A DNA stretch of 64,000 nucleotides from Panopea generosa (lineage: Eukaryota > Mollusca > Bivalvia > Adapedonta > Hiatellidae), in the NCBI GenBank assembly GCA_029582155.1, contig CM055911.1, forward strand, positions 27,493,452 through 27,557,451. The letters are read 5' to 3'. The notes under the pieces are model-generated. The model did not search any database. It was not told where the DNA came from and was given only the letters and a program-made list of their open reading frames with translations. Position numbers and translations under genes: made by a program. This document shows, in pieces, positions 1 through 64,000 of the stretch. Position 1 is the first letter of the stretch; each line of letters opens with the position of its first letter.

Positions 1-135
1 GTTAATTCAGTGTTATGTGTGTCCGTTGATGTCACATGTAAATTCAGTGTTATGTTAGGTCATTGATGTCACATGAAAGTACAATGTAAATTATGGTCTT
101 TGATGTCACGTGTAAACACCTTGTAATGTATATAA
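1..135. repeat. degenerate ~45-bp minisatellite, left part
   Basis: Loose tandem units of about 45 bases recur, built around TGATGTCACATGTAAATTCA and a following GTTATGT. The same units resume after the tRNA-like insertion (327-535), so the two parts were probably one array before the insertion. No coding signal. Confidence 0.6.
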
Positions 136-326
136 GCGGTGCGTTAGTCTAATGGACAAAGTGTTGGCCGCTCACGCAAGAGGTTGCGGGTTCGATCCCC
201 CAGCTCGACCAGATGCCTCTTATAAAACAACACTCAGTATTGGTTCTACTCAGGAAGCGTATTCGAGAGCAGTTCATATAAGCTCTGAGCTTTCATCGCA
301 ATAGAGCTAAAAGAAATCAATATAAA
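136..326 (+). mobile_element. tRNA-derived SINE
   Basis: The head (136-210) reads like a tRNA gene with an A-box-like TTAGTCTAATGG and a canonical B box GGTTCGATCCCC. The acceptor arms do not pair and no CCA-type 3' end follows, so this is a SINE head rather than a working tRNA. It interrupts the surrounding minisatellite. A related head lies on the minus strand at 56305-56390. The 3' limit is approximate. Confidence 0.55.
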
Positions 327-535
327 CTAATGTATGATATTTAATGTGAATTTAATGCGACATATTTGATATCATATGTAAATCCATCGTAATATATGCT
401 ATTTAATGTCACATGTAAGTTCAATGCTATGTTTGGTATTTAATTTCACATGTAAATTCAATGTAATATGTGTTATTTGATGTTAGTTCTCTGTACCATA
501 TGGTATTATATACTGTATATATGTACAATGTGAGT
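327..535. repeat. degenerate ~45-bp minisatellite, right part
   Basis: Continuation of the array at 1-135, with units such as TTTAATGTCACATGTAAGTT. Divergence between units is high. It ends in AT-rich sequence before a short tRNA-like relic at about 551-590 (TTGGATAAAGTGTTAGC) that resembles the SINE head at 136. Confidence 0.55.
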
Positions 536-2040
536 ATATGTTTGGATAATATTACATTGGATAAAGTGTTAGCATCTAACGCTAGACATCGTGATTTTTG
601 TCAATCGCTTAGTACAATATAACTTTGAGGTGTATTCAAGTTACAAGAAAAGAGCTTCACCTGTCAACCAAGCAAGGTTTCTATCAAACGCTTAGTACAA
701 TATGACTTTCAGGTGTATTCAAGTTATAAGAACAGAGCTTCACCTGTGAACCAAGCAGGGTTTCTATCAATCGCTTAGTATAATAGAACTTGGAGGTGTA
801 TTAAAGTTACAAGAACAGAGCTTCACCTGTAAACCAAGCAGGGTTTATATCAATCGCTTAGTACAATATGACTTTGAGGTGTATTAAAGTTACAAGAATA
901 GAGCTTCACCTGTAAACCAAGCAGGGTTTCTATCAATCGCTTAGTACAATATGACTTTGAAGTGTATAAAAGTTACAAGAACAGAGCTTCACCTGTAAAC
1001 CAAGCAGGGTTTCTATCAATCGCTTAGTACAATATGACTTTAAGGTGTATTAAAGTTACAAGAACACAGAGCTTCACCTGTAAACCAAGCAGGGTTTCTA
1101 TCAAACGCTTATTACAATATGACTTGGAGGTGTATTCAAGTGACAAGAACAGAGCTTCACCTGTAAACCAAGCAGGGTTTATATCAATCGCTTAGTACAA
1201 TAGAACTTGGAGGTGTATTAAAGTTACAAGAACAGAGCTTTACCTGTAAACCAAGCAGGCTTTCTATTAAACGCTTAGTACAATATGACTTGGAGGTGTA
1301 TTAAAGTTACAAGAATAGAGCTTCACCTGTAAACCAAGCAGGGTTTCTATCAAACGCTTAGTACAATATGACTTTGAGGTGTATTAAAGTTACAAGAATA
1401 GAGCTTTACCTGTAAACCAAGCAGGCTTTCTATCAAACGCTTAGTACAATATGACTTGAAGGTGTATTAAAGTTACAAGAACAGAGCTTCACCTGTAAAC
1501 CAAGCAGGGTTTCTATCAAACGCTTAGTACAATATGACTTGGAGATGTATTAAAGTTACAAGAACAGAGCTTCACCTGTAAACCAAGCAGGGTTTCTATG
1601 AAACGCTTAGTACAATATGACTTGGAAGTGTATTAAAGTTACAAGAAAAGAGCTTCACCTGTAAACCAAGCAGGGTTTCTATCAAACGCTTAGTACAATA
1701 TGACTTTGAGGTGTATTAAAGTTACAAGAACAGAGCTTCACCTGTAAACCAAGCAGGGTTTCTATCAATCGCTTAGTACAATATGACTTTGAGGTCTATA
1801 AAAGTTACAAGAACAGAGCTTCACCTGTAAACCAAGCAGGGTTTCTATCAATCGCTTAGTACAATATGACTTGGAGGTGTATTAAAGTTACAAGAACAGA
1901 GCTTCACCTGTAAACCAAGCAGGGTTTCTATCAATCGCTTAGTACAATATGACTTGGAGGTCTATAAAAGTTACAAGAACAGAGCTTCACCTGTAACCCA
2001 AGCAGGGTTTCTATCAATCGCTTAGTACAATATGACTTGG

Positions 2041-4180
2041 AGGTGTATTAAAGTTACAAGAACAGAACGTCACCTGTAAACCAAGCAGGGTTTCTATCAA
2101 ACGCTTAGTACAATATGACTTGGAGGTGTATTCAAGTGACAAGAACAGAGCTTCATCTGTAAACCAAGCAGGGTTTATATCAATCGCTTAGTACAATAGA
2201 ACTTGGAGGTGTATTAAAGTTACAAGAATAGAGCTTTACCTGTAAACCAAGCAGGGTTTCTATCAAACGCTTAGTACAATATGACTTCGAGGTGTATTAA
2301 AGTTACAAGAACAGAGCTTTACCTGTAAACCAAGCAGGGTTTCTATCAAACGCTTAGTACAATAGAACTTGGAGGTGTATTAAAGTTACAAGAACAGAGC
2401 TTCACCTGTAAACCAAACAGGGTTTCTATCAAACGCTTAGTACAATATGAATTTGAGGTGTATTTAAGTTACAAGAACAGAGCTGCACATGTAAACCAAG
2501 CAGGATTTCTATCAATCGCTTAGTACACTATGACTTTGAGGTGTAATAAAGATACAAGAACAGAGCCTCATCTGTAAACCAAGCAGGGTTTCTATCAAAC
2601 GCTTAGTACAATATGACTTGGAGGTGTATTAACGTTACAAGAACAGAGCTTCACCTGTAAACGAAGCAGGGTTTTATCAAACGCTTAGTACAATAGAACT
2701 TGGAGGTGTATTCATGTTACAAGAACAGAGCTTCACCTGTAAACCAAGCACGGTTTCTATCGAACGCTTAGTACAATATCACTTGGAGGTGTATTAAAGT
2801 TACAAGAACAGAGCTTCACCTGTAAACCAAGCAGGGTTTCTATCAATCGCTTAGTACAATATGACTTGGAGGTGTATTAAAGTTACAAGAATAGAGCTTC
2901 ACCAGTAAACCAAACAGGGTTTCTATCAAACGCTTAGTACAATATGACTTGGAGGTGTATTTAAGTTACAAGAACAGAGCTGCACATGTAAACCAAGCAG
3001 GATTTCTATCAATCGCTTAGTACACTATGACTTTGAGGTGTATTAAAGATACAAGAACAGAGCCTCACCTGTAAACCAAGCAGGGTTTCTATCAAACGCT
3101 CAGTACAATATGACTTGGAGGTGTATTAAAGTTACAAGAACAGAGCTTCACCTGTAAACCAAGCAGGGTTTTATCAAACGCTTAGTACAATAGAACTTGG
3201 AGGTGTATTCAAGTTACAAGAACAGAGCTTCACCTGTAAACCAAGCAGGGTTTCTATCGAACGCTTAGTACAATATGACTTGGAGGTGTATTAAAGTTAC
3301 AAGAAGAGAGCTTCACCTGTAAACCAAGCAGGGTTTCTATCAAACGCTTAGTACAATATGACTTGGAGGTGTATTAAAGTTACAGGAACAGAGCTTCACC
3401 TGTAAACCAAGCAGGGTTTCTACCAATCGCTTAGTACAATATGACTTGGAGGTGTATTAAAGTTACAAGAAGAGAGCTTCACCAGTAAACCAAGCAGTGT
3501 TTCTATCAATCGCTTAGTACAATATGACTTGGAGGTGTATTAAAGTTACAAGAACAGAGCTTCACCTGTAAACCAAGCTGGGTTTCTATCAATCGCTTAG
3601 TACAATAGAACTTGTAGGTGTATTAAAATTACAAGAACAGAACGTCACCTGTCAATCAAGCAGGGTTTCTATCAATCGCTTAGTACAATATGACTTTTAG
3701 GTTTATTAAAGTTACAAGAACAGAGCTTCACCTGTAAACCAAGCAGGGTTTCTATCAATCGCTTAGTACAATATGACTTGGAGGTGTATTAAAGTTACAA
3801 GAATAGAGCTTCACCTGTAAACCAAACAGGGTTTCTATCAAACGCTTAGTACAATATGACTTGGAGGTGTATTTAAGTTACAAGAACAGAGCTGCACATG
3901 TAAACCAAGCAGGATTTCTATCAATCGCTTAGTACACTATGACTTTGAGGTGTATTAAAGATACAAAAACAGAGCGTCACCTGTAAACCAAGCAGGGTTT
4001 CTATCAAACGCTTAGTACAATATGACTTGGAGGTGTATTAAAGTTACAAGAACAGAGCTTCACCTGTAAACCAAGCAGGGTTTTGTCAAACGCTTAGTAC
4101 AATAGAACTTGGAGGTGTATTCAAGTTACAAGAACAGAGCTTCACCTGTAAACCAAGCAGGGTTTCTATCGAACGCTTAG
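2041..4180. repeat. higher-order satellite block, copy A (~2.1 kb)
   Basis: A run of about 26 satellite units carrying an ordered set of rare variants (AACAGAACGT at 2061, the GTGACAAG variant, GCTGCACATG, GGGTTTTATC and others). The same set recurs in the same order at 4694-6833, displaced by 2653 bases or about 32 units. The shared order shows block duplication rather than independent mutation. Confidence 0.85.
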
Positions 4181-4693
4181 TACACTATGACTTTGAGGTG
4201 TATTAAAGATACAAGAACAGAGCCTCACCTGTAAACCAAGCAGGGTTTCTATCAAACGCTTAGTACACTATGACTTGGAGGTGTATTAAAGTTACAAGAA
4301 CAGAGCTTCACCTGTAAACCAAGCTGGGTTTCTATCCATCGCTTAGTACAATAGAACTTGGAGGTGTATTAAAATTACAAGAACAGAACGTCACCTGTCA
4401 ATCAAGCAGGGTTTCTATCAATCGCTTAGTACAATATGACTTTAAGGTTTATTAAAGTTACAAGAACAGAGCTTCACCTGTAAACCAAGCAGTGTTTCTA
4501 TCAATCGCTTAGTACAATATGACTTGGAGGTGTATTAAAGTTACAGGAACAGAGCTTCACCTGTAAACCAAGCAGGGTTTCTATCAATCGCTTAGTACAA
4601 TAGAACTTGGAGATGTATTAAAGTTACAAGAAGAGAGCTTCACCTGTAAACCAAGCAGGGTTTCTATCAATCGCTCAGTACAATATGACTTGG

Positions 4694-6833
4694 AGGTGTA
4701 TTAAAGTTACAAGAACAGAACGTCACCTGTAAACCAAGCAGGGTTTCTATCAAACGCTTAGTACAATATGACTTGGAGGTGTATTCAAGTGACAAGAACA
4801 GAGCTTCATCTGTAAACCAAGCAGGGTTTATATCAATCGCTTAGTACAATAGAACTTGGAGGTGTATTAAAGTTACAAGAATAGAGCTTTACCTGTAAAC
4901 CAAGCAGGGTTTCTATCAAACGCTTAGTACAATATGACTTCGAGGTGTATTAAAGTTACAAGAACAGAGCTTTACCTGTAAACCAAGCAGGGTTTCTATC
5001 AAACGCTTAGTACAATAGAACTTGGAGGTGTATTAAAGTTACAAGAACAGAGCTTCACCTGTAAACCAAACAGGGTTTCTATCAAACGCTTAGTACAATA
5101 TGAATTTGAGGTGTATTTAAGTTACAAGAACAGAGCTGCACATGTAAACCAAGCAGGATTTCTATCAATCGCTTAGTACACTATGACTTTGAGGTGTAAT
5201 AAAGATACAAGAACAGAGCCTCATCTGTAAACCAAGCAGGGTTTCTATCAAACGCTTAGTACAATATGACTTGGAGGTGTATTAAAGTTACAAGAACAGA
5301 GCTTCACCTGTAAACGAAGCAGGGTTTTATCAAACGCTTAGTACAATAGAACTTGGAGGTGTATTCATGTTACAAGAACAGAGCTTCACCTGTAAACCAA
5401 GCAGGGTTTCTATCGAACGCTTAGTACAATATCACTTGGAGGTGTATTAAAGTTACAAGAACAGAGCTTCACCTGTAAACCAAGCAGGGTTTCTATCAAT
5501 CGCTTAGTACAATATGACTTGGAGGTGTATTAAAGTTACAAGAATAGAGCTTCACCAGTAAACCAAACAGGGTTTCTATCAAACGCTTAGTACAATATGA
5601 CTTGGAGGTGTATTTAAGTTACAAGAACAGAGCTGCACATGTAAACCAAGCAGGATTTCTATCAATCGCTTAGTACACTATGACTTTGAGGTGTATTAAA
5701 GATACAAGAACAGAGCCTCACCTGTAAACCAAGCAGGGTTTCTATCAAACGCTCAGTACAATATGACTTGGAGGTGTATTAAAGTTATAAGAACAGAGCT
5801 TCACCTGTAAACCAAGCAGGGTTTTATCAAACGCTTAGTACAATAGAACTTGGAGGTGTATTCAAGTTACAAGAACAGAGCTTCACCTGTAAACCAAGCA
5901 GGGTTTCTATCGAACGCTTAGTACAATATGACTTGGAGGTGTATTAAAGTTACAAGAAGAGAGCTTCACCTGTAAACCAAGCAGGGTTTCTATCAAACGC
6001 TTAGTACAATATGACTTGGAGGTGTATTAAAGTTACAGGAACAGAGCTTCACCTGTAAACCAAGCAGGGTTTCTACCAATCGCTTAGTACAATATGACTT
6101 GGAGGTGTATTAAAGTTACAAGAAGAGAGCTTCACCAGTAAACCAAGCAGGGTTTCTATCAATCGCTTAGTACAATATGACTTGGAGGTGTATTAAAGTT
6201 ACAAGAACAGAGCTTCACCTGTAAACCAAGCTGGGTTTCTATCAATCGCTTAGTACAATAGAACTTGTAGGTGTATTAAAATTACAAGAACAGAACGTCA
6301 CCTGTCAATCAAGCAGGGTTTCTATCAATCGCTTAGTACAATATGACTTTTAGGTTTATTAAAGTTACAAGAACAGAGCTTCACCTGTAAACCAAGCAGG
6401 GTTTCTATCAATCGCTTAGTACAATATGACTTGGAGGTGTATTAAAGTTACAAGAATAGAGCTTCACCTGTAAACCAAACAGGGTTTCTATCAAACGCTT
6501 AGTACAATATGACTTGGAGGTGTATTTAAGTTACAAGAACAGAGCTGCACATGTAAACCAAGCAGGATTTCTATCAATCGCTTAGTACACTATGACTTTG
6601 AGGTGTATTAAAGATACAAAAACAGAGCGTCACCTGTAAACCAAGCAGGGTTTCTATCAAACGCTTAGTACAATATGACTTGGAGGTGTATTAAAGTTAC
6701 AAGAACAGAGCTTCACCTGTAAACCAAGCAGGGTTTTGTCAAACGCTTAGTACAATAGAACTTGGAGGTGTATTCAAGTTACAAGAACAGAGCTTCACCT
6801 GTAAACCAAGCAGGGTTTCTATCGAACGCTTAG
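4694..6833. repeat. higher-order satellite block, copy B (~2.1 kb)
   Basis: Second copy of the block at 2041-4180, with rare variant units in the same order (AACAGAACGT at 4714). Only scattered substitutions separate the copies, so the duplication is recent relative to divergence between single units. Confidence 0.85.
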
Positions 6834-8406
6834 TACAATATGACTTGGAGGTGTATTAAAGTTACAAAAACAGAGCTTCACCTGTAAACCAAGCAGGGTT
6901 TCTATCAAACGCTTAGTACAATATGACTTGGAGGTGTATTAAAGTTACAGGAACAGAGCTTCACCTGTAAACCAAGCAGGGTTTCTACCAATCGCTTAGT
7001 ACAATATGACTTGGAGGTGTATTAAAGTTACAAGAACAGAGCTTCACCAGTAAACCAAGCAGGGTTTCTATCACACGCTTAGTACAATATGACTTGGAGG
7101 TGTATTAAAGTTACAAGAACAGAGCTTCACCTGTAAACCAAGCAGGGTTTCTATCAAACGCTTAGTACAATATGACTTGGAGGTATATTAAAGATACAAG
7201 AACAGAGCCTCACCTGTAAACCAAGCAGGGTTTCTATCAAACGCTTAGTACAATATGACTTGGAGGTGTATTAAAGTTACAAGAACAGAGTTTCACCTGT
7301 AAACCAAGCAGGGTTTCTATCAAACGCTTAGTACAATAGAACTTGGAGGTGTATTCAAGTTACAAGAACAGAGCTTCACCTGTAAACCAAGCAGGGTTTC
7401 TATCAAACGCTTAGTACAATGTGACTTCGAAGTTCTATTCAAGTTACAAGAAGAGAGCTTCACCTGTAAACCAAGCAGGGTTTCTATCAATCGCTTAGTA
7501 CAATATGACTTGGAGGTGTATTCAAATTCAAGGACAAAGCTTCACCTGTAAACCAAGCAGGGTTTTATCAAACGCTTAGTACAATAGAACTTGGAGGTGT
7601 ATTCAAGTTACAAGAACAGATCTTCACCTGTAAACCAAGCAGGGTTTCTATCAATCGCTTAGTACAATATGACTTGGAGGTGTATTAAAGATACAAGAAC
7701 AGAGCCTCACCTGTAAACGAAGCAGGGTTTCTATCAAACGCTTAGTACAATATGACTTGGAGGTGTATTAAAGTTACAAGAACAGAGCTTCACCTGTAAA
7801 CCAAGCAGGGTTTCTATCAAACGCTTAGTACACTATGACTTTGAGGTATATTAAAGATACAAGAACAGAGCCTCACCTGTAAACCAAGCAGGGTTTCTAT
7901 CAAACGCTTAGTACAATATGACTTGGAGGTGTATTAAAGTTACAAGAACAGAGCTTCACCTGTAAACCAAGCAGGGTTTCTACCAATCGCTTAGTACAAT
8001 ATGACTTGGAGGTGTATTAAAGTTACAAGAACAGAGCTTCACCAGTAAACCAAGCAGGGTTTCTATCACACGCTTAGTACAATATGACTTGGAGGTGTAT
8101 TAAAGTTACAAGAACAGAGCTTCACCTGTAAACCAAGCAGCGTTTCTATCAAACGCTTAGTACAATATGACTTGGAGGTGTATTAAAGTTACAAGAACAG
8201 AGCTTCACCTGTAAACCAAGCAGGGTTTCTATCAATCGCTTAGTACAATAGAACTTGGAGGTGTATTAAAGTTACAAGAACAGAGCTTTACCTGTAAACC
8301 AAGCAGGCTTTCTATCAAACGCTTAGTACAATATGACTTGGAGGTGTATTAAAGTTACAAGAATAGAGCTTCACCTGTAAACCAAGCAGGGTTTCTATCA
8401 AACGCT

Positions 8407-8851
8407 TAGTACACTATGACTTGGAGGTGTATTAAAGTTACAAGAACAGAGCTTCACCTGTAAACCAAGCTGGGTTTCTATCCATCGCTTAGTACAATAG
8501 AACTTGGAGGTGTATTAAAATTACAAGAACAGAACGTCACCTGTCAATCAAGCAGGGTTTCTATCAATCGCTTAGTACAATATGACTTTAAGGTTTATTA
8601 AAGTTACAAGAACAGAGCTTCACCTGTAAACCAAGCAGTGTTTCTATCAATCGCTTAGTACAATATGACTTGGAGGTGTATTAAAGTTACAGGAACAGAG
8701 CTTCACCTGTAAACCAAGCAGGGTTTCTATCAATCGCTTAGTACAATAGAACTTGGAGATGTATTAAAGTTACAAGAAGAGAGCTTCACCTGTAAACCAA
8801 GCAGGGTTTCTATCAATCGCTCAGTACAATATGACTTGGAGGTGTATTAAA
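8407..8851. repeat. satellite sub-block duplicated from 4261-4705
   Basis: The variant series AAGCTGGGTT, then TATCCATCGC, then the CAATCAAG variant, then GACTTTAAGGTTTATT appears at about 4321 and again at 8467, an offset of 4146 bases (about 50 units). Two further block copies exist: 7421 and 10158 share GTGACTTCGAAG (offset 2737), and 9261 and 10753 share ATTAAATTTATAAGAAC (offset 1492). Confidence 0.75.
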
Positions 8852-11192
8852 GTTACAAGAACAGAGCTTCACCTGTAAACCAAGCAGAGTTTCTATCAAT
8901 CGCTTAGTACAATATGGCTTTGAGGTGTATTAAAGTTACAATAACAGAGCATCACCTGTAAACCTAGCAGGGTTTCTATCAATCGCTTAGTACAATAGAA
9001 CTTGGAGATGTATTAAAGTTACAAGAACAGAGCTTCACCTGTAAACCAAGCAGGGTTTCTATCAATCGCTTAGTACAATAGAACTTGGAGATGTATTAAA
9101 GTTACAAGAACAGAGCTTCACCTGTAAACCTAGCTGGGTTTCTATCAATCGCTTAGTATAATAGAACTTGGAGGTGTATTAAAGATACAAGAACAGAGCT
9201 TCACCTGTAAACAAAGCAGGGTTTCTATCAATCGCTTATTACAATAGAACTTGGAGATGTATTAAATTTATAAGAACTGAGCTTCACCTGTAACCCGAGC
9301 AGGGTTTCTATCAGTCGCTTAGTACAATAGAACTCGGAGGTGTGTGAAAGTTACAAGAACAGAGCTTCACCTGTAAACCAAGCAGGGTTTCTATCAAACG
9401 CTTAGTACAATATGACTTCGAAGTTCTATTAAAGTTACAAGAAGAGAGCTTCACCTGTAAACCAAGCAGGGTTTCTATCAATCGCTTAGTACAATATGAC
9501 TTGGAGGTGTATTAAAGTTACAAGAACAGAGCTTCACCTGTAAACCAAGCAGGGTTTCTATCAAACGCTTAGTACAATATGACTTGGAGGTGTATTCAAG
9601 TTACAAGAACAGAGCTTCACCTGTAAACCAAGCAGGGTTTTATCAAACGCTTAGTACAATAGAACTTGGAGGTGTATTAAAGTTACAAGAACAGAGCTTC
9701 ACCTGTAAACCAAGCAGGGTTTCTATCAAACGCTTAGTACAATATGACTTGGAGGTGTATTAAAGTTACAAGAACAGAGCTTCACCTGTAAACCTAGCAG
9801 GGTTTCTATCAAACGCTTAATACAATATGACTTGGAGGTGTATTCAAGTTACAAGAACAGAGCTTCACCTGTAAACCAAGCAGGGTTTTATCAAACGCTT
9901 AGTACAATAGAACTTGGAGGTGTATTAAAGTTACAAGAACAGAGCTTCACCTGTAAACCAAGCAGGGTTTCTATCAAACGCTTAGTACAATATGACTTGG
10001 AGGTGTATTCAAGTTACAAGAACAGAGCTTCACCTGTAAACCAAGCAGGGTTTCTATCAAACGCTTAGTACAATAGAACTTGGAGGTGTATTCAAGTTAC
10101 AAGAACAGAGCTTCACCTGTAAACCAAGCAGGGTTTCTATCAAACGCTTAGTACAATGTGACTTCGAAGTTCTATTAAAGTTACAAGAAGAGAGCTTCAC
10201 CTGTAAACCAAGCAGGGTTTCTATCAATCGCTTAGTACAATATGACTTGGAAGTGTATTCAAGTTACAAGAACAAAGCTTCACCTGTAAACCAAGCAGGG
10301 TTTTATCAAACGCTTAGTACAATAGAACTTGGAGGTGTATTCAAGTTACAAGAACAGATCTTCACCTGTAAACCAAGCAGGGTTTCTATCAATCGCTTAG
10401 TACAATATGACTTGGAGGTTTATTAAAGATACAAGAACAGAGCCTCACCTGTAAACCAAGCAGGGTTTCTATCAAACGCTTAGTACAATATGACTTGGAG
10501 GTGTATTAAAGTTACAAGAACAGAGCTTCACCTGTAAACCAAGCAGGGTTTCTATCAAACGCTTAGTACACTATGACTTTGAGGTATATTAAAGATACAA
10601 GAACAGAGCTTCACCTGTAAACCAAGCAGGGTTTCTATCAAACGCTTAGTACAATATGACTTGGAGGTGTATTAAAGTTACAAGAACAGAGTTTCACCGG
10701 TAAACCAAGCAGGGTTTCTATCAATCGCTTAGTACAATAGAACTTGGAGATGTATTAAATTTATAAGAACAGAGCTTCACCTGTAACCCGAGCAGGGTTT
10801 CTATCAGTCGCTTAGTACAATAGAACTCGGAGGTGTCTGAAAGTTACAAGAATAGAGCTTCACCTGTAAACCAAGCAGGGTTTCTATCAAACGCTTAGTA
10901 CAATATGACTTCGAAGTTCTATTAAAGTTACAAGAAGAGAGCTTCACCTGTAAACCAAGCAGGGTTTCTATCAATCGCTTAGTACAATATGACTTGGAGG
11001 TGTATTAGTGTTACAAGAACAGATCTTCACCTGTAAACCAAGCATGGTTTCTATCAAACGCTTAGTACAATATGACTTGGAGGTGTATTTAAGTTATAAG
11101 AACAGAGCTTCACCTGTAAACCAAGCAGGGTTTTTATCAGTCGATTAGTACAATAGAACTTGGAGTTGTATTCAATATCTATTTCTAGTTAC

Positions 11193-11360
11193 CTGGGCAA
11201 GACTTGGGGTTACAAATGCTATTCTCGTCACTGTTTCCAATACATTGTCTCCCTAACACCGACAGTGATGGATTGTCACAGCGGCGTGTACGTTGCCATT
11301 GTCCGTAGCCACAAGATACACTACAGACTCCCCAGCCCGACCACGTGGACCACTGACCGT
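11193..11360 (-). CDS. TSP1 domain exon 3 (beside the satellite)
   Basis: A 168-base phase 1-1 exon (acceptor CTAAACAG, donor CCCAG|GTAACT). It encodes DGQWSTWSGWGVCSVSCGYG, a basic strand QRTRRCDNPS and the closing CNPKSCP. It differs from the exon at 58287-58454 by only a few residues, so one was copied recently from the other. The 83-bp satellite begins about 17 bases beyond the donor. Any following exon lies across or has been replaced by the array. Confidence 0.9.
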
Positions 11361-14300
11361 CTGTTTAGGAATATAAAACAAAAATGATGATGTTTCAGTA
11401 CGAGGAGAAATATACATTTTTTTCCAATATTTAAACGGATTAATTTAAATAATTGAAAGCCCAAAGCAGAATTAGAAAAAAATGTATGTTAACTTGTTCT
11501 ATATTGAATTTGGCAATTTGGTGTCACTTATATAATAGATACGATGACGATGCGGTTTTGGTAAGTGTACATGTACACATCTAGGGACAGCTAACGTTCT
11601 GTCTTTATACCATTTAACCATGACCACGATATATTCCGGGTATTTCGGAGGCAATACCTATTGTTTTGGATGTTGAAAGTCCATCCTTAAAAGTTGCTAG
11701 TTGAGCGTAGTTATCACATCTTCGTCACGTCCAGACAAAACAGCATTGTAACTTCATTTATAGTGTTATGTGTTATCTGAACCGAGCCGTTGTAGGTGTG
11801 CGTATTTTTCTTGAATTATTATCAATTTTATTGTCAATTAATTGACCAATAAGCTAACGGGATACATGTATTGAACGAGTAGAATTTGTGTTATTGTCAG
11901 TCACTTCAATTATTAATTATTATATTCTATTTTGTTTGATAATGTAAAACTTAAACCCAAAATAACACTAATATATAAGGCACGCTATAAATGGAAGCAT
12001 TTAGATTGAGATTGAATATACTAATTAGTTTTGAATTTTTGATAGATGACAATGTCAAAGATTCGAATACAGCAGGCTAATCATAGAATTGTTAACATAT
12101 TTTATGGGCATTTAGCGACATCTATGCAGGAAGTATACTGATAAATCATGACGATTAGCGGAAGTAATTCTCAAGATACAAGTTTCAAAGAGGTAGTCAG
12201 TTATACTTGGGAAAGCAAGGTATATGGTCATGTAGGAATTTTAGGCAGTTATATTTTGAAAGGCCAGGTGGACGGTCATGTAGAATTAAGTCAGTTAACA
12301 TGGGGGGAAACCAACTGTTAAGATGGGTTTTAGATGGTTGGGTGTTGTAGAAATGCAAGTTGGGTTGCGTGGTGGATTATGATAATGTTGGTGTTTAAGT
12401 AGGAACTGAAACTAAAATGGGAGCGTACTTTGAACCGTATTTTGAACTATATTTTAGAAACTATACATGTGTTTAATAGAATTCATTAAAGTTTAAAAAT
12501 GACAGTTGTAACAATGTAAGAAATAAATGTATATAGAAAATCGTGTGTTATGTGTTAATGATGTGCGATGGTGAAACAAGTTATAACTTCATTGTTAAGC
12601 TTATAAATCTATAATTATTGGTATAATTTAAATGCATTTAGCAGTGTTATTAATTATTTGCTGTATTAATATTTCCTAAAAGCAGTATTTTAACTATTTT
12701 ACCTGAGCATCCCCTTTCAAAGCAGCCTCTGTCATCCCTCGAGTCCCCAAAACATTGGAAACCGTTTCTGTCCGGGTAGGGACTCGAGCAATGTCTGTCC
12801 CTCCTCTGTAGTCCAACACCGCAAGTGACACTGCAGCTCCCCCAGGCGGACCACCGACTCCACGCCCCGTCAACTATTGCATAACAAAACTTGTAATCGG
12901 GTAATTTAACAAATACTTCCGTCAAGGCAAAACCAATCTTAAACCAGTAAGTAAAATGTTTATTTCAGTTGTAAGGCTCTAACGGCAGACTAGAATAAGT
13001 TTCATAGTCGTCTTTCGTATTTCAATGTTCAACTCGAAACTGACCGTAACTTAATCAACCTCCATTATTGAAGAGTACCATAGGTCAATATCGAAATACT
13101 ATATGTCATTTTATATTCTACACGAAACTGACCCTGACCGTAACCTGCTAAACATGCAATATTGAAGAGTAACAGGTCAATATGGAAAGACGATATGTTT
13201 TTTTATGTTCCTTAGGAAGCTGACCATAACCGCAACTTCTCAACCTCCAATATTGAAGAATACATAAGTCAATATCGAAATACTATGTCATTTTATATTC
13301 TACACGAAACTAACCCTAACAGTAACGTACTTAACCTCCAATATTGAAGAGTTTTATAGGTCAATATCAAAAGACGAAATGTTATTTTATATTCCACAGC
13401 AAGCTGACCATACATGTAACAGTAACGTACTCAACCTCCAATATTGAAGAATACATAAGGCAATATCGAAAGACGAAACATAATAGCTAACATTTCACTG
13501 CTGTCCCTAAGTTTATAAAATGTCGCTAAATGTATTTGTATATTTTTGCGTTATGGAATATTGAGATCAGAGAAATGTATGCATATGCATTCGTAACTCT
13601 GCTGGCATATATAAGAATTCTATATAATTATTATAATTATATCCTTCAGTGGCATATATAAGAAGTCTTTATATAAATACTTCAGTGATTTAGAATAGAA
13701 GTAATCACTTAACGTCTCACACACCAATTAATTTTGAACTGTTCTACATATAGAGACATGCACTTCTGGAACACTGGATACATTACCAATGGTTCTAAAA
13801 GTGCCTTATTCCCATAGATAGTCCTCTGCTGGTCCAAATATGCAGAAAAAAACATGGGGTTGACCAGGTTGCTTTTTCACAATTTCGATGGTTTGATGGC
13901 ACCCCTTCATTTTTGACAATTCTGCCCATTTGTTGCAGTGTATCACTACGCATCTTTAAACTGTTATAGCATCATCAAACAGTTCCCAGGGTCACCCAAA
14001 CTTTGCAGAAATCATGAAAATGTTCCAATGTTCCCATATGCACAAAGAAATATGATATTTTATGCATTTTTAAAAAAAAAATTACCCAACCGCTTTACAC
14101 AGCTCTAATTTCTTGGGCGTAATAATCTTGCTACCGTCATGCAAGGGAGGTAATTGTTCAGTGAGACCTTGAAGAGTAGATATTGTCATGACATGTGACT
14201 GAAATTTTTGTCGAACAAACCTTTACCATTTCTAAATATAAAAGTACGCCTTTTGAATTCATCGCGCAACTGTTTTCGAATTCATGCACCAAAATAAGAT

Positions 14301-17300
14301 GGCGGTCACACATGCATAAATCAGTTTCGGACGACTCGAAAACAGGAAAAACTGCCAAATTTTTTTAGCCATTGTACCTTAATAAAAATAATTCTAGAAA
14401 AAGAAATAGTTTGAAAATGTCCTTGTATTGCCTCCTATAGTGTATCTATCTGACTGCGTATTCATTTTATTGTATATGCAACATTACATAACTTAAGTGT
14501 CAAAATACATGACCATATATGGATAAATAGCTGTTTTTGCTTCAAATAATGCTCCGTTTTGTTGCGAAACTATATATTTGACTTTTTTTATATCTATAAC
14601 AAACAAATATTAATGTTTGAAGGTGCCCAGCAATAATTTGCATGTCACTGACACTAACCATGCCCCCTTTTTCAATACATGAATGAATAACATACTTTTG
14701 TACATGCATTAGATTCATTATCAACTATGAATATATCCCTTACCAATTGAGGTATCTATTAGGCATATATTAAATTCCTATACTATTTTGTTTATTTTAT
14801 CAATAAAAATAGCAAATGAAAGTAAAGTGTTCATGAAAATCACTTTAAAGCAAGAAAATGAAACGATGAATGAAAATGAGACAAAATATGGATACAGCAT
14901 ATTTGGCTGGACCGATAAGCTCATTGTAAAAAGACGGTTTGCTAAAGCGCATCTCTTTACGACAAATTAGTTTGAAATAAATATATCAAAGAATATCGCT
15001 ATAAGAAATATTTGTCGCGAGATGACTCGTTTCTTTACAGATTTTCCAAAACTGGCATAAAAAAATGGGCAGTTAAAATAGAGTTGTTGCAATAATTATA
15101 TGAAAATTAGAAATTGTCATATTTGAGAATGCTATACTGTTGAATGTGGAGAAAAATATTGTACACATTCAATAACAGACATTGAAAAAACATCATCTTC
15201 AATGAGAAAAATCTATATTCTATAGCAAGCATCATGTATTTTTATTTGAAAAAAAAGTAAGAAGAACAACCGAAAGAAATCAGATGATGGTACAAAAGTT
15301 TCAAGCACAGGTTAACTAAACGCTGAGAAATTATTACGCGAATCTGTTTCGCGTCATTTCAAAGATGTCGCATTTTACCATTTACCTGAATGTCCAAGAG
15401 TAGGTAAATACTGTGTATAAGCCAGACCCAGCCGCATAAATATCAACAATGAGGAGAAAAAAATGACAGTAAAACAAAAATGGCAGTCATACGCCATACC
15501 ATTAAAATGAAACGCGACAGTTTGGCGGTCGGTATATCGAAAACTGGATACAGAGCTGTTGATAACAAATATCAATGACAAAATAATGAAACAGGAAATT
15601 TCTCCATAATTCGTGATCAATATAATATTAATTGATAAACAGCGACATAAAAACAATATTGCTCATACGCGACCAACCGTATTGTCAAAAAGCATGCGCT
15701 AAAGAGTGGAAACAGTATCGCGACAAATGTTACCATTTTTATGTGGGTGGGGTATGAATTATACATAAATAATGAGTTTCTTACACAAAAAAATGGTTTA
15801 ACTTACATGAATCATGAAATCTGGATGCAGTGAATGCTCTAAACATGCTTTTGTTGTGATATATTAGCATCACTGTCTCTCTGTGTGACTTTCAAGTGTT
15901 TTTAAGAGCAAACTTCTATTCATTTTAGCCAGGATTTTGAGACAGATGGCTAAAATCAAGTCTTATCACATGATGCAGCAAAGCATATTTGCATACATGA
16001 TCATTTCTTTTTCAGTTAAGTAGATGATCTCACTTTTTGTTCCTTCCATTGAATTGAATAAATCCTGATTCCAACATTTCCATGACAAATTTTCAGCTGC
16101 TCAGTCTCATTGCCCTATTTGCTTTACTGTTTTAGCTTCAAGTTTGGTTTTGCCTGTGTGACACTTCTCTATTACACTCAAAGTCATCCATTTTTCACAA
16201 AAAAATACATTTATTTTTCCATTTAGAGGTTTCAAATACAGTATTTCCCATAGAAAGTGACATATTTTCAAAAAGAAAGTAAATCTGAATCACAAAGATG
16301 CAGTTTCCTCCCAGCGTCTACCGAAAATGATCTGATTCTTGAACGTCTCACACACCAATTAATTTTGTACTGTTCTACATATAGAGACATGCACTTCTGG
16401 AACACTGGATACATTACCAATGGTTCTAAAAGTGCCTTATTCCCATAGATAGTCCTCTGCTGGTCCAAATATGCAGAAAAAAACATGGGGTTGACCAGGT
16501 TGCTTTTTCACAATTTCGATGGTTTGATGGCACCCCTTCATTTTTGACAATTCTGCCCATTTGTTGCAGTGTATCACTACGCATCTTTAAACTGTTATAG
16601 CATCATCAAACAGTTCCCAGGGTCACCCAAACTTTGCAGAAATCATGAAAATGTTCCAATGTTCCCATATGCACAAAGAAATATGATATTTTATGCATTT
16701 TTAAAAAAAAAATTACCCAACCGCTTTACACAGCTCTAATTTCTTGGGCGTAATAATCTTGCTACCGTCATGCAAGGGAGGTAATTGTTCAGTGAGACCT
16801 TAAGCATAATTATATACTGTGATTATTACACTGATAGAAATATGAAACAAGTTTTAACTTACTCGGACATTTTCCCATAGTGCAAAGTATATGTTGTGTG
16901 GAATTTCCTACACAATCAAGACCTCCGTGCGCAGGTGCCGGATCTGAACAGGTGCGCGTTCTTGTCATCTGACCACTTTCACATGAAACGTCACAGCTTG
17001 TCCAGTTTGACCAAAAGGACCACGAGCCGTCAACTTTTAATAATGACAAATGGTTCAATTTCGTTATATTTGAAAGGCATTAAATATAGATAATGATACA
17101 CAGGATGTAACGTCATATGTGACTTCAGGCAACTTTACAAATTAGTTTGGTTTGAAACCTATTGACTTTAACATTGCCTTGTCACAATATATTAAATAGA
17201 AAGCAAAACTATAAACATAGTTTACACTTTTACTATTCTGCTTAAAGTACAAACGAATTGTTACTTACTGACATTGCACAAACCGCAGTATTTCCTACAG

Positions 17301-20300
17301 ACGGTTTTCGCGTGATTCACGTCAGTGCAGACATTGGATATAGAACTGACTCGCTCACAATCAAAACTCGGGTCGTCTATACAGTCGCCGAATTCGTTAA
17401 CAACTGTATTAAAAGCAAAAGAATTCATAAGATATGAATTGAAAAAAAAATACAAGAATTACAAAATAGAATCCAGTTAATACGATGTCAGATTAAGGTC
17501 ATCGTCACATCAACCTCTAACTAGGCTCGATGGTCGGTTGACTCATACTTGTTTGAAGCATTGTTTTTGCTATCTATTCTTGCTGTTGATGCTACAACTA
17601 TCGCAATGAATTAAACAAGGAATGCTCACAAATGTGAATTGAGTATGTAAATTTTTATTTATGCCAATAATAAAGTTAAGATTTGCCATGAAACATCATT
17701 AGATAAATTCTTCTCCTCAATTTACATACAATATTTCTAAATTACCTCTTTATAATAAATATTGGTAATACGTGACCTATTCAATAACTACATGTGATGG
17801 CGGTTTGCTGATTTAGATTCAGATCTTGAGTCAGTAAAAAACTATTATTTCCGTTCTTAAGATTATGGTCCAAAACCAAAAAAAAAGGCAAATTTATTAT
17901 AGCAACTCGTCATTAAATTGTCAATATGCAGGGATGTAGGATGCAGTGGCATTTATATGCAGTACATTGATGAAATCAAAATGTTGTAAACATCTTTAGC
18001 ATGACGCAACTTACTGGAGATTCCAGAAGAACACAGTTTTTTGTTACAAGCGTCTACAGAACAGCATTGGGAACAAGTCACGTGGTCTGATGTAGAACGT
18101 CCAATAATGGAGATTGGTGATACGGTTGTACTGGATACGTGTAGACATTCCTGTGGGAAGATAAGACACAAGTGTTGTAACAAATATTGGCTCCGTTTCA
18201 CACAAAGGCTTGCTTGGAGTTGAGGATAAAAATGAAAATGATAAAATAAACATAATAAGCAAATAAAAAGAAATATATGCCCAACAAGTGACATGCTATA
18301 CAAAAGATACAACCGCCAAAATTGCCGGAAATGATAATAAAGGTTACCGCGTTGAACGATAAGTAGCAAAACAGCTGCTTAAGAGTTCAAACCTTTGTAA
18401 CGGGTGCCGCGTTGAGCGATAAGTAGCAAAACAGCTGCTTAAGAGTTCAAACCTTTGTAACGGGTAGCCTCGCTCTTACCTCCTCTTACCTCACTATCAC
18501 ATCATAAAACGAGGCAATGTAAACAAACGTGTACGACTGCTCTCTTACAAACACAACTGTATACACATGTGTACGGTGTAAAATACAAAACCGATCAGTT
18601 GAATCTATAGATGGTTACTTTTCAAAATCCCGAGCATCTAGAGACTAATGATAAGGGTCGGACAAAATGAATAAACGAACACGTATGCAGCGCCTCTGTT
18701 TAAGGAATTAGGAAGGCTTCTCCAACGTTGAGGCTTCACCTCTTTAACCTTTACAAACGTTCCGTACGTTGAGATTAAATCAATATAATATATGTCGACA
18801 AAATGTACACACGGAATAATCATATCAATTCATGTTTATACAACTGTTGCATTTCCTGTTTTAAAAATGCTAATACAAATGCATGTCCCCATTAAGTTTC
18901 TTGTAGCATGCGCCAGAGCGTTGTCAGATAATTAATTTAAATCTGGTAATTAGTAAAACAGATCAGCATATTTTATTGTTTTAAGCAATGTTGCACTAAC
19001 TGCTCCTTTGAACTAACAATAAGACACGAAAAGTAAAACAGAATATTGTTATAGAACACTTTTATAAAGCAAGTAAAATCCACTTACTTGTTCTTGTGCA
19101 CAACCGAGCGTGTATGTCATCTGGTCGCCGACACCAGTTGCCTTCGTAAAGCATTTCTGAAAAGCAATTATAATATTTATAATTCAATATTTATAAACGG
19201 GTCGTTGCGGGAGATCATGAAAAAGGATTTTTTAAAAAAAATATTGGAAGGTATATGATTCAACATTAATATTGAGGACACCACACGTAATAAGGATAAA
19301 ATGGTGCACGCAATTTGTATTCTTACTTCTTTTCGTAAAGACCTGTCAATGGATATTTCAAAAGTCATCTTCATTCGTTATCACGTCACCTTTATACAAC
19401 AAGGTACGAGATAGAATTTTCGTTGTATGCGGCGCCATAATCGACATTGGTATTTTACCGAGTGTTTCCGGTAGGTAATGCTACATCAAGATTAAATACT
19501 ATTTTTTCAAACATTGTAAGGTGTGATTGTACAAAAACACTCACAAATTTATCCGCACTATTGACTGTCTTATAACATTTTTTTGTTATTGATGTAGATA
19601 TAAGGTAAATACCTCATTTGCTTTACACTGCTCGATGGTGTGACAGTTGGCCGTGCTGTTCACATTGGTGCATTTGTAACAATCCAAGGCATCTGTGAGA
19701 CGAAGTAGATAATAATCCAACATGTAATAGTTATAATAGTAGATATCACACACACAACCAGTCATGCTAAGTAAATGTCATTTTATAAGGCAGTGTCCGT
19801 CTGTCAGTCCGCCCGCCGTCTGTAATTTTTTTTTTTATTATGAAGTATAAACATATATAACTAAACGAATGATTATTGTCATTTTATGAAGAACTCTTTT
19901 GTTTCTATTTGATTCCCAAATCAATATGTCGTTGTGACTCGGTTAGACATCAACAAAAAATTGGTCATTTTATTTTTTTGTTGTGAAATATTTGAATACC
20001 ACATTATTTGCACACTAAAATATAAGCTTTTCATCAATACATTTGCAAACATGCGTATCCCACTGCATCCTTTACATAATCAATTACAGGTATAATTACG
20101 TACATTTATGCATTAAGGTTGATATGTAAATGCATACACACTTACATAGTTTACATACAACTATATGTACGTAATCAAGCACGTGTACAACCGTATCACA
20201 GATGCGCACGCGCACATACTTGTAAAACCGATGTTTGCAACATTTAAACAAGACGATAAAATTAACTTGCCTATGTTCACCGATTGCAGCAATATTACCA

Positions 20301-20319
20301 ACAGCAATAGGAACATCAT
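11193..20319 (-). CDS. spliced gene model: secreted LU-ShK-TSP1(x3) protein, 3' end missing
   Basis: Eight exons on the minus strand can be joined: 20319-20271 (signal peptide), 19692-19613, 19156-19088 and 18150-18015 (one Ly6/uPAR domain), 17403-17269 (ShK), 17033-16863, 12873-12703 and 11360-11193 (TSP1). Phases agree throughout: SP to LU phase 1, both introns inside LU phase 0, every later junction phase 1. The product would be an exported, disulfide-rich protein. LU, ShK and TSP1 modules commonly mediate extracellular binding or matrix interaction; the target here is unknown. No stop codon follows the last exon before the satellite array, so the gene is truncated, or continues across or beyond the array. 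An alternative is two genes, because a second signal-peptide-like exon lies at 15386-15497. Exon calls are strong, the joining is inferred. Confidence 0.72.
11361..12702. other. intron between TSP1 exons 2 and 3
   Basis: No coding signal. The first ~280 bases (11370-11650) match the sequence beside the TSP1 exons at 58460-58750 and, less fully, 59110-59340 and 59500-59710. This shows that whole exon-plus-flank units were copied between loci. The remainder is AT-rich and unannotated. Confidence 0.6.
12703..12873 (-). CDS. TSP1 domain exon 2
   Basis: A 171-base phase 1-1 exon (acceptor GCAATAG, donor TCAG|GTAAAA). It encodes VDGAWSRWSAWGSCSVTCG, then RRDRHCSSPYP and a final CFERGCS. Tryptophan ladder, basic strand and six cysteines are all intact. 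Its inverted counterpart at 50558-50724 shares both splice sites but is destroyed by stops. Confidence 0.9.
13020..13490. repeat. ~95-bp degenerate tandem repeat in an intron
   Basis: About five units share CAACCTCCAATATTGAAGA, AGGTCAATATCGAAA and a GACCATAACC-type stretch. Related single pieces occur near 58130 and 58785 and, inverted, near 50390 and 51490, all in the introns of related loci. The motif therefore belongs to the ancestral intron of this gene family. Confidence 0.75.
13714..14167. mobile_element. 454-bp MITE-like inverted-repeat element, copy 1
   Basis: Same termini (GTCTCAC...GTGAGAC), length and orientation as the copy at 16345-16798, and almost identical to it. Both lie in introns of the LU-ShK-TSP1 gene. 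Short minus-strand frames inside are not conserved intact in the third copy and are probably not genes. Confidence 0.75.
14168..15385. other. intronic sequence without recognised features
   Basis: AT-rich sequence between two copies of the inverted-repeat element. Short open frames on both strands lack splice support and resemble nothing recognised. Confidence 0.5.
15386..15497 (-). CDS. candidate alternative signal-peptide exon
   Basis: From an ATG at 15497 the minus strand encodes MAYDCHFCFTVIFFSSLLIF, then MRLGLAYTQYLPTLGHS, a signal-peptide-like stretch. It ends in phase 1 at a good donor (CATTCAG|GTAAAT). Phase 1 is exactly what the next TSP1 exon (12873-12703) needs. It may be an internal promoter/first exon or the start of a separate TSP1 gene. 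The frame is also open upstream of this ATG, so the start is uncertain and the exon has no second copy to support it. Confidence 0.35.
16345..16798. mobile_element. 454-bp MITE-like inverted-repeat element, copy 2
   Basis: Starts GTCTCACACACC and ends GTGAGAC, giving a short terminal inverted repeat. It matches the element at 13714-14167 along its full 454 bases with very few differences. Internal sequence includes CATGGGGTTGACCAGGTTGC and GCTACCGTCATGCAAGGGAG. No transposase is encoded, so it would be non-autonomous. A clear target-site duplication is not visible. Confidence 0.75.
16863..17033 (-). CDS. TSP1 domain exon 1
   Basis: A 171-base phase 1-1 exon (acceptor TTAAAAG, donor CCGA|GTAAGT). 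It encodes VDGSWSFWSNWTSCDVSC, then RTRTCSDP and a terminal CTMGKCP. The WxxWxxW tryptophan ladder, the CSxxC-type pair, the Arg-rich strand and the six-cysteine spacing are all present. The WSxW context is a usual site of C-mannosylation in this family. A 454-bp inverted-repeat element ends about 65 bases from its donor. Confidence 0.9.
17269..17403 (-). CDS. ShK-type domain exon
   Basis: A 135-base exon with symmetric phase 1-1 borders (acceptor AATACAG, donor GTCA|GTAAGT). It encodes about 45 residues with six cysteines spaced as in the ShKT family: CIDDPSFDC at the start and CRKYCGLC at the end. In animals this fold is a common accessory module of secreted enzymes and matrix proteins, and in some lineages a channel blocker. 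Its position between LU and TSP1 exons points to an accessory extracellular module. No ShK exon is found in the other two loci. Confidence 0.82.
18015..18150 (-). CDS. LU domain exon 3
   Basis: Acceptor CTTCCCACAG and donor CTCCA|GTAAGT bound a 136-base exon entering in phase 0 and leaving in phase 1. It encodes ECLHVSS, a Ser/Thr-rich stretch, and then CSQCCSVDACNKKLC. The CC...DxCN ending is the diagnostic C terminus of Ly6/uPAR domains. With exons 1 and 2 the domain is complete (about 95 residues, at least ten cysteines). Most of this exon is deleted in the inverted paralogue at 49638. Confidence 0.82.
18347..18468. repeat. 60-bp tandem duplication in an intron
   Basis: About 60 bases beginning CCGCGTTGAACGATAAGTAG are repeated immediately, with one visible substitution (GAACG to GAGCG). 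It lies in the intron between LU exons 2 and 3. No function is evident. Confidence 0.85.
19088..19156 (-). CDS. LU domain exon 2
   Basis: Acceptor GCTTTTCAG and donor CAA|GTAAGT bound a 69-base, phase 0-0 exon encoding KCFTKATGVGDQMTYTLGCA and three more residues. It supplies the central cysteines of the LU domain. The paralogous exon at 48832-48900 is nearly identical but has lost the acceptor AG and the first Cys. Confidence 0.8.
19613..19692 (-). CDS. LU (Ly6/uPAR) domain exon 1
   Basis: The acceptor TCTCACAG at 19693 opens an 80-base exon in phase 1 that ends in phase 0 at ...AATGAG|GTATTT. It encodes DALDCYKC...NCH...QCKANE, the classic LxCYxC opening of the three-finger LU fold. A same-length paralogous exon lies at 48358-48437 on the plus strand. 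Known families with this opening (Ly6, uPAR, prostate stem cell antigen) are GPI-anchored or secreted. Here the following ShK and TSP1 exons argue for a secreted multidomain chain. Confidence 0.8.
20271..20319 (-). CDS. signal-peptide exon of the LU-ShK-TSP1 gene
   Basis: Opens with two adjacent ATGs and encodes MMFLLLLVILLQSVNI, a short hydrophobic signal peptide. It ends in phase 1 (ATA G|). The donor is the non-canonical GC type, AACATAG|GCAAGT, an accepted minor donor with otherwise perfect consensus. The next exon starts in phase 1 and completes an Asp codon, then ALDCYKC. A TTTCAG stands just upstream of the ATG, so a 5' UTR intron is possible. Cleavage near the junction would put the LU domain at the mature N terminus. 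Confidence 0.62.
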
Positions 20320-21069
20320 TTCTCTGAAAGATAATAATATATATATACATATATAATATAATGACCATATTTAATGAGGAAACTGTGTTGGACTAAGTCC
20401 AATCTTTCCAGAAGTCCTCAACAACAAATTTAATTGCTGATCTTGACAAGAGAATATAGAAATGTTGAAGATTACTATTTAATATATGGTTTGTATGTTT
20501 TGATCTGCTTCAACGAATATATTTACTTTTAAGTATAGAATACTATATGATTGTTTAGTAAAATGGGGGAAGGAATTTCAAATTATACCTCTTGAATTTG
20601 CCATTTTTTTCTACATAAATCACAATTTGTATTTATGGATGTAATACAAGAAAAAGAGTAAAAGAACAACCACACGTCTGGAAAAAAAACACTTTTAGTG
20701 TAAGAATATGCGCTACTTGTATAAAAAATGTTGGTTTATTCCATTACCCAAATAACTTAATGAATTAATTGATTAATGAGCTCTTTAAAACAAACAAGAA
20801 CTACTAAACCTTACCGTTACGAGATATCCACTCGCCTAATGGTGCAGTTAACATAACCTCGTGACGTTCTTATCAGTACCTTGTTTAGACAAACATTATT
20901 TAGGAATCGCCGTCCTATATTTTGGTTTAAAGGGAAACTATGACAATATTAATAAAGTTTCACTCGACAGTATCTCTGAAAAAAATATACTTTATAAACA
21001 CGATGTAATTGTCTCTGAATGGAGTTTAACGCCATTTTTAACACATTTCAGGTTATATATGGCATATTG
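20320..21069. other. 5' flank of the LU-ShK-TSP1 gene, no feature recognised
   Basis: AT-rich sequence upstream of the first exon. An alternating AT run (about 20334-20360) includes ATATAATAT, which could serve as a TATA-like element on the minus strand; this is weak. A short plus-strand frame at 20861-21091 has no recognisable domain. Confidence 0.35.
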
Positions 21070-21232
21070 GTGGAGGAAGACGTCAGAATGAATCTGAGTA
21101 GAACCGCCGTCCTTCCGCAAGTAACTGACAAACTTTCACACATAAAGTTTTCGGAGTGAGCTGGACTCAAACCTACGACCTTAGCGTTGATAAGTAAGTT
21201 ATCGTGAGATTGCGCAATAGACCGCTTACTAG
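21070..21232 (-). mobile_element. tRNA-derived SINE, subfamily 1
   Basis: Read on the minus strand, it has a tRNA-like B box (GTAGGTTTGAGTCC), then AAAACTTTATGTGTGAAAGT, CAGTTACTTGCGG and TCTACTCAGATTCATTCTG. The same order occurs on the plus strand at 45208-45362, which establishes it as a dispersed element. Confidence 0.7.
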
Positions 21233-22430
21233 ATACATATACATGATGTGGTATTGAAAAAGATTACCGGGGTATGTATTCGGATCCTTATTTTTGTATC
21301 CATTTTTTTTAAAAAAAAGACATCATTTTTGTATTTTTTTTAAAATTGACACAGGCTTCGTTTGTATATGGTGATATATAACAAAAATGTAATTCCATCA
21401 GTTTTTATTCATGCAATATTAAAACAATCCAAGGAATTTAGATAGGAATTTTCATTCACATGTTTAAAACGAACACGATGTCCCAAGCTTTACAAAAAGT
21501 GTCAATACAATAATTTATAATCACATGCATAACTATAATACTTATATTTATCCTCCGTAGAGAATTATTATGCTTCGTAGGAAAGTATGTAAAATATCAA
21601 TTTGGTTACATGTAACTCGCTTGGTATTTGATAATACTCCTATAATAAAGGTGATTAAACAATTCAAGAGGAGTTGGATTCAATCTATGTTATTTCTCTA
21701 TCTTTCTCTATCGCACAGTGCGCTCAACAACAGTCAATATAATACATCTATTATTGCCGTATCAATTGGAATGATCGGATATCCTGTCAACCGTATGTAG
21801 AATTTGCACTCTGAAAGTATACAATTAATGCATACTAAATATAAAGACAAACCATTAACGAAACATCATTATACATTTACAATATCATAAAAAATCACAA
21901 CTTAAAAATTCGGCAAATGATGAGTCGTAACACGTGTAAGTTTGTACGTGTTCTTTACACGTAAATAATATGTCTATACGAATAAGTATGTGTCTAGTGG
22001 CTATCGCTTATATTCTATATACGTAACCCATGAAACATAACATCTTAAACATTACATATTGAAATATACAATTCACATATATAAGACATAACTCACCAGT
22101 TTGTGGAACCAAATGTTTACATCACATAGTTATACGTCCGTGGGTGTAAAATATGATTTGATTCATTATAATAAGTAAAATTTAATTGCAAATATAGCGC
22201 AGAGTGTCCCTTTAAGAATGAGATAAGACGGTACTTATGTGTCTCCCTGTCGTACCAGAACTCAATAACCTCAATGCACTTTACGTCGTCTTTCTTGTAT
22301 CGACTTTACGTTGATTAAGGCAGATCTGAAACCTGTTACATATATCATTGCAATTTTAGATTGTTTTGCTTACCAATTGAAGTATTGTCCGTTAGGTCTT
22401 ACCTGACACGAATTAAGCTTCGCCAATATG
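21233..22430. other. no recognised gene
   Basis: AT-rich, with A/T homopolymers near 21301-21345. The 76-codon open frame at 21570-21800 has no domain, repeat or splice support. Confidence 0.4.
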
Positions 22431-22933
22431 TTTCCATGTAGCTTTTCGTGAGTGCGACATGATGCCGATTTATTAATGTGTTCGAATCGGCTTACCAACA
22501 GTATTATGACTATTTACGTTTGAACACCGAACATTAATTTTACGGATTTACACGGATTATTCATGAGTGCCGAGTAAAACCTTACGGACAGTACGTGTTT
22601 ATCCATATACTTAAACGTTGAAGGTACACGTGGAACATGACATCACAGATTATTCATGAGTGCCAAGTAAAACCTTACGGACAATACGTGTTTATCCATA
22701 TACTTAAACGTTGAAGGTACACGTGGAACATGACATCACAGATTATTCATGAGTGCCAAGTAAAACCATACGGACAATACAAGTTTATCCATATACTTAG
22801 ACGTTGAAGGTACACGTGGAACACGTCATCACGGATTATTCGTGAGTGCCGAGTAAAACCTTACAGACATTACGTGTTTATCCGTAAACTTAGAAGTTGA
22901 AGGTGCACGTGGAACACGACATCACAGCTTATT
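22431..22933. repeat. 93-bp tandem repeat (4 units) with its unique head
   Basis: GATTATTCATGAGTGC-type starts recur at 22555, 22648, 22741 and 22834, exactly 93 bases apart, with a partial unit at 22927. Each unit carries GAGTAAAACCTTACGGACA and GAAGGTACACGTGGAACA. The head at 22431-22554 is present inverted at 59385-59500, so the array sits inside a dispersed element. Confidence 0.85.
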
Positions 22934-23045
22934 CATATGCACATACTCGGCCATTAAAACATTTAACACTGTAACTATCAATATTTCGGTATTCTCATAA
23001 CGACATATAATGGTTAAGCTAAATGTATAAAGAGTAATTACTTCG

Positions 23046-23197
23046 GGCCCGATTAGCTCTGTCGATTACGCGTATGACTATCAATCCCCGCCCGGCAACA
23101 GTCTCCATGATGATTGGTATACGACATTGTGTCTCATTATCATTCGTCTCTCATCGCCGATTTAAGTGGGAAAGTAATCAATTATTTGCGGAGATGG
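23046..23197 (+). mobile_element. tRNA-derived SINE, subfamily 2, B box deleted
   Basis: The head GCCCGATTAGCTCTGTCGAT carries a clear A box. The body CAACAGTCTCC...GTGTCTCATTATCATTCGTC and tail GTGGGAAAGT...TTTGCGG match the minus-strand copy at 54970-55145. About 22 bases that include the B box (present in that copy) are missing here, so RNA polymerase III transcription of this copy is unlikely. Confidence 0.75.
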
Positions 23198-23964
23198 AGT
23201 GTGCTCGAGTACTGGTTAACCTTTCAGGATCCCTGGAAACAGTGGTTTAGTTAATTGATTTTCTGTTAACCATCGAGGACATAAAAATGACGCTAAATAT
23301 TCAATCAATAAATCAATAATTCATAGTTTATGTGAGCAAGATTTTTTTCTAGTTCATTGTATTACAAATATAAGTTCATATATGTTTTTTTCCAATAGTT
23401 GGTGTACTCTTTACGTACAGGCAATTATATTTAGAGAGTATGCGGTGGTGAGCGTGCAATGCGAAATATTTTGTTTCATGGCGAGTCTTGAAAAAAAAGT
23501 AATAAACCTTTCGACTTTTTCCTGAACTTAAGTACTAATCAATTTTAAAGATAGTTGAGTATAAAAGTCTTAAATAAAGCAAACAATCGCGAAATTCTGA
23601 AATGTTTAAAACTACATTTAAACGGATTAAAGCTCTATACTACCTTATATTGATAAGTCTGAACTATTGTGTCGATGAAAACCTCACAAATGTGTAGTTC
23701 TATATTTTGAGCACCTTAATTGGATTAAAAACTAAAATAGCGCACTTGTGTATAAAATGTGTTAACTTTCTGTGCATCACCTTTTAAGAGTAAAACATTA
23801 TCCCAGATGAATCATTGGACTCTGCATTAATTTGAAATATACTTGACTATATATATATTTGGACAGAATTTGCTTTGCCTAGTTTGAATCCTTGTTCGAA
23901 TGTTTCATACATGTACCCAGTTATATATTAATGTACATAAATGCTGGCTGTTTGCAAAACACCT
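23198..23964. other. no recognised feature
   Basis: AT-rich sequence without long frames, inverted repeats or tandem structure that I can support. Confidence 0.4.
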
Positions 23965-24530
23965 TGATATACAACTAAGATAGGACGGTTCCATAACACC
24001 AGGACATTGCATATACTTGCACCACTATAGAGTAAGTTCACAAAATGATAATGGTCTTAATATACAACTAAGATAGGACGGTCCCATAACACAAGACGTT
24101 GCATATACTTGCACCACTATAGAGTAAGTTCACAAAATGATAATGGTCTTAGTATACAACTAAGATAGGACGGTCCCATAACACCAGGACGTTGCATATA
24201 CTTGCACCACTATAGAGTAAGTTCACAAAATGATAATGGTCTTGATATACAACTAAGATAGGACGGTCCCAGAACACAAGACGTTGCATATACTTGCACC
24301 ACTATAGAGTAAGTTCACAAAATGATAATGGTCTTGATATACAACTAAGATAGGACGGTCCCATAACACCAGGACGTTGCATATACTTGCACCACTACAG
24401 AGTAAGTTCACAAAATGATAATGGTCTTGATATACAACTAAGATAGGACGGTCCCATAACACCAGGACATTGCATATACTTGCATCACTACAGAATAAGT
24501 TCACAAAATGATAATGGTCTTGATATAAAG
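23965..24530. repeat. 92/93-bp tandem repeat, six units
   Basis: Units begin TATACAACTAAGATAGGACG and contain TTGCATATACTTGCACCACT and CACAAAATGATAATGGTCTT. Spacing alternates between 92 and 93 bases according to one indel (ACACCAGGACG or ACACAAGACG). The minus strand has a short frame with a 31-residue repeat, but the one-base differences break it, so it is not read as a gene. Confidence 0.92.
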
Positions 24531-24890
24531 TGATTTTAACAGACATGTTTGTATACACGCAGACAAAGAAAGTAGTACAACGCAGGTAAAACTAAATGGC
24601 ACAGCGAAGACTCGGTGGTTTTCATATATTTCTAAACTGCTGGTTCCTTTGTGAAAATAATTTGCCATCTGGGGCCTAGCGAAATTGCAGACACGTATAG
24701 ATATGGTAGAAACAGATAAATATAGAGATAACCGCAGTCAACTCTGTGGAAGAGGCCTTAATCTGAAGTGCAGTATTGAGCAAAAAATGTAAAATTGAAA
24801 AAAAAATGAAATATAATTGAGATGAAAAAAATCAATTTTTGCAAAAGAATAAGGTTAAATATTTTTTCATGAAACAGGGCCATGTTTTGT

Positions 24891-24922
24891 GGGGGGGGGG
24901 GGGGGGGGGAGAGGGGGTGGGG
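24891..24922 (+). repeat. poly-G tract with G-quadruplex potential
   Basis: Nineteen consecutive G bases are followed by further G runs (GAGAGGGGGTGGGG). Similar shorter runs occur at 28972-28984 and 46012-46023. Such tracts can fold into G-quadruplexes and are prone to length error in sequencing. Confidence 0.85.
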
Positions 24923-25110
24923 TCGTGAACGTTCTGTTCATGTCACACTGGCAATGATATACGCATGAAATAATATTACAATTATTGCTTTATAAATACA
25001 ACAACTTATATTCTAAAGCGATTTGCTTTACTAAACGGAAAGTGAAATATATGAATAAAGTTCTACCTGAAATTGATTGGCGAATAGATCAAGAACAATA
25101 ACTCGTGCAA

Positions 25111-25145
25111 TTCATTCATTCATTCATTCATTTATTCATTCATTA
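25111..25145. repeat. (ATTC)n microsatellite
   Basis: About eight tetranucleotide units with one interruption (CATTTATTC). Confidence 0.9.
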
Positions 25146-25631
25146 ATAAATGAGTACATAAGTAAATAAACCAAATCTAAATTATCGGTTGTGTAATGCT
25201 ACTGTGTGCTTTTCATATGGTTCAATCAACAAATATGCCAATAGCTATGAATCTGTTTCATTAAATGAACAAAATCACTGACATCAATATTGCAAGTTAA
25301 ACGTGCATTGCTGAAGTATCTCATATTATTAAATCATTGAACACTGGACCGTGCAGTAGAAAATGGATATCGTCTTTCTCCATATACCATTGTCGCAGAT
25401 ATGGCAAATACAACATATGCCATTGTCACAGACATGGCAAATACTGGCATACGAGCTCTCTAAATAACTGTCACGATTCATACATTTGTATCTGTACACT
25501 CAGGGACTTTGAAAACGCACCACTAAAGTAAAGGTAATTTAGGTAAAAAATGTCATCCGATTTGTCAAAAAGATATCTATTTAAACATGCCAAATTATAT
25601 ATTTAAAGGGATTTCCTAATTTGGGCTAAGC

Positions 25632-26049
25632 GTCTCACACAAGAATTAATTTTGTATTGTTCTACACATAGAGACATGCACTTCTGGAACACTGGATATA
25701 TTACCAATGTTTCTAAAAGTGCCTTGTTCACATAGATAGTCCTCTGTTGGTCCATTTATGAAAAAAAAAACATTGGGTTGACCAGGTTGCTTTTCACAAT
25801 TTCGATGGTTTGGTGGCACCCCTTCATTTTTGACAATTCTGCCCATTTGTTGCAGTGTATCACTACGCATTTTTAAACTGTTATAGTTTCATCAAACAGT
25901 TCCCAGTGTCATTCTTGGCAGAAATCATGAAAATGGAAATATGACATTTTATGCTAACAAAAAATTGCCCAACCGCTGTACACAGCTCTAATTTCGTGGG
26001 CGTAAGAACTTGCTACCGTCATGTAAGGGAGGAAATTCTTAAGTGAGAC
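25632..26049. mobile_element. MITE-like inverted-repeat element, copy 3 (diverged)
   Basis: Same termini (GTCTCACACAAG...AGTGAGAC) and internal order as the 454-bp copies in the first gene, but with substitutions and several deletions (418 bases). Divergence shows that this copy is older. It establishes the family outside that gene. Confidence 0.72.
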
Positions 26050-27059
26050 CTTAGGTTAGACTAAATAGATATCCTGCTTAAAATTGTAACATTTTTGTGT
26101 CGTATTAAATGGGTCACGTAAATTCATTTGGATTTTGATTTGATCCATTATACAGGTTTACACGCAATTCAAATACCGATTTTGTCACATTTTGGTAGAA
26201 TTGACGTACCAAACCATTCGGATTTCATTTATTAATGGTAATGAGATACTTTTTATCAATTTTAAAATAATATTATTTTTAAGATATTTATATCGCTTCT
26301 TTACCTGATATACTCCCTTTAAGGTGTAATGAGTAAAAAAATCATTTAGAGAATTTTTTTAGTTAATGAAAATTTCAGCTTGATATGTTTAGTAAAACTG
26401 AACTCTGCTCATATAGGTTTTAGTTAAAATAAAACATTAAAACGAGTCATTATAATGATGGTTATCGGGTCGAATCTATCGAATAAATCTTATTTTCTGC
26501 ACACATGAAAAGAAAGGCGTAGAGCCAAGACGGGAAGACCCCTCTGCCCGGTTTACATGTATGACATTGTGAACAAATGATATTTCAGACAACAATACCT
26601 GAACACAGGCAGAAGCAAATGATCTTGATAAGTCCCCCATCAAGTTGTTGTTTTTTGTCAAGTATATGTTCAATTCATCCAAAATACCCAGAACTTGTGT
26701 TTATTTTCGTTATAAATGGGTATTTCAGATCAATTGTATATGCTTTTTCACGTTTTCTTAAATAAAAATATCTAAACGTACCCAAATTCCAAATAGCTGT
26801 AATAAATGACAACCTTATGTATTATCATAAACTCGAAACAACAGTTAGTGTTTTAAATATTGAAAAATAACGGAGAAGTCCCCTCCCCTTCCCCATCCCC
26901 CGTACACTCAAACTAGTGGAGGGAATACACTATCCCCACATATTGGCTTGCATGGGTATTTGGAGTGAAAATCGCTTGAGGTTCACTTATTTATACATTT
27001 CATACTTTTAGTCTAAATTTCTTGTAGGTGCGTGTTTGTGTTTTATATGTGTATGTTTT
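26050..27059. other. no recognised gene
   Basis: AT-rich apart from a C-rich tract near 26881-26910. Small open frames on both strands have no recognisable domain. Confidence 0.4.
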
Positions 27060-27135
27060 CACAACGCCTGAAAGGGGTAGAGCGTCCTCCTCGCATGCGA
27101 AAGATCGTGTGTTTGATCCGCAACCGGTTCATACC
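27060..27135 (+). mobile_element. tRNA-like SINE head
   Basis: AGGGGTAGAGCGTCCTCCTC, then CGCATGCGAAAGATCG and GTGTTTGATCC, resembles a tRNA D arm, anticodon arm and B box. The B box is imperfect and no complete cloverleaf can be drawn, so this is a decayed SINE head rather than a tRNA gene. Confidence 0.4.
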
Positions 27136-27404
27136 AAAGCTTCGTCTGTTTGCTCTCAGAATTTTAAGGACAATGTGACTAGGTGGGCATTGATTCTCCA
27201 GTGTGGCAGCGCTCAGAATACTGTCTCAAGTAGACACTGGCATGATATAACTGAACAATTGTTGAAAGCTACGCTTAACACCATACAACATCAACTACAT
27301 TTTTATGACTTTTATAATTATAAAATGTTTCGTTTGATTATTTAATGAGACTTATTTGACAATCATATGCGACACAATTGCCTGTATTCAATCTTCGTTA
27401 CATT

Positions 27405-27810
27405 AAAGTTTGTATACAACAATAAAGTATTTATACAACAATAAAGTAATAATACAACAATAAAGTATTTATACAACATTAAAGTATTTATACAACAATA
27501 ATGAATGAAGTATTTATACAACATTAAAGTATTTATACAACAATAAAGTATTTATACAACAATAAAAAATAGAGTATTTATACAACAATAAAGTATTATA
27601 CAACAATAAAGAATGAAGTATTTATACATCAATAAAGTATTTATACAATATTAAAGAATTTATACAATAATAAAGAATAAAGTATTTATACAGCATTAAA
27701 GTTTTTATACAACAATAAAGAATAAAGTATTTATACAGCATTAAAGTATGTATACAACAATAAAGTATTTATACAACATTAAAGTATTTATACAACAATA
27801 AAGTATTTCA
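27405..27810. repeat. ~20-bp AT-rich minisatellite
   Basis: Repeats of TATTTATACAACAATAAAG with variants ACATTAAAG and ACAATAAAGAATGAAG, more than 20 units. No unique spacers and no coding potential. Confidence 0.92.
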
Positions 27811-29230
27811 CATTAAAGACTGAACCACAGAAGCAGATGAGTGGTTCAGCACCACTATTATATCTGATAAACTTTAAATGAAATCATGTGTTGATTAAAC
27901 CAAATACTTTGAAATGACACTTTTTCCTTGAAGAGTATAAAATAAGTTTCAAATGTCCTCTTCATCATGCAAAATAGTGCATTATAAACTTTATTGTTTT
28001 TATTTGATGATAGGTAAGGGTTCTTCGTGTGGTAAAACTTTAAATTGTATCCTCATGAATATAGTCCTATAGTTTACTTGCATTTATATCGAACTGTATT
28101 AAATATGCACATGACTCGGCTGTGCAAACAACATTTGTTTGTCTCATTTACCTGTTTATACTCACGTTTCGTTACAACGAGTTTCCCGTGCACTCAATGT
28201 GCGAACCCTGTAACTCAATTATGGATAAATCGATGAATTTTTAGCCGTGTTTAATCGTGTTTAACTTACTCATATAACTTGTTTTCATCGTAATTTTCAC
28301 ATAACAGTTAATTTTCAACTTCTAGTAGAAGTGACTTTTATTATTCAGATGATTATTTGACTGGTTTTGACTTTTTTGTCATTTGACCATCAGAACAGTT
28401 TGATTAGATGATTTGATATCTATCTCTTCGTTTGAATTAAATTCATTTTTTTCTAAGCAGCATGTGATATTGATTTAAAAAATATTAAGGATGTGAATTC
28501 ATGTGATTTTGATATAAATATAAATTATGCGTTTTGAACATAATACTTCACACAGTGTGCGTACAGTACGCTACACGCCTCTATGTAACTTACACTGTGC
28601 ATATATGAGGTATGTCGGATCTAAAATACTCGCTCATCCGTGAATGTGTTGTGTTCTCGACTATTCCCGGATATTTCCGTCTAAATAGTGATTACATTTA
28701 TCTTACTGAGGTATGCCGGACTGTGTTTATTGCACGTAACATGTGACATATTATTGTATGTACCCTCTTTGCTGTTTATTGTAAAAAATGTGATATGTAT
28801 ATTGAAACGAAATATTGCGAAATTCAAAACATATGTGCCATTATTTTCACAATGTAATAGTATACCGCTACGGTGGCGGAAGGTATGGTGTTAAAACAGT
28901 GTCAACACCCTAACCACACCCTCCCTTAATTCGATTGCTGTAGACAATTTCGGGTTTTAATCACCGGTGGAGGGGGGGGGGGGGTAAAAAAAGTGCTAGT
29001 GTCACCAAGTGAGGGAGTACTGCGGCATGATTATTGAAAGTGTAATGGAACACCAAACAATACAATATGAAGGATGAATATTGTTGCTTATTAACTGAAA
29101 CTGTGACAAACATTCATTGTGTCACTTGGAATAACAGATTGGATATATATCATATTCTACTGGAACTTGATTGAAACGTTGAGTTACGCTAAGGTAGGTC
29201 ATTTATTATCACCCCACCCCCTTGATTATT
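27811..29230. other. no recognised gene; one poly-G run
   Basis: Mostly AT-rich sequence with a 13-base G run at 28972-28984. The open frame at 28045-28236 is short, cysteine-containing and without a recognisable pattern. Confidence 0.4.
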
Positions 29231-29231
29231 A

Positions 29232-29830
29232 CATGCTTGGTACATTTAAAAACGCAACAATTTCATCAGCATTTTCTTAGCATTTTATTATAATTTAATA
29301 CACGGTTTCGATCTATCAAGTTTACTCAACGAAAACCACATTCAATTGTTCACACATAGGTATCAAATTGCAGGAAACTTAACTCGGAGAGAAGTTATCA
29401 CTTCTTACTCAAATACACTAATTTAGTGATAAGATTACTTTGTCTAGTATCTATGCAATTGTTATAACAAAATTGACAATGAATCCATGAGTTGAAAAAA
29501 CAAATTAATTAACAAAACAATGTGAAACTTGGTAGATATACTCATTCACAAATTTCAAATTTCAAATGATCTCCCTTTTTATTGTATAAAGAACAAAATC
29601 ACACTTTTTTTTTATTTAAATTTGTTTCACCATCAATGTATTAAAGACGATTTTTCGATTGTCGTTAGTGAATTTCAGCCAATAACTACCGACATTGCGG
29701 TAACCGTATTGTCTGAACTGTTGTCAATGAGATTTCACATCTTAGTATATATTGTTCGTTTTAAATGTGCTCAGTATACTTGTATTAGATTTGTCATTGC
29801 GCACTTGTCTAAATACTCCGGAATATACAT
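29232..29830. repeat. dispersed ~600-bp repeat, copy 1
   Basis: Matches 38828-39400 in order: TACATTTAAAAACGCAAC, TATCAAGTTTACTCAAC, CCATGAGTTGA, AAGACGATTTTT, GTTAGTGAATTTCAG and ACTGTTGTCA. Copies are quite diverged. A 145-codon plus-strand frame at 29529-29966 overlaps it but is not preserved in the other copy, so I do not call it. Confidence 0.65.
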
Positions 29831-30920
29831 TTCCGTCAGTTGTTATAAGAAAAAATGGGATATGCAATGTTGTTTTCAATTATATTTCACAATAACCAGG
29901 AAAAAGAGAACATTTTTGATGAAAGTCATTGATTTCTTATTGTACTATGAATTAAAAATCATATAATCCGGACGTTTTGGAATAGTGTGTAATAAGTCGT
30001 GGCTTAAGGAAATTAGAAAAAAGTGGGTGGGGTACTGAACATGAATTTGATCATATGCGGTTGTTTCACATGAGACATTGTATTATCATGTGATAATATG
30101 TATGTAAACAATATCATAAATTATTGCGTATTGGTAAAAGGTGTTTTTAATAAAATACAGTTTGTGTTTATTTTTATAAAGTTCACTACAAGAAAAAGGT
30201 GTCTAAAACTCATTTACCTGTTAAAATAACATTGTATTTATCAAGTCCAATTATTTTTCTAGATACAACCAGTTCTAAAATTTTAAATAATATCTCCATT
30301 TGCTTACATTTATCGAAAAAGTAGACACACTCAATCCAAAAATATAACATTTCAAATGTGTCCATTTATATAAAAAAGTAGTTCCTATTACACACCAATA
30401 CACTGTATGATGGCCCGTTGGTGATTTTCTTATGATCAAATTAACAACAAGGCTTTAAGACATGACGGAACAATTTTTGTTTCGAATGTTATGATTGGCA
30501 CATGAAATTATATCACTGATAAAATTGTAATAATAGGGTAATAACAGCAATTCTTGATTTCACACTAGTGTGATAACCCAAAACAGATTTATAGTGAGCG
30601 AGAATATAAAAAATAAATACGTTAAACAAGTATTTTACATCTTTTGCTAAATATACCTGTAATGTTATTTCTTCCTTTGGGTACATCGAAAACTATTTAT
30701 CTTCTATGAATGAAAGAGTCGGAATTTACCTTATTACTATTGCAAATACAATTTAACTGTGAAATAAGAAAATATTCCTCAGCACTTAGCTTGAAAGCAA
30801 ATTCACAACACTTACTGGTCCAAAGTTTATATTCATTTCATTTTATATGATGCAGCTGGAGATAAACGAAGTCACATTGATATATATATTTTATACCGTA
30901 CGTGCAAAAACATATATATT
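29831..30920. other. no recognised gene
   Basis: AT-rich sequence between the dispersed repeat and the 104-bp array. The 3' half of the 29529-29966 frame lies here and has no recognised domain. Confidence 0.35.
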
Positions 30921-33900
30921 CACTGCTACTGTAGAATACCGATACGACTGCTGATGATGACACTTCAGTATATAATTTATAAACAGCAACCATGACAATT
31001 CACAATCACTGATGTTGTAAAATACCGAGACAAGAGTACGGCTGCATAATTATGCTGATGACGACACTTCAGTATATAACTTCTAAACAGCAACAAAGAC
31101 AATTTACAATCACTGATGTAGTAGAATACCGAGACAAAAGTACGACTGCATATGCTGATGACGACACTTCAGTATATAACTTATAAACAGCAACCACAAC
31201 AATTTACAATCACTGATGTTATAGAATACCAAAACGACAAGAGAACGACAGCATAATTATGCTGATGACGACATTTCAGTATATAACGTCTAAACAGCAA
31301 CCACAACAATTAACAATCAATGATGTTGAAGAATAACGAGACAAGAGTATGACTGCATATGCTGATGATGACACTTCAGTATATAACTTCTAAACAGCAA
31401 GAACGACAATTTACAATCACTAATGTTGTAGAATACCGAGACAAAAGAATGACTGCATAATTATTCTGATGACGACACTTCAGTATATAACTTCTAAACA
31501 GCAAGCACAACAATTCACAATCACTGGTGTTGTAGAATACCGAGACAAGAGTAAGACTGCATAATTATGCTGACGACGACACTTAAGTATATAACTTCTA
31601 AACAGCAACCAAAACAATTCACAAACACTGGTGTTGTAGAATACCAAGAAAATAATACGACTGAATAATTATGCTGTTGACGACACTTCAGTATATAACT
31701 TCTAAACAGCAACCACAACAATTCACAATCACTGATGTTGTAGAATACCGAGACAAGAGTACAACTGCATAATCATTCTGATGACGACACTTCAGTATAT
31801 AACTTCTAAACAGCAAGCACGACAATTCACAATCACTGATGTTGTAGAATACCGAGACAAGAGTACGACTACATAATTATTCTGATGACGACACTTCAGT
31901 ATAAAACTTCTAAACAGCAACCACAGCAATTCACAAACACTGATCTTGTAGAAAACCGAGACAAGAGTACGACTGTATAATTATGCTGATGTCGACAATT
32001 CAGTATATAGCTTCCAAAAAGCATTCACAACAATTCACAATCACTTGTGTAGTAGAATACCGAGACAAAAGTGGGACTGCATAATAATGCTGATGTCGAC
32101 AATTCAGTATATAGCTTCTAAACAGCAACCACAACAATACACAATCACTGATCTTGTAGAATACCGAGAAAAGAGTACGACTGCATAATTATGCTGATGA
32201 CCACACTTCAGTATATAACTTCTAAACAGCATCCACGACAATTCACAATCACTAATATTGTAGAATACCGAGACAAGAATACGACTGCATAATTGTGCTG
32301 ATAACGACACTTCAGTGTATAACTTCTAAACAACAACCACAACAATTCACAATCACTGATGTTGTAGAATACCGAGACAAGAGTACGGCTGCATAATTAT
32401 GCTGATGACGACACTTCAGTATATAACTTCTAAACAGCAACCAGGACAATTTACAATCACTGATGTAGTAGAATACCGAGACAAAAGTACGACTGCATAT
32501 GCTGATGACAACACTTCAGTATATAACTTCTAAACAGCAACCACAACAATTCACAATCACTGATGCTGTAGAATACCGAGACAAAAGTATGACTGCATAT
32601 GCTGATGTCGACACTTCAGTATATAACTTCTAAACAGCAACCACAACAATTCACAATCACTGATGCTGTAGAATACCGAGACAAAAGTATGACTGCATAT
32701 GCTGATGTCGACACTTCAGTATATAACTTCTAAACAGCAACCACAACAATTCACAATCACTGATGTTGTAGAATACCGAGACAAGTGTACGATGGCATAA
32801 TTATGCTGATGGCGACACGTCAGTATATAACTTCTAAACAGCAACCACAACTATTCACAATCACTGATGTTGTAGAATACAGAGACAAGAGTACGACTGC
32901 ATAATTATACTACTGATGACAATTCAGTATGTAACTTCTAAACAGCAACCACAAAAATTCACAATTATTGATGTTGTAGAATACCGAGACAAGAGTATGA
33001 CTGCATATGCAGATGACGACACTTCAGTATATAACTTCTAAACAGCAACCACAACAATTCACATTCACTGATGTTGTGGAATACCGAGACAAGTGTACGA
33101 TTGCATAATTATGCTGACGACGACACTTCAGTATATAATTTCTAAACAGCAACCACAACAATTCACAATCACTGATGTTGTAGAATATCGAGACAAAAGT
33201 ACGATTGCATAATTATGCTGATGATGACACTTCAGTATATAAATTCTAAAGAGCAAGCTCGACAATTCACTATTACTGATGTTGTAGAATACCGAGACAA
33301 AAGTACGACTGCATAATTATGCTGATGATGACACTTCAGTATATAACTTCTAAACAGCAACCACAACAATTCACAATCACTGATGTTGTAGAATACCGAG
33401 ACAAAAGTACGATTGCATAATTATGCTGATGATGACACTTCAGTATATAACTTCTAAACAGCAACCACGACAATTCACAATCACTGATGTTGTGGAATAC
33501 CGAGACAAGAGTACGATTGCATAATTATGCTGATGACGACACTTCAGTATATAACTTCTAAACAGCAACCACAACAATTCGCAATCACTGATGTTGCAGA
33601 TTACCGAGACATGAGTACGACTGCGTAATTATGCTGATGACGACACTTCAGTATATAACTTCTAAACAGCAACCACAACAGTTCACAATCACTGCTGTTG
33701 TGTAATACCGAGACAACAGTACGACTGTATAATTATGCTGATGACGACACTTCAGTATATAACTTCTAAACGGCAACCACAACAACGCACCATCTCTGAT
33801 GTTGTAGAATACCTATACAAGAGTACAACTGCATAATCATTCTGATGACGACACTTCAGTATATAACTTCTAAACAGCAATTACGACCATTCACAATCAC

Positions 33901-35600
33901 TTATGTTGTAGAATACCAGTTCAAATGTACAACTGCATAATCATGCCGATGACGACACTTAAGTTTATAACTTCTAAACAGCAACCACAACAGTTCACAA
34001 TCACTGGTGTTGTAGAATACCGAGGCAAGAGTACGATTGCATAATGATGCTGATGACGACACTTCAGTATATAACTTCTAAACAGCAACCACAACAATTC
34101 ACAATCATTGATGTTGTAGAATACCTATACAAGAGTACAACTGCATAATCATTCTGATAACGACACTTCAGTATAGAAGTTCTAAACAGCAACTACGACC
34201 ATTCACAATCACTTATGTTGTAGAATACCAGTACAAATGTACAACTGCATATTCATGCCGATGACGACACTTAAGTATATAACTTCTAAACAGCAACCAC
34301 AACAGTTCACAATCAATGGTGTTGTAGAATACCGAGACAAGAGTACGATTGCATACTGATGCTGATGACGACACTTCAGTTTATAACTTCTAAACAGCAT
34401 CCACAACAATTCGTAATCACTGATGTAGAATACCGAGACAAGAGTACGACTGCATAATTATGCTGATGACGACATTTCAATATATAACTTCTGAACAGCA
34501 ACAACAACAACATACAATCACCGATGTTTTAGAACACCGTGACAAGAGTACGATTGCATAATTATACTGATGACGACACTTCAGTATATAACTTATAAAC
34601 GGCAACCACAACAATTCACAATTACTGATGTTGTAGAATACCAAGACAAGAGTTCGACTGCATAAGCTGATGACGACACTTCAGTATATAACTTCTAAAC
34701 AGCAACTACGACAATTGACAATCACTGATGTTGTAGAATACCAGTACAAGAGTACAACTGCATAACTATGCTGTTGACGACACTTCAGTATATAATTTCT
34801 AAACAGCAACCACAACAATTCACAATCACAGATGTTGTAGAATACCGAGACAAGAGTACGTCTGCATATGTAGATGACAAAACTTTAGTATATAACTTCT
34901 AAACAGCAACCACAACAATTCACAATCACTGATGTTGTAGAATACCGAGACAAGAGAACAATTGCATAATTATGCTGAAGACGACACTTCAGTATATAAC
35001 TTCTAAACAGCAACAACAACAATTCACAATCACTGATGTTGTAGAATACCTAGACAAGAGTACGATTGCATAATTATGCTGATGACGACACTTCAGTATA
35101 TAACTTCTAAACAGAAACCACAACAATTCACAATCACTGATGTTGTAGAATACCGAGACAAGAGTTCGACTGCATATGCTGATGACGACACTTCAGTATA
35201 TAACTTCTAAACAGCAAGCACGACAATTCACAATAACTGGTGTTGTTGAATACCGAGACAAGAGTTCGACTGCATACTGATGCTGGTGATGACACTTCAG
35301 TATATAACTTCTAAACAGCAACCACAACAATTCACAATCACTGATGTTGTAGAATACCGAGACAAGAGTTCGACTGCATATGCTGATGACGACACTTCAG
35401 TATATAACTTCTAAACAGTAACCACGACAATTCACAATCACTGATGTTGTAGAATTCCGAGACAAAAGTTCGACTGCATATGCTGATGACGACACTTCAG
35501 TATATAACTTCTAAACAGCAACCACAACAATTGACAATCACTGATGTTGTAGAATACCGAGACAAGAGTACGACTGCATGTGCTGATGACGACCCTTTAA
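30921..35600. repeat. 98/104-bp tandem array (~45 units) carrying a palindrome
   Basis: Units contain CACTTCAGTATATAACTTCT, AAACAGCAACCACAACAATT, CACAATCACTGATGTTGTAG and AATACCGAGACAAGAGTACG. Most end in GCATAATTATGC, a perfect 12-base palindrome with a TAATTA core; a shorter class lacks six bases and has GCATATGC, itself an 8-base palindrome. Neither length keeps a reading frame. Minus-strand frames through it (for example 34209-34409) are therefore repeats of noise. Divergence between units is moderate. Confidence 0.95.
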
Positions 35601-38600
35601 TAGTAAGCACGACAATTCACATTCAACAATGCTGTACAGTACTAAGACACAATACAGCTGGAGGTAATGCTGGTCAATGTCACTTTGATATTTAACTTTG
35701 AAATGGTAAGCTAGTCTGTCCTCTTTCAACACTGTGACTTTCCACTCTGATTACAAGTTACTTGCACATAATTGTCTTTATTTTAAATATTTCAAATGTT
35801 AATAAATATTGGGTACATTATATATCAATGAAGTAAACAGAACCACTTGTAAAATCTGCATGCAGGTTTTCAACTTCACATGGTTCGTTTTTGTTTCCAT
35901 ACTGCACTTCATATACAGCTGTACTTGTGCCGTCTCTTCCTTTCAGTACTTCCAGTACTGTACCATTGAACAATTAGGTTTTCTTTGCGTCTTTTTCCCA
36001 CCTGTGTCTGATTCGCCTTCCAACGAATTTGGTGCACACGTTTCTCCTGGTACTCTGTCTCCTAGATAGCTGTTAGGAATATAATTGTATGTGTATTTAA
36101 TTTGTAATAGCAGTAAAACACATAAAAATAAAACTTTTTTAATATTTATAGAAGGCCGAAAAATATCTGTGTTTCCTCTAACCCGACAATCATATTTTTT
36201 ACCGCTGTCTTGAAAGTTGTTTTTTGCTTGGCAGAAACAACCAAATTAACTGTTATCTTTAAAAAAAAAAACCTTACTGTTTGTAAATAAAAAAAATAAT
36301 CTTAAATTTAAATTCTTTAATTTTGATGCAGTTTAATGGGTACTGGATACATTGAATGATTTAAGGATGTTGGCATGTCAAAATGAAAGTAATTAAGATG
36401 TTGTTTTATTAATTCAGTTAAAAACCAAATTTATTATAATCTAAGATGGTATATTGTCTGCTCGTGTTTTTGCTATTTCATTTTTAAGATGATACCTATA
36501 TATGTAAGTGTACATTTTGTAAATTTTGATGGAAAATTAGTCATTGGGATATCATTAAATTAGTCATGTGAAACTGAACTGAAAATGAGCACCATAATGA
36601 TAATGGATAATCAATATATAATTTTTGAAAACTGACTTTTACTTTTATGGTATATAGTTTTGATTTAGAAAATAAAATATCAGTTATACCCTGCCAACTT
36701 TTCATGTTTTTTTGACAAATATAATATAAGTTGCCATAATAAGGCTAGTTTATGCATAACAGATATGGATTTTCGCGAATTTTTACTGGTTAAGGATTAT
36801 TCATCGTAGAGACACATATCCTACCCTCCTTGCGCTGCTTTTACATAACGCTATTCATAAAATCCTTCACTATGATATATTCAGTCACAATTTATATGGT
36901 ATCTTTTCGCTTATATTAGAAATAAACCGAAATAATCATCTTAAACAATAGCTGTATGAGGGACATCACGCTCGACTATTCGAATATTTGTCACAAAAGT
37001 ACACACTTTGATTGAGACTGATGACAAATCCAAGCAACAGTTATCTTACTGACTCAATTGAGTAGGCATGCAATACCGTGTATGAAGTTTCAATCTAATA
37101 CTTGAAAAGGCTGTTGAGTTTCAATAAAATATTTTGAGTGTTTGTTGTGATATGAACTTGATAGTTCATGCATGCAAATCTTTAAATAGATTTTCAAAGT
37201 ATAAGGGCAATAGTTTGCATTCTATTCATCCAAGAGCTATCTAACTTAGTCATTGCAAAACTTTAACAAAGGTGTGATGCTGACGCCCGGGTGAGTAGAA
37301 TACCTCTCTTTATTCTCAGAACAGTTGAGCTAAAAATCACACAGTTACGGTTGTAGACAAGAAAAAGTATATTTCACGGTTTGAGGTGTGGTTGGAAAAC
37401 TCATGATAACTGTTATCTCTTGAGACGGAGTTTTCCATCTGCACTTCAAACCCAAATCAAAAGTTCTTCAACCAGTGTGATTTGTCCACAAATGCCTCCG
37501 ATAACCGTCCTTATGTGTGTTGATTCTACATTATTTTATACATGATAGGGGTGTGTATATATATGAGATGTACTTTAATATAAACATTTTAAATAAAATG
37601 TAAAATTAAATAAAAACTATTTTATATATATATATTTGGGCATGTTAGCGGAAACACAGGTATTTCTTTAGATCTTATCTTAATTATGATATGATTATGC
37701 AAATATATAGTACTTAAGTGATTTACAAAAGTATTTCTGTAAGTTAGATAAAACCCAGTCGTAGTAAAAACATTGCAACTGTACCTGTTAAGAGCCTGTA
37801 AATGATGTATGGGTGGTGTTAACACAATTCTTAGTATGTACATGATATATTTTTTAAAAAGGCAATTACTTAAATCTTGATTAACATTCCATCCAATGTA
37901 GACCAAACTCAGTAGTCGATTATCATTCGTACAACATTTGGTTCCGTTTAGATTTTACCGATTGTGGATAAGTTGTTTTGATAGTTGTTCATAATTCACT
38001 GTGCCATATATAACTCGGGTTCAGAAGTAAACATACACTTATGTATTCAAGAACCATCCAATGAACAATTGGTTCAATTCTATATCAGTTGTTACACAGA
38101 AAAGTCTTTTTAAAATCATCCAATCATAATGTTTTATTGACATTTGCAGCATTTTGGATGTCATAGTGAAAACAAACTAAGTAGAGAAACATAAAAGGAA
38201 CATTCCTGTAAAGTGTGGTTAAATTTGTCAGAGTGGTTTTGGAGAAATTAAAATGTAAAAAGTTTACAGATAACAACAACAAAGGACACTATATGATAGC
38301 AAGACCTCATATGACAAGGTGAGCTAATGAAATGATCCATTGGAAGCATGAAAGCCATGTGTTAACAATTGATATTTTAAGAATTGTACCCTTTTTGGGT
38401 AAAACATACCACATGTGTACTTGCAGTGTTAGTGCTTGGCTGAGCACATGCTGTCTCCTCAGATTTAGTCGACTGAACATTTGTACCAGAAACAGTATGA
38501 GACTGAAATATAAATACACATTTATAATACAAGTTTGTATCAATTTATACATAAATCAATGAGCATGTACTTGAAGTAATTCATGACCACATTAATCTCT

Positions 38601-38609
38601 ATTACGGAC
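35601..38609. other. no recognised gene; one long hairpin
   Basis: Low-complexity AT-rich sequence with (TA)n near 37621. Open frames such as 35809-36069 and 38307-38552 show no family pattern. The only structured element I see is the inverted repeat at 37379-37451. Confidence 0.4.
37379..37451. other. imperfect 24-bp inverted repeat with nested palindrome
   Basis: The left arm starts GTTTGAGGTG and ends GGAAAACTC (37379-37402). The right arm is GAGTTTTCC...CACTTCAAAC (37428-37451). Twenty of 24 positions pair. The spacer contains GATAACTGTTATC, a second palindrome. It could be a small hairpin RNA precursor or a remnant of an inverted-repeat element. Confidence 0.55.
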
Positions 38610-38655
38610 CAGCCATGGTTAGCTCAGTTGGTAGCACGCCTGACTATCATAAAAT
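38610..38655 (+). mobile_element. tRNA-like SINE fragment
   Basis: ATGGTTAGCTCAGTTGGTAG carries a textbook A box, followed by CACGCCTGACTATCAT as in the SINEs at 54970 and 40335. The B box and body are missing. Confidence 0.55.
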
Positions 38656-38827
38656 AGTTAACATGTGCTTTTAAGACCCATGTGAGCATTATTTGAACAT
38701 TGTATTATCACCATCAACAAAATATTTAAATATGTAAAATATTTATCTCAAAATAATATTGTATTAAACAGATTAGATTTAGAAATAATGTATTAATCAT
38801 ATACTGCAATAAACTAAGAATTGTACA

Positions 38828-39400
38828 CTTAGTTCATTTAAAAACGCAACATTTTCATCAGCATTCTATATTAATTTTATACATTTTTGTTCTATCAAGT
38901 TTACTCAACAAATTATTTTTTCAAAAGTTCGCACAATATGGGTATGAGATTGCAAGAAACTTAAACCCAAGAGAAGTTACTCCTCTTACTGAAATACACT
39001 GCCTTTAGTGACATGATTACATTGTCTATCATTTTTCACAACAAAATAACATTGACAACAACTCCATGAGTTGACAAAAATACATTCATTGTCAAAAATA
39101 AAGTTGGTTGATGTAATTATTCCCAAATTTAAAATTATCTCCGTTTACATTGAATAAAGAACAAAAATGAAAACGTCATAAAATGTGTTTCACATTCATT
39201 TTTTTATTTTGCTTCACCATTAACATTTTAAAGACGATTTTTTTATTGTTGTTAGTGAATTTCAGACATTAATTTCCGGAATTGTGGTAACCCGCAGTGT
39301 CTGAACTGTTGTCACTGGGATTTCACATGCATAAATTGTTGTGTTTTTTTAACGTACTCAGTAAATATCAAAATATTTGAATTTAAGTAGTCAACCTATA
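38828..39400. repeat. dispersed ~600-bp repeat, copy 2
   Basis: Counterpart of 29232-29830 in the same orientation, sharing ordered blocks such as TATCAAGTTTACTCAAC and TTAGTGAATTTCAG. No terminal repeats or coding frame are shared. Confidence 0.65.
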
Positions 39401-40224
39401 ACTGACAAGTATTATATTTCAACAGCAAATACATGAACAATTGTTTTGGATCGCATGGATTGGATTGGGGTATAGACGAAAGCTGAGATCCACCTCCGAC
39501 AGTTGTACCGGGTAATGCCTGTCTTTTCACAGTTTTAGGGTCATACTGCAAAATATATTAATACAATACATGTTGAGTGAAGCAAAATTTATGAACACAA
39601 TACAAGTTTAAACTAACATTTTCAACATAAAGTTATCAGCTGCTGTACTGTTAGAAGGCTATAAGGAATTTAGCAATCTGGTTGTAGCCTGGTACTAACA
39701 GCACTTTTTTATCCAACCATTTGGTCAGTTATTTCAAATTGAGTCAAACGTCACATGGAAGTTTTTCTCATGTTAGAGCATGTGATACTATGCAAACACA
39801 ACATTACTTTGTCCATCTGGCCACAATCAGTCAAATATTTTTTTCATAACTGACTTTTCCTAAATTTATACAAAAGTATCGTTGTGCGAATGACATATTT
39901 CACTGCCATTAAGGGTGAAGAGTGTCATAAAAAAGATATAAAAAAATGATGACTAAATATATTTTATGAGGAATCAGTAAAATTTGATACATTATTCATA
40001 TGAATTATGAATTTGAAGTTTTTAAAAGTGAAGGGGCCAATATACATTGGGATACTGCATGGTGGCTCTACTATTTACTCTGGTATGGAAAACAGGAAAT
40101 TTATGATTTATATAATTACCGTAATATACTAATTAATTTAATGACAATTTCTGAGAAATTTAAAAGCTTCTATGAATTGCTTTCAAGTCCACTTCCTAGG
40201 TAGAACCAATACCATGGGTTTTTA
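39401..40224. other. no recognised gene
   Basis: AT-rich. The 67-codon frame at 40000-40203 encodes no motif I recognise. Confidence 0.35.
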
Positions 40225-40310
40225 GACTCCATTGGGTCATGCTGGGAATCTAACATGCAACCTGTTGCGTGACCGAATTACAATCTATCCATTGCACTAT
40301 AACACAACTT
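40225..40310 (-). mobile_element. tRNA-like SINE fragment (minus)
   Basis: Minus strand reads AGTGCAATGGATAGATTGTA, then GTCACGCAACAGGTTGCA and a degraded B box TGTTAGATTCCC. Related in layout to the heads at 136 and 56305. Confidence 0.45.
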
Positions 40311-40334
40311 TATAGCATTTTCGTTTCATAGCAA

Positions 40335-40425
40335 ATGCAAGTAAGCTCAATCACGAGGGCTTCTGACTATCAATCCAGGGTATGAGTTTGAAAACCTGTC
40401 CATCCAAAGTCTCATTATCATACAC
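40335..40425 (+). mobile_element. tRNA-derived SINE fragment, subfamily 2
   Basis: GTAAGCTCAATCACGAGGGC, TCTGACTATCAATCCAGGG and TGAGTTTGAAAACC match the head and B-box region of the SINE at 54970-55145, followed by a piece of its body (GTCTCATTATCAT). Confidence 0.55.
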
Positions 40426-40738
40426 CTCTTTAAAATAGTGCTGACTGAAGTACGTATTAGTTACTTGTGAAGATGGTGTGTGATTGAGTACTTGTTATCC
40501 TAAAAAGATCACAGGAAACATTGGTTAAGGTCTGTTAGCCCTAGTTACCATAAAATTGATGCTTTAATTAATAACTTAATCAATAAATAGCCTTTTTTGT
40601 CCGGTGACACTAAGGCAGGTATTCTTTACACTGTACACTCAATAGATTATAAATGACTGATATTATTTAGCATACAGACAAACAAATCTTGGCTTAGAAA
40701 ATAGGAAATAAACCCTTTTGAAATGGTAATTTACCAAC

Positions 40739-43212
40739 TTACCCATGGAGACTGAGGCCTTCGAATTCCAGAAAATGGATGGTATCGTGGTTAAGCCAAT
40801 TCTTGCAATTGAATTTCTTGTAAAACATAGTTAATTTTGGTTCAATGATAGTGTTCCGCTCTATCTCTTATACATGCGTTCTATGTGTAATTCATGTGGA
40901 TTACTCCTTCTTACAACAAAATCCAACCATTCATAATCACAAATGTTAAGCTGACCCTGGACTTGGTAAAAGAATGTGTGTGGCTTTTTCAATGCTAATT
41001 TTTTGGAACATGTGTTGCTGACGTAGAGAAGGAATCCTGGATTACTACTTGCTGCTTCAAATAATAATTATAGGTTGTTTTGCAGTATTTTTTTTATTTC
41101 TAATAAGCGAAAATTTACACTAATGTCAGTTACTTTTCCATCAGTAGATGTTGCAAAATGTGGATGGTCTTTTGAAATTACTAATCCCACAGGTTGTACT
41201 GAAATGATTTCTGGTTTTGCATTTTTGTATTCAATGACAGTGTTTTCTCCCAGAGCAAGTCCTCAAATTGTATTTATATTTCCAACAAAGTTACTGTATA
41301 ACTGGTCTTAGACTAGATTTGTTGTTGTTTTAGTTGTTTTCTTGCCATAACCTTTCCAAAATTTGAGCTTGTCAATCTCAATTTTCTCTCGATTTTCCAT
41401 TTTTCACATCTTGACTGTTCACGTGTTTGTTTTTCAATTATGGAGATTTTAGATACATCTTTACAAACCACCTTAGTGAGAAACCGATCAAACGATCAAA
41501 AAGTTATTGTAATTTTGAATCGGACACCTCTGGTGTATCATCCAAAGTGTTAGGCCCATAGTCACTCTTTGCCTTTTTACTGACTGCAACATTTAATGAA
41601 ATAAAGTTCCTCTTTTTTCTTTGCGTTTTGGACTTTTCCGTTTGTTGAGTTTTCAGAGAGGTATTTTAATGCTTCGTTCTTTGCTGAAATTGTTGGCAGA
41701 AAATAGTACCTTGTCTAATACCGGTTGCCCTCTGAAATGCAATGGGTGACCAAACAGCTCCAAGGTTTTAACGGAGCGCACCACCCCAACACCTAGCATG
41801 CCATGACCCTCGGTTACATCTATTTATTATTTTGCTACCATCCAATTAGGATCTTATTGACATCCAACTTTCTGCAAGATTTGGGATGAAGTAACCAATA
41901 AGTCTTGTACTTTTTTCAGCAAGCCGGTTCAAAAAAACTGACACATCTCTGATTATATATTTTAAGCCCAACTCATCAACAGATGCATTGCAGGCATATC
42001 TCGAATGTTCCTCTTCTCTTTCATTTCCAAATGCCCAATATTCGGTCTGCTTTGCAAATAAATCACCACTATCATTAATGTCATCATCTTCTTTGCTTTG
42101 TCGTCAACAGTAATATATTTTTTTATTTGTGGGTCTTTTCTGACAGAAGTTGGAACATTTATCATGATATCCAAAAAATATATGTAATGAATTGAGTTTC
42201 AAATATCATGTGCAAGTTGTCGTGAATTTTTTGGTTTGCTGTTCATTCTAATTGCACAACGAAATGCTGTTGTTAGTTTCATGTAGTTAGTTTTTGTAAG
42301 TTTACCCTTTACTTTATAATGTGGCTTTTCAGCAATAAGCTTCTCCAGACTGCTTCTGAAGCACTTGCAAGCATGATTTGCACACTCCAATTTTCTCACT
42401 TTTCTTCCACACACTGGCACTGTCTCCTGTATTTTTGGTATACACAGAACTGTCGCTGTCCGCAATAACTCTCATGTATCGAATAGTATGTATAGATTCT
42501 GATTCCAAAAATCCTTCGGCAATCATGTCAGCCTCCATACACTGGGAACTCTCACTCCAGTTTTTATAACACTTGTGATCCGTAGGCTCCACATCTGCAG
42601 AACCTGCCTTACTACATATATAACAGTATTTGTTACGAACACCTAAATAAAGCAGCTTTTTAGTTTCAGCCCCAATTATAACAGCCACACCTCCAGTTGC
42701 ATTGTATGTGTGCTTATGTGCTCTTTTACTCCAACCGCCATCTACTACAACCGTTATTGCAGGGACACCATCATCAAAATCATTCCTAACTATCCATTAC
42801 CTCTTTTCCTCTGCACTAGCTTTCATCATTTCTTCTTTCAAAATACCCTTCCACCAACTTCCAATTTTATCTTCAATTTTCGAAAAAGTCCTTCGGTCCT
42901 TTGTGGGCACAGACATTGTCCCTAAAACTTAATTCATTGAAGACGCCCCACCACCACTTGACATTGTACCTCATACAGCTCTAATATTTACGTCACTATA
43001 TATTTTACTGGTACCATCAGGGATGCTCGTGTCTGGACTTGTCTTCAGCCGAAATGTTTTTTGACAGCCATGACATTTTATGCAAAGAATACTGGCCAAT
43101 CCATATTTGGAAATTTCACTTTCAATTAATATTGGTTTCTTACCTTCTGCAACTAATGCATGTGCTGCCTTACACTTTATTCCATGTTGTGCTTTTTCCT
43201 TTTATTCCCCAT
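40739..43212 (-). pseudogene. dead Mutator-like transposase / YqaJ exonuclease protein
   Basis: A single decayed reading path can be followed on the minus strand from an ATG at 43212 (MGNKRKKHN) to a terminal stop near 40739. In order it has a cysteine motif (CIKCHGCQKTF, near 43060), a first catalytic-region motif VVVDGGWSKRAHKHTYNATG (near 42730), LGVRNKYCYIC, RKLECANHACK, then LAESWMSIR (near 41860), RLTSSNFGKV (near 41370), and a YqaJ nuclease region with TDG, LLEIK and YQVQGQL (41250-40940). Fused Mutator-like and YqaJ proteins are known from arthropod and mollusc genomes as repeated, transposon-like genes. Several stops (for example before WIVRND and after SIR) and at least three frameshifts make it inactive. 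No terminal inverted repeats were identified. Confidence 0.85.
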
Positions 43213-45207
43213 TATAAATTAATATGTGAATGAAACCGTAATACCGACAACTACACAATGACTATCAAATACAATTAATTAACATGTTGTCATAAAATGT
43301 CACATTCTTTCATATTGCACAGTGTCCAACAAACCTTACAGTTTTTTCTTCAATTGTGTGTTTTGTTAAAAATAACACAAAACAATGCATCTAAGAATGT
43401 ATGTACACATCACTTATTCAATGATTATTGCATAATCCAGAACGTGCAACATATACTTTGTTATCAGCATAGTTCGCAACAACGGAACACCATACACGAC
43501 TTTAAACTACATGTGCTTGCTTGCATGGAATTTTTCAGGATACTTCAGTTAAACATCGTGCAAAACAAAATGTAAACAAACCTAACAAAATGCTCAGCAA
43601 ACGTAAAGTTGCAAAAATATTCATAAAATACTGTTTGTACTGGTTTGGTAAATAAGACTTACCTGTATTTCCCAAAAGTTCGACAATTGATGAATTTCTG
43701 AGATGACAGTTGGTGTTCACATGTAAGACCCATAACAGTGTCCTGGAAATACGGAAGTCAGTAAATTGGTTAAAAATAGTTCAGCCACGTGTTAGTAAAT
43801 TTTGGTAAGAAAACGTCAACTATTGCATTTTCTCACACAATTGAAATCAAAATCTCTTCCTCTCGTAAAATATACTTCAAGTGAAACAAATATTCCAAAT
43901 AAAAGACAATCTTTACAGTAGTTTAAAATTCGGCGGATTAATACAAATCTATTTTTTGGGTTATTAGTCTCTCGTCTACAAGTTTCTATGTGAAATAATT
44001 CATTACACGACTCGGTTTTGGGTTCAAGTAAATGTAATCGAGAAGTGTCTAAGGAGATTGAAGTATTGAAGATTGATGGGGGGGCAATCACTGTTTGAAA
44101 TGAGGTATTGCATTGCCCATGTCACCAATCATATACAAAGATAATATGATTTAAAGCTACTGTGTCGCAATTTGAAAATGGCGGCGTCATTTTCGATCAC
44201 ACTCAAAGTAGGCGTATTCCTGTGACTGGCAAAGACGATTAATTTCGAAGAAGTAAGCCTCCTTGCATCTGTACGAATATTTAACCTTGATAAAGGTTCC
44301 TTTGTTTTGAACGTAAGCATCGTTGCTAGAACAAACGACTTTAGCGAAAATTGGGCCTTTGATGTCTCCCATATGCATAGTGGTGCACAACTGGTATTAA
44401 TATTACACACCCTTTTTGCATTTTACATCTTATCTATTAATAAAATATCAATATTTTAATGAAATATGGCATATTTTTGCAGCCCTTACCATTTTTAAAT
44501 ATCAAGGCAAATCTCAATTTCGCCATGTACATAGTCCTTAATTGTTTCACTTTGTTGCATTTAGATCTACGTCTAGGTCAGTGTTAGGACGGCGTATGTC
44601 TAATAATGGGTTAACATTTTGCAAACATCTTTGTACGTTAAAGAAAAAAACACTGTATAGTTGCTTTTTAATATATTCTAAATCATGAAACATTTCGACT
44701 TCTTGGCAAGGTTAATGTTTAAAATATCTTGTCAGATCATCTTCACATCTTTTTCATTTGCCTGTACATGTATATAAACGTGCATGAAACTTCTTTTTCC
44801 TCCAGGCAGTTAGCGATATGCATTCAATATACGAATACAAATTCATGCTTCTGTCTCAATTTCCACTTATGATATTTTTACCAGGTCTTCCTGTAAATCA
44901 GTGTATGTTTAAGATCGCCCACACTCAAACAAATAAAGGATTAATCAACCTGTGCTTAGAAGCAAGCGCGATATGTATTTTGCCTGGAACGCCTCCTCTT
45001 TCTTTTTCATTCAGGATAATTGACAATTATACCAAGCTCACAAACTTGGTTCGAGAAATAATGTGTTCCTTATACTCCATCATCCATGGGTGTCACGCAA
45101 TAGGACAACTTACTTTAATCGAACGAACGCTTTCATTACATAGTCTGTCAATCTATACTGTCATGTTATTAATTCCGTTGATGGATGTAGATTGCTTTTA
45201 GTGGTTT
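43213..45207. other. no recognised gene
   Basis: AT-rich with several 60-130 codon open frames on both strands. The longest, plus strand 44818-45201 (127 codons), has hydrophobic stretches but no recognisable family. The opposite strand of the same stretch is also largely open. I do not call it as a gene. Confidence 0.35.
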
Positions 45208-45362
45208 ACAAACCTAGTGGTCTATGTCTCAAGAACACTTACATCTTAGGTTGTAGGTTCAACTGCTGCTCGCTCCAAAAACTTTATGTGAGAAAGTTTG
45301 CTAGTTACTTGCGGAATGACGGTGGTTCTACTCAGATTCATTCTGGAGTCTTCCTCCACACA
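45208..45362 (+). mobile_element. tRNA-derived SINE, subfamily 1
   Basis: TTGTAGGTTCAACTGC (B box region), AAAACTTTATGTGAGAAAGT, AGTTACTTGCGG and TCTACTCAGATTCATTCTG run in the same order as the minus-strand copy at 21070-21232. Both end near TCTTCCTCCAC. Confidence 0.7.
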
Positions 45363-45364
45363 TA

Positions 45365-45835
45365 CGTCTACTAACATCCAGTCTCTAGCTTCCATAATCA
45401 TGTAATACGACACTTTGATTGATGAATCGACCAGAGCAGATATTTTAACTTCTACAGATGTTGAAGGCATTTCTTGTAAATTTTCTCTTAGGTAGCACAC
45501 GTCTACTCACATCTGCCATCCAGTCTTTAGCTTCCATAATCATGTGATACGACACTTTGAGTGATGAATCGACCAGAGCAGATATAATAGTTTCTACAGA
45601 TGGTGAAGCCATTTCTTATAAATTTTCTCTTAGGTGGCACACGTCTTCTCATATCTGCTATACGGTCTCTAGCTTTCATAATCATGTAATACAACACTTT
45701 GATTGATGAACCGACCAGAGCAAATATAATAGTTCCTACAGATGGTGAAGCCATTTCTTGTAAATTTTCTCTTAGGTTGCACACGTCTACTCACATCTGC
45801 TATACGGTCTCTAGCTTTCATAATCAGCCATTTTA
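45365..45835. repeat. 142-bp tandem repeat, three full units and a partial
   Basis: TCCATAATCA-type anchors lie at 45391, 45533, 45675 and 45817, exactly 142 bases apart. Shared blocks include GATGAATCGACCAGAGCAGA and TTTCTTGTAAATTTTCTCTT. The period is not a multiple of three, and the minus-strand open frames through it change frame between units, so it is treated as non-coding. It begins at the 3' end of the SINE. Confidence 0.9.
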
Positions 45836-46489
45836 TTTTGAAAGCAGGATAACTACAATAATTGAAGAGCAGAGAGGTATTAAGAGTTATTTTTCTTCGA
45901 CAATTGTATGGGTGAGATCAGTTTTTATGTTTTAAATAATAATGTTAAAATTAATTAAAAATTAATTGTATTTGATAAAAGTTAGTAAGGTAGATAGTAA
46001 GTAGTTAGAAAGGGGGGGGGGGGAGTGAATTTGAATTCTAAAACATAAGTTAATTCATAAATAATTCTTCGCTATACATGTATTTATGTTTAAGAATGGT
46101 TTTGATATCGGATTTGTTAACTCATATTAAATAAGTAGATAATAATAATTCAATATGCTAATCCTTTAACCTGAGTGAGTCAGGTAAATAACATATCTTG
46201 AGTATTTATGAATGACGTCTTAAATATCAGGGTTTATATTGTAAACAAACGCAATATGCTGAGTTTGATCGGACAACTGATAAACAATCGCTTGTTAACT
46301 ACACTTAATCAACATTATCTTATTATATTCTAAGGCCATTATAGAAACATAATATTTGATGTATGTTGAAATATGTAAATTCATTTGAGAAAATTTAACA
46401 CTAATTATCAGGTCTAGAATGTAATAAGAACCCTGTAATAAACCTAGTATTTACATTACTTACATACTATCCGTTTAGCAGCCAAGCGT
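45836..46489. other. no recognised gene; 12-base poly-G at 46012
   Basis: AT-rich spacer with a G12 tract at 46012-46023. Confidence 0.4.
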
Positions 46490-47640
46490 CATACCGCGGG
46501 TTGAGTATAATTTGACGAGCAATTTAGGCAAGGAAAAGCTATAGATCAGTCTTAGCCAGCTTTTGATGGAGAACTGTAGCTTATAGATATGATTAATCCT
46601 TGCAATGGGTCTGGAATAGAATCTCTGTCAAACATCAATAAGTTATGTTTTGAATTCAATAGCAAGGATTTTTGCCAAAAGTCAAATTGTAAGTTCCAAC
46701 ACAAATGTACGAAATATGTTCACTTTCATTTTTGGCGTGTGAATATTCTGCATTAAATTCGACACAACTTAGATCGCTCTTACCTTTCAGACCCAGCTTC
46801 TAGCACAGCCAAACACATAGGCAGATATTCTCGGTTCCACAAAGATTTATGGACATTAGGCCACATACCAATCAAAATTGATAAGTTGAAATTATGTAAG
46901 AGAAATACGAAAACAAATTTGATTCTTCATTTTAGCTTGAAGGTCCATATATTCCGATAATTGCAAAAAAATTAAAGTTGTTTGCAACTCAGCCAGAAAT
47001 CTTAAACCTTCAGCTTGAAAAAGAAGTTCAAATTGGGTAGGATATTAGGCCCATTAAATAGGAATCCCATTTCAAATTTAAGATAAAACCCTGTTAGTTT
47101 AATACCCAAGAATACCGGAGGATGACGTTCAATTTCTAATCTGTCCTATCCTCCAGGCTTTAGTACAATGCGTTTATAGATGCAGAATGATGCTCTTTAA
47201 GTTATTCAGAATTTGATACTGTGATCGAAATAATACAGAAAATCGGCTATAAAGGCAAAAAGGACTGCGTTTAATTTATACCCTATATATCCAGGGGATT
47301 TTAATTTATAGGGTTTATGTTTTGACGATCAATTTTGGGTTCAAAACTGTTACCACAAGGAGCATCCATATCTTGTTCAATATTTGAAAGATTTGCAACA
47401 TTTATACAGCGGGCAGTATCTGAAGAAGCACATTCAAAAAATTTAGATCACTATCTGGACGATTTTTTCTTTGCTGGAAAAAATAATAGTGATGATTGCC
47501 AGTGCTTAATGGACACTTTTGAATATGTATGCAATGACATCGGTATTCAAATAATGAAGAAAAATCATAAGGCCCAACTAGTAGAGGTGCAATAATAACC
47601 ATTCAGTTTTCTGATCGTAACAAAGCTTTAAAGCATACCC
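46490..47640 (+). pseudogene. degraded DIRS-like retrotransposon (gag-like region and reverse transcriptase)
   Basis: Plus-strand fragments in shifting frames follow the order of a DIRS-type element. First comes a gag-like cysteine motif (CQKSNCKFQHKC, about 46670-46705). Then come the start of the reverse transcriptase (LGRILGPL near 47032, SLIPKNTGG near 47100, SNLSYPPGFS near 47135) and the palm region (DTVIEIIQKIG near 47217). Last is an 86-codon open piece (47335-47595) with LPQGASISCSIFERF and the YLDD active site at 47452-47463. Numerous stops and frameshifts separate these pieces. The RNase H and tyrosine recombinase regions expected downstream were not found. Assignment to DIRS rather than another class rests on motif wording only. 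Confidence 0.75.
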
Positions 47641-48254
47641 TTGATATATTTTTCGCATGTAGACCGAAATTGAAAGGACATCTTCTCTGTCAGCACAATG
47701 TATTGCCAGTTGAATAGTATTCTCAAAAAGATATTACAATTCTAGAAACGCCATATTAACTATCTACTTTCATACAATTTAGCACATCAAATGCTGGTTA
47801 TACATTGTACTGGAAACAATATAGGTCAGCATACATTAGCGTATATTATTACTTTTTAAAGTATTTTACAAATTAACTTCTTGCAAAAATTCAAGACACA
47901 CATTTTGTGTGGTTAGGTTTAATAGTTTTTTAAAAAATATACATACAGTCAATATCCCTAAATAATGGAAAGTTCTCCAGAGTTGTATCCAGATTCTGTT
48001 CATTTGTCAGAAATAGGTTACAATTTAATGTTGAATGTCCTTCAGTGTGAACTTTATCAATTCTTACAGACTGCTGAGGCATATTTCCCTGACGCTGCAA
48101 AAATTGGTCCATGCCTGGTTTAGATAATTGCTGTTCTACGACTTTAGAACCCGCACTTTCCTTTTATGGCGAGATACTGATACATGCGTTTGTTGACACA
48201 CGTCTGCGTGCCTTGACATTCACAGCAAGTGTCACGAATAACAGTTTTGAAAAG
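47641..48254. other. no recognised gene
   Basis: The minus strand from about 48254 to 48144 encodes a short cysteine-bearing end (TCCECQGTQTCVNKRMYQYL) before a stop, with no identifiable family. It could be a terminal exon, but there is no supporting splice context. Confidence 0.3.
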
Positions 48255-48300
48255 AATCTTGCTACCGTCACCAAAGGGAGTTAACTGGTAGTAGAGACCT
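48255..48300. mobile_element. terminal fragment related to the MITE-like element
   Basis: AATCTTGCTACCGTCACCAA, AGGGAGTTAACTGG and AGAGACCTGTA correspond to the 3' terminal 45 bases of the elements at 13714 and 16345 (CTTGCTACCGTCATGCAAGG...GTGAGACC). It lies about 58 bases upstream of a LU exon. Confidence 0.45.
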
Positions 48301-48357
48301 GTAGTACCATATATTATAACTATTACATGTTGCCTTATTTTCAACTTTTTCTTACAG

Positions 48358-48437
48358 AGAGTTTGGTCTGTTACAAATGTTTCAATGCAAACAGCACTGC
48401 TAATTGTCATAACACCGAGCAGTGTAAAGCAAATGAG
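48358..48437 (+). pseudogene. LU domain exon 1 of the decayed paralogue (itself intact)
   Basis: Acceptor TTTTTCTTACAG and donor GAG|GTATTT bound an 80-base exon, the same length and phases as 19613-19692. It encodes ESLVCYKC...NCH...QCKANE with all cysteines kept. Considered alone it is functional; the downstream exons are not. Confidence 0.75.
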
Positions 48438-48831
48438 GTATTTACCTTTAATAATTTTTATTATATAATTTATAATTCACATCGATAACAAAAATATAGC
48501 ACCCAATAGTGCGGATACATTTTGGAATGTTTTTGAGAAAATTCACACCTTATAATGTTTGGTAAATGAGTATTTCATTCTGTTGAAGCATTAAGTACCG
48601 GAAACACTCGGTAAAATACATGTGTCCATTATGTCATCACAAACGACGCTAATATAGGTGACGTTAAACCGAAAAAAGACTGATATCTGAAATATTTGTT
48701 TGATAGGATTTTTTTATTTCATGTTTGTATTTTCAACATATGTGTTTAAGGATATTCCTTCCATTTATTTTAAAAAAGATATTCTTTGTCATTACTTTTC
48801 CCCACGACCCGTTTAAAACTATCAATTCGGG

Positions 48832-48900
48832 AAATACTTTACGAAGGCAACAGGTGTCGGCGACCAGATCACATACACGCTCGGTTGTGCACAAGAGCAT
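48832..48900 (+). pseudogene. LU domain exon 2, splice acceptor lost
   Basis: 69 bases nearly identical to 19088-19156, ending at an intact donor (CAT|GTAAGT). The acceptor CAG is now CGG (ATTCGGG|AAA), and the first Cys codon TGC has become TAC. Confidence 0.75.
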
Positions 48901-49637
48901 GTAAGTGGATTTTACTTACTTTAAAAAGTGTACTATTGCAATATTCTATCTTACTGTTTGTGCAAAGGAGCAGTAAGTGTAGCTTAAAACAATACAATAC
49001 GTTGATCTATTTTACTCATTACCAGATTTAAATTAATTATCTGACGACGCTCTGACGCATGCTGCAAAGAACTTGATGGGATTTGTATTAGTATTTTAAA
49101 ACAGAAATACAAACTGTTTTATAAAAACGAATTGGAATGATAATAAATAATATACATTTTCGTAATATATTGATTCAATCTCCACAGACGACGGTGTGTA
49201 AACGATAATGAACTGGGAACTTATGATGTTCAAGTCCTTCCAAATCCTTAAACAGAGAAGCGCTGTATACTTGTCATTCTCTCCATATTGCCCGACCATA
49301 TATTATTATTCTCTTTATGCTTTGGTGTCTGCAAAGTCATCCAATATATATTTATCTGATCGCTTTAGTATTTTACACTGTAGACATATGCATACTAATG
49401 TATTTGAAAGAGAGTAGTCTAGTCCTTTTATTTACACTTCCTCGTTTTAAGATGTGACGACGAAGAAAGAGAGAGGTTGGATGTACCCGTTAAACAGATT
49501 TGAACGCATTAGCAGCTGTTTTACTTGTTAACGTCCAAGGTGGTAACCTTTATTATCATTTCTTCTGTATGCATTATACCTATCATGTTTATGTTTTACT
49601 ATTTATTTTTTTGCCGTTTTTGATGGTTGTATCTTAA

Positions 49638-49672
49638 GAAACTTTGTTTTTCTGGAATCCCCAGTAAGTTGC
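49638..49672 (+). pseudogene. residual 3' end of LU exon 3
   Basis: About 30 bases ending TCTGGAATCCCCAGTAAGTT match the end of exon 18015-18150 and its donor. The CxxCC...DxCN part is deleted, and flanking intron sequence matches on both sides. Confidence 0.65.
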
Positions 49673-50557
49673 AACATGCTAAAGATTTTTTAATTTTGTC
49701 AACACCCTTGCATATCAATTTCACTGTATCCCACATTTCGGCATATTGACAACTAATTGACTGGTTACTAAAATGAATTTGCCCATTCTTTGTTCTTTAT
49801 ATAATCACAATAAGGGGAATAATAGATTATATAATAATAGACACAAAATCTGAATCTAAATCAGCAATCCAAACCATCACTTATGGTCATTAAAAAAGGG
49901 CACGTATTACCAATATTCATTCCATAGAGGTACTCTAGTATGTGAATTGAGGTGAAGTGTTTTTTAGAAGATAATATTCACGGCAACTGTATTGTTGATA
50001 TAAATACAGCATCAATTCACAATTGTTAACAATCCTTGTTTTATTCATTGCGGTTATTGTAGTAGCAAAAATTGTGTAGGCAATTCCACCCAACATAAAC
50101 TGTGCACACTTGGATAATGTCCTAGTAAGTTACACCTCGATTCATGTTTCAACAAGTGTGATTATTACAAAATATAACCATAATAAATAGATCACTGATG
50201 ACCTTAATTGATAAATAACATTATTTCATATAAACAAATGTCGCATATGCCTTCAGAGTTAGAAATACACATTCATATATTATATCGATCTCAGTATCAA
50301 AAAACGAAAGGGTATACGCGTCGTGAAGTTAGAAGTAAGAAGTTAAAATGATGTTCCGATTTTCGTATTTCCATATTGACGCAGGTTATTCTTTAATATT
50401 GGAGGCTATGTATATCAGAGTTACGTTCATATATAATTGCAAAGACGAAAATACAATTCGAAACAGTTTGACGTTAGTGCCTTACAACTGAAATTTTTTT
50501 TTGCCTTAACTGAATTATTGGTTAAATTACTCCATAACATATTTTGTTCTGCAATAG

Positions 50558-50724
50558 TTGACGGTGGATAGAATCGGTGATCCGGCTGAAGAAGCTGTAG
50601 TCTTAGTTGCGGTGTCGGACTACAGAGGGACAGACATTGCTCGAGTCCCTACCCGGAGAGAAACGATTTCCATTGCTTTGAGGACTCGAGTGATGACAGG
50701 GTTGCTTTGAAAGGGGATGGTCAG
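50558..50724 (+). pseudogene. TSP1 exon with all three ladder tryptophans turned into stops
   Basis: Counterpart of 12703-12873 with both splice sites conserved (GCAATAG and TCAG|GTAAAA). The three Trp codons of WxxWxxW are TAG (50569), TGA (50578) and TGA (50587). A three-base and a one-base deletion follow; the latter shifts the frame. Cannot encode a TSP1 domain. Confidence 0.88.
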
Positions 50725-51181
50725 GTAAAATAGTTATAAAAATCAACATGTTTATTTAAGAATTATTATGTATGATGATTTATTAAACGAAATAAAGCGA
50801 TCAATTTGGTAACATTGTTAAATTAATCTAAGCAAACGTTTTATATATAATTTTTTTATAATATAACTATTCAAAACAAAAAGCCATGTTTAAAAACTGA
50901 CTTTTATTCTTCAATAAATATCTTTGTCTCCAAAATGTCCGGGAAATATCACGGCCGTGGAGACAGAATTTCAGCTGCCCCTAAATGAAAATATATATAT
51001 GTTATACAAATGACATCATCACGTTGCTTTTGCTATTAAAAGTCGTGTATTCTAATTCTTCTTTCAGAAATCAGTTGAACAATTAAGTTCAAGTAATTGA
51101 AAACATTAAAACCTAATATTGGGAAAGCTTAATGCATCCCCTCACACATATAGAACATGTTTGTTTTATATCTATAAACAG

Positions 51182-51349
51182 ATGGCCAGCGGTCCACGTG
51201 GTCGGGTTGGGGAGCGTGTAGCGTATCTTGTGGATACGGACAACGGCAACGTATACGCCTCTGTGACAATCCGTCACCGTCGATGTTGGGAAAGCAATAT
51301 CTTGGAAACAGTGAAGATAATAATATTTGTAACCCCAAGCCTTGCCCAG
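51182..51349 (+). pseudogene. TSP1 exon, open but missing key residues
   Basis: 168-base phase 1-1 exon (acceptor TAAACAG, donor CCCAG|GTAACT), open throughout. It encodes DGQRSTWSGWGACSVSCGYG and ends CNPKPCP. The first ladder Trp is Arg, and one framework Cys codon is TAT (Tyr), so folding is doubtful. It is related to the exons at 11193 and 58287. Confidence 0.7.
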
Positions 51350-51511
51350 GTAACTAATAATCATAGTTGTTAGCCTTGCACTACAATCGTGATATATGTC
51401 TGCCAGTCATTTAATCAATAAAAAGTTAGAAGTTAGTTTGAAAATCATGTGTCGTCGTTCGGTATTCACGTGTGCAACTCTTCAGTATTGGAGGATGAGA
51501 AGGTTTAGCAG

Positions 51512-52480
51512 ATGTTGTTACCATTAGCAGATGTTGTTATTATCAGCGGATGTTGTTATCATCAGCGGATGTTGTTACCTTTAGCGGATGTTGTAACCTT
51601 TAGCGAATGTTGTTACCTTTCGCGGATGTTGTTACATTTAGTGGCTGTTGTTACCTTTCGCGAATGTTGTTACCTTTCGCGAATGTTGTTACCTTTCGCG
51701 GATGCTGCTACCATAAGCGGATGTTGTAATCTTTAGCATAGGTTATTACCTTTAACGGATATTACCATTGACGGATGTTTTTACCATTAGCGGATGTTGT
51801 TACCATTAGTGGATGATGTTACATTTCGCTAGTGGTTATTACCTTTAACGGATGTTACCATTGGCGGATGATGTTAACATCAGCGGATGTTCTAACCTTT
51901 AGCAGCGGTTATTACCTTTAAGGGATGTTACCATTAGCGGATGTTGTAACCTATAGAGGATGTTGTTACCATCAGCAGATGTTGGTACCTTTAGCAGAGG
52001 TTATTACCTTTAACGGATGTTACCATTAGCGGATGTTGTAACCTATAGAGGATGTTGTTACCATCAGCAGATGTTGGTACCTTTAGCAGAGGTTATTACC
52101 TTTAACGGATGTTACCATTAGCGGATGTTGTAACCTATAGAGGATGTTGTTACCATCAGCAGATGTTGGTACCTTAAGCAGAGGTTATTACCTTTAACGG
52201 ATATTACCATTGACGGATGTTGTTACCATTAGCGGATGTTGTTACCATTAGTGGATGATGTTACATTTCGCTAGTGGTTATTACCTTTAACGGATGTTAC
52301 CATTGGCGGATGATGTTAACATCAGCGGATGTTCTAACCTTTAGCAGCGGTTATTACCTTTAAGGAATGTTACCATTAGCGGATGTTTTAACCTATAGAG
52401 GATGTTGTTACCATCAGTAGATGTTGGTACCTTTAGCAGAGGTTATTATCTTTAACGGATGTTATCATGCGTTTGTTGGC
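51512..52480. repeat. ~21-bp minisatellite with 92-bp and 442-bp higher-order repeats
   Basis: Core units look like GCGGATGTTGTTACCTTTA. A composite 92-base unit, containing GTAACCTATAGAGGATGTTG and CAGCAGATGTTGGTACC, is repeated about three times (51925-52200). A larger block recurs with ATTACCATTG at 51761 and 52203, 442 bases apart. It lies in the intron between TSP1 and C1q. The open frame at 52520-52867 is a chance extension of the decayed repeat. Confidence 0.9.
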
Positions 52481-53440
52481 ACTTTTAATTAATCTACAAT
52501 TAACGAACTGTTATACCTTTTGCAGATATTTTTACTTCAGTTGATGTTTTATAGCCGATGGTGTTACCGTGAGCGGAGGTTTATACCTTTAGTAGAGATT
52601 ATTGTCTTACATTGTATTAATAAGCAGGTTTTGTTTTGTATAGTAGAAATTGTTGACGATTGTTGTTATGTTTGGCGGAGGTTATTGCCTTTTGTGGGTG
52701 AGGTTTTATTTAGCGTTGAAATGATTACCGTAAACAGAAATGTGTTTGTTTTACTGGTCGTTGAAATTGGTTCCATCATCCTAATAATAGCGTCGAAAAT
52801 GGTGCCTTTAGCATTAAAATTATTATGTTTAGTGGATCTTGTTGTAACTATTTACAGATCAAATTAAGAAATGAAGTAAGAATTGGTTGCGAAAATTCTT
52901 TGACATTTTAAAATATCATCTTATTTTTTTGTTTTAAAAATAGAGGGACTGTGGTGGGGGCGGAAGGGTGGGGGGAGTGAGTTCACAAACAAAATCAATG
53001 TAACTGTAAACTTTTTTTGTGTTCCTTTCATTTTAACCAAGAAAGGTGTGCTACCCAAATATAAATTCAGAAATGTTCTTTTGTTTGGTTCAGGAGAAGT
53101 TCTTATTGGAAACACCAAATGTGCCATCCGAACACAAATGTCTACTCTGAAACAGTAACTTAGCGGAAGTAGTTACAGTTGTTATATTATTAGGCAGATA
53201 TTACTTAACGTTGCTAAGGAGGATATTATCATTAGTGTTGTTATAAACTTCCTCTATCACAAAATCATTTGTAACTAATATTCGTTTAATTTACTAGTTT
53301 GTGTATAACGTAGGTTATTCGGCATTCAGTATAAACGTTTTTTGAATCGATCAGATACTGAGAAATTCTTTTGTAACTTTCTATTATAACCGGTATATAT
53401 ATAACATGGGGGATAGTTTGTACTAATATTTCAGTTTGTA
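52481..53440. other. intron remainder, no recognised feature
   Basis: Decayed minisatellite sequence fades into unique AT-rich sequence, with a G-rich tract near 52948-52978. Confidence 0.4.
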
Positions 53441-53446
53441 TTATTA

Positions 53447-53482
<36 letters not shown>
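53441..53482. repeat. (ATT)n microsatellite at a splice acceptor
   Basis: About 13 ATT units run directly into TTAAG|CTGG, the acceptor of the C1q exon. The usual pyrimidine tract is replaced by the microsatellite. Confidence 0.9.
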
Positions 53483-53483
<1 letters not shown>

Positions 53484-53484
53484 G

Positions 53485-53972
53485 CTGGCCAAACAGCCTT
53501 CACGGTGAGTAATCCAAAAGGTACGTTGTTAGCGGATATTCCGATATTCACACATATACACAACAACATTGGCGGCGGTTATAACCAGACAACGGGCAAG
53601 TTCACCTGTCATCTGGCAGGACTCTACCAATTTTCAGTAACAGTCAGGTAGTATGAATCGCCAGGAGCAGCTGTCGTTTATTATTATGTTAGACACAATT
53701 GTCATAATGGTGTATATGCTGACACTGATCCTAGCGCATCAGGTTACGACTCAGGAACAGTATCTATGTTCTTAAGACTCATTGTGGGCGATGTTGTTGA
53801 TTTAGCATGTGGAAATTGGCAATACGTTAAAATAGACATTGGTACAGTTTTCAGTGATGCTCTTGTCTGTCCTTATCAAATATATGAGAGTCGCTACATA
53901 TATATATATATATATATACTGAACGGAGCAGCTAATACTTTTGTATTTCCAATAACTTTGTCGATATATTGA
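53485..53972 (+). pseudogene. C1q domain exon with an internal stop
   Basis: From a phase-1 acceptor the frame encodes AGQTAFTV, FTHIHNNIGGGYNQTTGKFTC, LAGLYQFSVTV, YYYVRHN, GTVSMFLRLIVGDVVDL and FSDAL, the ordered beta-strand signature of a C1q head. A TAG at 53649-53651 interrupts it. After the last strand the frame runs through a (TA)n microsatellite (53897-53918) and stops at 53972, where the intact homologue at 57003 ends in GALIAAA. The domain would normally trimerise and bind ligands outside the cell. Confidence 0.8.
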
Positions 53973-54969
53973 GTAATGTTAATAAAATGTGTATACGACA
54001 TCAGCAGTATTGATTTTTTTTATTTGATATTGCCTAAATGTTCTATCTTATTCAAGTACAAATTTCAAGGAAATTGCTTAGTACATTTTGAGAAAATTGG
54101 TTACATAAAATGTCAAGTGGCGGGTTAGCTGTTCTGTTCAGTATATTTATTTAAAGGTTTAAGGTATATAATTTGAGGCGTTGGCTTGGTTATAGATGCT
54201 TCTCTTTTGGCGAACATTCTTTATGAATATTTGTATGATCAATTATAACATTGGGATATGGATACAATAGTTAATAAACTGTGTCACAGACATCCATGTT
54301 TTAATTGTTCTTCTGGTTATATGTTTGACTTTAACATTTTTATTCTAATATCAAGTCATGTCGAATGATAGTTTAATGTAAACAATTTGTAATACGAATA
54401 TAAATTATTATACTATTGACCACAAAACGGAAGTATGGGTCACACTTCTCAGAGTGTCATTATTTCCAAATCATTGATAAAATATGAGAAAATCGTCAAA
54501 TAAATTATTTACTGAGTTTTTACTTTTTTTTTTCTTTTTTTTTTTTCAATATTATATTTTACGTCATAATCATTGTTTTTTCCTGACCGACATATGCTTT
54601 AAACGAACAAACAAACTTTCGATAACAAAGTTACTATGAAAATATTATTCTATATCATGCAAATATCAATTAACAACACTCTTATATGTATTTCGTTTTA
54701 ATTTCGGAGACTGTGATTAACCAGGAACATGACAGAATAAAAGGCATTCTTTATCGTACACCTTTGACAAAAAAGTGTCAAGTAGCTTTTATATTCATTA
54801 GTTTTTATCGGTACGAAAGAAAGAAAGTAATGTTTTAAATATGTTTTATAAATATTGGTAATATTACAAAAACATACTACTTTGACACCGCCGCTTAAAT
54901 ATAAAACTTTTAATATTATTTCTCAAATATGAAGTCTCAGGTAGATTGATAGATTGATTGAATATTTAG
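53973..54969. other. no recognised gene
   Basis: AT-rich, with a T-rich tract at 54521-54548. No open frame of note. Confidence 0.4.
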
Positions 54970-55145
54970 AGTTACCGCAAGTAACTGATAACTTTCCCAC
55001 TTGAATCTGTGGCGAGAGACGAATGATAATGAGACACAATGTCGTATATCAATCATCACGGAGACTGTTGCCGGGCGGGGTATTCGAACTCACGACCCCT
55101 GGATTGATAGTCAGACGCGTAACCGACTGAGCTAATTGGGCTCTG
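54970..55145 (-). mobile_element. tRNA-derived SINE, subfamily 2, complete head
   Basis: On the minus strand it reads GCCCAATTAGCTCAGTCGGT (A box), TCTGACTATCAATCCAGGGG and GTGAGTTCGAATACCCCGCC (B box). Then come CAACAGTCTCCGTGATGATT, TCATTATCATTCGTCTCTCG and CAGTTACTTGCGG. The head forms most of a tRNA cloverleaf sequence pattern. Copies at 23046, 40335 and 38610 are less complete. Confidence 0.75.
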
Positions 55146-55299
55146 AAAAGGAGAAACACGATATAAACAAATACGACACATATATAAATATTTTCAAAAT
55201 ATATCATTAATTAAATTTTAATAAGAGGCCCACGTCTCAGGTAGAAGGACTTGGATATAAATATCCTTGTGTCGTCATACATTCATAGAAGTTAAGATA

Positions 55300-55335
55300 A
55301 ATCTCCCCCACCCAACCCCCCATCCCCCCACACAC
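55300..55335. repeat. C-rich / (CA)n tract
   Basis: CCCCCACCCAACCCCCC is followed by CACACACACAC. It immediately precedes the CpG-rich repeat region. Confidence 0.7.
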
Positions 55336-55394
55336 ACACTCATAAGAAGACCAAGACTAAAAATCCTAAAAATTTCGATGAACGCAGCGGGGAC

Positions 55395-55945
55395 GTGGTC
55401 TTTACGGAAAAAAAGTGCGATTTTTAAGTTCATATTACGTCCTTACTACGTCGCTTCCAGGTTTTCACTGCGTGTAACACGTCCCCGCTAATATCTTACC
55501 ACGCGTATGATCACGCGCGCACCACGTCCAATGCGTTCTTACTACGGCCTTACTACGTTCTTATTACGACCAATCATATCTCAACACGCTCTTACCACGA
55601 GCTTACCACGCAATTACCATGCTTACAACCCAGTGACAACGCAGTGAGAACGCCATGCAGTCTTTCCCATCAGCACCATGCTTGTACTACTTCAATGAAG
55701 TCTCTACGTTAGTTACGTTGATACTGCGTCATTGCCGTCATTACCTCGTCATTATTAGGTTCTTACTGCTTTCTGATTCAACCATGTCCTCACTACGTTT
55801 TTTTAACATGTTCAAAGTTTGACCACGTCTTCCACGTCCATGGAGACCATTTCACGACCTTATTGATTTCCATTGCGTTCTTACTATACTGTACACATTC
55901 TTACTGCGTCCACCCATTTTTTAAGGACGTTGTGGGAACGTGGCT
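55395..55945. repeat. CpG-rich degenerate short repeat (TTACTACG-type)
   Basis: Imperfect 10-12 base units such as CGTTCTTACTACG, CTTACCACG and CGTCATTACC recur over about 500 bases, giving many CpGs in an otherwise CpG-poor window. The edges are GGGGACGTGGTC on the left and AACGTGGCTGAGTG on the right. No coding frame persists. It could be a distinct dispersed element or a decayed array. Confidence 0.6.
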
Positions 55946-56304
55946 GAGTGTGAGATTAGGGTGTGGGGGGAGGGTTAGGGTTTTTTGCAACATTACCGTC
56001 AATCGTCCTTCCTCGGCCAATTTCGTCATCCTTCCGTATTAGACTCCATTAGGATAATCGGGAAGGTGGTCCGAATGCAAAACCGTGTGTCCTTTTAAAT
56101 AATCTTGGTTGCACATTGCGCTAAAAACAGAAACGTTCCGAATCGGTATTGTTAATAAAATGAGGAAACTTTATCAATAATGAAGTATGAAAAAGGCAAA
56201 AATGTTATGCTAATATATTTTAGCTATTTGCGACTTAATAAAACTTATATGAATCACCCTTTAGTAGTATTCTCGAATGATTTTTCAGTTTTGTTTTTAA
56301 ACTA
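55946..56304. other. no recognised feature
   Basis: Short G-rich piece (GGGTGTGGGGGGAGGG, near 55959), then AT-rich sequence. Confidence 0.4.
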
Positions 56305-56390
56305 GATGCTGCCGTGAAGAGCTTGTGATCTAAACCGCAACCTCCAACATGAGTGGCCAACACTATATCCTATCCACTAACTCTTAATTA
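56305..56390 (-). mobile_element. tRNA-like SINE head (minus)
   Basis: Minus strand: GAGTTAGTGGATAGGATATA, GTGTTGGCCACTCATG, GAGGTTGCGGTTTAGATCAC. It is collinear with the head at 136-210, including GTGTTGGCC and GGTTGCGG, but the B box is degraded. Confidence 0.5.
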
Positions 56391-56821
56391 AAACTCTTCA
56401 ACGTTTTACTATTCTACCCTTTGAAGGTACCGATAAGCCAGGACACAGAGTCTGATAACCGGAAATAGCCGACTGATGTTTTACCAGCTTGTATCACCAT
56501 CTCGCCAATATAAAGAGAATCTCACTTACCAACAAACGAAAGGCCTGAGTTAACCGGGCCCGGCTATTGAATATTGTAAAAAAGCTATTCTTCACTTTAC
56601 ATTGTCAGTCATTTGACGGTTATTAAACATAAACCTTAGATATCTAGTTTACCATGAAAGATTGGGTTATTGTGAGAGTTGTTTTGACTATGTATTTGGT
56701 GTCCATACTTGCTTGTAAATTTTGTTCTGAAAATAAAACGGGTCTCTAAATGTGTTTTTTAAAATTCATTCTTGAGTTCAATTCTAAGAATATTCTTAAG
56801 AATGGTTGGTGAATATCACCC

Positions 56822-56850
56822 CAGAGCTTCAACTGTAAACCAAGCTGTGG
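56822..56850 (+). repeat. isolated relic of the 83-bp satellite
   Basis: AGAGCTTCAACTGTAAACC, then AAGC, matches the satellite core AGAGCTTCACCTGTAAACC-AAGC with one substitution over 23 bases. Flanking sequence does not extend the match. It lies about 150 bases beyond the stop of the intact C1q exon. Confidence 0.5.
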
Positions 56851-56909
56851 GTAAAGAGTTGTTTGATTCTTGTACACTTCATCTAACAGATCAAAGTAAA
56901 ATAATCACG

Positions 56910-56915
56910 TTTATT
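56910..56915 (-). terminator. poly(A) signal for the TSP1-C1q gene
   Basis: AATAAA on the minus strand, about 90 bases downstream of the C1q stop codon, in the expected place and orientation. Confidence 0.5.
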
Positions 56916-57002
56916 TTATTTATAATTATGTGTGTCATATGTGCATGCTTGATTGTCAAGAATTATATTATACTTAAAATATTATATCAATGTGCAATAC
57001 AT

Positions 57003-57413
57003 TCAGGCAGCTGCAATTAGTGCCCCACTAAATATAGCGGTGTCCGAATGTTCGACACTTGTCCATCCGCCACAATACAGGTTCACTCTGTCACCTACTG
57101 CCAATGTAAGGTATGTTGACGTCGAGGCACTCTTCCAGCTGTCACCTAATTCGACATATATATATGCTCTTACAATGCTAGAGTCATTATGTCTAATATA
57201 GCAATAAGATATTCCCGAAGACGTCGTAAATGAAATTGAAAACTGGTAAGTTCCGGCAACAGTGCATGTAAAATCCCCGGATGTTTTGTTGTAACAGTTG
57301 CCGATGTTGGTGATTACTTTGGTAAATATAGGTTGTCCAGTAGTCGTGCTGCCACTGACGAGAGTTGGCGACGGATAATACGCTGAGAAGATTATAACTG
57401 GGACTGAAATAAC
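57003..57413 (-). CDS. terminal C1q domain exon
   Basis: The acceptor TTATTTCAG (AG at 57415-57414) opens 411 bases in phase 1, ending in TGA. The product contains SAYYPSPTLVSG, PIFTKVITNIGNCYN, GDFTCTVAGTYQFSISF, CYIRHNDSSIVRAYIYVE, STYLTLAVGDRVNLYCGGW and IFSGALIAAA: a full C1q head of about 136 residues. No collagen repeat precedes it. The frame is also open 5' of the acceptor, and a start at 57593 with a hydrophobic stretch is possible, which would make a free-standing C1q. I prefer the spliced form because site, phase and the paralogous locus agree. Confidence 0.88.
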   Translation of the reverse strand, partial: VISVPVIIFSAYYPSPTLVSGSTTTGQPIFTKVITNIGNCYNKTSGDFTCTVAGTYQFSISFTTSSGISYCYIRHNDSSIVRAYIYVELGDSWKSASTSTYLTLAVGDRVNLYCGGWTSVEHSDTAIFSGALIAAA

Positions 57414-59102
57414 AATATGAGAAACAAACAAGTAAAACAAACCACAGTCTATACATACGTGTTGTTGTATTGGTTTACTGGCTAGTCGTATTCCTGTTAC
57501 TAATGAGAACAGACGACGAAAATGAATATATAACAAAACGAATAACATAAGATAAACCAATGGCGGATCTATTCCTATAAAAACCCACCCCACTCATTCC
57601 ATGTTTTATTTAAATCCACAATATTTATACTGAAAAACATGTGTACCCGTTCAGGTTTTATGTTGCGCACTCTATGTCTCCCCTCCCCTAAAGAAAAACC
57701 TTGATTCGCCCCATATTTTCAGTCATATTCAATTTGTTGACTCTTGTTCTATCACCAACGAGTGCAGACGATTTGAACAAATGTAACTGATGTAATTAAA
57801 CAAAGACAAATTTCTTCTTATCCAGTACAGTTAATTAGAAATAGATAATATGTTTAATAAATATATTTAATATAAATCTATTTGAGATGTACAAACAAAC
57901 ATGTTTTATTCTTTTTTAAAATACCTTTATATAATTTCATTGTGATTAGAAAAGAGTTCAACATCCTCTATGAGTGTTTCCCATTTCTATACTGTGGAGA
58001 ATAGTACATGTATACACCGGATATTGGACTAGACAGAAAATATTACAGGTTTGGAAAACTAAAGCTAACTTGACATTCATGCTTTGGTTTTCGGTATTCA
58101 ATATCAAACTAAACCTAGCCCTAACCTCCTCAGTCACAATATTGAAGAATTACACACACGAATACCGAAAAGGGACCAATAAATATCAAACTCACTTCAA
58201 CTGCTTATTGGTTTATTGACTGACTGACATATCTCACGATTGTAGTGTAAGCAAGACTGTCCATTTTAATATCTATAACTAGTTACCTGGGCAAGACTTG
58301 GGGTTACACATGCTATTCTCGTCACTGTTTCCAATACATTGCCGCCCTAACACCGACGGTGATGGATTGTCACAGCGGCGTGTACGTTGCCTTTGTCCGT
58401 AGCCACAAGATACACTACAGGCTCCCCAGCCCGACCACGTGGACCACTGACCGTCTGTTTATCAATATAAAACAAAAATGATGATGTTTCAGTACGAAGG
58501 GAAATATACATTTTCTCCAATATTTAACCGGATTGTTTATATGTGCAATTTAAATAACCGAAAGCCCAAAGCAGAATTAGAAAAAAAAATGTTAAATTGT
58601 TTTAAATTGAATTTGGAAAATTGGTATCACTTATATAATAGATACGATGACGATGCCGTTTTGATAAGTGTACATGTACACATCTTAGGACAGCTGACAT
58701 TCTGTCTTGATACCATTAAACCAAGACCATGATATATTTCGGGTATTTCGGAAACAATACTTCCCTAACCTCCGCATTCACAATATTGAAGAATTACACA
58801 CATGGATATCGAACCACGACCAATAAATATCAAACTTCAACTGCTTATTGTACTGGTTTATTGACTGACCGGCATATTTCACGATTGTAGTTTAAGCAAG
58901 ACTGTCCGTCTTAATATCTATAATTACTAGTTACCTGGGCAAGACTGTGTGTTACACATGCTTTTATCTTCACTGTTTCCAACACATGACCTCCCCAACA
59001 CCGACGGCGAAGGATTATCACAGAGGCGTGTACGTTGACGTAACCCTGAACCACAAGACACACTACACGCTCTCCAGTCCGACCACGTGGACCACTGACC
59101 GT
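57003..59102 (-). CDS. spliced gene model: TSP1-TSP1-C1q, 5' exons not found
   Basis: Three minus-strand exons join in phase 1: TSP1 59102-58935, TSP1 58454-58287 and terminal C1q 57413-57003. All are open, with canonical splice sites and a stop. The product would be an extracellular protein with a C-terminal C1q head. No signal-peptide, LU or ShK exon was found upstream within the window, so the gene may start beyond it, may be a partial copy, or may use an undetected first exon. It is the only locus here with an undamaged TSP1-to-C1q junction. Confidence 0.7.
58287..58454 (-). CDS. TSP1 domain exon, downstream copy
   Basis: 168 bases, phase 1-1 (acceptor ATAAACAG, donor CCCAG|GTAACT). It encodes DGQWSTWSGWGACSVSCGYG, RQRTRRCDNPS through the basic strand, and CNPKSCP. 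Almost identical to the exon at 11193-11360. The neighbouring intron sequence is also shared with that locus. Confidence 0.9.
58935..59102 (-). CDS. TSP1 domain exon, upstream copy
   Basis: 168 bases, phase 1-1 (acceptor TAAACAG, donor CCCAG|GTAACT). It encodes DGQWSTWSDWRACSVSCGSG, the basic strand RQRTRLCDN and CNTQSCP. All six cysteines and three tryptophans are kept. Confidence 0.9.
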
Positions 59103-59384
59103 CTGTTTATAGATATAAAACAAAAATGATGATATTTCTGTACGAGGGGAAATATACGGTTGTCCAAAATGTTTTCATTTTTTATTGAACCTTATTACGG
59201 TTTTCAAATATTTAACCGGAGTGTTCATATGCGCTATATAAATAATTGAAAGCCCAAAGCAGAATTGGAAAACAAAATTTAATATGTTAACTTGTTTTAT
59301 ATTGAAATTGAAAAATTGGTATCACTTATATAATAGATATAAGAAATAACTATTGCACATTTCGTAATTATATATTGTGCGTTA

Positions 59385-59500
59385 GGATTTACACGACACT
59401 TGTGAATATTCCGTGTAAATCCGTAAATATAATGTTCGGTGTCCGAACGAAAGTAGTGATATTACTGTTGATAAACTATTAAATCGTCATGATGTCGCAC
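59385..59500 (-). repeat. dispersed element fragment with perfect 11-bp inverted repeat
   Basis: GGATTTACACG at 59385-59395 and CGTGTAAATCC at 59412-59422 are exact inverted copies. The minus strand of the whole segment matches the head of the 93-bp array (22431-22590): CACCGAACATT, TTACGGATTTACACGGA, ATTCA.GAGTG. It appears inserted within a duplicated copy of the TSP1 intron flank. Confidence 0.65.
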
Positions 59501-59709
59501 TCAAAAAATGATGATATTTCTGTACGAGGGGAAATAAACGGTTTTTCAAATATTTAAACATAGTGTTCATATGCGCTTTATACATAATTGAAAGCCCAAA
59601 GTAGAATTGGAAAACATGTATGTTAACTTGTTTTATATTGAATTTGGAAAATTGGTATCACTTATATAATGGATACGATGACGATGCCGTTTTGGTAAGT
59701 GTGCATATC

Positions 59710-60303
59710 GAGGGCTTGGTGCGAAACAGTTGTAACTCAATATTCCTAAATTGTTCAGGAAAGACAAAAAACTTCTGCATTCTTTTATTTTTTGTTCATA
59801 TTTATTGTCTTAAGACTATCATTTTCAAATTTGTGGATGATTTCAATAGAGACTGACAGGAAATAGTCATTTAGCTTAAAAAAGAAGATATTTGATGAAG
59901 ACCCAGTTACAACCCTTTCCCACCAAAATTTTGCAAATTTTGAAATTATTTCTTGGTGCGAAATGGTTGTATCTGGATTTTTGTTCTCAATTACTGCAAA
60001 TGTCAAATGCATTTTTAAATATCTTTTTCATGTGTTTATTATATATAGATATTTCTTTTATTTACTCTATTTTAAAATAATTTAGCTTGAATACCAATTT
60101 TTTTTGTTGTATTTTATAACAAAACAATGGGAAAGTAATACATTCTATAATCTAATGACCATTATATTATCTTCCAATCACTTTCTGTAACAAACGGATA
60201 TCCCAATTAAATACAGGTTATTTAGGAATAAATATTTCTTATATATTCTACATTTTTAGCACTTTTAATGACAGTATTAGGTATGATAAAGACCATGATA
60301 TTG
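59710..60303. other. no recognised gene
   Basis: AT-rich. Two overlapping short frames on opposite strands (59785-60012 and 59892-60080) show no family signature. Confidence 0.4.
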
Positions 60304-60318
60304 TTTGAATGTTACTCA

Positions 60319-60742
60319 GCCCGTGTGGTTCTGGCTAAGAATAGAATCACTGCCGATCTCTGCAGAGGGGTAGGAATCCTCCGAATGGGTGTCATGTTCA
60401 TTTTATCATTTTTTGTCATGGTCACTATTGTGGTTAAATTATCAACCCCTGTGTGGTTTCAGGGAGCCATATAGTGATGGCAAGAAAAGTACCACTGTGG
60501 CTTATGCATGTCGTAAGAAGCAACAATTTTAGTAATATGATAGAATTTACTGAAACTCTGCAGTTCTGCAGGTATCAAGGTTCTAGGTTCAATTTGCATA
60601 TTCATTTGTTGGTGTATTTTTGTTTAAATATGTATGTTAATTTGTTGTTTTTGTACATGTAGAGTGAACCTGGAATTTTCCTTCCTGTTGGCATCGAATA
60701 ACCTATAATGTGTTGATACGCCGTAAAACCCTATTCATTCTA
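60319..60742 (+). mobile_element. ~423-bp retroposon (SINE-like) with target-site duplication
   Basis: Flanked by a 15-base direct repeat with one mismatch: TTTGAATGTTACTCA (60304-60318) and TTTGAACGTTACTCA (60743-60757). The body runs from GTGTGGTTCTGGCTAAGAAT through GTGGCTTATGCATGTCGTAA and CAAGGTTCTAGGTTCA to a tail AACCCTATTCATTC. A second copy lies inverted at 63046-63467. No protein frame is shared. The ATTC-type tail and the direct repeats fit target-primed reverse transcription. The head is not a clear tRNA. Confidence 0.8.
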
Positions 60743-60757
60743 TTTGAACGTTACTCA

Positions 60758-63033
60758 ACACTAGGAAAAAAAATACTGATGATTTTGACTGAAATAAAAC
60801 TTATTCATAACTTTTTAATCATAAATACAGAGAAAATAACAGAAATGAGCTGCAGCATAAGAAAAGAGCCCTTAATGCTAGTTTCTCTGACAAAATAGGA
60901 AACGGATGTGGTTCTAAATCATATAGTGATGAACTGCAGGCCCAAGTCGGCAACCATTCTGGTCAAAAATGCAAAAAGGTTTGTTAACTTTAAGCTATCA
61001 TACAAATTTAAAGACCATGATAGTGCTTCAGCATACTGGTTATTTCATTTTGCATTGATAATGTACTGTTTGGTTACAACTTTCAGGAAAGGTAAATCTC
61101 ATCAACTCATTGCCATCCAATTGAGTTGTGATTTTTATGAAGCTCCACTGAAATACATCGTTATAATAATGCGTTTTACTGTATTACAGTTAAACAGACC
61201 ATAACTTATCTTTTCAAGAACTAAATTTATAAAATAACGCTTGCTTAAAACCTTAAAATCAGCAATGCAAAAAGTATTTTATTATAAATTTACTTGTACA
61301 TGTGATAAGGTAACAATATGTATAATGGATTAAACTATGTACCCTTGGAATTATAATTTCTGTCATGGAGACAAAAGATCCACATCAATAACATTGCTGG
61401 TGTGATTGGGATAAAATGATCCCTCAACTGTTCTAGTTCAATAGTTGATGGACCAGGTGTGGTTGACTCATTTATGGAAAAGTGAATACTTCACCATCAT
61501 AATCAGACTGATAGTTGAACTGATAGGGGGCAGACAATAAACAATTTAATACTTGTGTTGATCCCCAGTAAACATTATCATTTCAGCGTTAATTTTAAAA
61601 TTCTTGATTAAAAGGGCAAGATTTATCAAATGAAAAAAACTAAACATGCATATTTCCTGAATATAGTAAGGGTTTCCTGAACTGGTACTTCACATCATTG
61701 CTTGCAAAGATGGTTGTATTCCGAATTCTAATTAGGCTTCCATGATCTCAGGTAAGAACAGATCAACTGATCGACTGTGCTGTTTGCCCTTGATGGCATA
61801 AAAATGATGCTAAATATTAATTTGATCATTTCAATCTCAAAATTGCTGCCCACTGTGATATTGTATAATTATGCACAACTATTTTTACTGGCACACTCTG
61901 TAGAAGCATGGATAGAGTCTCCCTCGTTCTGTGCATTCTCTTAATATTTATGAGTGATAGAAAGAAGATTGAACCTCTGCAGGCAAAACCACAACATGAC
62001 ATTGTAAAACCTATTATTGTTTTCGGTGGTACTGTAAATATAAATTGTCTTGTCTTCTTCTGATTATTGTTTTGATAAAAATAAAAGAGACACATGGCAA
62101 TTCCACATGCTGTTTTAATTGCTATTGACTAGCAATGGAACCCACTTCATAAATGGTTATATCTGGCCCCAACGTTTTTGTCCTGCTGAGACATTTCCAA
62201 ATGCATTTCATAGACCACCTTGATCTTTCTTGGGTCGGTGGATTGATAGATTAAAATGGATGTATAAAAAGACTGACTGTAGCAGATTAAAATGCTTCAA
62301 GTGAAAACTTTTGCTTTCACAATTGGTATATATATACAAACACTAAGACCAACAGTCAAAAGTTGCATCAAACACATTTCTATCATTGCTATAAAAATGT
62401 AACACTGTCAGTTAAATCATCAATGCATTCATGAATTTAAATGTCAACTTGTTCTTGAGTGTTCATACTGGGTAATCAGATACAAAAGTTAATTAATACA
62501 CGTCTGAAACACCACTAAATGTTTCAGCATGCTTGATAGCCTCTTCTGATAAAAAAGTTTGCAACTATAGGTATTGGCCTCATTAAATAAGATGCGGATG
62601 GATGTGGCTTTTTCATTATTTGCATATCCAGTGGTATTGGGAGGCACAAAATAAAAAATAGTCAAAAGACTACTTGGAGAATTGCAGTATGTTGGACTAC
62701 TGTATATATTTCCCATCTAAAATAGGCTCAAATCAAGAAATTAGATTCTGCATCAGGGTCAATACCATTTTCAAGTGTAATACTGCCACTTGTAACCTTG
62801 ATGGGTAATTTCAAAGGAAACATTGCCTTTTAAATTGAGTGGGGCTGCTGAATAACTTATAACAGTACATAGATTCTCAACGTTAATATGTACACAAGCA
62901 TAACCATCTGAAGCTAGCATACCAATGTCATTTCTGAATCAAGAAATACATTTGTACTAGTTAGAGCTCTAGTTTATAAAGAAGTTTAACTTTTAAAAAT
63001 GACCAACAAAGAAAATAGCTGCAGTAGTTAAGT
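60758..63033. other. no recognised gene between two retroposons
   Basis: AT-rich unique sequence. The 98-codon frame at 60908-61204 and the 89-codon minus frame at 61826-62095 have no recognised motif. No inverted repeat other than the flanking retroposons. Confidence 0.4.
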
Positions 63034-63045
63034 GAGTTAGTTTAA

Positions 63046-63467
63046 TGAATGAATGAATAGGGTTTTACGGCATACCTACACATTATAGGTTATTCGACGC
63101 CAACAGGAAGGAAGATTCCAGGTTCACTCTACATGTACAAAAACAACAAATTAACATACAGATTAAAAAAATACATCAACAAATGAATATGCAGAATGAA
63201 CCTAGAACCTTGATACCTGCAGAACTGCAGAGTTTCAGTAAATTCTATCATATTACTCAATTTGTCGCTTCTTACGACATGCATAAGCCACAGTGATTTT
63301 ATTCTTGTCATCACTCATGGCTCCCTGGAACCACACAGGGGTAGATAATTTAACCACAATAGTGAACATAACAAAAATGATAAAATGAACATGACATCCA
63401 TCCGGAAGAGTCCTACCCCTCTGCAGAGATCGACAGTGATTCTATTCTTAGCCAGAACCACGGACTA
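63046..63467 (-). mobile_element. ~422-bp retroposon, second copy (minus)
   Basis: Reverse complement of 60319-60742 along its full length. It has its own 12-base direct repeat with one mismatch: GAGTTAGTTTAA (63034-63045) and GAGTTAGTTCAA (63468-63479). The tail on this strand is an ATTC-type repeat. Different flanks prove an independent insertion. Confidence 0.8.
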
Positions 63468-63479
63468 GAGTTAGTTCAA

Positions 63480-64000
63480 AATGATAAGTAAAATGTGAGA
63501 GAAATTTTGCATTATACAAACTTTAAGATTCTGTACATCCCTAAGTTTTCTCTCAGTTAATTTCTTCCTTATTAAATTAAATTATTCTTTAAATTATAAA
63601 ATGAATAAGATTTGCCTTGCATTGCAGAGGGTCATAAGTCTGAGTTGTGGCAATATCTAATATAGCACTAAGTGCTGGTTCCACCAAGGAAACAGATTTC
63701 TGAAAACTTCTTTCACGATCAGAATGAAAATGATAGGACATCAAACTGATTTTATATATTTATTTTCAGTAAAAACATGATAGTAAATCTATTCTCGTCT
63801 TTTATTCTTATATACCCATTTCACCAGCAATTTTATTAAAATATTTACTTGTTATAATGTATTAATACATGTATATTTATATCAACTTGGTAGTATGAGG
63901 CAAAAAAGAACTTATTCATAAATTTATTTATGATGTCATTTATGATAAACTAAGACAACCTTACCACTTAGATTATGTTAAATTAAGGGTTGTAAATTTA
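63480..64000. other. no recognised feature
   Basis: AT-rich sequence to the window edge. No frame, repeat or splice-bounded exon that I can support. Confidence 0.4.

Follow-up and report, generated by a model that had tools for sequence, protein, structure and literature searches.

A leader, LU-like, ShK-like, TSP1 and C1q module order in genes of Panopea generosa, with head and stalk of separate history

Do the TSP1 exons that lie beside exons for LU-like, ShK-like and C1q modules on one contig of the bivalve Panopea generosa belong to a single protein, and what might such a protein be for? The window analysed here, 64,000 nt of contig CM055911.1 (C18; positions 27,493,452 to 27,557,451), had been read from its letters alone as holding three TSP1-bearing loci whose modules might join into one recognition or matrix protein. 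We find an expanded, apparently secreted family in which a leader is followed by an LU-like module, a ShK-like module and several TSP1 modules that form a stalk, with C1q as the C-terminal head.

The complete order can be followed directly in gene C, at the right-hand edge of the window. The sequence-only reading had taken this 57 kb gene for TSP1-C1q only, a view that had to be given up, as its leader, LU, ShK and two further TSP1 exons lie just outside: the gene continues 5.4 kb beyond the window edge, with six 5' exons at C18:27562876-27558284. Its predicted splicing yields 492 residues with no stop, running from a signal-like leader through LU-like, ShK-like and four TSP1 modules to C1q, with a TSP1 exon immediately before the C1q exon. 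Gene D, which lies outside the window on its left side, is built in the same way, and its leader could be read except for its start; together with at least 15 loci that keep the order, these two genes bear out the proposal of one LU-ShK-TSP1-C1q protein. The first exons of genes A and C begin with Met and are hydrophobic, as judged by eye. Furthermore, the phase-1 borders described earlier hold at all module joins of genes A and C, save for a phase-0 intron within LU (in gene A, the one separating its two LU exons).

The TSP1 and C1q assignments stand on profile scores. Six TSP1 stretches from the three loci were tested (11188-11364, 12653-12964, 16813-17079, 58282-58458 and 58930-59106 on the minus strand, 51178-51354 on the plus strand), and all exceed the Pfam TSP_1 cut-off, as had been expected of them (41.2-52 bits vs 21.6); by gene, TSP_1 reaches 92.6 bits over three stretches in gene A and 137.8 bits over four in gene C. 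C1q scores are 59.2 bits in gene C and 66.7 bits in gene D (cut-off 23.7), and the gene C head, modelled by AlphaFold2 at a pLDDT of 93.5, has C1QL2 as its top Foldseek match (E 2.4e-9). Two loci had been said to end in C1q: the minus-strand exon is indeed intact, whereas the plus-strand exon, in gene B, scores 40.0 bits (Pfam C1q) over the initial 55 residues before a stop interrupts it. Searches at E 0.05 gave no collagen repeat in the 492-aa gene C protein and no matches to immunoglobulin, SUEL or fibrinogen domains, and comparison of gene C with NCBIfam gave no result.

The LU and ShK placed 5' of TSP1 at 11-20 kb are seen as exons, behind a leader-like first exon, but the joined LU and the ShK fall short of the Pfam cut-offs. 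Once its exons are joined, LU reaches 17.9, 15.5 and 12.4 bits in three genes against a Toxin_TOLIP cut-off of 21.2, and at most 14.8 bits against a UPAR_LY6 cut-off of 24.8; LU exon 1 of gene A, taken with its flank, passes the Toxin_TOLIP threshold at 22.3 bits. The ShK domain of two genes scores 16.5 and 18.0 bits (cut-off 20.9), and profile searches of the PDB with the LU domain or the ShK domain returned no match at E 10. Ten cysteines of LU, which closes on the CC-x4-CN motif typical of Ly6, and six cysteines of ShK are invariant in seven of seven aligned genes; with Pfam scores below threshold, the LU and ShK labels remain putative assignments by cysteine pattern.

Two loci in the window are shorter than this plan (Table 1). 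In gene A, a satellite array starts about 20 bp past the last TSP1 exon. A gene A C1q exon farther left was considered and ruled out, the minus strand having no match at E 0.05 as far as genome position 27463452. Gene B, a decayed locus, had been proposed to link the LU and C1q ends: LU exon 1 and C1q are present, but a search of the locus found neither LU exon 2 nor ShK, and its role as a bridge was dropped, the whole genes supplying the link instead.

Table 1. Positions of the recognised features in the window (numbered from its first letter).
Feature	Position	Strand	Basis or remark
Satellite array, 83 bp, 127 copies	601..11172		TRF
Gene A TSP1 exon 3, final exon recognised	11193..11360	-	Pfam TSP_1
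Gene A TSP1 exon 2, phase 1-1	12703..12873	-	Pfam TSP_1
Gene A TSP1 exon 1, phase 1-1	16863..17033	-	Pfam TSP_1
Gene A ShK-like exon	17269..17403	-	Pfam ShK 16.8-18.0 bits, cut-off 20.9
Gene A LU exon 2	18015..18150	-	carries CC-x4-CN motif
Gene A LU exon 1	19613..19692	-	profile search and splicing on paper
Gene A exon 1, signal-peptide-like leader	20271..20319	-	GC donor AG/GCAAGT; leader called by eye
Gene B LU exon 1	48357..48437	+	Toxin_TOLIP 21.0 bits with flank, cut-off 21.2
Gene B TSP1 exon 1 remnant, internal stop	50070..50126	+	
Gene B TSP1 exon 2, three stops, match ends short of exon end	50557..50700	+	
Gene B TSP1 exon 3, reading frame open	51178..51351	+	Pfam TSP_1
Gene B C1q exon, type II head, one stop	53484..53867	+	
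Gene C C1q exon and stop codon, type I head	57003..57403	-	Pfam C1q; AlphaFold2; Foldseek
Gene C TSP1 exon 4	58287..58454	-	gene model
Gene C TSP1 exon 3	58935..59102	-	gene model

Beyond the window, the order recurs across the genome. The C1q and TSP1 genome searches covered the best 150 candidates each, so that counts are lower bounds; the census drew on 146 of the best 150 C1q matches (four second fragments left out), 41 of the best 150 from a further search, and the LU, ShK and TSP1 matches. At least 15 loci carry LU, ShK, TSP1 and C1q in this order on one strand, and at least 23 additional loci carry ShK, TSP1 and C1q. Same-strand TSP1 lies within 25 kb downstream of 28 of the 29 LU-exon matches (mean 11.6, maximum 20 in 500 trials with random strands), ShK of 22 (8.0 and 15), C1q of 16 (5.8 and 12) and the full order of 14 (1.5 and 5); with all strands inverted the counts are 2, 2, 1 and 0, respectively. 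The 14 full-order matches and the 15 chains come from differing rules and are not identical sets, the 25-kb limit losing two E-type loci and one C3 LU match reaching a neighbour's C1q. On C18 the copies form a cluster in both orientations within ~260 kb, where genes B and H are decayed and gene F has a TSP1 frameshift. Besides the cluster at 27.3-27.6 Mb, C18 has a mirrored one at 24.1-24.3 Mb, which may be a true inverted duplication or a misplaced haplotype. The 1.5-kb flanks of ten C1q copies in the C19 array at 22.2-22.5 Mb hold no TSP1 and no convincing leader. LU exon 1 is 52-55% identical to that of gene A in E-type copies and 69% in a C3 copy; ShK gives the opposite order.

Head and stalk differ in history. 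Genes C and D share 212 of 233 stalk residues (LU1, LU2, ShK, T1 and T2; 91%), against a head identity of 38.6% or 44% in two comparisons; their exon and intron blocks align at 69-91% as far as the last TSP1 exons, and over the head blastn aligns no stretch of at least 60 bp. Across 18 type I-type II pairs, dS in the stalk is 0.16-0.37 and pS in the head 0.73-0.83, heads of different type being saturated at synonymous sites and stalks unsaturated. Type I heads stand at a pS of 0.36 from C19 array heads (five of the ten used), vs 0.77 from type II heads. Within the D-I pair the stalk dS is 0.29 and the head 0.041, while for D and F the values are 0.086 and 0.294; the near-identical head of D and I sits on distant stalks, and at least there the head has therefore moved, or been converted, alone.

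Trees of the two parts disagree as well. Each data set rejects the tree of the other, heads the stalk tree at dlnL 326 (AU 4e-122) and stalks the head tree at dlnL 34.8 (AU 0.0004), for nine genes with the H head joined across its frameshift, G and I without T2 and F without T1; in the aligned modules the codons at the borders contain one or two intron bases, and the stalk tests left out genes A and B and the E-type genes. A tree of 28 heads (eight of the ten C19 heads, one head with its stop as X, one C3 head partial) places type II with E-type heads (95%) and with the heads of C3 at 0.8-2.5 Mb and of C16 (95%), and type I with the C19 array (96%). The C19 heads nest within the C18 type I heads at a weak 74-76%, a placement that would agree with heads moving out of C18 into C19, not the other way. 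Since H is placed in the stalk tree with 47% support, one replacement is enough to account for the type I/II split by itself.

Selection likewise separates the two parts. Stalk pN/pS is 0.15-0.23 and head pN/pS 0.77-1.02 in three pairings (Fisher p 0.001, 0.00015 and 1.1e-5); it is 0.49 over 15 heads that include the C19 array and exclude the H head, 0.35 for LU exon 2 and 0.32 for the last TSP1. The head intervals include 1, and relaxed constraint is therefore possible. Loops at one end of the fold, with boundaries drawn after variability had been seen, carry 0.434 nonsynonymous differences per pair vs 0.129 at the other end (p 0.0024), while synonymous differences are 0.183 and 0.180.

We favour, at a probability of roughly 0.55, a reading in which the stalk of the C18 cluster is under purifying selection, the heads are exchanged and fast-evolving, and the product is a soluble recognition protein. 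Since module borders other than the intron within LU are phase 1, the head is replaceable through the last intron with the frame kept. Purifying selection would hold the stalk, and at least two exchanges of heads would have taken place (the switch between types I and II, and D vs I and F). The C1q head would probably trimerise like solved C1q domains, its variable end may bind ligands that vary and are probably microbial, the row of TSP1 modules may serve as a spacer and the constant LU/ShK end may bind a constant host partner; the whole would then act in solution as a multivalent recognition protein or opsonin. The recognition role suggested earlier gains indirect support from selection and from head and stalk having had separate histories.

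It is possible, if rather unlikely, that no head moved at all: two old gene types would have had their stalks homogenised by gene conversion, and a head would have been copied to C19. The closely packed cluster copies in both orientations, the C-D similarity that runs into introns and the C19 heads inside C18 type I heads, as C18 to C19 copying predicts, agree with this, but it sits poorly with type II heads clustering with C3 and C16 heads and with the D-I pair. Gene conversion of stalks could nonetheless be the source of part of the pattern, and exchange and conversion agree in giving head and stalk different histories. More speculative, and unlikely in our estimation, is a system of germ-line cassettes, in which a constant LU-ShK-TSP1 stalk would receive interchangeable C1q heads through the phase-1 intron from a pool shared with large C1q arrays partly on other chromosomes, with combinatorial diversity possibly differing between individuals; the weakly supported place of the C19 heads among the type I heads of C18 counts against this, leaving C19 at most a candidate source of heads.

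As for function, a structural role, in shell matrix or glue, or one in mucus has some precedent, given that limpet pedal mucus contains TSP1 and ShK domains, albeit in different proteins (available text of PMC7333891), and that one C1q protein is tied to shell formation (available text of PMC7806589). Yet a conserved stalk and a fast head whose changes gather toward one end indicate diversified binding rather than a scaffold, and we judge a structural role distinctly unlikely. Gamete proteins, too, can join rapidly evolving recognition domains to an unchanging frame. On such general grounds fast heads and a constant frame would also suit a reproductive protein for gamete recognition, an improbable role here, as bivalve C1q proteins are discussed mainly as microbe-recognition molecules in the available text of PMC6835236. 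That LU-ShK-TSP1 and TSP1-C1q are separate proteins and merely neighbours is highly improbable: gene A has no C1q and the gene models are predicted from genomic DNA, but genes C and D splice in frame to the C1q stop, and order and strand are kept at no fewer than 15 loci.

If the favoured reading of exchanged heads on a constant stalk is true, it would give an animal that is presumably antibody-free a second way of diversifying recognition. The architecture also provides an annotation rule for joining exons otherwise left apart by domain search.

Among known systems, the bivalve C1qDC proteins resemble the family in having a leader and then a C-terminal C1q, and in forming large tandem-duplicated families (PMC6835236). 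The classes in the available text of that paper (sghC1q, sC1q-like type I and II, smultiC1q) either lack an N-terminal extension or have a collagen tail (type I), a coiled coil (type II) or more than one C1q domain; the present family differs in its LU-, ShK- and TSP1-like modules, phase-1 borders and separate head and stalk histories. The same text attributes the oyster C1q expansion to tandem duplication and then single-site selection, and reports episodic positive selection in the bivalve C1q domain. Nearest in design are oyster sSUEL/C1q and gastropod QREPs, which place a binding module before a C-terminal C1q; that module, as the available text has it (PMC6835236), is SUEL or two immunoglobulin-like domains, to which the present family gave no match at E 0.05. 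A further comparison is offered by mollusc FREPs, named in the available text of PMC5549309. The TSP1 rows recall thrombospondin-1 and properdin, the best PDB sequence matches of the row (7yyk, E 2.5e-38, and 1w0r, E 5.2e-37, respectively). These two proteins are not known to carry C1q, LU or ShK. FREPs combine immunoglobulin and fibrinogen domains, their N-terminal part being conserved and their C-terminal recognition domain diversified. Despite being built of domains not found in the present family, FREPs work in the manner proposed for it.

We find that the combination of a stalk (leader, LU-like, ShK-like and TSP1 modules) with a C-terminal C1q head recurs across the genome. The genome was searched exon by exon and the matches were then chained by strand, giving at least 15 loci with LU, ShK, TSP1 and C1q in this order on one strand and at least 23 with ShK, TSP1 and C1q, both counts being lower bounds with the best 150 matches scored each for TSP1 and C1q. 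All 29 LU matches genome-wide start a chain with TSP1 (ShK has 69 matches), and the module-order pattern was lost when strands were randomised or inverted. Among the matches listed, the shorter chains were LU>ShK>TSP1 (7), LU>TSP1>C1q (2), LU>TSP1 (5), ShK>TSP1 (11), TSP1>C1q (6) and ShK>C1q (1), with 11 ShK, 25 TSP1 and 140 C1q chains made up of a single module kind. A separate, large C1q array on C19 has a mirror layout.

Coordinates of features in and around the window (64 kb of contig C18, 27493452-27557451, in a 1.47-Gb genome)
Feature	Position	Strand	Content
Gene A	window 20319-11193	minus	leader exon, two LU exons, ShK, three TSP1 exons
Gene A leader exon	window 20271-20319	minus	GC splice donor AG|GCAAGT
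83-bp-unit tandem array	window 601-11172		10.6 kb, 127 copies, 92% matches
Identical open frames	window 13798-13971, 16429-16602		intron between TSP1 exons 1 and 2 of gene A
104-bp tandem array	window 30949-35579		~45 copies, between genes A and B
Gene B	window 48.4-53.9 kb	plus	decayed: LU exon 1, TSP1 remnant, TSP1 with three stops, open TSP1, C1q with stop
Gene C		minus	last three exons in window, six more within 5.4 kb beyond edge
Gene D TSP1 exon pair	C18 27468683, 27476958		DNA-identical over the span 158 bp before match start to 209 bp after it
Probable further decayed copy, left of window	C18 27489823-27491632	plus	TSP1 fragment with stops, truncated type II C1q
C18 cluster	C18 27.30-27.56 Mb		
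Partial mirror-image copy of cluster	C18 24.13-24.26 Mb		~3 Mb off
C19 array related to type I heads	C19 22.2-22.5 Mb		
Large C1q array	C19 11.0-12.5 Mb		at least plus copies 11.0-11.47 Mb, minus copies 11.9-12.47 Mb

The six tested TSP1 exons reach 41-52 bits in Pfam against a cut-off of 21.6. The LU and ShK modules proposed in the sequence-only reading score weakly in the window and fall below the Pfam cut-off when each is tested alone, although ten LU and six ShK cysteines are invariant in the seven aligned genes. Phase-1 borders, noted in that reading for the TSP1 exons, hold throughout gene A save for a phase-0 intron within LU, and of its two C1q exons the minus-strand copy is intact and the plus-strand copy is broken by a stop. 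Gene B, which it took to link LU to C1q, does retain parts of both ends, but LU exon 2 and ShK were searched for at the locus and neither was found.

Joined on paper, the nine exons of gene C give an open frame of 492 residues to the stop (Pfam TSP_1 137.8 bits over four stretches; C1q 59.2). Gene D, a second full-order gene to the left of the window, repeats the exon plan of gene C, with a frame open to the stop, read without a leader start; genes A, C and D share the GC donor of the leader exon. The identical TSP1 pair in gene D is a recent duplication inside the gene. No C1q exon lies downstream of gene A on the minus strand within the 41 kb read; the 83-bp array begins ~20 bp past its last TSP1 exon and may have replaced the C1q exon. 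The repeated open frames in its intron are probably a repeat element.

Heads and stalks have separate histories. Nine genes of the C18 cluster were compared, six with type I (gene C-like) and three with type II (gene D-like) heads. In the 18 between-type pairs, stalk dS is 0.16-0.37 while the heads are saturated (pS 0.73-0.83). Exon and intron blocks of genes C and D align at 69-91% as far as the last TSP1 exons, with no block of at least 60 bp over the head, so that the changeover probably lies in the last intron. Head data reject the stalk tree and stalk data reject the head tree. The split between types alone fits a single replacement, because gene H takes its place in the stalk tree with 47% support; the second event is the discordance among the type II genes D, I and F. 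Between genes D and I the stalks are distant (dS 0.29) and the heads almost the same (0.041), while between D and F the stalks are close (0.086) and the heads differ more (0.294). The partial mirror-image copy of the cluster may be either a true inverted duplication or a misplaced haplotype; between gene C and its twin there, stalk dS is 0.014, head dS 0.005 and head dN 0.022.

As to origin, type I heads are much closer to the C19 array at 22.2-22.5 Mb (pS 0.36; whole matches 61-72% identical among the matches listed) than to the type II heads borne by sister stalks (pS 0.77). A 28-head tree joins type I heads with this array (96%), C4 following at only 62%, and type II with E-type heads (95%), then with heads from C3 0.8-2.5 Mb and C16 (95%). 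Identity to the gene A ShK is at least 88% in all ten listed type I/II copies, 81-83% in E-type and at most 76% in C3 copies, an order suggesting that the type II head was probably the original partner of the stalk, with the type I head an acquisition. LU exon 1 speaks against a simple order of origin: E-type copies are 52-55% identical to gene A, below a C3 copy at 69%. Transfer between the two contigs may have run in either direction; the C19 heads nest within the C18 type I heads at 74-76% support in the same tree.

The two parts also differ in constraint. In three pairings, pN/pS is 0.15-0.23 in the stalk and 0.77-1.02 in the head, with head intervals that include 1 (Fisher p 0.001, 0.00015 and 1.1e-5, on rounded counts); by module it is 0.21 (LU1), 0.35 (LU2), 0.11 (ShK), 0.13 (T1), 0.16 (T2) and 0.32 (last TSP1). 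Over 15 heads, ten of them from the C19 array, it is 0.49. The AlphaFold2 head model has a C1q fold (pLDDT 93.5), closest in the PDB to C1QL2 and C1QL1 by Foldseek. Strand alternation in a jelly roll places successive loops at opposite ends, and loops were allotted on this basis. Compared across the 15 type I heads, the loops at one end (38 residues) average 0.434 nonsynonymous differences per pair and those at the opposite end (20 residues) 0.129, at equal synonymous differences (0.183 and 0.180); the permutation p of 0.0024 is optimistic because the loop boundaries were drawn after seeing the data.

The Foldseek matches include several solved relatives whose titles describe trimers (a hexamer for C1QL1), which suggests that three stalks would hang from a single three-headed end. 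The variable end of the head might then meet varied targets, kept at a distance by the row of TSP1 modules, and the conserved LU/ShK end could meet one host partner.

In the available portions of PMC8905726, PMC10672478 and PMC11312191 no C1q protein carries TSP1, ShK or LU, and the word thrombospondin is absent from those of the first two; a literature search, its results partly examined and thus weak evidence of absence, found no such C1q architecture. In the portion of PMC6835236 seen, oyster C1q classes comprise head only, collagen-tailed, coiled-coil, multi-C1q and other, and unusual designs include SUEL/C1q and the gastropod immunoglobulin/C1q (QREP). Positive selection within C1q domains has already been described there; as far as seen, the novelty lies in the module architecture and in heads and stalks having had different histories.
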